From contig JAVLRN010000004.1 in the NCBI GenBank assembly GCA_032821775.1, forward strand, positions 1,736,001 through 1,800,000: 64,000 nt of DNA, read 5' to 3'. Position numbers and translations under genes: made by a program. The DNA is from Sanguinoderma infundibulare. Taxonomy: Eukaryota; Basidiomycota; Agaricomycetes; Polyporales; Polyporaceae. Every line of letters starts with the position of its first letter. Position 1 is the first letter of the stretch. This document shows positions 1 through 64,000 of this stretch, piece by piece. Under the pieces are notes generated by a model. The model ran no database searches. It saw nothing but the letters and a program-made list of their open reading frames with translations, and was not told the DNA's origin.

Positions 1-149
1 GATGTGTTTGCCACTCCATCTACTCCGGATCAGCCCCTTGGCAGGGCTCCAGTCGTGCCTCCATCAACCTCAGTGACCTCTGTGCCATACATTGTTGACT
101 ATAAGGGCTCCACGATGTCTCCAAGTGCTTGAAAGCATTCTTCAGCCCA

Positions 150-504
150 ACCGGCTCTCTAAAACAAACACACATGCTCGCCATGAAGACGTGTCGGATG
201 GCCATTCATCTCCGGAGCGATTCTGTGCAAGGTAAGCTCTGAAGCCATGACAATGTTAACGCATGACAGCCTCGTACCATCCCGGAGGGGAGGGACGGAC
301 GGACGGACGGACGGACGGATAGGCCCGATCGCTATGGTCGCCGCGACGTGGCTGACCTTTGCTCGGTCCCAAGAGTCGTCAGCACCACACCTCCAATGCA
401 CTTAAGACCCACTCTAAGCGATCGGATCCTCATCCATCTCTTTCCTTTGTCCCTCTAGTCGTCCCTTCCTTCTCTCGTTCCCCCGCCCTCCTCGTCATCT
501 CACC
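150..504 (+). repeat. 5' flank block of family X, copy 1
   Basis: This sequence recurs, strongly similar, upstream of every family X copy (near 7020-7288, 16740-17120, and reversed at 28394-28690, 47297-47520 and 52640-52930). It holds a splice-donor-like spot (CAAG then GTAAG, near 230), a block around 345-385 containing GACCTTTGCTCGGTCCCAAG, a TTAAGACCCAC element near 400, and a pyrimidine-rich stretch just before the start codon. I read the part from about 340 on as the promoter. Copy 1 also has a GGAC microsatellite inside the block. Similarity to copy 3 continues to the left edge of the window. Confidence 0.75.
293..319 (+). repeat. GGAC tetranucleotide microsatellite
   Basis: Between six and seven tandem GGAC units lie inside the promoter block of family X copy 1. 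The other copies read straight from CGTACCAT into GGCCCGATCGC at this place, so the array was gained in copy 1 only. Confidence 0.95.
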
Positions 505-1248
505 ATGTACTCGGCGGTCAAGTCCACCATTTCTTTCCTGGCTTTCTTCCTACTGGCCTCGACCGAGTCTCTTTTCTTGATCCTTAGTCCTCTTTTCGTC
601 TTCGTGTCCTTCATTCAGAGCTTCGGGTAAGCGCTTTCAACCATTTCTCCTTCGCAGACCGCTTAGCATCCATGCAGATTCTTCGTCATGGCTTGCATCG
701 CCGCCGCATTCAGGCTCCCCCACACCGCATTTGCCTTGGCAATCGCCATCATCCGGTCCTTCGTTCCCGGCGTTTTCTTCCGCTCGCCGTCCCTCAGTCC
801 TCTCAGGCCGCTTCCTTCCCCCGGAAACCCCTCCCCTGCGTCATCTACCTCTTCATTCTCGGACGACTCTGAAGCGTCCATCCTGTCCTCCTGGTCGACG
901 TCTTCCTCTGCCCTCTCCCCCTCTCTCTCATCTTCGCCTTCCGTCGTCGCGGATGCCGCAGTTCACGCGCCGTTCATGCCCGCCTCGCTCTCTGCCTGGG
1001 ACCTCGCCGAAGGAACGCAGGCCACGGACGACGAGGCGGCCGGCGCCCCCCGTCGCGTCTTCGGCATTCCCGTCGAGGACCTCCCCGCGTACTCGTACAG
1101 TCCTTCCTCCTCCGACTTCTCCACGAAGGAACAGGCCTACCTCTGCACTGCCCTCGGCATCTACGAGGCCTCCTCTGTGCCTCTTAAGGGCTACTGCACT
1201 ACTCCCCTACCCCCACGGACGCGACGCCGCTCTCCGCGCGCTTTGTAG
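505..1248 (+). CDS. Family X protein, copy 1 (X1, internally shortened)
   Basis: Two exons, 505-626 and 678-1248, with an intron from GTAAGC to ATGCAG, encode 230 residues. I do not recognise the family. Exon 1 and the start of exon 2 (residues 1 to about 70) are strongly hydrophobic and look like two or three membrane segments. A serine- and proline-rich middle follows, then a conserved C-terminal core with the motifs FMPASLSAWDLAEGTQ, RRVFGIPVEDLPAYSY, KEQAYLCTALGIYEASS and PLKGYCT, ending in a basic arginine-rich tail. Compared with copies 2-5 about 45 residues are missing in frame after FVPGVFFR, where the others have a third hydrophobic stretch (RTAAYLGF). The start is chosen because all copies share it and the exon length (122 nt). 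A membrane-anchored protein with a cytoplasmic tail is an inference. Confidence 0.8.
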
Positions 1249-1339
1249 TCGTGCGTGTTCCCGGAGCACCACGAGCACAAGCCGGGGTTCTCCCGTGAGG
1301 AGCTCCTGCAGCAGACCTTGGATGGGGAGGGGCGGAACG

Positions 1340-1620
1340 GGAAGCTCTTTTGGTTGACTTTCACGATAGTATATTGCATACAGAACACGACCGCCTTCTC
1401 GTATTTCCATGGAATCTTGGTTTCTTTCTGGGGCTGTGGCTCTCGGGTTGGCCCTCATGACTTGTCACTCGTGCACCGTCTTACCGTCTCACTACGCCGT
1501 ATGCCTTGCACGCAATCACATATCTTGGTTTCGCGTATTCTGTATATCATCTGATGAACGGACGCGATAATTATCAAGGCGGGTGATCCAGTGCGCATCG
1601 ACGGAGAACAATTGCGCAAC
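1340..1620 (+). repeat. 3' flank block of family X, copy 1
   Basis: This downstream sequence, including CCATGGAATCTTGGTTTCTT, a GGCTGTGGCTC stretch and CGCAATCACATATCT, recurs after copies 2, 3, 4 and 5 (8260-8560, 18215-18450, reversed 27045-27386, reversed 51240-51540). It therefore belongs to the duplicated unit and probably holds the 3' UTR and polyadenylation region. A solo copy sits at 9078-9245. Confidence 0.7.
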
Positions 1621-1689
1621 GGAACCACGTCCTTTGATTCTTCTGGGCGGTAAGACTTCCCCGTTCCACAGGGCACTCCTTCTGATAGC

Positions 1690-2230
1690 GAAGGTCGGCC
1701 GTTCGCCTCCCCTGCTGGCCCGGGATCCGCGGTGACCGGGTGTGGCGACGAAGTACGCGATAACGGTAATGCAAGGGGGCGCGAATGACTTCCCGGATCG
1801 ACAGAGGCCCCGGGCCTGCCCACAGGCTACGCCCATGTCCGCGCACGTAGCTGTCGACGACCACCGCGGAACCGCCAATTGCAGGCCGGGCGGCCCCAAG
1901 CTAGGGCTCGCTCTGCGCCGCGGCATGTGATGGCAGCTGTCGGAAGGATCGAGAGGGGAGTGGCTTTAGGTTTGTCGATCGGACCAGGTGGCTATCCAAA
2001 CCTAAGTTGCGCGCAGGATGCAAGATACGCGTGGATCTGGCTCTGAGCCGGAGGGGCGAGCCTTGCTCGCAACGCCGCTTTTGCGTTCTATCGAGGGGTG
2101 CAACGGTTTCTGCCTGTTTCTGCGGAATGCCGGAGTAGATTGATGGCAAGCGAGCGTCACGACAAGGAGAACCTCTGGAATGGCACATACGTTTCGACGC
2201 GGAATGTTGCGCGTTGAACACGGTCGAACC
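1690..2230 (-). repeat. 7TM downstream spacer block, copy A
   Basis: Segments here match, in the appropriate orientation, sequences at about 4440-5050, 8540-9020 and 50690-50930. Shared landmarks are a CACCCGGTCGCGACG-like stretch, an AGCTAGGGCTCGC stretch, and GGAAGGATCGAGAGG followed by GGTGGCTATCCAAA. The block sits downstream of 7TM genes A, B and C, and also after X2 where no 7TM gene remains. No coding sequence was recognised in it. Confidence 0.6.
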
Positions 2231-2418
2231 TATTAATTAGCTAAAAATATCGTATCGGCGGAAAATAAGGGAGATTATGTAGGATAGGTTAGTCCGAGAG
2301 AGATGGGGAGGAAGAGCATGTTTTACAACAACCCCTGAGATTAGATGCGTTCGGGAGAAATATCGGACCTGCGGAACTCTAATAAATTGCAATAAGTTAA
2401 TCATCCTTGAGCGCGACT

Positions 2419-3779
2419 TCATTGGGGACAGGCTGCTCCGGATGGAGACGTTTCCGAGACACCGTTGGTGATCCAGTACATGACGGCCGCGTTGAGGATC
2501 ACCTGTTGGAGACGCATCAGAATACATACAATGTGGTGGTCACGGCCCACTCACGTCGCAACCACAGGCGGCAAGGCAGAGCCACGCCCGCTCTCCGCCA
2601 GACACCACGGCGAGGTAAGCAACGTTGATGGATGAGCCGGCCAGGGCCAAAGCAGAAGCCCTGTGGGCACATTGCGCGGCGTCAAAGAGGGTGGTCCGTT
2701 GGGACTGGATCGACAATCGGAACGTGAGGATGCTCACCAGAGACTCCGTTTCGCTAATATTCTTAAGCTCGGAGTCAGTGTACATGCAAACAGGGGCCAC
2801 ACAAAGAGCGCGGTGAGAAACACGTTGACGAACCTGTAGGGTAAAAATCTCAGGAAGTGTTGCCCGGGGGCAGGGCAATAGAACGAGCACGTACGAATCG
2901 TAAGATAGAACAACGAACGTAGTAACCCTTTCCTCGCCGATGATACACAATCCGTCCTCCCGAATATACGCGACCCTGGCTGCGCCATGCGGAAGGATGT
3001 GATGAGCATATACTTCGATCATAGTTCTAGTCAGATGTACGCACTCAGAATCAACATGACCATCACGCCAACGTAGCCGGCGAAACAGGCCATGGACAGG
3101 ACATACGGTTTGCAATGTAACCGTCGCATTGAGGAATCGAGGGAGAAGACGATGTATACCCGCTCGGCTGAACTTCGACGTCAGTATGGCATGCCGCAGG
3201 ATGCGCGGTACGGCTGGACACACCGAGGAATAGATAAATAGTGAACTTTGTGACTCCATAGAACATCACGCAAGCCCAGAGGCCAATGCTGCATACGATC
3301 TCGCTGCGCTCCATCCCGATGCTGTCCACCAGAATGGAAACTGTGCGTCGAGAGAGGACAGAAGGGGTTTGGATGTCGTTCGCGGAATGGAGGAGGAGTA
3401 TACGCACTTGTGAAGAGGAAGCTCCATCTGACACCGAGCTAAGAACACATGACATGAATGCGAGATGAACGAGAAGACTCACGCCGCTGCAAGGTTGATG
3501 AAGACCAGAATACGAGCCAAGGAAAAGCCTTGAAGTATCCACCCTATCTTCCGCGATGCCATCGCAGAGACCAGCGCGACACCTTTGTTGATTTTCTGTC
3601 GGCAACCTCGGTGGCACAATCAGTGCGGAGAGATACTCACCAAGAAAGTGGATCACTGTGCTGAAAATCGAGACACCGATGTTAGGAAAGCGCCCTGCGG
3701 ACTGGACCGCTCGGACGTTGAGTGCATGGCCAGACACAAGTGCCGCGATCATGGCCAGGAAGGAGGGGCTGCTTGCCAT
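2419..3779 (-). CDS. Seven-helix membrane protein of a basidiomycete family, copy A
   Basis: About ten short exons splice to a protein of roughly 330 residues that is mostly membrane helices. Recognisable pieces in order are MASSPSFLAMIAALVSGH, a helix ending IFSTVIHFLG, the exon VALVSAMASRKIGWILQGF, ILVDSIGMERS, a helix ending VTKFTIYLFL, ERVYIVFS, YIREDGLCIIG, FVNVFLTALFVWPLF, and a last exon INAAVMYWITNGVS. The pattern REDGxCIIG...FVNVFLTxLFVWPL...GWLCLxxCGxDV is one I associate with uncharacterised agaricomycete integral membrane proteins; the function is unknown. I see no in-frame stop with this splicing. The start is the first ATG after an upstream TGA. It lies tail to tail with X1. Exact exon ends are hand-made. 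Confidence 0.65.
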
Positions 3780-4099
3780 GCAAATTTTGGAACTTGGTGA
3801 TGCCAACAGGGGTCCGCCTCAAAGAGCACTTCGTTCGGATGTCGGCCATGGAGTGGGTCAACCTGTCGCCTGCGAAGTGACGTTGGGATCCATGGGTGTC
3901 AGGACCAAGTGCGGCGTTGTCTGTGATGTGGGTTGGATGTGGGTCACGGTGACGTAACACGTTGGCCGTGACCGGAGAACGGAGAACGGATTTGATCCCA
4001 TCAATCGGATACAGTTTGAGCGCTCACTTTGCCTTTTTGGTCGATTGATACCAGGCTTCAGCCTTCCAGACGGACAAGAAGAAGTGAGTGGCGCATTTG

Positions 4100-4770
4100 T
4101 TCGTGTATTCGCTGCACGTGCGTCTTTCCCTTGTACTCTGCGCGGGTGATTTTATCGCCGTGAATTCCCGCTGTATGACACATGTTAGCGCATTGCCTTC
4201 ATTCATCAGACGAGGTTGGACATTGAAGAACCAAGCACTGGTTGCGAACTCCCAATCATGTATTTCGTCCGGTTTCAAGCACCATCGCGCCATATCATGT
4301 ATCACAAAGACTACCTTGGCGCGGTCGCCAATCTTCACAGGGCGGTAAGGCTTGCTCATCCGACACGGCACTCCTTCCGGCGTCACGTCGTGCGCCCTGG
4401 CGCACTATGCTGCAAGGGATGACAGCGAGGGTCGGACTGTGTGCAGAGTCATTCGTGTGCACACTTGCACCGCCGTCATCGTATGATTCGTCCCCGCACC
4501 TGGTCGCGGCGCACCCCCAGCCAGTAGAGGAGGTGAACGGACCTTCAGCGTCGTACGCCGCGCCCGCAGGCTACATGGGCAGCGCAGAGGCCAGGGACGG
4601 GAGCGCGCGCAGGCGTACGCCGGCGGACATATCCAAATGAGTTCGGAGCGGAAGGATCGAGAAGGGGGCGATCGGGGGTGGCTTGATCTGGATCGAGAGG
4701 ATTTCTATCGGAGAAGGTGGCTATCCAAATTGCAAGTCGGCAGCCGCGCAGGACGTGTGCGGGGCCCGGC
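4100..4770. repeat. Mosaic of family X 3' flank and 7TM spacer fragments
   Basis: About 4100-4230 matches, on the minus strand, the sequence just beyond the 3' end of X2 and X3 (the CGCTAACATGTGT and GCAGAGTACAAG landmarks). About 4400-4600 matches 8530-8690 on the plus strand. About 4630-4760 matches the GGAAGGATCGAG...GGTGGCTATCCAAA spacer. This looks like what remains of a family X copy that once faced 7TM gene B. No intact gene was found in 3800-5190. Confidence 0.5.
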
Positions 4771-5193
4771 ACTCAGCTGCAGCTATCCCGCAACGCCGCA
4801 TTTGCTGCCTGTTCGTGCGGAAAGCCGAGTTATTTGAAGTAGAGTGATGGTGAAGCGAGCCCCTCGCGGCCGGCAGACCCGCTGGACGTCGGACAGGGTC
4901 AAACCCATCCAAAGACCATTGTAGTGGAGAAAATACGGGAGATTAAGAAGGATCAGAGAAGATGCGAGCAAGTATCACACCAACTCCAGAAAGCGGATTT
5001 GATACGGGAGAAATAGCGGACCTGGAGAACTGTAATAAATAGCGATAATTTAATCAACCTTTACGGTTCACGAGAGCACGACTTCAATGGGCACAGGCCA
5101 CTCTGGATGGAGACATGGCCTGACGACGGAGAGGGGCATCTCCAGCGTAGATCGCCGGCACGTGTCGCGACCCACGGTGAAGTTGGACTCCGA

Positions 5194-6661
5194 TCAAGAG
5201 AGGCCGTTTGTGATCCAGTACATGACGGTTGCGTTAAGGATTACCTGTAGCAGATGTATTAGAACGCGTACGGGGTGGCTGACGCGGCCAGCCCACATCG
5301 GAGCCGCAGGCGGCAAGGCAGAGCCATCCACGCTCTCTGCCATCCACCACGGCAAGATATGCGACGTTGACAGACGAGCCGGCCAGGGCCAAAGCAGAAG
5401 CCCTATGAGCACATTGCGCGGCGTCAAAGAGGGTGGTCCGCTGGGACTGGATCGACAATCGGAACTTGAGAATGCTCACCAGAGACTCCGTTTCGCTAAT
5501 GTTCTTAAGTCCGGCGTCAGCTTACACGCAAACAGGGGCCACACAAAGATCAGGGTGAGAAACACGTTGACGAACCTGCATGGCGAAAATGTCAGGAACG
5601 GTTTGCTCTGCGGCAAAGCAATAGAACGAGCAGCACGTACGAGTCGTACGACAGAACGAGGAACGAAGCAACAAGTCCCTGGCCAATGACGCACATACCG
5701 TCCTCACGAATATACGCGATCTTGTCTGTGCCATGTGCGAAAGGACGTGATGAGCACCTCTATCATAGCTCTGGCCGTATGTACTCACACAGAAGTAACA
5801 TGACCCACACGCCAGCGTAGCCGACGATGAAGCCCATGGACATGAGATACGTTTTGCAGTGCCACCGTCCCTTTGTGCAATCGACGGAGAAGACAATGTA
5901 TACCCGCTCGGCTGATATTCGACGTCAGTACGGATGCCGCAGGATGAGCCGGAGGGATGAGCTCACCGAGGAATAGATAAATAGTGAACTTGGTGAGTCC
6001 ATAGAAGAACAGGCAAGCCCAGACACCAGCGCTGCATACTGCCAGGCTGTGCTCCATTCCGATGCTGTCTACAAGGATGGAGACTGTCGCGTCGAGAGAG
6101 AACACAAGAGGTTCGGATTGAGGTCTCGAAATAAAACAGATGTGATCATGGGATACGCACTCGTGAAGGAGAAGCTCCATCTGACAACAAGCTAAGAACA
6201 CGACATGAAGGCGAGAGGAAAGAGGAGACTCACGCGGCTACAAGGTTGATGGCGACCAGAATACGGGCCAAGGAAACGCGTTCAAATATCCATCCTAGCC
6301 TACGGGATATCATGGCAGAAACCAGCGCGATAGCTTTGTCGACCGCCTATCAGCATTCTGCACACAATCAGCCTGGCGGAGAGATGCACACCAAGTAAAT
6401 GGATCACTATGCTGAAAACCTCCCAGCCGATGTTGGGAAATTGCGCTGCGGACTGGATTTCTCGGGCTTTGAGTCCATGCCTAGACACAAATGGCGCCAT
6501 CGCATGACCAGGGTGGGGGCTGCTCGCGGTAGCGACGAGGGGGGGAGAAAGGATCCTCGGTTGGCAGCCCTATAGCGCACGTAAATAGCCTGGTTCGTCA
6601 TCTGGGTGGGTTGCGCGCTGGGGTCGACGACGAGAGGAGCGGGGCTTCCTGTGTGGGCCAT
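5194..6661 (-). CDS. Seven-helix membrane protein, copy B (possible N-terminal frameshift)
   Basis: This is a close paralogue of 7TM-A with the same exon order and intron places. Conserved pieces are a helix exon beginning AIALVSAMISRRLGW, ILVDSIGMEHSLAVCSAG, GLTKFTIYLFL, YIREDGMCVIGQ, FVNVFLTLIFVWPLF and a last exon ending YWITNGLS. A natural-looking N-terminus starts at 6661 (MAHTGSPAPLVVDPS) and carries a proline-rich stretch that copy A lacks. It then meets a 2-nt surplus next to 6505, where copy A reads ATGATCGCGGCA and copy B reads ATGCGATGGCGCC. Either translation begins at the internal ATG at 6500 (MAPFVSRHGLKARE), losing about 50 residues, or the copy is a pseudogene. The last-intron donor is the weak GTGGGC. 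Confidence 0.6.
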
Positions 6662-7019
6662 GGTGTCATTGAATGGGGTCGAGTGTTCGACGTCGACGTT
6701 GCGATCTAGGTGGTGCAGGATGGGTTGAGTTGTCAGGAGTCCTCACACGCAAGAACCAATCGGGTGCGCGCGGCAAGTCAATCTCGAGTCAACGCCTGTG
6801 TATGGGCGCTCATTGACCTTGCACTCACTCTATTCCGAGCCTCTATTCTCTCTGGTGGACCCTGAGATGGCGGGATTGTGCACCCGTATATATCGGGGAA
6901 TGGCTTCGTGAGTCCTTGTTTCCCGCTCGCAGTGCACCATGACAAGTTGAACAGAATGCAGTCTGACTCCGTTCCGTGTTGTATTTAAATTTCCTCGCGA
7001 ATGCCGCGGCCCGGTCATA

Positions 7020-7288
7020 GGTTCGTCTCTGGGGGCCACCCAGCTCAGGAATGATCCCGTTCAAGGTAAGCTCAGAAGCCAGGACAATGAAAAAGCATGG
7101 CAGCCTTGTACCATCACAGGCCCGATCGCCACGGTCGCCGCGACGTGGCTGACCTTTGCTCGGTCCCAAGAGTCGTCAGCCCCACAGCTCCAGAAAGGTA
7201 CATAACACCCACTCTGAGATGACCGGTCCCCATTCACTCCTTCCTTGGTCCCTCTTTGACCTTTCCTTCCCCCCTTCCCCCCCTCATC
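7020..7288 (+). repeat. 5' flank and promoter block of family X, copy 2
   Basis: It carries the shared GTTCAAG/GTAAGCTC donor-like spot near 7065, the GACCTTTGCTCGGTCCCAAG block near 7151-7175, the GTACATAACACCCAC element near 7197, and a pyrimidine-rich leader. The conserved ATGAAGACG found upstream in copies 1, 4 and 5 is altered here. 7TM-B starts on the other strand at 6661, so about 630 nt lie between the two starts. Confidence 0.7.
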
Positions 7289-8173
7289 ATGTTCTACACG
7301 ATCAAGTCAATCATTTCTTTCCTGACTTTCTTCCTATTGGCCTCCGCCGAGTTTCTTTTCTCGATGCTTAGTCCTCTTTTCATCCTCGTCTCCTTCATTC
7401 TGAGCTTCGGGTAAGCGCTTTCAACCATTTCCCCTTCGCAGATTGCTTAGCATCCATGTAGATTCTTCGTCATGGCTTGCATCGCCGCCGCATTCAGGCT
7501 CCCCCACACCGCGTTTGCCTTGGCTTCCGCCATCATCCGGTCCTTTGTTCCCGGCATCCTCTTCCGCACCGCTGCCTACCTTGGCTTCGTTGTACTTCCT
7601 TCCTTCCGGACCTCCTGCGGCGCCATGCGCAAGATCAGCCATATCTCATCATCGTCGACTCTGTCGGATGTCTTGCTAGCTGCCAGCCTTCCTTCCTCCC
7701 CGTCCCGCGGTCCTCTCAGGCCCCTTCCTGCCCTCGGCAGCCGCTCCTCTGCATCATCTATCTCTTCGTGCTCGGACGCGTCGGAGCCGCAAGCGGTCGT
7801 ACCCTCTCCGTCCTCCTGGTCAACGTCTACCTCCGCTCTCTCTCCGTCTCTCTCCTCCTCGTCTTGCACCCTCGCGGAAACCCAGGTCTACGCGCCCTTC
7901 ATGCCCGCATCGCTCTCCGCCTGGGACCTCGCCGAAGGAACGCAGGTCACGGACGACGACGCGTCCGGCGCCCCCCGTCGCGTCTTCGGCATTCCCGTCG
8001 AGGATCTCCCCGCGTACTCGTACAGTCCTTCCTCCTCCGACTTCTCCGCGAAGGAACAGGCCTACCTCTGCACCGCCCTCGGCATATACGAGGCCTCCTC
8101 TGTTCCGCTTAAGGGCTACTGCACTACTCCCCTACCCCCACGGACGCGGCGCCGCTCTCCGCGCGCGTTGTAA
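7289..8173 (+). CDS. Family X protein, copy 2 (X2)
   Basis: Exons 7289-7410 and 7462-8173 encode 277 residues. Exon 1 gives MFYTIKSIISFLTFFLLAS and ends in SFILSFG, a hydrophobic segment. Exon 2 continues with a second hydrophobic stretch (FFVMACIAAAFRLPHTAF) and a third around RTAAYLGFVVLPSF. A serine-rich linker with PLRPLPALGSRSSASS follows, then the conserved core (AWDLAEGTQ, RRVFGIPVEDLPAYSYS, KEQAYLCTALGIYEASS, PLKGYCTTPLPPRTRRR). It keeps the hydrophobic region that X1 lost, but lacks the extra ILF..LSYMFAIPF stretch of X3-X5. The function is unknown, and a membrane location is an inference from hydrophobicity. Confidence 0.8.
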
Positions 8174-8539
8174 GGGTGCGTCTTCCCGGAGCACAGGCCG
8201 GAGTTCTCTTCGAGGAGATCCTGCAACAGTAGTGCCTGGACTAGAGGGCAGGGCAAGGAGCTCTTTTGGTTGACTTTGTCCGACTTCAGAACACGACCGC
8301 CTTTTAGCATGTCCATGGAATTGTGGTTTCTATGTTTGGGGTTGTGGCTCATATGTTGGCCCATTATTACTTGTCATTCTTGCACGATCGTACCATTTTA
8401 CCACCATACGCCTCGCATGCAATCACATACCTCTGTTTCGCGCATCATGAACGGACGCCATCCGCTAACACGTGTGATCCGGTGCGAATCGACAGTGATC
8501 GGATCAAGCTTGCAGAGTACAAGTGCAAGGTGTGCACGC

Positions 8540-9020
8540 AGCAGGGTCGGACGGTGTTCGGACTCATTCGTGTACACTTGCATCACCTTCTTGGTAGCCG
8601 CACCCGGTCGCGACGCACCCCCAGCCAGCCGAGGAGGCGAACGGACTCACAGCATCGTGCGCAGTCCCGGGGAGACGTCGCGCCCAGGTCGCGCCCGGTC
8701 CACACTGACAGCGGGAGCGCGAGGTGAGAGGACCGGAACGGGCGCCGCTGCTGGCTGACCGTCCCTGACTCGCCCACCATCCATACACACTGGCACGAAT
8801 TCGTCACGGAGGCTGAGCGTTCCGCACGCGAGTGATTCGGCGTCGGGGCCACTGGAAATTGCAAGCAGCGGGCGGGAAGCTAGGGCTGGCGCTGCGCACG
8901 CTCGCGAGCTCGGAGATGTCCATGGACGTACGTGGCTAAATGAGTTCGGAGCGGAAGGATCGAGCGAGATAGTCTCCGTAGCCGTCCTTATCTTAAAAGA
9001 GGAATCGATCGTAGAAGGTG
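8540..9020 (+). repeat. 7TM downstream spacer block without its 7TM gene
   Basis: This stretch matches the spacer that elsewhere lies next to the 3' ends of 7TM genes A, B and C: CCGCACCCGGTCGCGACGCA at about 8588, AAGCTAGGGCTGGCGCTGCG near 8880, and GAGTTCGGAGCGGAAGGATC near 8942. Here no 7TM coding sequence follows; instead a solo family X 3' flank and the aldo-keto reductase pseudogene appear. It looks like a block that lost its gene. Confidence 0.5.
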
Positions 9021-9077
9021 GCTCGATCGGGATCGGCGGGAGACGCCACAGAGAGGGGTTGGTTAGGCCCACTTGTG

Positions 9078-9245
9078 CTATACGCCTCGCATGCAATCAC
9101 ATATCTCGGTTTCGCGTATTCTGTAGATCGTCTGATGAACGTATACCATGCGCTGGTACGTGTGATTTTAGTACGATCGTATCAAGCGTGCAGAGCACAA
9201 GTACAAGACGTACGGGAAGCAGAGTTGCGGGTCCGTCGTCCCCTG
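9078..9245 (+). repeat. Solo copy of the family X 3' flank
   Basis: It begins with TACGCCTCGCATGCAATCAC and continues with GTTTCGCGTATTCTGTAGATCGTCTGATGAACG, matching 8405-8560 and 1498-1620. No family X coding sequence precedes it, so it is a second, gene-free copy placed between the spacer block and the reductase pseudogene. Confidence 0.65.
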
Positions 9246-9255
9246 ACAGCAAGAC

Positions 9256-11093
9256 CTAGGAGTGGCCGCCAATCTTGACGGGGTGGTATGGCTCCTAGTA
9301 CTTGATCTCCTCGCCCGTCAGCTGCACTTCCAGCGAGCCTAGCAGAATTGTGTCGTTGGCAGTACGCTCGTCACCATCACCATCATCTCTCTAGCCACGA
9401 AGGAGGGCGTCAAGACTCACCGAGGATGTTCTCGAGGTTCGAGAGACTGGTCGTTCCGATGATGGGCGCCGTCACGCCGTAGGCTTTCGCCATGATCCAA
9501 GCCAAGGAGACCTGGGCCATTCTCACGCCCTTCTTCTGCGCTATCTCGTCGATCCTATGCGGAGACTCAGACGAGACAGTACAATGTCAACTTTGGATTG
9601 CGTACCTGGTGGTAAGCGTCGGAAGGAAACTGCCGCCGTGTGTGCCCGTGTAGCTGTCTCGGCGGGAGGGGCAAGGACGATTGAAGCAGGGACTCGGAGA
9701 GAGGGATCTCATGCGCACGCATCGGTTTTCTGGCGGAGCGTCTCTGCCGAGTCGAATGGACGGCACAGAGTCCCACGTCCGAGAGACGACCACGGGATCG
9801 ATCCGACACCAAACATCTGTTCAGAGCTGTGTCAGCAAACGACAAGTCGACCGCCAGCGCGAGAAGACTGCGAGGTGCTGACCTTGAGCGTAGGCATCAT
9901 TTCACGCTCCTCCTCTCGGTACATGAGGCTGTATTGCTTCTGCATGGAGACGAAGGGCGTGAGGTTGTGCATGATCGCGTAGTCTGCACGGAGACCGACA
10001 TTCAGCTGAAACCCTGCTGCGGCCAGGCCACACATGGAGACGTACTTTGCATTGCGTGGACCAGGAGGCAGCTCGATCAATCGACGTGTGCTAAGTGTAT
10101 AATTGACGTCCATTGGTAGGCCCAGCATGAGCTCATGCCGATGTATCGCACGTATCCGGCCTTCACGACGTCATGGAGAGCGTGCATCTGTCCGTGCAAC
10201 CACGAAGTCAACAGCATAATCGCCGTTAAGCTCTTACTCTTGGACACTCACGGTTTCTTCGATAGGTGTTTCGTAGTCGAAGCGATGGCCTGAAAAGTGT
10301 CGTCTAAAGGTCGCGTATACTGACGACATCTCTATGGCCACTCACATTACAGCAGGTCAATGTAGTCGACTTGAAGACGCTTGAGGCTCGCCTTCACGGC
10401 GTCGAAAATGTGCTGCGCGATGATGTTGAGACAAAGGGATTGAATTTTCACGTAGGCGTCGCGGCTCAGACACATACCTTGCGATTAAGTCCCCTTTGGT
10501 TAATGATGCCTAATTCCTCTGCCGTCCTACCGGAGGTCCAGATGTTTATGTCGTAGTCTTTCGGGACAGTACTGAACAGCTGGAGAGGGGAATTCAATTC
10601 ATGTTAAACGGTACGCCCAGAGAGGGTGATATATTGGGAACACCTTCGTCATGATGACCAGCTCTTCACGCGGAAGTTCGAGTTTCTTGATTGCATTGCC
10701 CAGTATGATCTCGGAGAGACCGTTCGAGTATACCTGGGTGCCGCCTCAGCTGACAGCTACAGTCAAACGCGGATAACAAGGAACTCACGTCAGCGGTGTC
10801 GGACGTCTGAATACCGTTATCATACCTATGTAGCATGCGAGTCGGATATCAGGTCACATCGCGAGACTCTGAGATATGCATGACTTACGCGAACTTGATA
10901 TGCTTGATGGCCTCTTCCTCAGGCAAGACCCAGTCCTGCCACTGCGGCGAGCCGTACGACATGCAGCCAAGAATGATCTTTGAGACCTTCAGTCCGGAGT
11001 TTCTGAGACGGACTGTCCCAGTACGTTGAGTGTCCTGGTTCAGAAGAGAGGGAAAAGACATCACGACGTACCGTACGGCATTTTTGAGGACAT
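9256..11093 (-). pseudogene. Aldo-keto reductase pseudogene (decayed sister of the gene at 54553)
   Basis: It has the same exon plan as the intact paralogue at 54553-56395, beginning MSSKMPY and VRLRNSGLKVSKIILGC. Inactivating changes relative to that copy are visible. The glutamine codon after DLL (CAA) is TAA. The intron before the 15-nt micro-exon has lost both ends (donor GTGCGT to GGACGT, acceptor TAG to TGG). In the large exon the stretch after LRQKTD runs into TGA. Near the C-terminus TAC is followed by TAG at 9295-9297, short of the ancestral stop at 9256. The family reduces aldehydes or ketones with NADPH; this copy cannot make a full enzyme. Confidence 0.85.
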
Positions 11094-11199
11094 GACGATC
11101 GCATACGGATAAGGCGAAGAAGGAAAGGAGATCGGCTACGATAGCGGTCGAGGGTACGAGGGTAGTCACTTCCACGATGGCTACATATACGAATTATTC

Positions 11200-12240
11200 A
11201 CCAGCGCCTTTGCGTGCTAAGCTGTCGATGCCGTAGTGAGCCGGAGTACAGATCCTAATCGGAATAAGCAAGTCGTGTCTTGATGAACGTATGACCAACC
11301 ATTGGATGTGCCCCGGAGCTATCGGTTGGCTCTCGATTTCGATGTTGCTATGTGGCATTATATTTCGATGGTATCAGTCGGGATTTCATCTTCGAATGGT
11401 CACGGTAAGCCTAACTACGCATCGCCCTGGACGCAATGAGTCAATGGATGGGATAAAGTGAGCGACTTCACTGCAGTACGCACCGTGGGGACCTTAAGGC
11501 CACTGCATCACGGTTAATACTAGCATCGAGCTCGATACGATCCATCTAGGAGCGAGTTAAGACGAATGTCATGATATCAGTAATCCGCGAAACGTGATGC
11601 CGAGTCGCAGATCGGATGGCGTACTTGGCGAGTAGACAGCTGCCTGATCTGGGGAAACGTCCTTGGAGACGGAGTCGTGGGAACCGTGCAAACGGGACGC
11701 CCGTCTTTTTTGACGGACGCCAAAACGCCCGCTTTAAACGGAACGATGCCGAGCCCTAATCCTGATATGGTATCTTAGACGCGCGCCGCGGGGCTAAAGA
11801 CTCGACTCCAACGCGGTCTCCTGCATGATGCACCGGCGCGCGGAAGCGTGCCTCCACCAAGATGGCTGGCATGTAAGTACATCCTCCTTGACTCGAACTT
11901 TGCCTCCTAAGGTAACTCAGGTCTCGGAATGGACTTGACTCAGATGTATGAGAAGGGCTGTGTTGTACTCGACTCGAGGCAACAAGACGGCGATTGAGTA
12001 TGCAGAGGAGTGACAAAAGCGGCGTCAGATCTGAGGACAGAGGCTGAACGCGAGGTGCGAGCGAGAGCATGGCGACAGACCGTGGCCCGAGTGGGGCGCA
12101 GTAGAGTCGGCTTGCCGTGATGCGTGACATGCGCCGGCGTGTTGGCTGTGACTGGACGCCTTGTTTGGCCTGACTACCCCTGCCAGGGCGTACAGGTCCC
12201 TCCACCACAGGTGTTAGCTAACAACAGCCATCTGTTGACT
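11200..12240. other. Intergenic stretch with no recognised gene
   Basis: I see only short open frames with no family resemblance and no flank blocks of the kind found near family X. A minus-strand frame at 11756-12208 has no recognisable motif. Confidence 0.5.
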
Positions 12241-12585
12241 GCTTAGATCGATATCCGCTCCGAACGAAGCTCAATGCGCGACCCAAGGACAGCTCGACGA
12301 CGTTCTGCGGCAGCGACTCGAGGGTCTAGGCCCCGACGATCGGGTACGCTAGCCCAAACGCTGCCAAAATTTACCTCAAATTCTCCTTCTTCGTTCCTCT
12401 GGAGAAACACAACAAGGACGGTCTCTCACGCAACAAGGACGACATCCCGTACGGCGATGACGTACCTCGGTTGACGACAGCGACGATTAATTAGGTTCAC
12501 CTCTGCTGCCAACGAGCATGACAGCACGGCTCCGCCAACGGCCACCATGACCGCCGAGGGCATCGGTTCGTGATGTCGGCCTCGC

Positions 12586-12652
<67 letters not shown>

Positions 12653-13480
12653 CCTTGATCACCTACTAACGTTTGCGGCCTCAGGCAAAACCGTCTTCCT
12701 CCTCTACCTGCTCGACTCGACCGTTTCACACGTTGACTTCCCACCACAATCCAGCTCGGCGACCGTTCGTGGAGTCGATGGTCCAACGGAGATTATCGAC
12801 ATGAACGCCTCCTGCCGCAAAACGCCTGCTTAGACCATTTCCATTCTCCGTTACCGCACCGACAGGACCAAGTCCCGCAGCGGGCCTCCACCCAAGTCTC
12901 CGCCGGATGTGTGTACGCTCATCCCCTCACCAAACTTTCATGGAAACGTACGATACCCGGACGTGGAGCGGACGAGACTGCGGAGCGGGGGGCTCGTGCG
13001 CAGCAACGAGGTGAATACCGCCGAATGCCATGATGTGTTGTTTGCGCGTAAGCCAAGTTGGACCGTGCGCACCATGACTCAGACTGTCACTTCGTGCGAG
13101 CATCGTAAGTATGGTGACTACTAGTCGCGACTCTCCTTCGACACTCATATTCCAACCCTTTTTCAAACCTCACAGGTCATGCGAAGTCCTCGTGGACCTC
13201 TTTTCCGACTGCGATCAGCTCGTCGTGTTCAGCTAGCACGTTTCTCGGCAAGTTATGCGAGGAGCTCGCTGGGCCCACTGCAGCCAGGTTGGCCGCGGCG
13301 AAATTACTGGCTCATGCCTGGCACTTCAGCGCAAGAATTCCAACAACTCGGATATAGATTGGGTACGTTTTCGACATGAGCGTATTCATGGTAGTATGTC
13401 TGAATACACGCTCTACTTGTGTGCATTCTGCAGGTGCGTTTTGAACGCACACGGTCGGTCGGTTGTCGTAGGGGCGCCTA
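12240..13480 (+). pseudogene. Possible decayed gene (P-loop-like fragments), very uncertain
   Basis: Several short stretches read like protein but in different frames: QLDDVLRQRLEGLGPDDR near 12285-12340, IYLKFSFFVPLEKHNKDG near 12366-12425, SGKTVFLLYLLDSTVSH near 12686-12735, and STFLGKLCEELAGPTAARL near 13226-13285. GKTVFLLYLL resembles the phosphate-binding start of large agaricomycete P-loop proteins of unknown function. No intron layout joins the pieces, and a hexanucleotide array interrupts them. I read this as a relic at low confidence; chance open reading is the alternative. Confidence 0.3.
12586..12652 (+). repeat. GTGTTC hexanucleotide tandem repeat
   Basis: About ten to eleven perfect units. 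The period of six keeps several frames open on both strands (Arg-Val or Glu-His dipeptides), which explains the open frames here. There is no sign that it is translated. Confidence 0.95.
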
Positions 13481-13740
13481 CCAACGACCAGAACGCACCC
13501 TAAAACGGTTTTGCGTTGATGTTCTTTTAATCATAACCGCGCTACGAAGGCTTTGCCGACCGTCGGCCACCATCCGAAACGAGATGGGGAGGCTTCGGCT
13601 GTTTGAAACATGCTAACTGCGGATCCGCACATCGTACAGAAACGTCAGTGCTGCGGGCCCGCACATCGTCGGGGGACACACCGTGACGGCTCACTAACCT
13701 CATGACGTAGTGGTACTCGGAGGCCTGCATCCGGTCCACG

Positions 13741-13747
13741 TATAAAA
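13741..13747 (+). promoter_or_regulatory. TATA box of the proline-rich secreted protein gene
   Basis: TATAAAA lies 114 nt before the ATG at 13861, at the spacing seen for other genes in this window. Confidence 0.75.
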
Positions 13748-13860
13748 GCCCGTCTAGTCGTAAGCTCCAAACCTCAACCGGTCGTCGTTGCACTCCACCT
13801 GCTCCTGACACACGCTCTCTGAAAACTCTCAGCTACCCAACAAACCTTGCAGTCTCCAAG

Positions 13861-15400
13861 ATGCGGTCTGCTGCCATCCTGTACGCTCTCGCCGCGCTCG
13901 CCATGAGCGGGTACGGGCTCCCGCTCGAGGCCCGCAACGACGGGTGCGTTCCAGCTTTTCCTCCCTCCGAGCCCTGTTCGCCTGTGCTCACGGACCCTTT
14001 TTTCGTTCTGCAGGTCGCTCGCGGTGTACGCTCGTGAGGCTGCTCCCCCGCCCCCGCCGGGTCTGCCTGGTTTGCCGCCGCCTCCCCCGCCCCAGGGCCC
14101 GCCGCCTCCCCACGCGGCTCGTGCAGGTCCTCCTCCTCCGCCGGGCCCTCACCCGCCCCAGGGCCCTCACCCGCCTCCCCACGCGGCTCGCGCAGGTCCT
14201 CCTCCTCCGCCGGGTCCTCACCCTCAGGGCCCTCACCCGCCCCAGGGCCCGCCGCCTCCCCACGCGGCTCGTGCAGGTCCTCCTCCTCCGCCGGGCCCTC
14301 ATCCGCCCCAGGGCCCTCACCCGCCTCCCCACGCGGCTCGTGCAGGTCCTCCTCCTCCGCCGGGGCCTCACCCTCAGGGCCCTCACCCGCCCCAGGGTCC
14401 GCCGCCACCTCCCCACGTGGCCCGTGAGGCTGCCCCTCCGCCGGGGCCTCACCCTCAGGGCCCTCATCCGCCCCAGGGCCCTCACCCGCCTCCCCACGCG
14501 GCTCGCGCAGGTCCTCCTCCTCCGCCGGGTCCTCACCCTCAGGGCCCTCACCCGCCCCAGGGCCCGCCGCCTCCCCACGCGGCTCGTGCAGGTCCTCCTC
14601 CTCCGCCGGGCCCTCATCCGCCCCAGGGCCCTCACCCGCCTCCCCACGCGGCTCGTGCAGGTCCTCCTCCTCCGCCGGGGCCTCACCCTCAGGGCCCTCA
14701 CCCGCCCCAGGGTCCGCCGCCACCTCCCCACGTGGCCCGTGAGGCTGCCCCTCCGCCGGGGCCTCACCCTCAGGGCCCTCATCCGCCCCAGGGCCCTCAC
14801 CCGCCTCCCCACGCGGCTCGCGCAGGTCCTCCTCCTCCGCCGGGTCCTCACCCTCAGGGCCCTCACCCGCCCCAGGGCCCGCCGCCTCCCCACGCGGCTC
14901 GTGCAGGTCCTCCTCCTCCGCCGGGCCCTCATCCGCCCCAGGGCCCTCACCCGCCTCCCCACGCGGCTCGTGCAGGTCCTCCTCCTCCGCCGGGGCCTCA
15001 CCCTCAGGGCCCTCACCCGCCCCAGGGTCCGCCGCCACCTCCCCACGTGGCCCGTGAGGCTGCCCCTCCGCCGGGGCCTCACCCTCAGGGCCCTCACCCG
15101 CCCCAGGGCCCTCACCCGCCTCCCCACGCGGCTCGTGCAGGTCCTCCTCCGCCGGGGCCTCACCCTCAGGGCCCTCACCCGCCCCAGGGCCCTCCCCCGC
15201 CTCCCCACGCGGTACGTGGAGCACCTCCGCCGCCGCCGCCGCCGCACCAGGGCCCTCCCCCGCCTCCCCACGCGGCTCGTGCTCCTCCCCCGCCCCCGCC
15301 CCCTCCCCAGGGTCCGCCGCCGCCTCCCCACGCGGCTCGTGAGGCTGCCCCTCCGCCTCCCCCGACTGTCCCTGCTCCGCCTCCTCCGCCCCACTTCTAA
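13861..15400 (+). CDS. Secreted proline/histidine/glycine-rich repeat protein
   Basis: Exons 13861-13943 and 14014-15400 give 489 residues. Residues 1-20 or so (MRSAAILYALAALAMSGYG) form a clear signal peptide, followed by LPLEARND. From about residue 37 the rest is built of PPHAARAGPPPPPGPHP and QGPHPPQGPPPP type units, with a variant HVAREAAPPPGPHP. There is no cysteine and almost no charge besides Arg and His. Such low-complexity proline-rich chains are usually extended and found in walls or surface layers; a wall or matrix role is an inference. A TATA box 114 nt upstream and a good intron (GTGCGT...CTGCAG) support a real gene. Long minus-strand and alternate frames are repeat shadows. Confidence 0.8.
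14110..15140 (+). repeat. 315-bp higher-order tandem repeat inside the proline-rich gene
   Basis: The landmark GTGCAGGTCC followed by TCCTCCTCCGCCGGGCCCTCATCC occurs at 14271, 14586 and 14901, exactly 315 nt apart. A second landmark (CGCAGGTCCTCCTCCTCCGCCGGGTCC) occurs at 14191, 14506 and 14821. So there are three nearly identical 105-codon blocks, each composed of shorter PPHAA-containing units. The near identity suggests recent unequal exchange. Confidence 0.9.
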
Positions 15401-16700
15401 GGTCGCCGTAGCGTGATGGGCAATACCCCGACTTAGCACGCTCGCCTAAAGAAAGAGTCGCTCACAACGTTCCCACCCTCCTTTTTCTTCAAGTTTTAAG
15501 TTCCCCGACGCTCGAACCCCGGAGCTAGACCTCACGACTGCTGTTGCGAGGACCCGGTAGTTTGATCGTTGGGATTATACACACTTGTCACGTTCGCTTA
15601 GAGCAAAGCTAATCAAGGAAACATATGTGGTTTTCGTGCGTTTGCATTACAATGTCTCACCGTCGAACGAATTTAATGGTCGTACCCGGCATATGTATGA
15701 GTTATTGAACGTTTCGGCGGCAGCTGGTTAATCTGTGTGTTGCGGAATATGATCCGAGCTCGATCGGGTTCAGGTTGTGCTACCGAGACTTGCTCATCCG
15801 CGTCAGGTGTCGCATTATAATGCACATGTAGATGTGGTCTTTAGCTATACATCGAACGTACTCCACATGAACATACTAATACTAGCATGGGAACATAACT
15901 CTGTCGCGAATTCGAATCTATTACCTCGTCTATTTCAATGACGCATGGTCGTTCCCATTCCCATGCAAGCTTGTCTCACTCCCGCGAAATGGATGAGTCA
16001 ACGACGAGGCTCATGTCAACTTCCTACCCACTAATTTCGACATTCAGGGTTGAGGAAACATATTGAACGAGGAACGCATCTTGAGCAGCGTCGCCTGCGG
16101 GGAATCGGAGGCGAGTTCCATAAATCACCCAATCGCATCCTGTGGTTGTAGCAAATCAATGGAGTTCACTTCATCCTCTGCAAGCAGGAATTTGAAGTGT
16201 CTGGGAACTGTTGGTTTGCGTAGTCAGAGACGTGGCGAAACGCGTTGATCGTGACTCCGGTGGAATCATCACCCGCTGCGCACCCGGCGACCTAGAAACC
16301 ATCACAAGATGCATCCGCGAGGTCCCCAAGTAAGTACAGGCAGAAGAGTAGTCGAGGTTTGATTAGCTCCGGGCTGAAGCTAGTAGATGGTGGAAGTGCC
16401 AAGGATCGAAAAAGTGGGAAGACCGACGTGACTGCGACGTGGCTTGGTTTTTTTTTCGCGTGGAAGTTGAGAAAGTTGAGCACTCTATAGGCTAACACAG
16501 AGACAGATAGATAACGAGGAGCTAAAAGCTGCGTTGACTCCGGGCCAGTGACAAACGATCGCGGCTGGTGTCAAGCTTCAGTGTCTGCTGGTGTTCGCCG
16601 CTGGGCAAGCGCCGTCATGCAGAGTTTGGATGTATTTGCCGCTGCGGCTACCCCGCTCAGCTCGCATCTGGACAGCCTGAGAGTCCCCACAGTCCAATCC
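15401..16700. other. Intergenic stretch with no recognised gene
   Basis: No coding sequence of recognisable type was found. A run of T at 16446-16454 and short frames only. Confidence 0.5.
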
Positions 16701-16739
16701 TGTCTCTATCGTTGACCTCAATGACCTCTGTGCTATACG

Positions 16740-17120
16740 TTGTTACTAGCTGTGAGAGCTGCACGATGTCTTCTCGGAGTCCATCAAAGTATTCTGCGGC
16801 TTGCCTAATGACGACGGACAGCCCACTCGAAAGCAAACTTGAACACGGGCAAGGCTGCTCGCAAAGACGTGTCTGGTGGCCATCCGTTCAAGGTGAGTTC
16901 GGAAATTGTGAAAATGCTAATCCTCGACAGCCTCGTACCGTCCAGGCCCGATCGCCATGGTCGCCACGACGTGGCTGACCTTTGCTCGGTCCCAAGAGTC
17001 GTCAGCCCCGCACTCCGGTACATAAGACCCACGCTGAGACAACGGGTCCTCATACATCTTTCCTTCGTCCCTCTTTGTCCCTTCCTTCCCTCCTTCCCCC
17101 GTCCTCACCATCGTCTCATC
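16740..17120 (+). repeat. 5' flank and promoter block of family X, copy 3
   Basis: It carries AAAGACGTGTCTGGTGGCCA and GTTCAAGGTGAGTTC near 16860-16900, the GACCTTTGCTCGGTCCCAAG block near 16977-17000, GTACATAAGACCCAC near 17019, and a pyrimidine-rich leader before the ATG. It is nearly the same as the X5 flank. Confidence 0.75.
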
Positions 17121-18119
17121 ATGTTCTCCACGATCAAGACAATCATTTCTTTCCTGGCATTCCTCCTCCTGGCCGCGATCCAGTCTCTCTTCTCGACAGT
17201 TGGTCCTCTTTTGGTCCTCTTCTCCTTCATTCGCAGCTTCGGGTAAGCACCTTCAACCCTCATCCCTTCCCAATGCGCTTAGCATCCACGCAGATTCTTC
17301 GTCTTCGCTTGCATCGCCTCCGCATTCAGGCTGCCCAGCACCGCGTTTGCCTTCGCTTCGGCTATCATCCGTTCCTTAATCCTCAACATTCTCTTCATGA
17401 CTCTCTCTTACATGTTCGCCATCCCATTCCGCACCGCTGCATACCTTGGCTTCCTCGTCCTTCCTCCCTTACCGTTCTCTCGCGGCGCCATGCCCGAGCC
17501 AGAACCCGCCACCCCGGCTTCTCACCGGGCCCATAAGTCTCGTCGTTCATCCTTTTCTCAGAACTCGCCTCTAGTATTCAGGATCAGCCATCTCTTCACA
17601 TCGTCGACTCTATCGGATGTCTCTCTGAACTCTAGCTTGCCATCTCCCTCCCCGTCCCGCGGTCCTCTTAGGCCCCTTCCCATCCTCGGCAACCGCTCCT
17701 CTGCGTCGTCCATCTCCTCGTTCTCGGACGACTTTGACGCGTCGGAGCCGCGAGCGGGTCTACCCTCCACGTCCTCCTGTTCGACATCTGCCTCCGCCCT
17801 CTCTCCTTCCTCGTCTTGCACACTGCCGGATGCACCGATTCACGCGCCGTTCATGCCCGCGTCGCTTTCCGCCTGGGACGTCGCCGAAGGGACGCAGGCC
17901 ACGAACGACGACGTTTCCGGCACCCCCCGTCGCGTCTTCGGCATCCCCATCGAGGACCTCCCCGCGTACTCGTATAGTGCCCCCGAGTTCTCCGCGAAGG
18001 AGCAGGCCTACCTCTGCACGGCGCTCGGCATCTACGAGGCTTCGTCCATGCCTCTCAAGGGCTATTGCACTGCTCCCCTGCCCCCACGGACGCGGGGCCG
18101 CTCTCCGCGCGGGATGTAG
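17121..18119 (+). CDS. Family X protein, copy 3 (X3)
   Basis: Exons 17121-17242 (122 nt) and 17294-18119 give 315 residues. The N-terminus MFSTIKTIISFLAFLLLAA and the next stretches (CIASAFRLPSTAFAFAS, then ILFMTLSYMFAIPFRTAAYLGF) form three or four hydrophobic segments within about 105 residues. An acidic/serine linker containing SISSFSDDFDASEP precedes the conserved core AWDVAEGTQATNDD, RRVFGIPIEDLPAYSYS, KEQAYLCTALGIYEASS and PLKGYCTAPLPPRTRGR. Copies 3 and 5 differ by only a few residues, including in non-coding flanks, so they are the most recent pair. The role is unknown. Confidence 0.85.
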
Positions 18120-18214
18120 AACGGTCTCCCCCTTCCGCGGTCGGAGTTCTCTTTTGAAGCATCTGGACGAGGGTCACGACGAGGACGAGGTGTACTGGCA
18201 CTGGTGGTCGAGAT

Positions 18215-18450
18215 TCATATCTTTGGTTTACTTCACTTCGCACGGCTTCATGGCCACAGCATATTGCATACGGAATACGACATTTCGGACCGCCTTCTGG
18301 CACATTCATGGAATTATGGGTTCTTCATCTGGGGCTGTGGCTCATCGGTTGGCCCATCGTGACTTTTTGCCCCATCTTACTCTCACTGCCCTCCTCCTTG
18401 CACGAAATTACAAATCCATTCAATGCGCTAACATGTGTAATCCAGTGGGA
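18215..18450 (+). repeat. 3' flank block of family X, copy 3
   Basis: It contains the shared TTCATGGAATTATGGGTTCTTC, GGCTGTGGCTCATCGGTTGG and CGCTAACATGTGTAATCCAG landmarks. Similarity to the other flanks ends soon after 18490. Confidence 0.65.
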
Positions 18451-18705
18451 TAGGCTCAAGTACCAGTAAATGACGCACGTGCAGCAGGTAGGAAAACAGT
18501 AACTCGGCGGCGCACTCGAGTGTTTGAGTCCCTCTGGTCCTGGAAGTTTGGTATCGATCGCCCGAAAAGGCAAATGAAGCGCCCGACACACCCAGCGCTG
18601 GCAAGATACTTAATGTGACAAAGGGCGCGCAGCAAGTGGGGACGCGAAAGCCCTCACAAAGACGAAGGATCCCAGAAAACAAAGGTGATTGGTATTAGAG
18701 GAAGG

Positions 18706-18713
18706 TATATAAA
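18706..18713 (+). promoter_or_regulatory. TATA box upstream of the 19069 gene
   Basis: TATATAAA, followed by pyrimidine-rich sequence around 18750-18860. The first ATG downstream in a useful frame is at 19069, so the leader would be long or spliced. Confidence 0.45.
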
Positions 18714-19068
18714 CTCGGGGGTGTGCCGTCAAACTCGCCATCGCCCACTGCACTTACTTCTCACTAGTCGCTTCTGCCTCTTTCCTTAGGGCCACTGGCT
18801 GCGCCCAACCCTCCTTCTTTCCCGCAGGTACCCTTCCTCCTCCAGCTCCGTTTCTCACCATCTTCCTATTTTCGCTGGACGATCTGCGGGTCAGACAACG
18901 TCTGCATCCTGCAAGCCAACGGGAATCTCATCTTCATCGATATCGTTCACCCCGGAGACATCATCCTGCGTGCGTACTGCCTCAGCCTTTTCTCTCCTTC
19001 CATCGCATTCGCCTCTCTATACCCTTGGAGTCCGCAAGTGTCTCGCTCAAGCCAGCGCGCCGCGACTC

Positions 19069-20794
19069 ATGGCACGATCTACGCCTCGATCCGACCCCGT
19101 CTCCTCCGCCAACTCCGGTCCGAAGTCAGTGACAATCTCAACTATGCTGCCCTACAAAGGGCCGGTCCATTCAAAGAAGAAACCAGGCAGGCCCAGGAAG
19201 GAGGTACGTTCCGACATCCTTTGGTGGTGTGGAGCCTCAGTGCTCACACGGACTGTCCCGATAGCGGTCTTCGAGTGGCACACTCGAGCCACCAGTGCCT
19301 GCCGCCACTCCCCACTTAGCCGCCGATACACCTAGCGTGGATAGTCGTCGTGCTTCCCACGTCGTGGCTCAGCCGCAACCTCGTTTCTCGTTGAAATATT
19401 CCGCTCCAAGCCCGTCCATACTCGAGACGCTGGAGGAAGTCCTCTTTGGACGAACGACGATCGGATACCGCCGGCCCAACCGCCACACTGGGCAGTCGAG
19501 CCGCAGGGGATCAGAGTCGTGGACGCGCCTGTTCCGGATGAGCGCGAACGTCCGGCGGAAGTGGAGGCAAAGACCAATGTGGTACTGGTCCGAGTTTATC
19601 CACGAAACCGACGCCTCTGCTACTCTCAACACTCCTCGTTTCTCCACAACCGGCACCAGCATTGGGGTAGTCTTGGCCAAACCATCGACCCACAGAAAGC
19701 GATGGCCGACATCCTTGTGAGTCCCATCAACCCTTGCGGTCGTTGCGCTCGCTCTAAACGACGCGCCTTTGCCACGGCGACCGACCCTCTTAGAACGTCC
19801 TCCGTGCTGATAGGTCGTGCATTCTGCTCCCGGCCGAGGAGTGGTCGCTCGTTCACGACCACATGGAATTGCAAGACGCGATGCTTGCGTTGGTGGACAA
19901 GCACATCGGTTGCTTCGCGCGGGATCGGGTGGGGAGGCGGATGAAGACGACGCGGATGACCGGAGACGTCTTTTGTAGGTTCTGGGCAATCCACTCGGCA
20001 TGCGGGACGCGTTTCTTCCTCCTACGTTCCTTAACTCTCCAGGCCCATGCTTCCAACGCTGGTCCAGCCCACTTGTATCGAGGTCATGGTTACCCTGGAC
20101 GACCGCATCCTCATCACCTGCTTGGACCCCGCATCGCCACCAGACCTGCTCCTGACCTCGTGCATGATGGAGACCTCCTCTGGGGTAGACCTTGTAGACC
20201 GGTGGCGAGAGATGTCGAAACATCTCCAGCACCTGCGCTCCCTCGCCTTCCTCGGCGACGCGACGCAGTGCCACAGGGCGGGTGACGTGCTCGAGGGCCT
20301 GCATGACGATGCGCGTCTTGAACGATTTTTCTGTGAGAGCGACGCGTTCTTGCACGGCTGCCTAAAGTCGCTGGCGAGGCACAGCGACCACTTGACGGAG
20401 TTTGGCGGGTTCTTCGCGTCGACCGGCCTTCGCGCAGGCTTCCACCCCAGCGGCTTCCTCGCCGACTATCCGGCCCTTCAAATCCTCGACACGGGCGTGC
20501 CGTTCATGCCCGTGCTCTTTGAGCCTTTCAGCGTCACCCGCCTGACGATCCGCGGCAAGTAAGTCGCGACGCTCGTTGGATAGGGTGTCCGTGGTGTTCA
20601 GGGTAGAGCTGCTCTGCCTGTTCAGTGACGGGAGATGTCCAACCTCAACGGCTCATTCCTTCGCAGCTGAAGAACTTGAAGAAGAAGCCACGGTCGAAGG
20701 CCAAGAGACGACAGGCTGCGACGAGCAACAGAGAAACAGGTCCAGCAACATCGCAAGAATGCCCTTCTCCCTCATGCGAACCCCTGACACCTGA
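19069..20794 (+). pseudogene. Unrecognised multi-exon gene with AT-hook-like motif, probably frameshifted
   Basis: The exon from 19069 reads MARSTPRSDPVSSANSGPK and ends with KKKPGRPRKE (a GRPRK AT-hook-like motif) at a GTACGT donor. The next exon, from 19266, includes PSILETLEEVLFGRTTIGY. Near 19510 the convincing frame changes to VDAPVPDERERPAEVEAKTN without an intron, and runs to MADIL at a GTGAGT donor at 19721. The following exon reads NVLRADRSCILLPAEEWSL. A last part at 20047-20560 reads LDDRILITCLDPASPP through FEPFSVTRLTIRGK. The frame change argues for a pseudogene or a sequence error. I do not recognise the product; AT-hooks bind AT-rich DNA, which would only hint at a nuclear role. 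Confidence 0.45.
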
Positions 20795-20804
20795 ACTCCC
20801 CCAA

Positions 20805-21786
20805 ATCATCGAACCACCGAGCATTCCCACCACAGCGACCTCCCATCCGTGTTCTAGCCAACAAGCGCCATTCTGCGTCATCCACGTCCACCTGTGTTCA
20901 GAGCGATGAGTCGGATGGACCCAGCTCATATCCCACGACGCCGGTCGGCTCGCCGAGCTCGTGGTCTTTCAAGCTCGTCCTTGCGCCAACATCCGATGTT
21001 GATCCACGATGCCTCAACCATGAGGAGTGTGTTCCCGATGAATGCGGCCACCTCAGTGTGGTATACTCCAGCCCCCCATCCTCCCTGCCATCGCGATCAT
21101 CGTCGCCGGTGGCCTCCCTACTCCTTTCTCCCCATTCCATCCCTACCACGCCACAAACATGGCCTGGCGGCCTTCCAGAACGACATCTGGCACCTTGTCG
21201 CAGAACAACTCGACGCACACGATGTGGCACAGCTCGCGGTGGTTTGCAGTGGAACACGCCTCGTCGCCGATCGCGTCCTCCACCGTAACCCCACCCTCTC
21301 CGATGAGTACCACATGGTGAACTGGGCGCAAGCCCTCGTGACCGACTAGGAACGGAATGCATCCAATGGCTCACAATTCGATGGGACGCGCACGGCACCG
21401 TCGAAGGGGCCGCCGACTTCGCGTTCGGCATCGCGACGATGCTGCTTGCCCGGAGCCAAAATCTCAAGACCGTTATCTGTGTTCGCGGCAAGTTCAGCAC
21501 GAGGCGATCGCTCCCTGCCAGCGTCCGCACCCTGCAAACCTCAGGCGCCTTCATGAGGTCGCTTAGGGGAGTGGGCTTGCATGACGTACTGCGTCTCCAT
21601 ACTCCCCAAAAACGTACACTCTTCTCGCCCTTCATTGGGCTCCGCCACTTGACGCTGAACAGTCACCAGAATACCCCTCCCAGCTATAGCACTGCTCGCG
21701 TAGTCATTAGTAGCTTGTGCTGGGCGTCGGTCAGTTTTCGACAGAAAAGAAAGAAGCTGGAGTGGAGCGGACGAGGAATATTATAA
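20805..21786 (+). pseudogene. F-box protein pseudogene (several frameshifts)
   Basis: A Ser/Pro-rich lead-in (SDESDGPSSYPTTPVGSPSS, frame open to about 21155) resembles N-termini of agaricomycete F-box proteins. A shift follows, and then a clear F-box starts near 21165: GLAAFQNDIWHLVAEQLDAH, DVAQLAVVCSGTRLVADRVL and LSDEYHMVNWAQALVTD, ended by TAG at about 21347. The expected continuation ECIQWLTIRWDAHGTVEG is in another frame and runs as leucine-rich-like sequence (LLARSQNLKTVICVRGKF, GLRHLTLN) to 21786. At least two frame breaks in under 1 kb make a working F-box adaptor unlikely. Confidence 0.5.
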
Positions 21787-21932
21787 TTCATGGTATGGGG
21801 AGTACACCACAAGGGGCGAAGGGCGCTGGCGGAAGGGAAGAAACGGGCACGAATAGGTACTTAGCTCTATGATATCTCTATTTTCTGTCTCCATCAGATC
21901 CACGCTGTGGACACAAGACCCACTTTAGATCA

Positions 21933-24300
21933 TCAGTTAAAGCGATAGCCATCCGTGACATTTTTCCACAACGTCCTGCAGTCCACCGACGCGTTCAGTC
22001 GGGACGCGAGCAAGAACGCCCCGCTCAGTTTCCTACACGTGTACATACCACAACCATCAGCTTATGCAACACACCACTGAAGAAAGCCGCGACGCACCTG
22101 TTGAGACTGTACGTCTCCCTCGGCGGCGGCGTGAGCCGATGCTTGAGCATCACAGGTATCTGCGCCCTGATCTCCGCGGTGATGTCTGCCCACGCCGAGC
22201 CATGCCCGAACCGGAACGGCTGTGTGGTCGCCGCCTTGAACGGGCTCCCGAGAAGGACCATCGACTTGACGTGCGCGTCGCGCATCACGTCGTTCTCCTC
22301 GCCCGTGAGGTATCCGAGCTTCAGGCTCCATTCCACGCACGCGTCACGGTCCTCGGCGACGGCGGCGGAGAGCAGGCGGAGCCAGCTGTCGATGAACTCC
22401 TTTGAGTACTCGCGCGTCGCGCCAAAGTCGACGAGCTCGACCTTGCGCGTGCGCGCGTTCCAGAGGAAGTTCGTCCAGTTCGGGTCCGTCTGCATCAGAC
22501 GCAGCACGAACAGCTCCCGCAGGCAGAGGTCGATGATGTGCTCCGCAATCTAGGAGAGCAGACGATCAGCTCGTCGGTAGTGAATAGACGGGTGTTCTGC
22601 TCACATCATTCCGGTCACGCTGCGAGAGCTTGTCGATGACCGACCCGCCAACGCTCACGCCATCCACCCTCTCCATGACCAGCACCCTATCCGTGCTTCC
22701 TTCCCAGACCCATGGCACCTTGAACCTCGCGTCCTCTCCGAGTTCCTGCCGGAACCGCTTCAAGAAACTCGCTTCGCGCAAGTAGTCGCACTCGTCCGCC
22801 AGCTCCTCCTTCAGAACCTTGATCGTCCGGTCGAGGAACAGCCCGGGTGGCAGCAGTTGACCCGCGGTGAGGAGCATTTTCACGTAGCCGATGTCGCTGT
22901 TGATCGAGTTAACGATGTTCGGGAATTGGACCTTGACTGCGACTGGCTCGGCCCTGCCTGTAGGTGAGGCGGAGACAGCAAGGACAGCGGAGTGTACCTG
23001 GCCTATGGAGGCTGCGGCGAAGGGGATGCGGTCAAAAGACTCAAAGTTCGACATCCACGAGGGCCCGAGCGAGTCCTGCATGACTTCCTGCAACGCGGTC
23101 AAGCAATGTAGTTGGAATCGAAGGTGAGCCGGACTTGCCTCCATCTGCCAGTCCGGCATGTAGTGCGCACTGTCCTGTACGCGGCGGAATATATCCTCTA
23201 TCTCTGGTGGGAGGATGTGGCTGTCTTGCACACATAGGACCATCAACGCCATAGAATGCGGGACACATGCGCGCCTTACGGACCTTGTATGCTCATGAAC
23301 TGGCCCAGCTTCAGCGCGGCACCGCGCATCTGCGTCAACTTTGAAACAAGGCGCTTGATGTTGCCCTCGGTCAACATGAGCGAAGGTGATGCTTGCTCGT
23401 CCGAGCTGCTCGTTGAACGACGGATAAGTTCGGAAGCGGCTCCATAGCCAAGTGATGCGGCCAGACCTGTCGGTACAGACACGTCATTACAGCCATACAT
23501 CCAAATGGCTGGTGTATGCGCACCTCCATAGTGGAAAAGACGGCCTATTCGGGAAGACGGCACCTTGGATGACTGAAGGTTTCGACTTTTCGGCCGCTCA
23601 AGTATGATTGCCTTTACGAGGCCCTTGTAAGCCCTTCACACGTTGATGAAGAGCACATATGACGCGTCGCGACGCACCTCTGCTAAGTCTGCCACGCCCG
23701 TACTTGCGGAAAGATCTCCAACGGCAGGTATCTCTGCCCTCGGCGGAGGTGGGAAGACACGAGCCGAAGGTGTGAGCGAGGACGTGTGTGTTCTTGCTGC
23801 TTCAACCGACGCGGAATATGATGTAGCTTCAACACTTCCAAGCGACGCCTGTGCTTGGGGTTCCTCGTTCGAAGGCGCTGCTCGGGTTACATCCATCGCT
23901 GGAGATTGGGAAGCATACTAGCAAGGCGATCTAAGACACGTGTTCGGTGTATACAAAGTCATGAACGCACCTCTTGTGGATTGTCAAAGGGTTGGGTAGG
24001 CTGTTCCTTCGGAAGAATGGCACTAGTAGGGAAAGCCTGCACCCGGGATGTCTCTTGTATGCGCGGTGCGGCTGCCGTCGTCTCCAGTCCTGGTTGCACC
24101 AAAGCGGTCCCCAGCTCACTCACATGAGCATCGACGTACGGGTACGACTCATCCCTCTTCCGCTTTCGAGACAGGCTCTCAGCACCGAGCACCCGACTGG
24201 TCCTTGCCAGCTGTGCGGTGCGGATTTGGGCGGCATGAGAGAGGATGTCGACGACAGAGCTAGCGACGCATAGCCAGTTGTATGCAGGTCCAGGAGGCAT
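21933..24300 (-). CDS. COQ8: COQ8-type atypical kinase (ubiquinone biosynthesis)
   Basis: Eight exons give 657 residues in a consistent frame. Family hallmarks appear in order: the KxGQ motif (QMRGAALKLGQFMSIQ, about residues 260-290), the alanine-rich loop PFAAASIGQVHSAVLAV, the AVKVQFPN lysine, ELADECDYLREA, VLVMERVDGVSVGG, MQTDPNWTNFLW and the metal-binding LVDFGATREY. COQ8/ADCK3 proteins sit on the matrix side of the mitochondrial inner membrane and support the coenzyme Q complex through ATPase or lipid-handling activity rather than protein phosphorylation. The first 250 residues are a poorly conserved linker that begins MPPGPAYNWLCVASS. The intron at 23088-23138 has a GC donor (GCAAGT). 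BTB1 follows upstream on the same strand. Confidence 0.92.
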
Positions 24301-24568
24301 TGTGTAGTGTCAAGCGAACACTGTTCAGGAAGCGGAGGACATGGTGGGTTGCGTGTGAGTTCGAGCGCGTCGTGTGCCGCGTCGTGCGCGTCCACGCCGA
24401 GGCGCACCCGAACCGAGCACGGGCGCTCCGAGCGAGAATGGCCCCGGACGTCCTTGGGCTGTATCTCTGTGGTTATACAACATGCCAGTGGTGCTTATAG
24501 ATACAGTCTGGATACAATGTACGATGTCCGGTACAGTGGCACGCCCACCGTCCCCACACTCACTGTCC

Positions 24569-26230
24569 CTATGCGTCACCATCTTCTCCCTCGTCGTCCG
24601 TGTCCGACTCCGAGTCTGACTCTTCATCCGAATCCGAGTCCGAGTCCTCATCTTCGTCGTCGTCATCGTCGTCTCCATTATTTCCCCCCGCTCCGTCCGT
24701 CTGTGTCTGCCCCTGCCCCTGCGCCTCGGACGCGGCCGCGGCAGCGGCAACCGCTGCAGCCTCCTCGGCCTCTATGCGCGCAATCTCCTCATCCGTCTTG
24801 CCCCAATGCTTCACCTCGACTTGCATCAGCGACGGCAGCTGGTCGAAGATGATCCGCTGCTGCTCCTTCTGCCTCCCGTTCTTCCCTACCATCGCGTAGC
24901 ACGCCCTGCACAGCTCCCGCTCCGAGTCCTCCTGGTCCAGCCACGGCATCCACGACCAGTCCCACCTGAGGCTGTACAGCACGTTGCTGTCCTCCAGCCC
25001 CTTCAGCATCTTCAGCAGCATCGCGCGGCACCGTTCCGCCTGCTTGCACTCCTCGTGCACGTCCTGGTGGAGGATCCTCAGCGTCGCGCGCGTGTTCCAC
25101 TCGACCAGCTTCGCCTTGCCGACGAAACACCGCGCCAGGTCCTCGGCGGAGAGCATCTCCCGTGTCCCGTCCTCGCGCACGAACCCATCCGCGATCTCGG
25201 TCCCGAGCTGGCAGCAGCCCATGAGCGCCCCGGGCAGTATCTTGTCCTGGCCGGTGAGCCGCGCGAGGTTGACGACGCCGATGCAGTGGATCCGGTCGAA
25301 CTTGGGCGGGGCGAAGACGGCCGCGTCGTCCTTCCACCAGTCGAAGTTGTCATGGAAGTAACGCTTGAGGTAGTCGAGGCAGCGCTGCATGAGCTGGTCG
25401 CATTCGTACTTGTCTGCGAGCCGGATGCATGCGGAGATCTCGTGATACGCGGGGTGGAAGCCACCGTAGCTACAGAGTTCGAGGAAGTCGATGTCAGCGA
25501 TGCTTCGGCCTTGGACCTGGAGAGCGGAGGCGTACGCGAAACTCTTTCCTACGAATACTCGCAAGAAATGGCGCAGGTCCTCCGGCGAGTCGGTGAGGTT
25601 AATCGCCACGCATGATGAATCTTGCGAGCCGCGCGGCGTATCAGAAGACGGCGGTTGAGGTATGGTTAGCATGTCTTTGAAAACACGCGAGTGGTCCGTG
25701 AGAGGGCCCTGGTAGACACGGAATTCGATCCCATTGGCGATGAGAATGATGTTGCCATCTGGGTACCATAACTCCTCGTCGCGTTGCCGGTTTTGGCATT
25801 GAGGTGACCGTGTTGGGGAAGGACAAAATGGGTCATCTGGCTGTGCCGATAGGCGGGCCTCGTCTTCCATGGGACGAGAAGATAGCCTTTCAACGAGACG
25901 ACTTTTGGAGGTATGCATGTATTCAGGTTTACGGCTGCGATCGGTGACGATGTGGTGGTCTGTCGTATGATAGGATTCGAGCGCCGGCATCGATCCCGGT
26001 ATATGCAATCCGTCCTCATAGTAGACCGCATCCGAGTTCGTCGACTCATCTCCTACCGAGTCCAGGTCGCCCGGGCCGTGCCTGAGCACCTGAGCATGTG
26101 GGAAACGATCCGTCATCCCCGTAAACAAATGGGAGAGCGACTGTGCAACGTTAGCAAAGTCAGGACAGGATCATTTGATAACGGGGATCTCAGCGAAACT
26201 GACCATGATTGATTCAACGAAGCCTAGCAT
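24569..26230 (-). CDS. BTB/POZ domain protein with long acidic tail (BTB1)
   Basis: Exons 26204-26230 and 24569-26140 give 532 residues, starting MLGFVESIM and joined in phase 0 to SLSHLFTGMTDRF. The BTB domain begins near residue 125 (DEELWYPDGNIILIANGIEF, RVYQGPLTDHSRVFKDML) and continues through SPEDLRHFLRVFVG and RLADKYECDQLMQRCLDYL. The C-terminal half (FHDNFDWWKDDAAVFAPPKF, IGVVNLARLTGQDKILPGAL) is the conserved fungal extension. The last 50 or so residues are a run of Asp, Glu and Ser. BTB domains dimerise and often dock Cullin-3, which is the family inference here. The first exon is tiny and less sure; the in-frame ATG at MTDRF is an alternative start. Confidence 0.8.
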
Positions 26231-27044
26231 CCTCGAAATGTTGTCTTTAATGAGCAGTTGGAGCCGGTGCGGGGACTGTGCACGGTAGCGCTGGAGGCAG
26301 CAGGTTGACCACGGGACGGCGTGGAGGTGGATAAGGGAAGGACACCGCCTCAAGCGACGGGATTAGGGAGCTGGCGAGTGGGTGAGGCCTCTTTAGTGAA
26401 AGTTGGAGGAGAAGCTTAAGTCCAACGAGGAGAGGGGCGATCTGGGACTGGTAGACAAATGTCCAGCGATTAGAGTCAAAACGCCTTCGAAATCCGAGTC
26501 CTCGGTTCGAAATGTGTATATCTCCCGGTCGTTCTAGATCTAGAGAAAGGCAGGCCCGAGTCCAGGTTATGTCGTGGTAGGGAAGGTGGCAGTGGCCCGC
26601 AGAGTCGTGCGACGCCGATCTATGCCGATCCAGCGATTGACTGGGCCGGTGAATCGGCCCGGGCACCGGCGCCCGCCAGCCAGCGGGAGCCGGGCACGCG
26701 AACGCATGTCTGTTCAACTTTAATTGACTCGCTACGTTACTACTCGTCCTCCTCCGGGAATCCTCATTAGTATTGCTCGGCCCGTCGACAGGAATGAGCC
26801 ACCGTGGCGAACCGTCCGGAACTGTCTCCTCTCGCCGGCTGAATGCCATTGATTCTGAAGGCCACACAGGGAATGCATACGTGTGCTGAGCTCGACACAT
26901 CCATACACTCTGCAACGACGACAGCGTTCACTGAAATTCACGCGCCGGTCGCTGTCCCTCCCTAGGCCTCCCGAGCCATGCATCAGGCCGCAGGGCTGAC
27001 CCATCGTACCGGTCGCTCTGCCCGTGTCGTCGAAACAAACAAAC
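26231..27044. other. Intergenic region between BTB1 and X4
   Basis: It holds the presumed BTB1 promoter. A minus-strand open frame at 26247-26915 has no recognisable features and I do not consider it a gene. Confidence 0.5.
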
Positions 27045-27386
27045 AAAGTGTGAACCGCATCCGTTCATAAGGCGATTTATGCCCGAAACCGAGATACGAA
27101 ATTACATGTAAGGCGCAGGGCGGTAAGATGGTAAGATGGTGCAAGAGTGACAAGTCATAATGGGCCAACCCAAGAGCCACAGCCCCAACTAGAGAGCCCA
27201 CAATTCCATGGATATATGAGAAGATGGTCTCCAAAGTGTCGTGTTCCGTATGCAAGATGCTGTCGCCATGAAACCGTGCCGCGTGCGAAATGAAAGTAAC
27301 TTCGCGTCCCGCCCCTCTCATCTGCTGCAGGATCTCCTCAAAGGAGAGCCCCGGCTGAGGCTCTCACGCCCGGAGAAGATCTCCCA
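27045..27386 (-). repeat. 3' flank block of family X, copy 4
   Basis: Reversed copy of the shared downstream sequence (CCATGGATATATGAGAAGATGG, GAGCCACAGCCCCAACTAGAGA, ACGAAATTACATGTAAGGCG on the plus strand). Similarity ends near 27045, beside an AAACAAACAAACAAA stretch. Confidence 0.6.
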
Positions 27387-28393
27387 CTACAATCTGCGTG
27401 GGGAGGTGCGCCGCGTCCGCGGAGGCAAAGGGGCAGTGCAATAGCCTTTGAGCGGCATAGAGGACGCCTCGTAGATGCCGAGTGCGGTGCAGAGGTAGGC
27501 CTGTTCCTTCTCCGAGAAGTCAGAGGAGGAAGGGCTGTACGAGTACGTGGGGAGGTCCTCAATCGGGATGCCGAAGAGGCGGCGGGGTGTACTGGAAGTG
27601 TCTTCATCCGTAGCTTGCGTTCCTTCGGCAAGGTCCCAGGCGGAGAGCGATGGGGGCATGAATGGCGCGTGGACCGGAGCATCCGTGACGATGGAAGACG
27701 AGGAGAGAGTGGGAGAGAAGGTGGAACTAGATGTCGACCCGGAGGACCGGGAGGGTAGGGTGGCTAGTCGCGCAGCCGGCCAGTCGAAGGCGTCTGAGCA
27801 CGAAGAGATAGATGACGCAGAGGAGCGATTTCCGAGGGAAGGGAGGGGCCTGAGAGGACCGCGGGAAGGGGAAGGGGAAGGGAGGCTGGCAGCTAGAGAG
27901 ATATCCGACAGGGTCGACGATGAGAAGAGATGGCTGATCCGGAAGACTAGAGACGAGTTCTGAGAGAACGATGAGCGATACGACTTGTGAGCCGGGTGAG
28001 AAGCCGGTTCTAGCTCTCGCATGACATCGCAAGAGGTTTGGAAGAGAGGAAGAACGAGGAAGCCGAAGTAGGCAGCGGTGCGGAACGGGACGGCGAACGC
28101 GTAAGAGAGGATCCGGAAGAGAATGTTGGGGATAAATGAGTGGATGATAGCCAAAGCCGCGGCAATCGCGGTGTGGGGGAGCCTCAATGCGGAGGTTATG
28201 CAAGCGAAGATGAAGAATCTGCGTGTATGCTAAGAGGTTTGCGGAGGGGGGACCGCATTGGAAACGCTTACCCGAAGCTGCGAATGAAGGAGGCGAGGAC
28301 GAAAAGAAGGCCAAATGTCGAGAAGAGAGACTGGGTGGAGGCCAGCAAGAAGGATGCCATGAACGAGATGATTGACTTGATCGTCCAGTACAT
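27387..28393 (-). CDS. Family X protein, copy 4 (X4)
   Basis: Exons 28272-28393 (122 nt) and 27387-28218 give 317 residues. The start MYWTIKSIISFMASFLLAS and exon end SFIRSFG match the other copies. Hydrophobic stretches include LRLPHTAIAAALAIIHSF and LSYAFAVPFRTAAYFGFLVL. The core reads AWDLAEGTQATDED, RRLFGIPIEDLPTYSYS, KEQAYLCTALGIYEASS and PLKGYCTAPLPPRTRRT. It is the most diverged full-length copy but shows no stop or frameshift, which suggests selection to keep the reading frame. It lies between BTB1 and the BTB2 pseudogene, as if inserted into an older BTB array. Confidence 0.85.
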
Positions 28394-28690
28394 GGTTAGA
28401 TGATGATGAGGGCGGGAGAGCGAGGGAAGGAAGGGTCGAGGGGAGGACTTCGACGGGCGAAGGAAGGAAGGGATGAGGACTCGTCGCGTAAGGGTGGGTG
28501 TTATGTACCTTGGAGGTACGGGGCTGACGATTGGGACCGAACAAAGGTCAGCCACGTCGCGGTGGCCGTGGAGATCGGGCCTGCGATGGTACGAGGCTGT
28601 CATCCATTGCGAGCGCACCTTGAACGGAATCATTCTGGAGCCGGATGACCACCAGACGCGTCTTCATGGCGAGGATATTTGCTGTCCGTG
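28394..28690 (-). repeat. 5' flank and promoter block of family X, copy 4
   Basis: On the minus strand it contains ATGAAGACGCGTCTGGTGGT, GTTCAAG/GTGCGC, the ACCTTTGTTCGGTCCCAATC block and a GTACATAACACCCAC element before a pyrimidine-rich leader. Beyond 28740 I see no shared sequence and no gene up to 29060. Confidence 0.7.
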
Positions 28691-29059
28691 TTGGTAGTGT
28701 GGGGGTTGTCCCTCGTCATTACGCGATAATGTTGGAAGGCTCCGGAAGTACTCCGAAGACATTGTCGAGTGTCAAGAACGCATAGCAGAGAGGGCGCGGG
28801 GTGGTGTTGAACGTTGAAGGTTGAAGGTTCAAGGGACGACCTGGCAGTGGAATGTTTCCTGACATTTAATCCTTCGGTGCGAGTTGCGTCCGGGTCCTGA
28901 TCCGAGCTAATCGGGCTGCCTTAGCGCCCATCATGTAGCAGGCCAGCCGCGTTGGGCCAGCTCGCGCAAGTCTAAGTACAGACCAAAGCTTCAGATACAA
29001 TAGCCAAATGGTGTACTGGAAGCGGAAACAATATTATCAGGCAACCCCCTCCTCCCCAC

Positions 29060-29690
29060 TTGGCTGAGGCTCAGATTCCGAGGAGTCCGATCATCGATAG
29101 TAGTATTTCAAATATCTTCCCCACCTTCTTGTAGCAGCTGTTACATAGCTCTTGGTCCTTCTCCATGTTGTCGATGTACGGCGTCCACGACCCGTCCCGC
29201 AAGCTACACATCAAGTTGGGCCTTGCGAGGTCCTTGATGAGCTCTGATCATCTCCGGCAGGAACGCACGGCACTACTCCGGCCGCGTGCAGCCCGGTGCG
29301 ATGTCTTGGCGCAGGACCCGGAGTGTCGCCTGCGCATTGACCTCAATGAGCTTCGTCTTCCCGATGAAGCATCGCGTGAGGTCATCCCGCGAGAGCGTCA
29401 TCCTCGCGCGCGAAGCCGTCCGCGATTTCGAGCTCGAGCTGGCAGCACGCCATGAGCGCACCGGGGAGGATGACTTCCTCGCGCGTGAGCCGCGCAAGGT
29501 TGACGACGCCGATCGCGTGGATGTCTTCGAACTCGGGCGGGCGGAAGACGTTGTCTGCGTCGCACCAGAGCTCGAAGTCGTCGTGGTAGAAGAACTTCAA
29601 GAAGTATTCCAGGCTGCGCTCGACAGTTACAGTGCCGTAACCATCGATACAGCCTGCAGGATGCGAATCAAAGATCGGAAATGCACGTTA
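29060..29690 (-). pseudogene. BTB-family pseudogene (BTB2), 5' truncated
   Basis: The stretch FYHDDFELWCDADNVFRPPE, FEDIHAIGVVNLARLTREE and LPGALMACCQLELEIADGFA matches BTB1 residue by residue in its C-terminal half. The frame then breaks: after EDDALAG comes TGA, while the expected DDLTRCFIGKTKLIEVNAQA continues in another frame. A stop follows CTRPE, and after it LMCSLRDGSWTPYIDNMEKD lies in yet another frame. The BTB domain itself, expected upstream of 29690, is absent. It is a dead remnant between X4 and BTB3. Confidence 0.8.
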
Positions 29691-30072
29691 GGCCGACGTG
29701 GCATAAGTAGATACTAGTACTCGTGGTCGGAAAAGCGCAAGTCATTGGTGAAGCGGATGCAATATTTACTGTGCAACGCCGTAGCGTCAACAAAATAACC
29801 CGACCGGTCCAGCGGATCTCTTGCCAAGCACACAAGCGTCAGATCTCCAACTCAATGCCTCAAGAAATTTTGATCAAGAGAGGTAACCGTAAGTCAACAC
29901 ATATACTACACAAGTTCTGCTACGCTAACTTACACAGACGACTGGTTCTAGAGCAGCATAGATTCCACGTGCAACACCAATATTCGTTTGTAGATTGATA
30001 TTCCTTCTTTTCGCAGCAAGCAACTTCTGAACATGCGAATAGGTTCTTCGCTTCACCCGTCTTGAAAAGCAA

Positions 30073-32365
30073 TCACTGGGCGGTAGCGGTGGGCGCCGTG
30101 GCCCACCCCTCGACAGACACGCCCATCAGCTCAGGCAACCTTCCGAAAATCTTGCGTTGCTCCTCCAGCTGCCGCCCGAAACATTTCGGGCACAGTCCGC
30201 GATCCGCCTCAAGGTCTGGCGCGACATCTCCAGACCCCAGCAGGTACGCGCTTCTCGAGCTAAGCGAGAGGGACAGGTCCCAGCGGAGGCACTGCAGCTC
30301 GTTCGCGACACGGCCGCCGTCGCCGCTCGCACTGTCCGAGTCGACCAGCTCCGTGAGGAAGCGCTCCAGCGCGGCCTTGCAGCGCGTAGGACGCTTGCAT
30401 TCGTCCGAGATCATGTGGGAGCGAAGGGTTTGGGCCGTGAGTACACAGGCTCCGAGCAGCTTCGTCTTGCCTGTGAAGCATCGCCCGAGATCAGCCTGGG
30501 ACAACATTTCCTTCGTGCCGTCCTCGCGCGTGAAACCATCAAGGAGCTCTGCTCCGAGCGTGCAGCAACGCATGAGGGCGATCGGGAGAAGGGCATCTCC
30601 CTCTTTGCCAAGGAAGCGCGCGAGGTTGACGACGCCGATCGCGTGGATGGGCTCGAAGAATGGAGGGTCGACCCCGGATAGCTTCATCCATGCGTTGAAG
30701 TCGGCGACGTAGAACTTCTTGAGGTAGTCCACGCTACGCTGGAGCAGCTTCTGGGCTTGGTACTTGAGTCCAAAGCGGATGTGTGCGGATATCTCGCCGA
30801 ATGATGGCTCGACGCTGTCGAACAGAGAGATTTATCAGTATACGAAAAGAACACGCCAAAAGAGACGAAAGCGTACCGAGCGCCGCCACCTGTCAAGAAG
30901 CGAAGGACGTGTCGAAGATCAGCTGGAGCATTGCCTGACATATGCACGATGGCGCCGGGCGGGTATCGGGCGAAGAGTTCCTTGAGGATAGGTGACTGTG
31001 CTACCAATGGGCCCTTGTACACGCGGAACTCCACTCCCGAGGTGGCCATGCGGATGTTACCATCTTCATACCAAAATTCGCTATCCCGCTGGGCAACGCC
31101 GCCAGAAATAGGAAGGTAGCTACCAAGCCATGCATAGGGGGCAGCCGACGAGTTGGAGAGAGCATTAGCAGCAATCGGAGGTGTAACATGGCAGGTTTGA
31201 GCCGTGTTCTGGGGCCCGGGTCCAGGAGCTGAGAGTGGATAGGGATTCATAGCGAAAGGCGGCCCGGGTCTGTAGTAGTAGTAGTTAAAAGGCCTAGGTG
31301 GTGCAGGAGCCGGAGGAGGGATGACCTGAGGAAGATCCGGAGATGGGGCGGGTTCAGGTGGGAACAACGGTTGAACTACCCGTGCCGGCACCCTGTTAGG
31401 CAGATTGTTGGCATTGGCTAATCAAGTGAGCAAAGTTAGATTGGTCGCCAAATACCGCCAGCGCAATCAGACGTACACGATATCAGGGGATTCCCAAACA
31501 GAACCGTTGGGTAAGGAGGCTGAGGAACAGGAACAGGAGGTGGAACCAGCACGATGTTGGTAGATGGGGCTCGCGACGATATGCTGGCCGTGGCCGGCCT
31601 ACTCTCATGATCTTGGAAAGATTCTGAGCGCAACGAGCATCGTGAGTCGTACACAGATTGTTCTGGGATGGAAGACTGGGATGGGGTGCGCTGCGCTGGT
31701 GCAGTTGTTGTGATGGGCCTCGGCGGATGATATCCTTGAACAGCTTCTGAGCTCGACAAATGCCATCCACCAGAAGGTGTGTGTGCTGATTGCAGAGATA
31801 AAATCAGATCCGTTAATGATTGTAAATTGACAATCGAGAACGTACTGGGCATGGCCTCAGCCTGAGCGATTGATTGTAGTCGGGACTGTCCATTCGCACG
31901 CTTCGGGTTTGACAGCGGAGAAGCGTCAGTCAGCACATTGTGGTGCTGTGGGGGAGAACTTTGAACACTTGAGTCATCGTCGGGTGGAGGAGGGTTCGCC
32001 GGAGGACAAAAGTCCCAAAATCCTGGGACGCGGATGGGGGCCGAATCCGGTGACGGTCGAAAGAAATAACCTCCATGACTCGGATCAGGAAGGGCCGGAG
32101 GCATTTGAGACGGCGGGAAAGAGAGGTGACTGTCGGCCAAATTGAGCTTCTCCACCGCTGTAGAAACCTCCGATAGGTCCTGAGACGGTGCTTGCCCTAC
32201 CGTGCGAGGATCCGCGTTTCCTTCTGTGGTATATGGAGGATCGAGAGGTGCGAATGGCTGGAAGGGATAAAACTGGACGAAAACCGGAGATGACGACTGA
32301 GAGTTCATCTCACTATAGGCCTCAGAGCCTCCAGATGAGGTAAACGGAGGCGGCATAGAGGTCAT
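30073..32365 (-). CDS. BTB/POZ domain protein with proline-rich N-terminus (BTB3)
   Basis: Four exons (31846-32365, 31479-31785, 30877-31392, 30073-30814) give 694 residues in frame. The first 350 or so residues are low-complexity Pro/Ser/Gln (QSSPPQHHNV, VPPPVPVPQPPYPT, PPAPAPPRPFNYYYY). The BTB domain begins at RDSEFWYEDGNIRMATSGVE, FRVYKGPLVAQSPILKELF, followed by APADLRHVLRFLTGG and LKYQAQKLLQRSVDYLKKFY. The C-terminal extension keeps PIHAIGVVNLARFLGKEG and TREDGTKEMLSQADLGRCF, which match BTB1. It is probably a dimerising adaptor or transcription-related factor; substrates are unknown. The second intron acceptor is chosen to keep frame. Confidence 0.8.
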
Positions 32366-33294
32366 TGGCCGGCCGCGGAGTACTTGCTGGCTAGCAGTTG
32401 GCCGAGAGTGTCAAGTGTCTGACTGGAAGGAACGATTGAGACTATGGTCGCTCGCTGGCCACCGCATAACGATAAGTCAGAGTCTGGACTGGGATAAGAG
32501 TGATAATTATGATAAACGAACCTCTTCAGGTTGGAGAGGGCCTCCTTTCCTCGAGGTCGACGTGGTTCGACAGCAAGGAAGGGTGAAACAAGCGCTGAGA
32601 GTATTTGGGTGCTTAAAAGTAGGTTCATTCAACCATCAGTCGCGTGACCAAGGGATGTCGATCAAAGTCTATACGCCCCCATCCTATAGCCTCAGGACGA
32701 TTGGTCGTCATTTTACGGATTCCCTTAGCTTATCATAGACCTGTTATCAAGTTGCGTTCAATGTACACCCCCGGGCCAATCAGGGCGTTGTCCTGTAAGA
32801 TCATCTTCACAATAGGTCTCATTCGGATTTATGTATCATAGAAGCCCACCACAATTGAACGCGGCCAATGCGTAGGCAGGGTTCAAGACGAGGTAAAGCA
32901 CCATCGGAGTCCCAGAGGCACTGCAGCAGCATATTCGCCACTTTGGCTAAGGACGGACTCATCCACCGATGATCAACAAGCTGGGAACAAGGAGGTCTCT
33001 AAATAAAGTTATATCCTGTGCAACATACAGTAAGATATCTTTATCTTGACTACTCTACAAGTGGCATGATTGCTCCAGTGCGTGCGAGTGTACTGTGTGA
33101 TTACTTGCGTGGTTGTGGCATATATGCGTGTGATGACGACGGACGAGCAAACGACAGCAATGCATAACGAATTATCCAAGCCCAGACATCCTCCTTTGAT
33201 CCCCGATACCCACACACCGTCCCGAATCAGATCATGACAATGACATGAATGCGAGAGATAGAGTCCAAGTCCACGACCGACAGCAACCCAGATC
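32366..33294. other. Intergenic region upstream of BTB3
   Basis: No coding sequence was recognised. It probably holds the BTB3 promoter and the MFS gene 3' region. Confidence 0.5.
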
Positions 33295-36047
33295 TCAGAC
33301 CACATCCCGGAGCTTGTCCCGCTCCGCGTTCCGGTCGTGGTGGTCATGATCGTGGTCGCTGTCGTCCTTCACCACCTTCCCTCGCTTCTCCTGAAGCGCC
33401 CACGTCTCGTCGATGTTCGTCTTCATCTCCACCTCACGCATCAACAGGCAGGACAGCAGGCCCGCCCCAGACATGCCCAGCATCACGTACCAGATCAGCC
33501 GCGTGCCGTCCGCGAACGCGAACCGCACCTGCTCCATCAGCCCCTCCGGTAGCCGGCGTATGTGCGGGATGATCGAGTACGCGAACTCCTGGCCGTGCGG
33601 GAGCGTGACGAGATACGACGCGGGGAGTCGGTGTGTGAGGACGTTCTGGAGAATCGCCCCGCCGACGACAATCCCCCAGCTCTGGGCGAAGTTGCGGACG
33701 AAGATCCAGAAGGCGAGCGCGTACGCGCTGTTGGAGTGGGGCAGGGGCGCCAAGATGGGGAACTGGGTCGAGATCCAGAGGATTCCGAGGCCGACGCCGA
33801 GGGGTATCTGGAGGCCAATGTACATCTTGGCGGGGCTCTTGGGGCCAAGCAGCGTGAGTAGGCCGAAGCCGACGGTGGTGAATATCCAGCCGATATAGTT
33901 CTGTGGCCGATACTTGCTGAAGACCTCGACAGAGACACCGGTGAAGATGGCGAAGGCGGGGATGGTGAATGACATGCCCAGCATTTCAACACCGGAGCGA
34001 AGGGCCGAGGCGTCTTTGGACGCCTGTAGGTATACGGGGAGGTAGTAGATGATGGTGAGAGAGACAACACCGTGAAAAAAGGTGCCCAGGTAACCACTGA
34101 GAACTGTCCGGTCGGTGAAGACAAACTCGGGAATCTGCAAACGCCAGGTTAAACTGCATTTGTCTGCATCGTCTGAGAAGCTTACCGTCGGTCCTTTGAG
34201 CCATAACCGCTCTGCAACGAAGAACAACACGATGCCGATGGATCCGACAATGAGCAGAACGAGTACCTGAGGAGATGTCCATGGAAAACGTTGCCCGCCC
34301 CATGTGAGGGCTAAAAGCACTAGCACAGTACTCGTAATGATTATCGTGTTACCACTGTAGACTCGCGTCAGCCTTGCACGCGGCAGGTCGGCAAATTCAT
34401 AGAACGACCCACATCCAGTCCATAGATAATAACTTAGTCTTGAAACTTGTAGTCGGGACGCGGGAGTGGAAGAAGAGGCATATGAAGATCGTTGCGACAG
34501 CGCAAAGAGGGAGGTTGAGGAAGAATAACCAACGCCATTTGCCGGTGCTTGCGAGGGCGCCGCCAATGGGAGGTCCGATAGCACTGTAATAACGATTTTG
34601 AGCGCAAGCGCAATGGGTCGTGTCAACAAACGCGCCCACCATGCCAGAGCCCACACTCTGTCGAGACAAGTAAGCACATTATGTCGATGGAGATATGAAT
34701 GTACGCACGCTGCTGCAATGCCTTGGAACTTGCCTCGTTCCGGTAGAGGAACCATGTCCGCAAAGATGATATCTGTTACGGACATGCTGCCACCGCTTCC
34801 TAGTCCCTGGATGGCTGTCAAGCTCGTCAGCGACCGGTCTCAGAAATAGAACAATATGATGTCATGGATCGGAGCATCTCGTTGGGCGGCGAGACCGGAG
34901 TGAAACACTCTGAGCGGTTAAGAAGTAGATGCCGAAATGAAAATAGCGGTCAAGATGGCGAACAAACTGTTCCATACCGTGCACATCGCGATACTTGATC
35001 TCTCGAGGCATGCGGGCAACACGGCTTTCGTGCCACTCGTGAGGGAATTACACAACTGTCCCCAAAGGAAGGATGTCTATTTTTATCCGAACTTGCGCAG
35101 ACGCGGCTGGAGACGATTATGGGCAGCTGACGGCGATGTGCACCCGATCCTCGACAACCGGTCAACCTCCCATCCGACCAACCAGCGCAGCTCCGGGGGC
35201 GCGTCGGGCGTGTTCACACACGGCGGCGTAGCTCCGAGCGCAGCGGACAAATGGCGACAAATCCGACACAACGTCGCGCGCGCCGACAATATCCGCGAAA
35301 GCACGACGGCCAAGAGAGCTACACCGCCAGCGTTCCATTCGAATGAACAGTCCTCCCCCGAAAAGCAACGAGAAACGAGTGTGCGACAGCTGTTCATTCG
35401 GTGGCGCGCCGCTGACGCAAGTTTTGCGCCCCCAAACAGAATGAGATCAACGTCACAACCACGTTCGTTGACGACGTCGACGACGTCCAGCGCCTGATCG
35501 GGCGGAGATCGAAACGGGTGCTCACCTCGTCCCAGAATTAGCATCCGCATGCTGACCGCCGAGCCGCAGAGGACGGAGCCAACGCAGAACGCGAAGATGA
35601 ACACGAGCAGGACGCTCTTCCGACCGAAGCCTTCGACGAGGCCGCCGACGAGCGGGAGCACGGCGGTGGACGCGATCGTGTAGGCGCCGCCAGCCCAGAT
35701 AAAATCTTCGCCGTGGAGCCGTTCTACGACAGTCGGGAGCGCTGTTGAGACAGCGGTCTGGGACGCGGGGAAAGGGCGCACGCCATGAGCATGCATGGCG
35801 GATTCGCGACGCCGGGTATGGATAAGGTACGCACCAGGTCTATCGCGGAGAGCATGTCGACGAGGAGCGTCGAGATGAAAACCATCCAGAACGTGAGCCC
35901 GCGCTGGTCGGGAGGTGTCGGGTGGATGTCGCTGTCGTGCATGTCGTGCTTGTCATGCTGTTCGTGCAGCGGCGGGAGGTGGGGGGTGTCTTCTCCTCGT
36001 AGCCGCGTCGGGCTGGCCACGAGTGTCGAGTGGCCGTCGTCGATCAT
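33295..36047 (-). CDS. MFS exporter, 14-helix drug:H+ antiporter type (DHA2)
   Basis: A hydrophilic N-terminus (MIDDGHSTLVASPTRLRG, His/Asp-rich) leads into helix 1 (LTFWMVFISTLLVDMLSAID). Then follow TAVSTALPTVVERL, YTIASTAVLPLVGGLVEG and FGRKSVLLVFIFAFCVGSVL (motif A region, GGLVEGFGRK), AIQGLGSGGSMSVTDIIFAD, and motif C as GPPIGGALAS. Further helices include NTIIITSTVLVLLALTWGGQ and WGIVVGGAILQNVLTHRLP, and the tail is charged (DDSDHDHDHHDRN). The family exports small molecules at the plasma membrane by proton exchange; the substrate cannot be told. Exons 1-3 are 35835-36047, 35526-35757 and from 34814. The intron between exons 2 and 3 is about 711 nt, against about 50 for the rest. Confidence 0.85.
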
Positions 36048-38300
36048 GTCCGGGCGACTGAACAGGGAGGTCGTAGAACTGGGGCGTGAACGGCGACGGC
36101 GACGTCGACGCCGGAAGAGGGGGGGGCGGTCAGCAAGTGCGCACCGAGCCCACTGCCCGAAAGCGAGCGGGAGGAACGGGGACGGAGGAGGGAGATCGGA
36201 ACAGAAGCCGGGAAGGAATTGCGCACTCACTTATTTATGCCTTCCATTCTCGCCATCGCTTCTCCCATCGCACCACTTCGCGCTCTCCCTGACCGAGAAC
36301 CTGGAGTTAGAATTGGTAATCGAGGCTACTTACCCGACGACCGGCTGAACGAGTCAACCGTGCTGGAACGTGGCAAAAATAGGCGCAAACGAAGCGACTC
36401 AATATTGTGTGATGCGATATATGGGCGGTTCTGAAACGCTGGCTGACAGCAGTGCCAAAAGGCGCAGCCCAAACGATAACGGGATCTAGGGATCCCGATA
36501 GGAGAGAAAGCACAACGGAGAAAAAATGGGGGCTTCGTCGCGGCGGACGCGGCGGCCGTGGCATATTTATATTCGTCCTTGGAACGGCGTTTCAACTGGC
36601 TCAGGCCCAGCATGTTGTGCAAATTCGGCGCCAGTACCAGCGGACGGCTTTTGGTCCCGCAGAGTACACGGTGCGACTAACAAACGACAGCCAGCGCGAA
36701 TGTCCAGGAAATAGCACTGCTTTCGCCTACAGAAATTATGTAATGGAAATAACCGGACAACGCGTTCACCGTCCATCACGTTGATCTCCTGTCCAAGTCT
36801 GCTACTTGAAATACCGCGGGCTGTGATTATCTTTAATCCACAGGACAGCGACATGCAGGCTGTATCAGCGCAGTTCCCAGGCAACTGCGTACACAGTGCT
36901 GCGGCCTGCGAACGTCCCATCGCGAGCTGTTGCGTAACTGTGCGAAGGTATTCAAGGTTGTACCCGTCGCGACTGTGAGGGCCCATAATGGGATGTGTGA
37001 GCCTGCGTCGGTGCCTGATCGATTCCGAATCCGACAACATGAGTGCGCATTCATCCCACAGCAGAATCGGGCACATCGCCAGTATCGGGCAGTGGTGGGT
37101 CCACTTTATTCTCTATAGCCGCATGCGAATAGGTCGTCGACGGTTGTAGCTTCAAGAGTGCTTGTCTAAGCCACACGGGTCATGGTCAATTGTCTGCGAG
37201 GCTAGAAGCCCCTGGGCGCGATGAGATAACCTCTGGAGAGAATGCGGAGTTAGCAGGATATTCCGAAAGAATGGGTGATCGAGACGGTATACGTAGGTCT
37301 TCTACCAACCGATCAGTAACCCTAGAATAGCCCAGCTCCCCTAGACCGCTCGATGGCATTATGAGGATTCCCAGTTGCTCTCACAAATGGAAGATCACTT
37401 ACCTTAAACTGTACGAGTAGTGTCGTGCTCCGGGTCATGATCACGTACAAAGACGTGTCTTGCCCCTTAGTTTGTTTGGAAGAAGTCGAAGCGTACCTAA
37501 ATGAAGCTCCCCCGCATCATGTGAACAGCGGACATGAGTTACTGCGCATAACGTACAGGGCACAACTTTGCTCCCGGTCTTGATACGTCCAACGTCCGAC
37601 GTGTATGACGGCTTCTCACCGACCAAGTTTTCGGTCCCACCTGGGTAAGACATTATGCATGAGACGGTGGAGATCGACCGCAAAATGCTGTACACACCGA
37701 TTCAAGAAAAGTAAGGAAACATATTGCAGTGCCACAAACACTGGAAAGCCCCTGTTTCATGTCCGCGGCGACCGAGCCAAAGAGTCGGGGCGTGAGGTAA
37801 GTATAGACGAGAGTGAACGCGATATGCAACACGATATCATGCGGAGTCGATTGGATATCGCGGTTTATTGGTACCTGACAGGATACAATTCTCAAGCCTA
37901 TTGCGTGCCGCCGCTTCCAACGTTTGACAGACAGCATCCGCAACGTATGGCGTACGCGACGAAAACGGGACCTGTACTTCGTATTACTCGGATGCAGTGA
38001 GGAGGCTCAATACTCGCAGCATACAGTTGAGTACTTACTGTACGCGCCATGACGTGCGTGAGTTTCGCGGCCGAATCCTTCTCATAGAGGTGAGAGCAGC
38101 TGCGGTGGTCTTAGAGGGACGGAGTCCGCTCGCGCAATGTCAGTCAGGTGTACATGCCAATCCCATCGGACACATTTCCCTACTAATACTTTCAGCCAAG
38201 GTCGTGGTCGAAGGGACACAATAGCCTCTCACCATTGCACTGCGATCCAATCATGGCCCGTCGGTTATTATCGTGAACAGAAATGCCAGTGAAGCCGTGG
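36048..38300. other. Long stretch with no recognised gene
   Basis: The MFS promoter should lie at 36048-36500. Beyond that there are only short, unremarkable open frames, and no repeats of the kinds seen elsewhere in the window. Confidence 0.45.
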
Positions 38301-38307
38301 CTCACCG

Positions 38308-38990
38308 GTGTCCTACAGGGGTCCCCAAGAGGAGATTGATGAGAATTCCAGGCCCGATAGGCACATTGCAGATGTCAAGCCTGCGTCGTTCGTCTTGGAT
38401 GCTGTAGGTCAAGCTTTTGTCATCTCCGTTATCGAGGTGATGAGCGACAAGAGCCAAGTTGTGGCCAAGTTGGCGCCCATCATCGTTTATGGGCGTCTAG
38501 TCTCGCTACGTGCACCATAGGCGCCGTTGGAGCGGTCGCCACCGTTGTCGGCCTCGTCGTCGTCTTTCTCATCCCACGTCTGTCTAGCTCGTGTTCGACA
38601 ACCGCCTGCCCGCCTTGGAGGAATGCAAGCAAATGAAGTAGCCAACTTAGCAGGGTCTCGGTATGTGGTTCGAAGGTACGTCGCCCACGCTTTCGCGAAG
38701 CCGGGGGCGCGTGAACGCTAATGGAAATATATTGTATCGCGTGTACGCTATCTGAATTTGCGTTGGCGAGTATAGCTCCGATGTGCTCGAGGACATGCGG
38801 ATCAATGTCTTTGCGGAGGGGTCTGACACGGTAGTCTGGTACAAGGCGAGTGGCAAGCAGCCTGTGCAGGCAGCACGTCGGACGACCGGAGGACGTCCTA
38901 GCTAACCTCACATGTGTGAAGGAAAGATTCCTGACGGACGATGAGATCCTGGAACACATCGTGGTGCGTCCCCCCTGCTCTGTATTTCGC
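38308..38990 (+). other. Possible coding fragments of unknown origin
   Basis: Stretches with protein-like composition occur in different frames: VLDAVGQAFVISVIEVMSDK near 38390-38450, a hydrophobic TIGAVGAVATVVGLVVVFLI near 38515-38575, SSDVLEDMRINVFAEGSDTV near 38770-38835, and FLTDDEILEHIV near 38927-38962. The last may be the displaced N-terminus of the next gene. I cannot join them into one model. Confidence 0.25.
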
Positions 38991-39001
38991 TGGGCCGACG
39001 A

Positions 39002-39918
39002 GTGCTGAGCGACGTCAAGGACAACGCAACGTCAACGATCGTCTGGACGGTGCATCGCCCGAAACGCGGGTGGTACATCCGCCTCCGTACGCCCTCCTTT
39101 CCCCCAGGAGTCTTCATTCCCCTCCTGCCCCTTCCGCAGACGTCTCCATACTTTGCCGAGGCTGCGCTTTCATTCGCATGTCGCACGAGCCTCCCCTCGC
39201 CGCGCCCGCCGGTGTTCACGCAGCATTCCACCGATTCGGACGTGACACTCACGGACGGCACGACCCCCCGTTCCGAACGCGAGCGCGAGCAGCACTCGTA
39301 CCCACCCACGCCGCCCACGGGCCCCGTTATCGTCGTCAAACCGCCCTCCCCCAAGTCCGTGCACGCCAAGCTCGACTCCGTCTCCCTCTCCCCCCCGCGC
39401 GCCCCCGCCCCGCGGGTCCCGCCGTCGGCGCAGTCCGCCATAACGCACTTCGTCGTGATCCCCAGGCCAATCGCGCCCCCCGCGCAGCAGGTGCAGGCGT
39501 CGATCCTGTCCAGGCTGTTCGCGGTCATCAAGAGCAACGCGCCCACGCACGACTACTCGTTCACGCTCGCGCCCATACCCGCGCCTTCCGCGACAACCGT
39601 GTCTTCTTCGCTGCCTGCGCCGGGGGCGTCTGGGCCCGGGCAGACGAGCGCGAACCCGCTGACGCCTGCGCCGCTGCTTGCGTTCCATGACAGGACGCCG
39701 GTGTGGACGGCGCGCTGCAGCTCTGGACTGATTGAGCTTGACGAGCGGCAGTGTAGGGTGTTGGGCGTCGAGCCTGCGTTTTACGTCGCGGTGGCGCTCA
39801 CGTACCTGGAGTTCTTGGAGGAGCGGGAGGTGGGCGTTGTGCTCGTCGTCATGTGTCTTTTGTCAATCTGACGCTGATGTTCCGTTGACAGAGTTACCTG
39901 GTGGCGGCGTATGATTGA
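39002..39918 (+). CDS. Uncharacterised agaricomycete protein (start uncertain)
   Basis: Exon frame 39002-39829, donor GTGGGC, then an exon reading SYLVAAYD to a stop at 39918; about 284 residues without the true N-terminus. Conserved-looking pieces are LSDVKDNATSTIVWTVHRPK, RGWYIRLRTPSFPPGVFIPL, YPPTPPTGPVIVVKPPSPKS, LLAFHDRTPVWTARCSSGLI and VALTYLEFLEERE. I associate this pattern with a fungal family of unknown function. The expected N-terminus (LTDDEILEHIVVRPP) lies just upstream at about 38927-38980 but in another frame, so there is either a missed splice, a sequencing error, or a frameshift. No ATG opens the main frame; the first codon given is the GTG after the break. Confidence 0.6.
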
Positions 39919-42180
39919 GATACCCATTGGTTGTGTTCCTGGTTGAACACGAGCTGGGATATGCGGGTGTGTGATGTCACTTACGGTGAGATTGGAGAGA
40001 GATGCTGACCGCGCGTCGTGATCGTGTCGCAGTGGTATTTGGTTTGGGACTCCGGTCCTGGTCTCTGGCCGGCGCGGATGCTTGGAGGGCGTCCGCGCCG
40101 TATATGCTCCCTGTTCGTAACTTATTCGTCGTCCTGGAAGGTACTCTATCACGTCATATCATATCCACGTTGCTTCTCCCGTATCCCACATCGTGAAAAA
40201 GCTCCCTCCTTTCCAGATTCGCCAGAGCGCATCCAACGACGATTGCGGTTCTGGGAGGCATTTTCTCGTCCGTTGTCAAGGCGAAGACTTGCCCCGGACG
40301 CTGATCTTTGTACAGCAGGCTAGCAAATTTTGCAGAATGGCGTCGTCTCCCGAGTGGGCCGGGTCACCGCCACAACCCACACGGTTCAGGCTTCAGGCTT
40401 TCCGGTGAGACCGAGCCACGTTCACCTACGCTGTCTTTTGCTTACCATGCATGGACAAACGGGTGATCAACAGTCAATCTACAAGGCATTTCAAGCCCCA
40501 GAGATGTTCTTACACCTGTCCGTTTCTCCGCATCTCAAATCCGGTACGTGCTTCCGGGCTGATCTGCGGGGCGTGGTTTAGGCTAATGTGCCGGATCGGT
40601 GAGGACGATCCTCAGATAAGAGACGAGGAGGGATCTGCGCGCATGGTTATCTACGGAGAACCGGTGGGGGAGTGGGCGACGATCCTGATTCTGCGATGGT
40701 TCTTGCGACTGGTGCAGCTGGGCGATTCGCTATTCCGAAGTTGTTGCGCCGCGAACGGAGATTTTTATGAGAGGGTGCGTTGAAAGTTGCAACCACGTGC
40801 TGCTCGAACTTCAAGTGTTTCTGACTGCTACGACAGGTTACGCTCTTCTCTGGCGGAATATACGAGTTGGACGAGTTGTGATGATTGTCGATTTTTTCGC
40901 CCCTTGAATGACTGGATATGCAAGCCTCGTCGAACATGGCGGACCGGAGAAGCTAAGAAGCATAATGGCGAAATGCTCGGTGTGTTTCCCTGGGTTGGCT
41001 GTTCCCTAAATTATCATGGTCAGGAACTTACTATTGTCGTCGACCATTCCAGACTTCCCGTCGAACTAGATCCTGAAGTGTGACATACGGAATCATCACA
41101 TAACATCCCTACCTTCGATTTCGGTCTATGTCCCGACATCTGTGCTATCGCGCATGGAAGGTGCGGACAACCGTCCGGATCCCGAACGAAATGTGCGGAT
41201 TATCTCCTCGATGATGTCGCAATGCCCGACCGCGAACGAGGTGGAGCTGCGGCCGTCCCCAGAAACCAAAAGAATGGTCTCGATTATTGGTCCCTTCCAA
41301 CTAGCGGCATTGAACGGCTCCTTCTGTGCACCCCCTTCAATTTCACACACGTTCCGCAGCCATGCAGCATCAGGCATGTCAGTTACAATTTGCCAGATGA
41401 GTTGTGCACATGCCCTCGGACGTCTTGAAGCTACGTAAAACTGAGCCAGGACGTGCCTCAGAGAAGTACTTCTGTCGGCGTAATGTCACCCTGTGGCCTT
41501 GGCCTCTCTCACGAGTAGGCTGTCGGGTGCGGTAGAGAATGGAGCGAGGTAGCCATCGCCCCGCTTCCCGGGCAGGTGTTGACGGGAGGTGTGGATATCC
41601 CATTACCAATGAAGGATCGAACCATCTGCCCATCCAATTTCTGGTTTTAGAAAGCAGGATTCGCGTTTTCAGTACCATGTGGCCCATGCCAAGGTCGACA
41701 GTTCGACCGCTCTCCTAGTGAGCAGGACGAGAAGCGGATTTCTGGACAACGCAACAGCGTTTGGAGCAGATTCGTTTCCTCTGCTGGGCGTCGGCGGTCG
41801 CGGCCCAATCTTATCCGAATCTATCATCGACACAATTATGTCTCGAAGGGCATCGTGCATCACGGGGGCCCCTCCGCCTTCACAGATGCTGCCAGAGACG
41901 TCCTTCGCCAGTTCAAATTTATCGAGCCCCAGAGATGCGACGGCGTTGAGTGGAGCCGGCCAAGGTCACAATGAGCAGAACTGACGCAAAGACAAGCGGG
42001 GCCTTGTGCGACTGTAAGAAAATGTGCAGCAAGGGTCTGATGAGGGCGTTCTAGACTGCAGGGTTCGAGGTAGTCGGTGCAGCGCGCCGGTGCTTGGGGG
42101 TAGACGGAGAGAGCCATGGCGTCACCGTTCGCACGACGAGCTGATGATGCGGCAGCACCGTCCGGTCCTCCTTTTCGTGC
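39919..42180. other. Intergenic stretch with no recognised gene
   Basis: Several open frames of 60-110 codons occur on both strands (for example 41142-41438 and 41679-41984), but none shows recognisable motifs or a convincing intron pattern. Confidence 0.45.
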
Positions 42181-42181
42181 C

Positions 42182-42188
42182 TATAAAA
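42182..42188 (+). promoter_or_regulatory. TATA box of the glycogen phosphorylase gene
   Basis: TATAAAA lies 113 nt before the ATG at 42295, followed by a C/T-rich leader (CCCTTCCTCTTTCTT), a typical layout for a well-expressed fungal gene. Confidence 0.8.
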
Positions 42189-42294
42189 CGCAGATCGCTC
42201 TCAATCCCCTTCCTCTTTCTTGTGCGCGACCACCTGCGCGTCGCTCGAAAAACTCCTACCTTCCTCTCAGCCACCCCGCCACACCTGTCTGACC

Positions 42295-45200
42295 ATGACT
42301 TCCACCATCGACCCCTCGACGATCGGGAAACCGACCAAGCAGCCCAAGGCCGCCGCGCGCAGGCATGTGCGGACGCTCACCGGTGAGTGCTGCTCTTGTA
42401 TTCGTCTGGTACAGATGAACGGTGTTAACGGGACTCATTGTCACTAGGGTACACCGCCGAGACTGACGCGGCTGGAAAGGAAAAGTGGCCCATCGGTGAT
42501 GAGAAGATCTGGAAGGACGGCATTCCCGGCTTGACCAAGGGTGAGAACGGTGTTTTATTACGTGTATATGCGCGCACAGCGAAGGGAGGAGTACTTTTGA
42601 CGACATCGAGAGTCGAGATGAAGGCGCTGCGATTGTTTTGCCGAGCGTTCAGGAGCCTCGTGCTGCAGCCTGCTGCAGCGCGCTTTGCACCGTTGCCGAC
42701 AGCCGAACTCGCTTCCGCTTGCTCGTCGCAAGCTTGTCGTCCCTCTTTCGCATCCGCTCCTCGTCTCCGACACTGGCCCAGGACTGACCACTACTCCTGT
42801 GTCCTCAGAGACCAATTCGATCACCAATTCCGTCGTGCATCATGTCCACACCTCGCTCGCGCGCCAGGCGTACAACCTCGACAACCTCGGTGCCTACCAA
42901 GCCGCCGCGCTGTCCGTCCGTGACAACCTCCTCGTACGTCGCCTCCTCTGAATCTGTCGGCGCATACATCCTGAACTTTTGCACCCTGAACGCGCCACAG
43001 GTGAACTGGAACGAGACCCAGCTGCACTATTCGCGCAAGGCCCCCAAGCGCGCGTACTACCTCTCGCTCGAGTTTTTGATGGGCCGCACCCTCGACAACG
43101 CGCTCCTCAACCTCGGCCTCAAGGACAAGTACCAGGATGGGATCGACCAGCTTGGCTTCAACCTTGAGGATCTCATCGATCAGGAGCGCGACGCCGGTCT
43201 CGGGAACGGCGGTCTCGGTCGTCTCGCCGCATGCTACCTTGACTCCTCCGCGTCCCAGGAGCTCCCTGTGTGGGGCTACGGTCTCCGGTACAAGTACGGT
43301 ACGTCCTTCTCTTTCCTCCTCGCTCATTCCTTCCCATTATTTCCCTGCCGCTCGGCGTCCGTCCTACGCGTACCATGTAATATGAGGCGCTCACACTATA
43401 CGCGTTTTGTAGGCATCTTCCAGCAGCTGATCGCACCCGACGGTTCGCAGCTCGAGGCTCCGGACCCGTGGCTCGAGCACGACAACCCATGGGAGCTCGC
43501 GCGGACCGATGTGACGTACCAGATCAGGTTCTATGGCCACGCGGAGCGCGTGGACGGCATGAAGGGCATTTGGGAGGGCGGCCAGGAGGTCGTCGCGATC
43601 GGGTACGACGTGCCGATCCCCGGGTACGAGACTAAGACGACGAACAACCTGAGGTTGTGGGAGAGCAAGCCGAAGAGGGGGTTCGATCTGCAAAGTTTCA
43701 ATGGTGCGTAGACCTTTGGTTTCGGTTGAGTATCAGGGAGAGCTGACCGGTGAGGATAGCTGGTGATTATGAGCGCGCGGTGGAGGCGTCGAACAGCGCG
43801 GAGGCGATCACTTCGGTGTTGTACCCCAATGACCACACGTCTTGTAAGTGGCCTTTCGCGCGGTGAAAGAAAGGTGGTTTGCTGATACTTGCGCATATAG
43901 TCGGTAAGGAACTCCGGTTGAAGCAACAATACTTCTGGACCGCCGCTTCTCTCGCCGATATCGTCCGCCGGTTCAAGAACATCGACAAGCCTATCACCGA
44001 TTTCCCAGACTGTCAGTCACTCTTCTTTCTTTGCGAGCTTGCATGCTGATGAGAACGCTTTCGCTCGAACAGACGTTTCGATCCAGCTGAACGACGTAAG
44101 TAGCATATATCTCCCTTTGGAGTGCTGATTCCTAGCAAGGTCTCTGCTGCACAGACGCACCCGACGCTCGCGATCCCTGAGCTCATGCGTATCCTCGTCG
44201 ACGAGGAGGACGTGCCCTGGGACAAGGCTTGGGAGATCACTACGAACACGTTCTTCTACACGAACCACACGGTTCTCCCTGAGGCGCTCGAGAAGTGGCC
44301 CGTCCCCCTCCTGGAGAGCCTTCTCCCTAGGTATGCTCCTGATCAGATAGTTGTGTGGAGTGCATACTGAATCCCGCTTAGGCACTTGCAGATCATCTAT
44401 GACATTGTGAGCAGCGCATCCCATCAATAGCAGATGCATTACTGACGTTCTTCGTCCTGGTGTGCGTATAGAACATGTACGTCTCTCTTGCTACTGGTTC
44501 GCACTTTGTGGGATTGCTCACATCCGCTTCAGGATTTTCCTGCAAGCCGTTGAGAAGAAGTTCCCCGGTGACAGGGAGAAGCTCGCGCGCATGTCGCTCA
44601 TCGAGGGTACATATTCTGCCGTTTCGTTGTATTGTGGCGGCGTGTTGACGAACGGTATGGCATGGCAGAGGGCTTCCCCAAAAACCTTCGCATGGCGAAC
44701 CTGGCCTGCATCGGCAGCAGGAAAGTGAACGGCGTCGCAGAGGTAAGAGGCCCTCTCACAGTTTATGTGAGGAACCGTGGGGTGACGCGCGTTCTCAGCT
44801 TCACAGTGAACTCGTGCGGATGACGATCATGAAGGACTTCGTCGACTTCTACGGCGTCAGCAAGTGAGGAATCTCCTGTGGTATATGAGCTGTATGGAAT
44901 GCTGACGGGGCGATATTTCTAGGTTCGCAAACGTCACCAACGGCAGTGCGTTTTCTACCTTCATCACGGATCCTCATGCTTGAGATGATACTGATATGGT
45001 TTGAAGTCACGCCCCGTCGCTGGCTCGACCAGGTATATGCGCATTTTCGTAACCGATCTGAAGCACACGCTGACGATGATCTGTTGCAGTGCAACCCGCT
45101 TCTGAGCAACCTCATCAGCGAGACCCTCAACTTACCGAAGGCGACCTTCCTCAAGGATCTCACGAAGCTGGAGGTGAGTCGTGATATGAGGAGGCTTTTT

Positions 45201-46720
45201 TTCTGACTCGACTCACATGGCGTGCGATGGAAGGGTCTTCTTGAGCACATCGACAACCCCGCGTTCCAGAAGAGGTGGGCCGCGGTCAAGCAGAGCAACA
45301 AGGAGCGCCTGGCGAAGCACGTCGAGGCGACGCTTGGCCTCAAGGTCAACACGCGGGCCATGTTCGATGTTCAGATCAAGGTTCGCGTGATGCCTTATGG
45401 AGATTGAGGGTAAGGCAAGCTAACGATTGTTTCGTCTGTAGCGTTTGCATGAGTACAAGGTGGGCGCGGTCACGGAAGAACACTGCTAGGGCTTGAGTTT
45501 ACCAAGGTCTTTGCACAGCGTCAAACCCTGAACATCATGGGCGTGATCCACGTATGTCCGCTTCATATATGCGCGAGACCAGGAGGGATTGATATCACGT
45601 TTTGCAGAGGTACCTCACGCTGAAGGACATGACTCCGGAGGAGCGCAAGAACGTCAACCCAAAGGTGGTCTTCTTCGCGGGCAAGGCTGCTCCTGGCTGT
45701 AAGCGACTTCCCGTACTTGTAATGCGCACTACGTCCTGACTACTTTCTAAATCTAGACTACATCGCCAAGCTCGTGCGTGGCCGCGTTGTCACGACCCAC
45801 TACGATGTACTCACCTGTTCGTCTTTTACAGACCATCCGACTGATCGTCAACGCCGCGCGCATCATCAACAACGACCCAGACACCAAGGACATCCTGAGC
45901 CTCTACTTCCTCCCCGACTATTCCGTCTCCCTTGCTGAGGTCCTCATTCCTGCATCCGACATCAGCCAGCATATCTCGACCGCCGGAACTGAGGCGTCGG
46001 GCACGTCGAACATGAAGTTCTGTCTCAACGGTGGCCTGCTGCTCGGTACCGTCGATGGTGCGAACATCGAGATCGCAGAAGAAGTCGGCGAGAGCAACGT
46101 CTGTGCGTAACCTGGTGCCCTAACCTGGTGCCCTTGTATTGCGAGTGAGAAGGCTGACCGGGGATCGTTGACAGTCTTCTTCGGCCACTTGACGCCTGCC
46201 GTGGAGGATCTCCGTTACCAGCACATGTACCACCCTGTGCCGATCGAGCAGAAGTGCCCGCCGCTCGCCCGCGTGTTGAACGAGGTCGCGTCTGGCCGCT
46301 TCGGAGACGGTGGCGTGTACGAGCCGTGCGTTGTCTTGTTTGGCTTCTGTCTGTGATCTGCCGCCGAAGTTGACCTTTCCATGTAGGCTTCTCAACACGA
46401 TCCGCCAGCACGACTACTACTTGTTGACGGAGGACTTCGACTCCTGTATGTATACTAGTGGTGGTATGTTGAAACCAGGCAGCTGATGTTTTCACAGACA
46501 TCCAAGCCCTCAAGCTCGTTGACGAGGCTTACCAGAACCGCACGGAGTGGATCAAGAAGAGCATCCGGACGACTGCGAAGGTACGCATTCGTCCGGCATT
46601 CCCTCATGATCATTGATCGCTGATTATGTCTGCTCGCAGATGGGCAAGTTCAGCTCGGACCGCGCCATCCAGGACTACGCGCAGGAGTACTGGAACATCG
46701 AGAGCACGAAGGTGGAGTGA
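42295..46720 (+). CDS. GPH1: Glycogen phosphorylase
   Basis: About 20 short exons code for a full-length enzyme of roughly 870 residues, the usual size. It starts [18 protein letters not shown]. Recognised pieces in order are [119 protein letters not shown] and the pyridoxal-phosphate lysine motif [20 protein letters not shown], then [11 protein letters not shown]. It ends at IESTKVE. The enzyme cleaves glycogen with phosphate to glucose-1-phosphate in the cytosol. The N-terminal exon RRHVRTLTG carries basic residues near where yeast enzymes are phosphorylated, so regulation of that type is possible but not shown. The broken family X copy lies 230 nt downstream on the other strand. Confidence 0.95.
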
Positions 46721-46950
46721 ACGCTACCGGCATCGTTCGTGCATTTAGACGATGTGGTCGGCCGGGTGAAAACATAGAGCGCGCGGGTATCTGGATGTAT
46801 TGTATTTCGGTTTGGACTTTCTTTGTACAGTACCCGGTATCGGAGTCGTATCGGTTTGAGCTCATCAGCCATGGCTTGGGAGATTTCCACCTCTGGACGC
46901 TCGTAGGAGGGTGGAAGAAAGGAGAGGACCGAGGACGGTTCAAGCAAAGA

Positions 46951-47296
46951 TGCAGTCCGACGACTTGTGGGCCGGGTGAAAAGCCGGTTCTGGCTCGTCC
47001 ATGGCGCCGCGGGAGGTGTGGACGGCAGGAAGGACAAGTAAGTCAAGGTGGACGGTGGTGCGGAATGGGATGGCGAACATGTAAGAGGGGGTCCTGAAGA
47101 GAATGTCCAGGATAAAGGAACAGATGGTAACCGAAGCGAAGAATTGGGAAGGGGCAAAGGTTGAAGGTGTTTACCCGAAGCTGCGAATGAAGGAGACGAG
47201 GACCAAAACAGGACCGAGTGTCGAGAAAAGAGACTGAATCGAGGCCAGCAGGAGAAATGCCAAGCAAGAAATGATTGACTTGATCATAGAGACCAT
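46951..47296 (-). pseudogene. Family X pseudogene, copy 6 (X6)
   Basis: Exon 1 is intact (47175-47296, 122 nt, MVSMIKSIISCLAFLLLAS to SFIRSFG) and ends at GTAAAC. The sequence then jumps: the branch and acceptor region and the first 20 or so codons of exon 2 are deleted, joining CCCAAT directly to TTCTTCGCTTCGG. The remaining exon 2 sequence reads ILFRTPSYMFAIPFRTTVHL and HPAHKSSDCIFA, then TGA, without the linker and conserved core. No functional family X protein is possible. Confidence 0.85.
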
Positions 47297-47520
47297 GATG
47301 AGATGATGGGGGAACGGGGGGACAGAGGGGGACGGAGGAAAACGTGGATCAGGACCCGTTGTCTCAGCGCGGGTCCTATGTACTTTGGAGTGTGGGGCTG
47401 ACGAGTCTTGGGACCGAGCAAAGGTCGGCCACGTCCCGGAGTCCATGGCGATCGGGCCTGAGGCGGTACGAGGTTGTCATGCATTAGCATTGTCATGACT
47501 TCTGAACTCACCTGGAACAG
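47297..47520 (-). repeat. 5' flank block of family X, copy 6
   Basis: It keeps the GTTCCAGGTGAGTTCAGAAG spot, the GACCTTTGCTCGGTCCCAAG block and a GTACATAGGACCCGC element on the minus strand, so the promoter was copied together with the broken gene. Confidence 0.7.
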
Positions 47521-47678
47521 TATTCTTTGATACTTCCGTCGGAAAATGGTCTCGGTCTGTTGCCAGTGATTAACTGGCTTGATGATTTTAGATGTGATTT
47601 TCTGTTCCATTTTATTCGCAGCCGGTAGATACAACTGTGTGCATCGCGTCCGAGCATGGATACTTAGATCCTGCCTCG

Positions 47679-48032
47679 CTAGTAGAACCGGGCACAGTTT
47701 AACGCGTGATCTCCATGAGGCAAGAACGAGAACGCACCTTTTACAAACTTGAACTTCAAACTCGATTCATGCGTCGACCCGATGCGCCACCTGCAAACCC
47801 GGATGCACTCCAAGTTGACGTGACAAACGCTCGCAGCGTGCCACACCGTCACATCCCTGCTGTGGTGGTATGCGGCCAGCGCAGCGTCGAGCGCGGCCTT
47901 CAGGGCGGCGCACGCCTTGCGCGCGGCATCGACGTCGGCGACAGGGTTCATGTGGCGCAAGTGATCAAGGCTAGTTGTAACCGAGGTGGATTCAGTGGGC
48001 CCCGGGGCGTGGGCACGGGCATCGAGGCTCAT
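47679..48032 (-). CDS. Small hypothetical ORF, uncertain
   Basis: A 117-codon frame starting MSLDARAHAPGPTESTS. It contains an alanine-rich stretch that could form a helix (DAARKACAALKAALDAALAA). A GTGACG after HHSRD could be a donor, in which case only the first 65 or so codons belong to an exon. No family is recognised and there is no promoter signal. Confidence 0.3.
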   Translation of the reverse strand: MSLDARAHAPGPTESTSVTTSLDHLRHMNPVADVDAARKACAALKAALDAALAAYHHSRDVTVWHAASVCHVNLECIRVCRWRIGSTHESSLKFKFVKGAFSFLPHGDHALNCARFY

Positions 48033-48099
48033 CGATGCGAGAGCGAGGTCGCGCGGGAGCTGATAGGTGTGTCAGACAATGATGGGGAAGGGGTGGCGG

Positions 48100-49330
48100 G
48101 AAAGATTCCCTGAACAATGTTGACACGCATAAACGATACATACCTCTGCGGCTTTCCCGACCTCGAGCTCGTTCCTTCCATAACTGACGGTGTTGGGGTC
48201 CCAAACCTGGATATTCAATGGGTTCCCTTCGCCCGAAAGCCGTGGATTTCATGGGAACATGAGGCGTCAGAAATGCCAAGAAACGTGGTCAACTGCATGG
48301 AAAAAACCGACCTGGATTCCACCACAAGACAACTGGGGGTCCTGGACACCGTGGCTTGAGTTCGGAATAGCGGCGTCCTCAGGCTCCATATTCGCAGATG
48401 TCAGACAGAAGTGAGTGGAGGCTCAGGATTGGTATCAACAGATGTAGATTATGTGCGTAAGGCCTTGAGATGCGAGAGTGGCGCCGTGGATTGCGGGAAG
48501 GTTGGGGTGGCAGCGCGGACATGCGATGGCTGGTGGGAGGCAATGGGCATAGATTCTCACGGAGAAAAATGCTCGGAAGCATACTGGTGATTTTCCATGG
48601 AGACGATCAAAGGAGTGGAAAATCGGAGTGCAGGGGAGTGCAGGAGAGTAGCTCGGAGTGCATCAGGAATTGGAAGTCATTTTAAGCGCCTGTCGTTAGC
48701 TGAGGACTCCGGACTACTGCTGCGCAATAGCTATGTCCTCAGCGTCTGAGGCTCGCTACTGCCTAGGCTTCCTACTTTTGTTTGATCATGTCGTGAAGAA
48801 ATACAAGTAAAAGGCTTGCGTACCTGCGTTCTTACGGCGGTTGTCCTGCCAGTTGTGGGTACTACCACAGTTTGTCACATATGGTGCCTAGTGATCCTAA
48901 CTAGATTGAGTGACGAGTCCCGCATTGGCCATCAAAGGGTAGACAGTAGACTTGCCGAACTCTAAGGACGTACATTCATCACTGGTTCATTCATGACTTT
49001 GAATGCACTGGAAGCGGTCGCCGACGGAGACAACGAACCGTGACCGTGGAGCGTCCAGGAGCGAGCATGTCACAATTTGACGCCCAAAGCGATCGAGATG
49101 AGATCTCGGGAGTGATCATCGTCCCCGCCAACGTCACAGACAGCGCCCAGGGACTTGGTGCAGGCCTGGCGATCACAACAGAGTCGCGGCCGCGGCGCAA
49201 GCGACAGGTTGACCCCACTCAATCGACAACATGGCCCACATGCCGACTAGGCTAGGCGTGCTTTGGCCGGAAGGCCCACACATGCCTAGTATTAGGAGCT
49301 GAGGATCCTTTCTCCCTCCCGGCTCGCTGC
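48100..49330. other. Intergenic stretch with no recognised gene
   Basis: Only short frames without motifs were seen. The 7TM-C promoter should lie at the right end. Confidence 0.45.
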
Positions 49331-49359
49331 TAGTAGCATGAGCACCCTTCCTGGCCACC

Positions 49360-50673
49360 ATGGTGGCATTTGTGTCAAGCCATACACTCAACGCCCGAGA
49401 AATCCATGCTGCAGGCCGCTTTCCTAACTACGGCGTGGAAATCATAAGTATAGTGATCAATCTTTTCGGTGAGTATCTCTCCGCCGTAATCGTGTGCAGG
49501 ATGCTGACACAAAATTGTCCAAGGTGTCGCTCTGGTCTCTGGGATGCTATCCCGGAAGTTATTTTGGATATTTCAATGCGTTTCCTGGCCGCGTATCCTG
49601 CTTTTGATCAACCATTCAGCGGCGTGAGTTCTTACCTTCTTCTCGGTCTCAAGTCGCGTCTTCTCAACTTGGTGTCAGATGGGGCTTCTCATCCACAAGT
49701 GCGTATCCCTTGACCAGTCGCGTTTCATTCCACCACCGAAATCCAAACCTCACTTGTCCCCTCTCGACGCGACAGTTACCATTCTGGTAAATAGCATGGG
49801 GATGGAGTACAGCGTGCGCGTATGCCGCGCTGGCATCTGGGCTTGCCTGTTCTTCTATGGGCTCACCAAGTTTACTATCTATTGTTTCCTTGGTGCGTCC
49901 AACCACTACGGTGCATCCCGCAGTATGCCGTACTGATGTCGGATGTCAGCCGAGCGGGTATATATTGTCTTCGCCTTCGATTCCACAAAGGGACGGTGGC
50001 ACTGCAAAGCGTACCTCCTGTCCATGGTCTTCATTATCGGCTACGCTGGCGTGTGGGTCATGCTGCTTCTGGGTGCGTATATACTGCCAGAGCTATGATG
50101 GAGATATATGCTCATCACATCCTTCCGCACATGGTAAAGACAAGATCGCGTATCTTCGGGAGGACGGATTGTGCATCATCGGCCAGGGATTCTTTGCTTC
50201 GATACTCATTCTGACATATGATTCGTACGCGCTCGTTCTATCGCTCTACCCCCGGGCAACGGTTCTCAAGGTTTTCGCCACACAGGTTTGTCAACGTGCT
50301 TCTCACCTTGCTCTTTGTGTGGCCCCTCTTCCTGTGCACGCTGACTCCAGGATTAAGAGGATTAGCGAAACGGAGTCTCTGGTGAGCATTATAACGTGCC
50401 GATTATCAATTCAGTAGTTGTGGACCACCCGTTTGACTCTCCGCGAACGCGCTCACAGTGCATCTGCTGTCGCGCTGGCCGGGTCGTCCGTCAATGTGAT
50501 TTACCTCACCGTGGTCGGAGGGGGGGAGAAGGGGTGGCTCTGCCTCGCCTCCTGTGGTTCCGACGTGAGTTCGCCGTGTCCGCCAGCCGGTACGTATTCT
50601 GATACTTCTCCTACAGGTGATCCTCAACGCGGCCGTCATGTACTCCATCACCAGCGGCGTCTCTCCATCTTAG
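49360..50673 (+). CDS. Seven-helix membrane protein, copy C
   Basis: It starts at an ATG in good context (GCCACCATGG), MVAFVSSHTLNAREIHAAGR; a TGA lies just upstream in frame, so the proline-rich N-terminus of copy B is missing. Spliced pieces are IISIVINLFG, VALVSGMLSRKLFWIFQC, ITILVNSMGMEYSVRVCRAG, YGLTKFTIYCFL, ERVYIVFAFDSTKGRWH, YLREDGLCIIGQGF, FVNVLLTLLFVWPLF, LWTTRLTLRERAHSASAVAL, GWLCLASCGSD and a last exon ending SITSGVSPS. All introns I could place have GT...AG ends. It is very similar to copies A and B but on the other strand, and lies tail to tail with X5. A receptor-like or transporter-like role is possible but unsupported. Confidence 0.7.
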
Positions 50674-50689
50674 CGATCTCGAAAGTGGA

Positions 50690-50930
50690 TCCGGGAGTTC
50701 CCAATCAACAACCACTCGATCCCGATCAAGCCTTCTCCATCGATCGAGCCTTTCTCGATCCTTCCTTTCCGAACTCATTTAGCCACGTACGTCCATCGAC
50801 GGCGTCCTCCGACGTCGCGAGCGAGCCCCGATGCGGAGTCATCTGCTGTTGCCTCCTCTGTTTGCCGGGGCGTGACCGGGTGCGGCGACGAAGTACACGA
50901 TGACCGCGATGCAAGTGTGCACGAATGCTC
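50690..50930 (+). repeat. 7TM downstream spacer block, copy C
   Basis: It contains CTCGATCCTTCCTTTCCGAACTCATTTAGCCACGTACG and GTGACCGGGTGCGGCGACGAAGTAC, which match 8940-8925 and 8588 (reversed) and the block at 1690-2010. It ties the region to the left-hand duplicated zone. Confidence 0.6.
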
Positions 50931-51239
50931 GCCGTCGCACCTTGCAGCATAGCGCACCCCCGCGCCCGACACGATGGAACTTGAAGGACTCAAGAGGGCC
51001 GTGTCGAACGACGAAGCCTTAACCTCGCCCTGAAGATTGGCGGTCACGCCTGTGTCTGGTCACGGGGCGAGCCGCGAAATGGGCTTTGTGCCATACTTCG
51101 TGCTGCGGGACAGTCATTGCAAACGGACGAATGGCATGACCGACAGTCTCGCTTATTCGTTCTTCCTTTGCCTTCTCACTCGCTCCATACCAAACTTTCA
51201 GAAGGACCCGAAGGTCGCAGGTGTGTGGCGCAATCATTC

Positions 51240-51637
51240 TCCGACCCGCTGTGCGTAACGCTTAACCCGATCGTCGTCGATTCGCACTGAATCGCATATG
51301 TCAGTGCATCGCGTCCGTGGCCGAAACCGAAATATGCGATTGTATGCAAGGCGTATGGAGTAGTTAGATGGTAAGATGGGGAAAGAATGACGAGTCACGA
51401 TGGGCCAACCGATGAGCCACAACCCGAGATGAAGAAACCATAATTCCATGAATGCGCCAGAAGGCGGTTCGAAAAGTCGTATTCCTATGCAATATGTTGT
51501 CGCCATGAAGTCGTACGAAGTGAAGCAAACCAAAGATATGAATCTCGACCGCCAGTGCCAGTACTCCTCGTCCTCGTCATGACCTTCTTCAAGACATCTT
51601 TAAAGGAGAACTCCGGCCGTGGGAGGGGGAGACCGTC
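51240..51637 (-). repeat. 3' flank block of family X, copy 5
   Basis: Reversed copy with CATTCATGGAATTATGGTTTC, GGGTTGTGGCTCATCGGTTGG and CGCATTTCGGTTTCGGCC-like sequence, closest to copy 3. It is followed to the left by the 7TM spacer. Confidence 0.65.
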
Positions 51638-52639
51638 CTACAACCCGCGCGGAGAGCGGCGCCGCGTCCGTGGGGGCAGGGGAGCAGTGCAATAGCCCTT
51701 GAGAGGCATGGACGAAGCCTCGTAGATGCCGAGCGCCGTGCAGAGGTAGGCCTGCTCCTTCGCGGAGAACTCGGAGGGGACGCTATACGAGTACGCAGGG
51801 AGGTCCTCGATGGGGATGCCGAAGACGCGGCGAGGCGCGCCTGAAGCGTCGTCGTCCGTGGCCTGTGTCCCTTCGGCGACGTCCCAGGCGGAAAGCGACG
51901 CGGGCATGAACGGCGCGTGGATCGATGCATCCGGCACGGTGCAAGACGAGGAAGGAGAGAGGGCGGAGGCAGATGTCGAACAGGAGGACGTAGAGGGTAG
52001 GCCCGCTCGCGGCTCCGTCGCGTCAAAGTCGTCCGAGAACGAGGAGATGGACGACGCAGAGGAGCGGTTGCCGAGGGTGGGAAGGGGCCTAAGAGGACCG
52101 CGTGACGGGGAGGGAGATGGCAAGCTAGAGGTCAGAGAGACATCCGATAGAGTCGACGATGTGAAGAGATGGCTGATCCTGAATACTAGAGGCGCGTTCT
52201 GAGAAAAGGATGAACGATGCGACTTATGGGCCCGGTGAGAAGCCGGGGTGGCCGGTTCTGGCTCGCGCATGGCGACGGGGGTCGATCGGAAGGGAGGAAG
52301 GAGAAGGAAGCCAAGGTAGGCAGCGGTGCGGAATGGGATGGGGAACATGTAAGAGAGGGTCATGAAGAGAATGTTGGGGATTAAGGAACGGATGATACCC
52401 GAAGCGAAGGCGAACGCGGTGCTGGGCAGCTTGAATGCGGAGGCGATGCAAGCGAAGACGAAGAATCTGCGTGGATGCTAAGCGCATTGGGAAGGGATGA
52501 GGGTTGAAAGTGCTTACCCGAAGCTGCGAATGAAGGATACGGGGACCAAAAAAGGACCAACTGTCGAGAAGAGAGCCTGTATCGCGGCCAGAAGGAGGAA
52601 TGCCAGGAAAGAAATGATTGTCTTGATCGTGGAGAACAT
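51638..52639 (-). CDS. Family X protein, copy 5 (X5)
   Basis: Exons 52518-52639 (122 nt) and 51638-52466 give 316 residues. It is almost identical to X3: MFSTIKTIISFLAFLLLAA, a second segment CIASAFKLPSTAFAFAS, ILFMTLSYMFPIPFRTAAYL, the SISSFSDDFDATEP linker, and the core AWDVAEGTQATDDD, RRVFGIPIEDLPAYSYS, KEQAYLCTALGIYEASS and PLKGYCTAPLPPRTRRR. The promoter block (52640-52930) is also nearly the same as that of X3. It converges on 7TM-C. The function is unknown. Confidence 0.85.
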
Positions 52640-52930
52640 GATGAGACGATGGTGAGGACGGGGGAAGGAGGGAAGGAAGGGACAAAGAGGGACGAAGGAA
52701 AGATGTATGAGGACCCGTTGTCTCAGTGTGGGTCTTATGTACCTTGCAGTGTGGGGCTGACGACTCCTGGTACCGAGCAAAGGTCAGCCACGTCGTGGCG
52801 AACATGGCGATCGGGCCTGGATGGTACGAGGCTGTCGAGCATTAGCATTGTCATGATTTCTGAACTGACCTTGAACAAAAACCTTCTAGGGCTGGATGGC
52901 CACCCGGCACGTCTTCATAGCGGCCGCCTT
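52640..52930 (-). repeat. 5' flank and promoter block of family X, copy 5
   Basis: On the minus strand: ATGAAGACGTGCCGGGTGGC near 52913, GTTCAAGGTCAGTTCAG, the GACCTTTGCTCGGTACCAGG block, GTACATAAGACCCACACTGA, then a pyrimidine-rich leader. Confidence 0.75.
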
Positions 52931-52989
52931 GCTCATGTTTGCTCTCGAGTGTGGGGGAAGTGGCTGCCTGTCGTCATCATGCAGTGACT

Positions 52990-54440
52990 CGGACGCTCAG
53001 AGGGGCATGGTACAGCTCTTCCAGTCCACAACGTATGGCACATGTTGTGACTGACGGCGCTGGGGTTAGTATAAGGCTGAAATCAGGACCTGTTGAATGC
53101 TGTTGACTGTCGTCCTGCAAGGGCCGTATGTAGCCGGAGTCCAGATCACGGTGTGGAAACATGTCCAAACAATGGCAAACACCACAGACGCTTGCGGCTA
53201 GTCGAGACTCGGAGGAGTCGGGGCTGGCAGCCGCTGTCGGTTCGCTTTCACCTGTGTCAGCCTCTGCGTTCTCATTTTCTATGCCCAACATCAACTTGAC
53301 ACTACGCCACGCCGAAGGGCCTCTCAGAGAAACGGTGCTTACCGGGTGGTGATTTCCACGTAAGTCACGATCACCGACCGTCTTTCGCCACATTTCTGAC
53401 CATGCTAACCGTGACCACCAGTTGTCAGGCCCAAGAACGCTCGATGAACTGCGTAGATGAAAACCGGCCACTTTCGGCCATTTTAGAAGCCGCCCTGCGA
53501 ATTTCGTTGTAAATTTCGATTCCCAGGCACAGGCAACGCCGCCACGTTCAACATCGTTCCCTGTTCAATATGATGCGCGTTTCCTCGAACATGGATTAAT
53601 TTTGTGCCGACTATTTGCAAAGGTCTGAATGGGCTCCTCGACGAACACTCATTCGTGTGGAAATTGTCGGAATTCGTTGTGGGTCGGAAGTCGACACGGG
53701 GACCCAGCCTCGTCCGAGTCATCGCAGGTCGTTGCCTCGTCCATCTCGCGGAAGCGGGACAACCTCGCTGCGGACTCACCAAGTACGTCATCGGACCTGC
53801 AACTCAGCATAACTGTTCGCGGATGACTAAGATCATGACTTCCGTCCCAACTCGCTCCCAGATCGTAGACCGTATTGAGCTCCGTACGTCAACCGCGATG
53901 TAGAGACCTCGCCTCAATGTCCCTCCTCCTTACTGTACGTCCTGCAATCGGTAGCCCTTTGACATCCACTGACCTTTGCGTACAGGGCAATGTGTAGCGC
54001 CTGCAGCGACTATCCGAGGATGAAATCCCGACCGGCCATTATTGATCGTTATCCTACGTTACTCAGTTGAAACAAGGCGCTGATACCGTGCAAGCATAAG
54101 GCCATATGGGAACATCGAAACCTCGAGCCAACGTAATGGGTCCTAGGTCCTTCTCATGGGCGGTCATATGTCTGTCAAATTCGACGCTTCCTTATTCCGA
54201 TCGGGATCTGTCCATGGGTTGTGGCTCACTACGACATGGGCAAGTTTGCACGTCGACATCATGTTTGTAACAAGGCTCGGGCCAGGGGCAGCTGATGATC
54301 GCTCCTCGGAGTCGACTATACATCCATGGGCGGTGTGCCACTCAAGTTGAGGGGCCACCAGTGCCGAAGCTTCCACAGTAGTCAGCAACCCTTCTTTTCA
54401 CATCGTCCGTTGCTCTGCACTTAAAGGCGCCGGCAAATAG
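52990..54440. other. Intergenic stretch with no recognised gene
   Basis: A minus-strand open frame at 52977-53471 has mixed composition and no motif. Nothing else is convincing before the TATA box of the reductase. Confidence 0.45.
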
Positions 54441-54442
54441 TT

Positions 54443-54452
54443 TATATATATA
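54443..54452 (+). promoter_or_regulatory. TATA box of the aldo-keto reductase gene
   Basis: A TATATATATA run about 105 nt before the ATG at 54553, followed by a C/T-rich leader (CTCCTTTACTTCCTCCCC). Confidence 0.75.
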
Positions 54453-54552
54453 GCGATCGTAGAACTGGCTACCCGCATACCTCGACCATTCGTTGGCTCA
54501 CTTATCGCAGACGATCTCCTTTACTTCCTCCCCTTACGCGTGCCCATTCGCC

Positions 54553-56395
54553 ATGGCCCCGAAAATGCAGTACGGTACGTTGCGATATTCTCTCCCTTTC
54601 TTACGACCTAGAAGACTCAACGTACTGTTACAGTCCGCCTCGGAAACTCGGGACTAAAGGTCTCGAAGATTATCCTGGGCTGCATGTCGTACGGCTCCCC
54701 CGAGTGGCAGAACTGGGTCTTGCCTGAGGAAGAGGCTATCAAACATATCAAGTTTGCGTAAGTGATTTAAGTGATCCATATCTCGGAGTCTGGCGATGTG
54801 ACCTGATGTCCAACTCACATGCTACATAGGTATGATAACGGTATTCAGACGTTCGACACCGCTAACGTTAGTTCCTTGGTGCATAGCCGCAATTGGTATT
54901 CGCTGACCGTTGGGACGGTACCCAGATGTACTCGAACGGTCTTTCCGAGATTGTCTTGGGGAATGCGATTAAGAAAATGGAACTCCCGCGCGAAGAGATA
55001 GTTATCATGACGAAGGTGCCTTTACTATATCCCTCTATCTGAACATGTCATCTGATACGTATCGACTTCGCCTCTGTAGCTCTTCAGTCCTGTCTTTAAA
55101 GACTACGGCACAATGATCTGGGGCTCTGGAAAAACGGGAGAGGACTTCGGTGTCATCAACCAAAAGGGTCTTAACCGCAAGGTACGTTTTCTACCCGCGA
55201 GGACTACGCGAAATCTCTTGATCTCAACATTGCCGCACAGCACGTTTTCGACTCCGTAAAGGCGAGCCTTAAGCGTCTTCAAGTCGACTACATTGACCTG
55301 TTGCAATGTGAGTGTTGGCGACGTCGTCTGTGTACTCGGCGTTTAGATGACACTTTGCAGGCCACCGCTTCGACTACGATACGCCTATCGAGGAAACCGT
55401 GGGTCTCCCAAAGTTCAATGCCTACCGGTGATTGAGCTGTTGACTTCGTGGTTGCACGGACAGATGCAAGCGCTTCACGACGTCGTGAAGGCCGGATACG
55501 TGCGATACATCGGTATGAGCTCATGCTGGGCCTACCAATGTGCGTCCATGATACACTGAGCGCATTTCGTTCTAAATTGATTGATCCGTGCTGCACCCTA
55601 GTCCACGCAATGCAAAGTACGTCTCCGCATCTGAGATGGCCACGACAGTGCTTTAACTGACTGCGTTCCTCTCCGGTTTCCGTACAGACTACGCGATCGC
55701 AAACAACCTCACGCCCTTCGTCTCCATGCAGAACCACTACAGCCTCATGTACCGCGAGGAGGAGCGTGAAATGATGCCCACGCTCAAGGTCAGCACCTCG
55801 CAGTCTTCTCGCAGTGGCGGGCGACTCATCGCTGTTTTCACCCGGCTCGGAATAGATGTTCGGTGTCGGATCCATCCCTTGGTCTCCTCTCGGCCGCGGA
55901 CTGCTGTGTCGCCCATTCGACGCGGAAGCGACGCTGCGCAAGAAGACCGATCCGTGGGTCCAAGATCATATTCTCTCCGCTTCGGTCGTGCTCACCCCCG
56001 AGTCATGGTGGTACAGTTACCAGGGCACATACGATGTCGGTTTCCTTCCGACGCTTACTAGCAGGTATGCCGTGTTTTCCCTAGTTGATGTGGCGCAATC
56101 CCGTCTGAGTCTTTGCATAGGATCGACGAGATCGCGAAGAAGAAGGGCGTGAGCATGGCCCAGATCTCCTTGGCTTGGATCATGGCGAAAGACGGCGTGA
56201 CGGCGCCCATCATCGGAACGACCAGTCTCTCGAACCTCGAGGACATCCTAGGTGAGTCACATCGCCGTCATTGATGACGACGAAAGTGATGATGACGCAA
56301 TACTACTAGGCTCGTTGGACGTGAAGCTGACGGACGAGGAGATCAAGTACTTGGAGGAGCCGTACCGTCCTCTGAAGACCGCCGGCCACTCCTAG
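54553..56395 (+). CDS. NADPH-dependent aldo-keto reductase (aryl-alcohol dehydrogenase type)
   Basis: Thirteen exons (54553-54574, 54634-54757, 54830-54866, 54926-55015, 55080-55181, 55241-55307, 55361-55398, 55464-55539, 55602-55616, 55688-55788, 55856-56064, 56121-56251, 56310-56395) give 365 residues. VRLGNSGLKVSKIILGC and GIQTFDTANMYSNGLSEIVL carry the catalytic Asp and Tyr, ELPREEIVIMTK the Lys, and YIDLLQCHRFD the His. FVSMQNHYSLMYREEERE, FGVGSIPWSPLGRGLL and MAQISLAWIMAKDGVTAPII are typical of the family. The enzyme reduces aryl aldehydes or related carbonyls, which fits a wood decayer. Exon 9 is only 15 nt. An unusual 30-residue stretch follows KKTDPWVQDH. The dead sister lies at 9256-11093. 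Confidence 0.9.
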
Positions 56396-57309
56396 GTCTT
56401 GCCAGGGCCGGAACTTTGTACGATACATCACGCAGCGCGAAAGCTCTTGCAATAGCATGGATGGCATGATCTCGCAGTCTCCTGCTTGTCGTCCGCCCGC
56501 TCGGCTCAGGCCATCGCGGATAGTTGAGCTTGTAAGCATCAACTGACGCGGGTATTGAAATTGTAATAACCGGACCGCGAACGAAGCGTTGTAGGCTCCG
56601 AGAGAGAAAAGGTCACGCGTGTGTATGATCATTCCATCATGAAGAGGCGTGTCCAGTAAGGGGAATAGTGCAGGGTGTACAGTAATAGCGCTGCGATGGT
56701 GATGATGTCTGCAGCCCTACATCAGCTTAGTGCTTGTTGACGAGACTGGCGACTTGCCTTCAGCTCGCGAGAGAGCATGACAATGGAAAGGGGGTGTGAA
56801 CTTGAAGAACCTGGGCCCGGGGGGTAGGGGTTGAAATCGGTACCTGAGAACTCAGATCTCAGAAGCTGTACAAGTCAGCGGCGCGCATGCGCACAACGCA
56901 GTTGGAGGGCTGTGCCACAGCGTCTTACAAAAACGCTGCGGCAACCAGTGGCAATTTATCGAACAGACTCGACGCCAGACATCGACTAGCGAAGCCAGCA
57001 AAGTCGGCGTTGGCTCGGAATGCATGACAGATACGCAACTGTCAGGTCTGTCCGACTCAGGTGAGCGAGTACATCATGGGATGAGATACAGATACGGAGG
57101 GAAGATAGCACATAGGTATACAAGCAACGCTGCTGTCTAGCAATATAACATTGGTATGGCTTCAACACGGACCCAGAATCCCCCGCAACACTTGAACTTG
57201 ATCTAGGCTGGTCAACGAATGTAAGCAAACATTGTGCGGGCATTACGGTGTAAGCACTCACCTCCGAGTCGTCCGGGCAGTTGGTACAGCCTAAGCTACA
57301 TCGCAGAGC
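56396..57309. other. Intergenic stretch with no recognised gene
   Basis: It holds the 3' ends of the reductase (+) and of the F-box gene (-), which converge here. No other coding signal was seen. Confidence 0.5.
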
Positions 57310-58616
57310 TTAAGAATCATTCTTCCACTCGTCTGGGTCCACATCCACCAGTTCCTTCGCAACATAGCATGTACCCCCATCCTCGCTCCACGACATCAAT
57401 GCGCGGCTATCGCTCACGCAGAGCCACACAGTGATAGGCTCCAGCACCGCGAGGAGTTGGCACTGGTACGCCCGCCAGGCCCACTCGAAGTCGCCGATGC
57501 GATCGAAGTACGCAAACCTCCACGCAGGTGCCCAGACGAGGGTTTCCAACGCGGGAAGGTGTAGTGTCGCTATCATAGGCATCCCTGGTGTGTCGATCGC
57601 GGTTAGACCGGTATCGTCCTGCTCATTGTGCGTTAGCTGCGTTTTAGTGGATACGAGAAGAAGTTGCGCACCATCGTGGCATCATCTCTGACTTCAAGGT
57701 ATTCCAAGCGATGCATCTGAAGCACTGCGCATATCCTCGCTGGAGATTGCCAGCTGTAGGAGCGAGCGAAGTAACGGAACAAACGAAGACGGCGCAACGT
57801 CTCGCCGAACACGGCTGAGATCACGCTGTAAACGCCGACGTCCATGGATCCCCGGACGAGGTCCAGGGTCATGCACGTCAGAGACGGTACAGGGCCACGA
57901 AAGCACCTTGCGAACGAAGTAGTAGTACTAAGGGTCTGCAGTGTAGGAAGATTTTCAACTGAGAGCGACGGAAGGGCATGGTAGTGCCCCGCCGCACTCA
58001 ACGGATGGAGCCGGGGTAGCTCAATGTGAAGAGAAGTGACTTTCGGCAAGCGAGCCAGAAGCCAATCTAGGTCTGCCGCCGTCTTGGGCGACATCGGTAA
58101 CCCTGACGTCCAGGACAGCATCAACCTCTTTACTTTCTGCCTCCGTGTCCTCCCAAACCGATCGACGATTTGGTTTGAGAGGCACGTGCGGAAGGATGCA
58201 AGACCGCGCGGTGACAATACCTTTATGGAGTTCACGAAGCGGAACTCCTCGGCGAAGGTCGACATGAACGTGCACGTCTGGGCCAACAGCGCAAGGGCCG
58301 CCTCGTCGTCCAGGCTCGCACAGACCTTCTCTTTGAGCTCCAATGGGAGACTGAAGAGGGCGGTAGGTCGTTGACCAGGCAAACTGTGAGCGACGTCGAA
58401 GGCCGAGTCGGCCTGGTGGGATGGTTGGCGTTGCATCACGAGTGCTGGAGGGTTGATAATTCGCAAAGTTCGTTTCTCCTTCTGTGCCATAAACTTTCAT
58501 GAGCACATATAGTGTAAGAAACGCGTTCAACTTACTCGGTAGAACGACAACAGTTCATTGATTGCGGCGTTCGCATCAGCGTAGCCGTTCTCGTACATGG
58601 ATGGCTGGCTCGGCAT
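57310..58616 (-). CDS. F-box protein 1
   Basis: Exons 58536-58616, 57672-58481 and 57310-57618, all joined in phase 0, give 399 residues. It begins MPSQPSMYENGYADANAAIN, an N-terminal helix (ELLSFYR). The F-box lies near residues 60-100: TALFSLPLELKEKVCASLDD, EAALALLAQTCTFMSTFAEE. Leucine-rich-type segments follow: KVKRLMLSWTSGLPMSPKTA, LPKVTSLHIELPRLHPLS, LRRLRLFRYFARSY and HRLEYLEVRDDATM. F-box proteins dock Skp1 and bring targets to SCF ubiquitin ligases, which is a family inference. Its neighbour at 59214-60548 has the same length and intron phases. Confidence 0.85.
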
Positions 58617-59213
58617 GGCTTGGAGGCATATGGGAAAGGGAGAGAAGTTGAGGCTGTTGGCTGTCGCAGGCTGGCGAACTCGGTGACTGGATGATGATTG
58701 AAAGGATAGAAACGAACCCAAATAGACGCGGGAGCATGTCCCCTGCCGGCGGATGCCGCTCGGCTAATGCTTGAACACGTGCCCACCAGTCTGTTTATAT
58801 TTCCCACCGGGCGAGCCTGTGCGAGCCTGTGTGGGTCCTCATAATACTTGTGACCTATACAAACTTCCTGACTGTCCTAACGCAAGCTAGAGTATTGTAT
58901 TCAGATGACTTTTCGTTGAAACAAACGAGCAAATCAACAAAATTGGGAGGCTCTATGGCGATTCAAGACCTAACCTATATCTATCTTCGAAGTTCAGGGA
59001 AGGGAGAGATGGACATTTCTCATGTTTCCCCCACTACGGGAAATATAGACCATATAATGTGACAGGGCCCAAAACCACCGCACTCAGACATATGCTGTTC
59101 TCGTCCTCATAGCCTACACACCCAGTAAGTTCATCAGCCAACCAAATCAGGGCAGCATGAGCGTACCTTCATGCAGCTCGTGAACGTCTTACCCCGATAG
59201 TGCGAGCCACGCA

Positions 59214-60548
59214 CTACGCCCTACACCACGCCTCCCGATCCACAGTGACTAGGTCTGGAGCCCTGTAACGACAGCCATCCTCCTTGCTCCAAGCCAAGAC
59301 TGCGTGTGTGTAGTTCACGCAGATCCCCAGCAAGATCGGTTCCAGGATCGCGAGTAGGTGGCACTGGAATGCCTTCAGCGAAGCCTCGAACCGGACCGAG
59401 TGCGATGAATACGCCAATTTCCATGCTGGAGCCCAGGTCAATATCTTCAACGCCGGGACTCCAGCCTTGGCGTGCATGCACAGAAGAGGATTGTCGGCGA
59501 TGAAATCCACTGTGTCGAGGCCCGTCTCGTCCTAGACGTCATCATGGATCAGTACCGCACGATCGTGCTTGGAGACATCATGTAACTATAGACTTACGGT
59601 TGTCGCCTCATCCCAAATCTCGAGGTATTCCAACCTGGGCGCGATCAAGCCATCGCACACCCTTGCAGGAGATTGCTTCCCGTATCCGTGATTGAAGTAG
59701 CGGAAGAGACGGAGCCGCTCGAGCGTGTCGCCGAACGTGCGCGAGATTGTCGTCAAGATCCCGGTGTCCAGGTCGTCGACGAGGTCGATGGAGAGATGCG
59801 CCAACATCGGGGTCGGTCTGCGGAGGAAGCGTACCATCGAGTCGGTCGTGGAAAGAGTGCGGACGGAGGATAGACAGCCGAGAGAAATCGCGCTTGCGGT
59901 GAACTCGTAGAATCGGGGCGTGTTGTGGCCCTCGGGTGTGGGGATATCCAGGGATAGAGACACCGCGTGTGGGACGTGCTCTAGCACCCACCTCAGGTCA
60001 GCGGCAGTCGCAGGACTGGTGGGCGCCGTAGTCCAGGCGAGAGAAAGATTGCGCAACCTTTGCGCTCGCGTCCTGCCCATCCTATCGATCATGGCGTTGG
60101 AAAGGGACGATCGAATGGACGCGAGTGCAGATGGGGACCGGATGACGACTTCGTGGTATCGGTATTCCTCCGTGAAACTTGTCATGAACCGACAGGTCTG
60201 GGACAAGCTTGCCAAGTCGTGCTCATCAATCTTCAGTACGATCTTGTCCTTGAGCTCCGTTGGGAGGGAGAAAAGTGCTTGCGCCGGTTGGTCTCGGACG
60301 ATGAAATGGTCTTGCCAATACCAGGACTCTGGAACGGGTGTCCTTCGTTGGATGGGCGAAGGAAGTCGGCTGTGATTACGTGGTGCGTTGCGCCTCCTTT
60401 GCTTCATCCGCTTAACGCCAGTCTCAGTCGCGCAAGCCCAACAGCCAAGACGAATGCGGAAATGACATACCTTGTAGTGGGTGAGCAACTCGGCGATCGC
60501 GTTGCTCGCGTCAGCGTAGTCTCTTTCGAATTCGTGTTGCTTGCTCAT
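59214..60548 (-). CDS. F-box protein 2 (tandem sister of F-box protein 1)
   Basis: Exons 60471-60548, 59598-60401 and 59214-59531, all in phase 0, also give 399 residues. It begins MSKQHEFERDYADASNAIAE. The F-box reads QALFSLPTELKDKIVLKIDE, HDLASLSQTCRFMTSFTEEY. Later pieces mirror the sister gene: RLRNLSLAWTTAPTSPATAA, LERLRLFRYFNHGYGKQSPA, RLEYLEIWDEATT, and ALKILTWAPAWKLAYSSHSV in the last exon. The two are a clear tandem duplication that has since diverged strongly in sequence while the structure was kept. It is probably an SCF adaptor with its own target. The acceptor of intron 1 (ATGAAG) is chosen for frame and is the least sure point. Confidence 0.85.
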
Positions 60549-63410
60549 TGGGGGATTGGCTCATGGGGGTAGGGGAGGGAGAGCTTGCTTTTGTCCTCAG
60601 TGGGCGATATTCTCTGCGGGATGAACAGGTAGTACTGGGGAAAGAGAGATAGAGCAACTTGAACGGCGCGTAGTGGGTCTCGGCGGATGCCGCCGGCTAC
60701 CACAACACGTGTGCCCCCCTTCCTCGCCCAGTAACACTGACAATAGTATTGCTTGTCGCTTCCCCAACGACTTTAACTGCAAAAACGCGATAGATATCGC
60801 GTGAGGATGAGGCCCCGTGGCACGCGTTTGTGGACATGCTTGCAACGTGATCGCGTTAACCATGCATATGGGCGTTTAAATTACATCTACTTAGCAAGAT
60901 GCATAAGGGAAGATAGTTAACGGTGATGAGCGCGGCCGCGAGTCACAAAAACGCATCGCGCAGATATGATAACTTTCCAGACGCAAGGCTATTCCGCCCA
61001 TGAAAGAGCAAGCCTCATCGATGCGAAGGCTCTCGAGCATAAATGACCTCAAATCTCGGCCGGAGGTGCCAGTCACTCGCGTTCGGAACACATGTTTTAG
61101 AGACTCAAGCACTCTGTTTTCATGACCGAAATCCAGATATGTATTCCTTTGGAAATGGCTGGATGCACATGCCAGGTCATGGCCTCCAGGAAAATTTTCA
61201 GACTGGAAAGAGTTCGTGAGCGGTCAAATCAAATCCACCGACAGGCGGGGACCGCACAAAGAAATGTCATCAACAATCCTTTCCCTGATGTACTGAAGCA
61301 GGCTGAAGCTTGAGGGAAAGCCTTACGCTTCTGATTGCGGAGGAGGGAGTGGTCCCGAAAGAGTCTCGGTATCGTGCCCTCCACCGGGACCACCTAGCCT
61401 CCGATAACAACGCCTGAGAAACATGCCTGGGTGATGGACGGCATAGCGAATCATGCAGTTGCAAAAAAGTGTGGTGTAATATTTTTGTAGAGGGGTAGAC
61501 CGGAAGATTGGGCGAGATGGAGGTCGGAACTTTGGCCAGGGGAATTGACAAAAACGTGGCACATACCGTGGGTTCATGAGCAACCGCCCGCTCCTACTAG
61601 ACTTAAACTGCACAGATGCAGCAATCGCCGACCATTACACAGAAAGCATCAAGGATTGCAGTCACCAGTGCCATGCAATGGGCTCGAAGTAAGAGTTTAT
61701 GCCAAATGCATAACTTGAAGGAAGGTGATGACCGCAAGGCATACTGTCCCAGACGTAGATATGTCCGAGTGCATAATAGAGCAAAAGAGTGTAGACAAGT
61801 CAGGAAGATCGTCGATAGTCAGGTTGGTATCTGCTGCAGCTGGCAGAGCGGCGCCATGACCGTCGAGATTGTGGCACCGCGGCCCGTGTTGCACCGTGGG
61901 CGCTAACGGCATGATCACTTGCTACTGGCACTTGTAGCAGACCGACGCCGACAAAGCAACGCCCACCACTCACCCTGGATACACATCCACCGGGCAGTAT
62001 TCAATGCGCACCGCTGTGTATTTCGAACGTTATTCATGTCGGTATGGACTTCGGTATTCCGCAGCGGCATGCTGATCATGGTGTACTTACAGTTAACCGT
62101 CACAACAAGACCGATGACCGATGCAGACCGACGCGAGCTGGTGTGGCGCGATGACTGGCGCAGAGTGACGAATATCAACTTTTGGGAAGTGATTGGAACG
62201 CGAGAACTGACTCGAGGTCTTTGGGTCGGCATGGTGTGCGGCTGGGAACCTGATCAAGCATCTTATACCAGTCCGCAACGCATACATCCACATCAACTTT
62301 CCTGCATGCGTTGACAGTTCGACGGGCACCACTCCGAGCCCCCACCTCCATCTCCTTTCCATCACGAACGACTACGCGGAACTCTGTAACTCTTCTGAGC
62401 ACCCTTGACGCATCGCGAAGCAAGCAGGCCCCCCCCCCATGGTTTTCATCAGCCTCGCCGCGAGTTGGCACTCGACTCTTGGGCGTGATCCTCGCATGGT
62501 GCGTGTCTCGAGTTCCGGCATTCTGCTTATTGAAGCCTTCGTTCAATGTTTGTTCCGCTAAGGACGCAGGAGACGCAATCCGGAGTGAGTGGCGTCATTG
62601 AGCGTTTGCCACGCGAACGTTTCGATGGGCGCAAGATATCGGGCACGTCGGTAACAGGCGTACCTGTGCTGCGAGCAGCTTGTCCGGACTTAGCGGGTGC
62701 CTTTAGGCGACATCGTCAGAAGACTCGCACACGTCCTGCTTGCTGTTGCTTCTCGTGAGAGCATCATGCCTTCATTCGTCGTTCGCCAACGTTCGTCGGT
62801 CCGCAGAACAACCCAACCCAGAAAAGGGCATTTTCTAGGGTTTATAGCGAAAGTACGTTCAGATGCGGCGGGTCCTGGGAGCTGTGCAACTTACCATATA
62901 TCGTAGCACTCTTCGTGGCGTTTGATCAAAGCCATTCAATCACCACCTCCGCCCTGTGTTGCAACGGCCAGATGCTATAAGAGCATGTAGCTGTTTGTCA
63001 GCTCACCATCGGGACGGCGAGCTCTTAACGTTCTGGAACGTCGGCCGTACGAGCTTCATATCAGGACGGCGTCCGAGTCGACGACGACAATCAATATTTG
63101 TCTCTCCGGCGCGTCCTCGGCTGTTCCGTAAACCGTCATGACAAAGATGGAAGCGCATGGTCATGCACATGCGTGGGTGTTCGCTCCATCTAGTTTGAAG
63201 TCTATGGACTGATCCATCAACCCGCATGCAGAGTGTACAATGCGTACAAAGTACTTATTTCCGTGACTGTCCACATCTGCTGCGCCGACGGCCAATCAGT
63301 GCTCCGGCGTTCACACATCCGATGGGTTGACACCAGATCTTCCTGGATATGATGCGATGGTGTTCCTGTCTTCGCTGTGCGTGCGGCGACCAGGTCAGCC
63401 GCGTCTGCAG
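60549..63410. other. Intergenic stretch with no recognised gene
   Basis: Short frames on both strands (for example 61919-62314 and 62175-62546) lack recognisable motifs. A run of C occurs near 62429-62438. The F-box 2 promoter should lie at the left end. Confidence 0.45.
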
Positions 63411-63414
63411 CCGG

Positions 63415-63421
63415 TATATAT
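63415..63421 (+). promoter_or_regulatory. TATA box of the phospholipase B gene
   Basis: TATATAT, 103 nt before the ATG at 63524, followed by C-rich sequence. Confidence 0.75.
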
Positions 63422-63523
63422 TACCCGCCTCGCTGCCTGAGCTTGACTGCCACTCCTCGAGTTCTGCGCCCCCACGTCTCCCAGGCCGACGGATTCACGC
63501 AGGGAGATCCGCAATCCCTAATC

Positions 63524-64000
63524 ATGCGTGTAGTACTCTCTCTCGTCCTCTATCTTACCTCCGTCTCCCTGGGAGCCGCAGCGCAGTTGGCTGCTGCAGT
63601 CGCATACGCGCCGACCCTACAAGCCTGTCCTCATGGCACCTCCCTCGTCCGTCGCGTCGGCTGCAACGCGGGAAAGCAGTCTCTCAGCGCTGGAGAAGCC
63701 CAATATATTGCTGCGCGGAAGTCCCACGTTACCCCAGACGCATGGAGGAAGTACCTGATCAGCGTACAGAGGCACACCGAGGTCGCGCTCCCGCACTACG
63801 TCGACGAGCTGCTCCTGGGATCGTGGGGGAAAGATGCGCTACCGAATCTGGGGATCGCGACGAGCGGTGGCGGGTATCGCGCGGCCATCTTCGGTGCGGG
63901 GATCCTCAACGCGGTCGACGGTCGCAACCAGACATCCGTGCGCGCGGGCACAGGAGGCCTCCTACAAGCCGCGACGTACCTTTCTGGCCTCTCGGGCGGG
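63524..64000 (+). CDS. Secreted lysophospholipase / phospholipase B (5' part)
   Basis: The open frame runs 159 codons to the window edge with no intron so far. The signal peptide is [20 protein letters not shown]. The mature part opens with [20 protein letters not shown], shared by fungal phospholipase B enzymes. [20 protein letters not shown] is the glycine-rich oxyanion motif, and SGLSGG at the very end of the window holds the nucleophile serine (GxSGG). The family removes acyl chains from phospholipids and lysophospholipids outside the cell, usually as a GPI-anchored or secreted glycoprotein. The Asp and Arg parts of the active site lie beyond the window. The start is set by the signal peptide and the TATA box 103 nt upstream. 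Confidence 0.92.

Follow-up and report, generated by a model that had tools for sequence, protein, structure and literature searches.

A family of clustered, protein-coding genes, here called family X, has five intact copies and a remnant in a stretch of 64,000 nucleotides (hereafter the window, C4:1736001-1800000, where C numbers denote contigs of the assembly). The coding status of the copies follows from a low dN/dS in their C-terminal core, from alignment gaps that keep the reading frame and from an upstream box private to the family. Family X is probably new and lineage-restricted, of a kind that is already known, namely clustered orphan membrane-protein families. The reading that we prefer, to which we give a probability of about one half, is that the proteins carry a membrane-anchored docking tail for a cytosolic partner; the first-pass annotation had proposed a binding or signalling tail, a putative role that is plausible. 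With intact copies under selection, a private box, a defined tail and a contig shared with pheromone receptors, X offers a clean and testable orphan family.

Copies, gene structure and upstream box

Searching the genome (48.9 Mb, 87 contigs) with the core returned ten core-bearing copies, seven on C4 and one each on C6, C3 and C9, the counts from this query being lower bounds. The C4 copies (core matches at C4:1703644, 1728877, 1737045, 1743970, 1753925, 1763390 and 1787641) lie within 85 kb, five of them inside the window (Table 1). A full-length X query at E up to 10 added the remnant in the window (C4:1782811) and a fragment on C2 in which the SLSAWD part is present and the core absent. Eight copies, the seven on C4 and the one on C6, are intact and encode 230-317 aa, the C3 copy is frame-shifted, and the C9 copy, a diverged one, has a long open frame. 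The first-pass annotation, which reported five full copies and a broken one in 52 kb, had the places of all six right; the family extends beyond them by two more intact copies on C4, the one on C6, the frame-shifted C3 copy, the diverged C9 copy and the C2 fragment.

The first exon measures 122 nt in 9/9 copies read (all core copies but C9), and the intron begins with GTAAGC in nine X copies. Measured to a common acceptor, the intron spans 51 nt in seven copies; it is one nucleotide longer in C3 (52 nt) and two longer in copy 4 (53 nt; start at 28393). This acceptor was set by hand and yields alignable proteins, whereas choosing the longest frame used a nearer AG in three copies. In C9, exon 1 is 131 nt and the intron 49 nt, with the phase found in the other copies. 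The intron is retained in all ten core copies, and the 122-nt first exon with its phase-2 intron, as previously proposed, was recovered in each intact copy of the window.

In an alignment of the 200 bases upstream of 11 copies, the remnant included, AGGCCCGATC was present in 11/11 and TACATAA in 8/11. The extended pattern YAGGCCCGATCBCYAYG had 11 matches in the 48.9-Mb genome, one upstream of each core copy and of the remnant, and its reversed form had none. Since this pattern was derived from the X copies themselves, the informative part is its absence elsewhere in the genome. Allowing one mismatch in AGGCCCGATC gave no enrichment in the window (9 matches vs 6.8 expected), so that weight is given only to exact and extended matches. 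When a related pattern was allowed up to two mismatches, it occurred at 33 places, of which 11 were at X copies; the reversed control occurred at 19, and the weaker matches are therefore attributed to chance. As the tail and the private box are both kept across copies, the X copies are regarded as real genes.

Table 1. Members of family X, their upstream boxes and neighbouring family Y genes in the window (positions counted from the first nucleotide of the window)
Feature	Position	Strand	Description
Box AGGCCCGATC of X copy 1	321..330	+	
X copy 1	505..1248	+	exon 1 505-626, intron 627-677, exon 2 678-1248; 230 aa
Family Y gene	2456..3776	-	tail to tail with X copy 1; multi-exon, several hydrophobic exons
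Family Y gene	5197..6558	-	head to head with X copy 2
Upstream box, X copy 2	7118..7127	+	
X copy 2	7289..8173	+	exon 1 7289-7410, intron 7411-7461, exon 2 7462-8173; 277 aa
Upstream box, X copy 3	16944..16953	+	
X copy 3	17121..18119	+	exon 1 17121-17242, intron 17243-17293, exon 2 17294-18119; 315 aa
X copy 4	27387..28393	-	exon 1 28393-28272, intron 28271-28219 (53 nt), exon 2 28218-27387; 317 aa
Upstream box, X copy 4	28573..28582	-	
X remnant	46951..47296	-	exon 1 open; no usual intron end found; neither serine linker nor core
Upstream box, X remnant	47450..47459	-	
Block of Y, X copy 5 and repeat family Z	48725..56691		again at C6:2647022-2654696
Family Y gene	49301..50664	+	tail to tail with X copy 5
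X copy 5	51638..52639	-	exon 1 52639-52518, intron 52517-52467, exon 2 52466-51638; 316 aa
Upstream box, X copy 5	52809..52818	-	

Coding constraint and searches for relatives

Pooled dN/dS (Nei-Gojobori, 28 pairs among the eight intact copies, that is without C3 and C9, the pairs not being independent) was 0.168 in the core, 0.199 in the SLSAWD block, 0.443 in the linker, 0.547 in exon 1, 0.662 in the next hydrophobic part and 0.39 overall. Against the diverged C9 copy it was 0.27 for block and core together and 0.58 for the linker. The purifying selection suspected from the open copies can thus be located in the core (0.17 vs 0.44 in the linker), the linker and the hydrophobic parts being looser. 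Gap intervals in the coding alignment were multiples of three in 15/15 cases and in 5/14 upstream (Fisher p 0.0002, with shared gaps that are not independent). That all full copies remain open also stood up, as no stop codon was observed where a neutral simulation over the eight terminal branches, using the branch lengths of the tree, expected 9.4, and 0/2000 runs were stop-free. Chance open frames are ruled out by the dN/dS values, the gap lengths and the stop counts.

Two full X proteins matched no Pfam family at E up to 10, and a four-sequence X profile matched none of the PDB sequences at E up to 10; the statement of the first-pass annotation that no known domain matches therefore holds for profile and sequence searches of Pfam and PDB sequences. 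Pattern searches gave 45 stretches in viral contigs and 196 in bacterial and archaeal genomes, none of which was confirmed. A large protein set contained no X match at E 0.001 among 7986 scored candidates, nor a match to the neighbouring family Y at the same threshold among 159 candidates, the latter query having been joined from exons by eye and serving as a weaker control. Because Y was missed as well, and because only proteins of similar length that share words with the query can be retrieved, the absence of X from this set is weak evidence. The set does include basidiomycetes, as Mycena, Termitomyces, Rhizoctonia and Suillus appear among the best 120 of 4230 glycogen phosphorylase matches; among these 120 no polypore is named, and most entries are nameless. 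Judged by titles and abstract openings, none of the papers listed by the literature searches treats family X.

Protein architecture and the conserved tail

By hydropathy, the hydrophobic stretches of X fall within the first 50-100 residues, and 9/9 copies have at most one acidic residue among their first 100. The conserved tail reads PFxPxSLSAWDxAEG ... FGIPxEDLPxYSYS ... FSxxExAYLCxALGxxExSS, and the intact copies end in RAL, RGL, RGM or RRL. The C-terminal core as first delimited is kept, except that its PLPPR part is not universal, the C9 tail differing there and lacking PLPPR, which is why an SH3 interpretation of this part was given up. Structure prediction, one of the checks proposed by the first-pass annotation for the core, returned a poor model (exon 2 of copy 3, five window sequences; mean pLDDT 42.1, pTM 0.15), in which the N-terminal helices and, within the core, a short helix at KEQAYLCTAL are predicted with low confidence. 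The designation of the family as membrane-type is supported for the hydrophobic N-terminus by hydropathy and by the helices of this poor model. Taken with the basic residues that follow the last hydrophobic stretch, hydropathy and the modelled helices suggest a predicted membrane anchor at the N-terminus and a cytosolic tail, and the serine-rich stretch is probably disordered and cytosolic. In such an arrangement, the hydrophobic N-terminal region would anchor X in the membrane, the serine-rich stretch and the short conserved tail would face the cytosol, and the membrane-held tail would dock a cytosolic partner.

The hydrophobic part could instead be what works, as in ER hairpin or curvature proteins, in which case X would be structural membrane proteins and the tail a retention or folding element. 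Copies 3 and 5 would fit this, since about 30 hydrophobic residues without charge run from K6 to R38 and further hydrophobic stretches follow. However, we consider a structural role doubtful, as constraint is weakest in the hydrophobic part (dN/dS 0.55-0.66) and strongest in the tail, and a piece of the hydrophobic part is missing from C4:1703644 and from copy 1, which has neither the third hydrophobic stretch nor the full linker.

If the tail is indeed a docking tail, Rsp5, a WW-HECT ubiquitin ligase, may tentatively be named by analogy as the likeliest single partner, bound through LPxY. The EDLPxY block with its LPxY is kept in 9/10 core copies (in C3 in its second frame), and the intact copy C4:1703644 has LPAC in its place; C9 retains LPEY but lacks both tail lysines. 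The genome has a WW-HECT gene with three WW domains beside HECT exons (C5:2655335-2657212). According to excerpts of two papers, the membrane proteins Rcr1, Sna3 and Commissureless bind Rsp5/Nedd4 through motifs of the PY type (PMC5578492, PMC2171029); Commissureless, PRRG4 and Rcr1 are described there as short membrane proteins working with such motifs (PMC5578492), and Sna3, Bsd2 and Tre1/2 likewise as membrane proteins with PY-type motifs (PMC2171029). As far as these excerpts go, X resembles the PY-motif partners of Rsp5/Nedd4 (Rcr1/Rcr2, Sna3, Bsd2 and Tre1/Tre2 in yeast, Commissureless and PRRG in animals) in being small membrane proteins with a PPxY/LPxY-type cytoplasmic motif, the membrane state and the side of the motif being predicted for X. 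Unlike them, X has several hydrophobic stretches, a serine-rich linker and a conserved tail that extends far past the motif, and no sequence relation to them was found in the Pfam and PDB sequence searches.

Rsp5 is one candidate only, because [LP]PxY also arose in 1082/10000 shuffles of one X tail (~11%), one intact copy is without the motif, conservation is not confined to it, and neither Commissureless nor Rcr1 needs the ligase for all of its actions: according to the same excerpts, Nedd4 binding is dispensable for the midline action of Commissureless and Rsp5 for the action of Rcr1 in chitin deposition (PMC5578492). As the constraint extends well beyond LPxY, this motif is not the whole function of X. 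With Rsp5 bound, X might direct further membrane proteins, perhaps those of neighbouring family Y, into endocytic or vacuolar sorting. A tail that recruits Rsp5 would make X a lineage-specific fungal adaptor family tied to co-duplicated membrane proteins, and a tail that does not would leave one more restricted membrane family without known role.

Duplication, neighbouring genes and linkage

The X copies multiplied together with adjoining genes by segmental duplication. The second copy of the block around X copy 5, on C6, measures 7.7 kb and aligns in three pieces at 87-91% identity, and C4:1703313-1706670 is an inverted copy of C4:1737560-1733903 that carries both X and Y at 86-90% identity. 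In the trees, the X copy of the former segment (C4:1703644) pairs with the one at position 505 of the window, and their Y neighbours pair likewise. The C6 copy groups with copies 3 and 5, copy 3 being slightly nearer to copy 5 with weak support (five nodes of the X tree have support below 80), and in the Y tree the C6 gene groups with the window gene near 50 kb. Family Y, with at least 99 exon matches over many contigs, is like X in being clustered with it on C4, duplicated in the same blocks and without a Pfam match, and unlike X in having several hydrophobic exons; the two families show no sequence relation. We take Y to resemble a seven-helix family of polypore genomes. Above the Pfam cut-offs, the window also contains an MFS transporter, an ABC1-kinase-like gene and a glycogen phosphorylase; genes resembling F-box and BTB families scored below the cut-offs. 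Together with the short introns and the STE3 and fungal pheromone matches described below, these genes suggest a basidiomycete origin of the DNA. No Rfam family matched the window at gathering scores.

Copies or fragments on four further contigs (C6, C3, C9 and C2) could also be expected if X were cargo or part of a mobile element that only resembles a gene family, and copies 3 and 5 are alike over only about 1.44 kb (93% identity), an isolated unit whose 3' end is abrupt and whose 5' end is less sharp. Nevertheless, the ends differ between copy pairs, the intron is kept, the C6 copy sits within a 7.7-kb block that holds two neighbouring families, and in the C3 copy similarity stops near the stop codon. 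Inspection by eye of both ends in two X pairs revealed no terminal repeats or target duplications, and no transposase Pfam match was found in ten translated stretches (nine from the window and one joined Y). Placement inside a transposable element, against which the first-pass annotation had advised checking, thus finds no hallmark and is disfavoured by the differing ends, the block duplication and the kept intron; we hold it to be highly unlikely.

The cluster also lies near genes of the mating-type B region, and X might act in mating or self-recognition. The start codon of copy 5 is 61 kb before the first STE3 pheromone-receptor match, the nearest to the cluster; 27/27 STE3 exon matches reported are on C4 (1849587 to 2141964), and 5/7 pheromone-profile matches (E up to 1) fall at C4 1.94-1.97 Mb, the remaining ones being at C4 3.58 Mb and on C7. 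Yet this is linkage, not function: X copies also occur on C6, C3 and C9, the core is under purifying rather than diversifying selection, and the X genes match neither STE3 (E up to 0.001) nor the pheromone profile (E up to 1), which makes a role in mating improbable. Combining the docking tail with this location, X could be conceived as a membrane-held ubiquitin-ligase adaptor of a new class, which would have arisen in a single mushroom group near the mating-type B region and would control the surface level of the multi-helix Y proteins or of the C4 pheromone receptors while adaptor and cargo genes multiply together, a scheme that we regard as very unlikely in its entirety.

Of the 121 differences (1077 sites) that separate the frame-shifted C3 copy from its three nearest relatives, 86 are C-to-T or G-to-A. 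C-to-T changes affected 53/182 CpG sites, compared with 2-9% of CpA, CpT and CpC sites, and the CpG sites changed in four other X copies amounted to 5.5-11%. In contrast to the constrained copies, the C3 copy is decaying, and its substitution pattern looks methylation-driven or RIP-like.

The STE3-bearing stretch of contig C4

All 27 STE3 (pheromone-receptor) matches listed for the genome lie within G000:C4:1849587-2141964, and pheromone-type matches occur in the same stretch, at 1.94-1.97 Mb; this is likely the mating-type B region. Its distance from the family X cluster is 61 kb or greater, on the far side.

Repeated sequences around family X

The two window members of repeat family Z share 77% identity, and the family is also found in the C6 block, the second copy of part of the window on contig C6. 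Repeats of a BTB-like gene, in diverged form, are strewn along the region, with Pfam matches below the cut-off. In the GC-rich minisatellite, unit sizes are 69-81, 150-165 and 315 bases, and open frames of about 485-542 codons enclose it on both strands.

Features of the window and related loci
Feature	Window	Elsewhere
Repeat family Z	9249-11217; 54417-56402	
BTB-like gene repeats	24569-26170; 29249-30831	L012; L013
Minisatellite, GC-rich	14081-15364	
Family Y	2456-3776; 5197-6558; 49301-50664	C4, C2, C6, C9 and other contigs
Stray X copy		L009, G000:C3:480431-481410

Family Y and the stray X copy

A genome search gave at least 99 family Y exon matches spread across many contigs, and a Pfam search with this family returned no match. 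The genes are multi-exon, several exons being hydrophobic, and on C4 they often adjoin family X. The stray X copy shows CpG-targeted C-to-T decay, as though the copy were methylated or subject to a RIP-like process; its surroundings are AT-rich in part.
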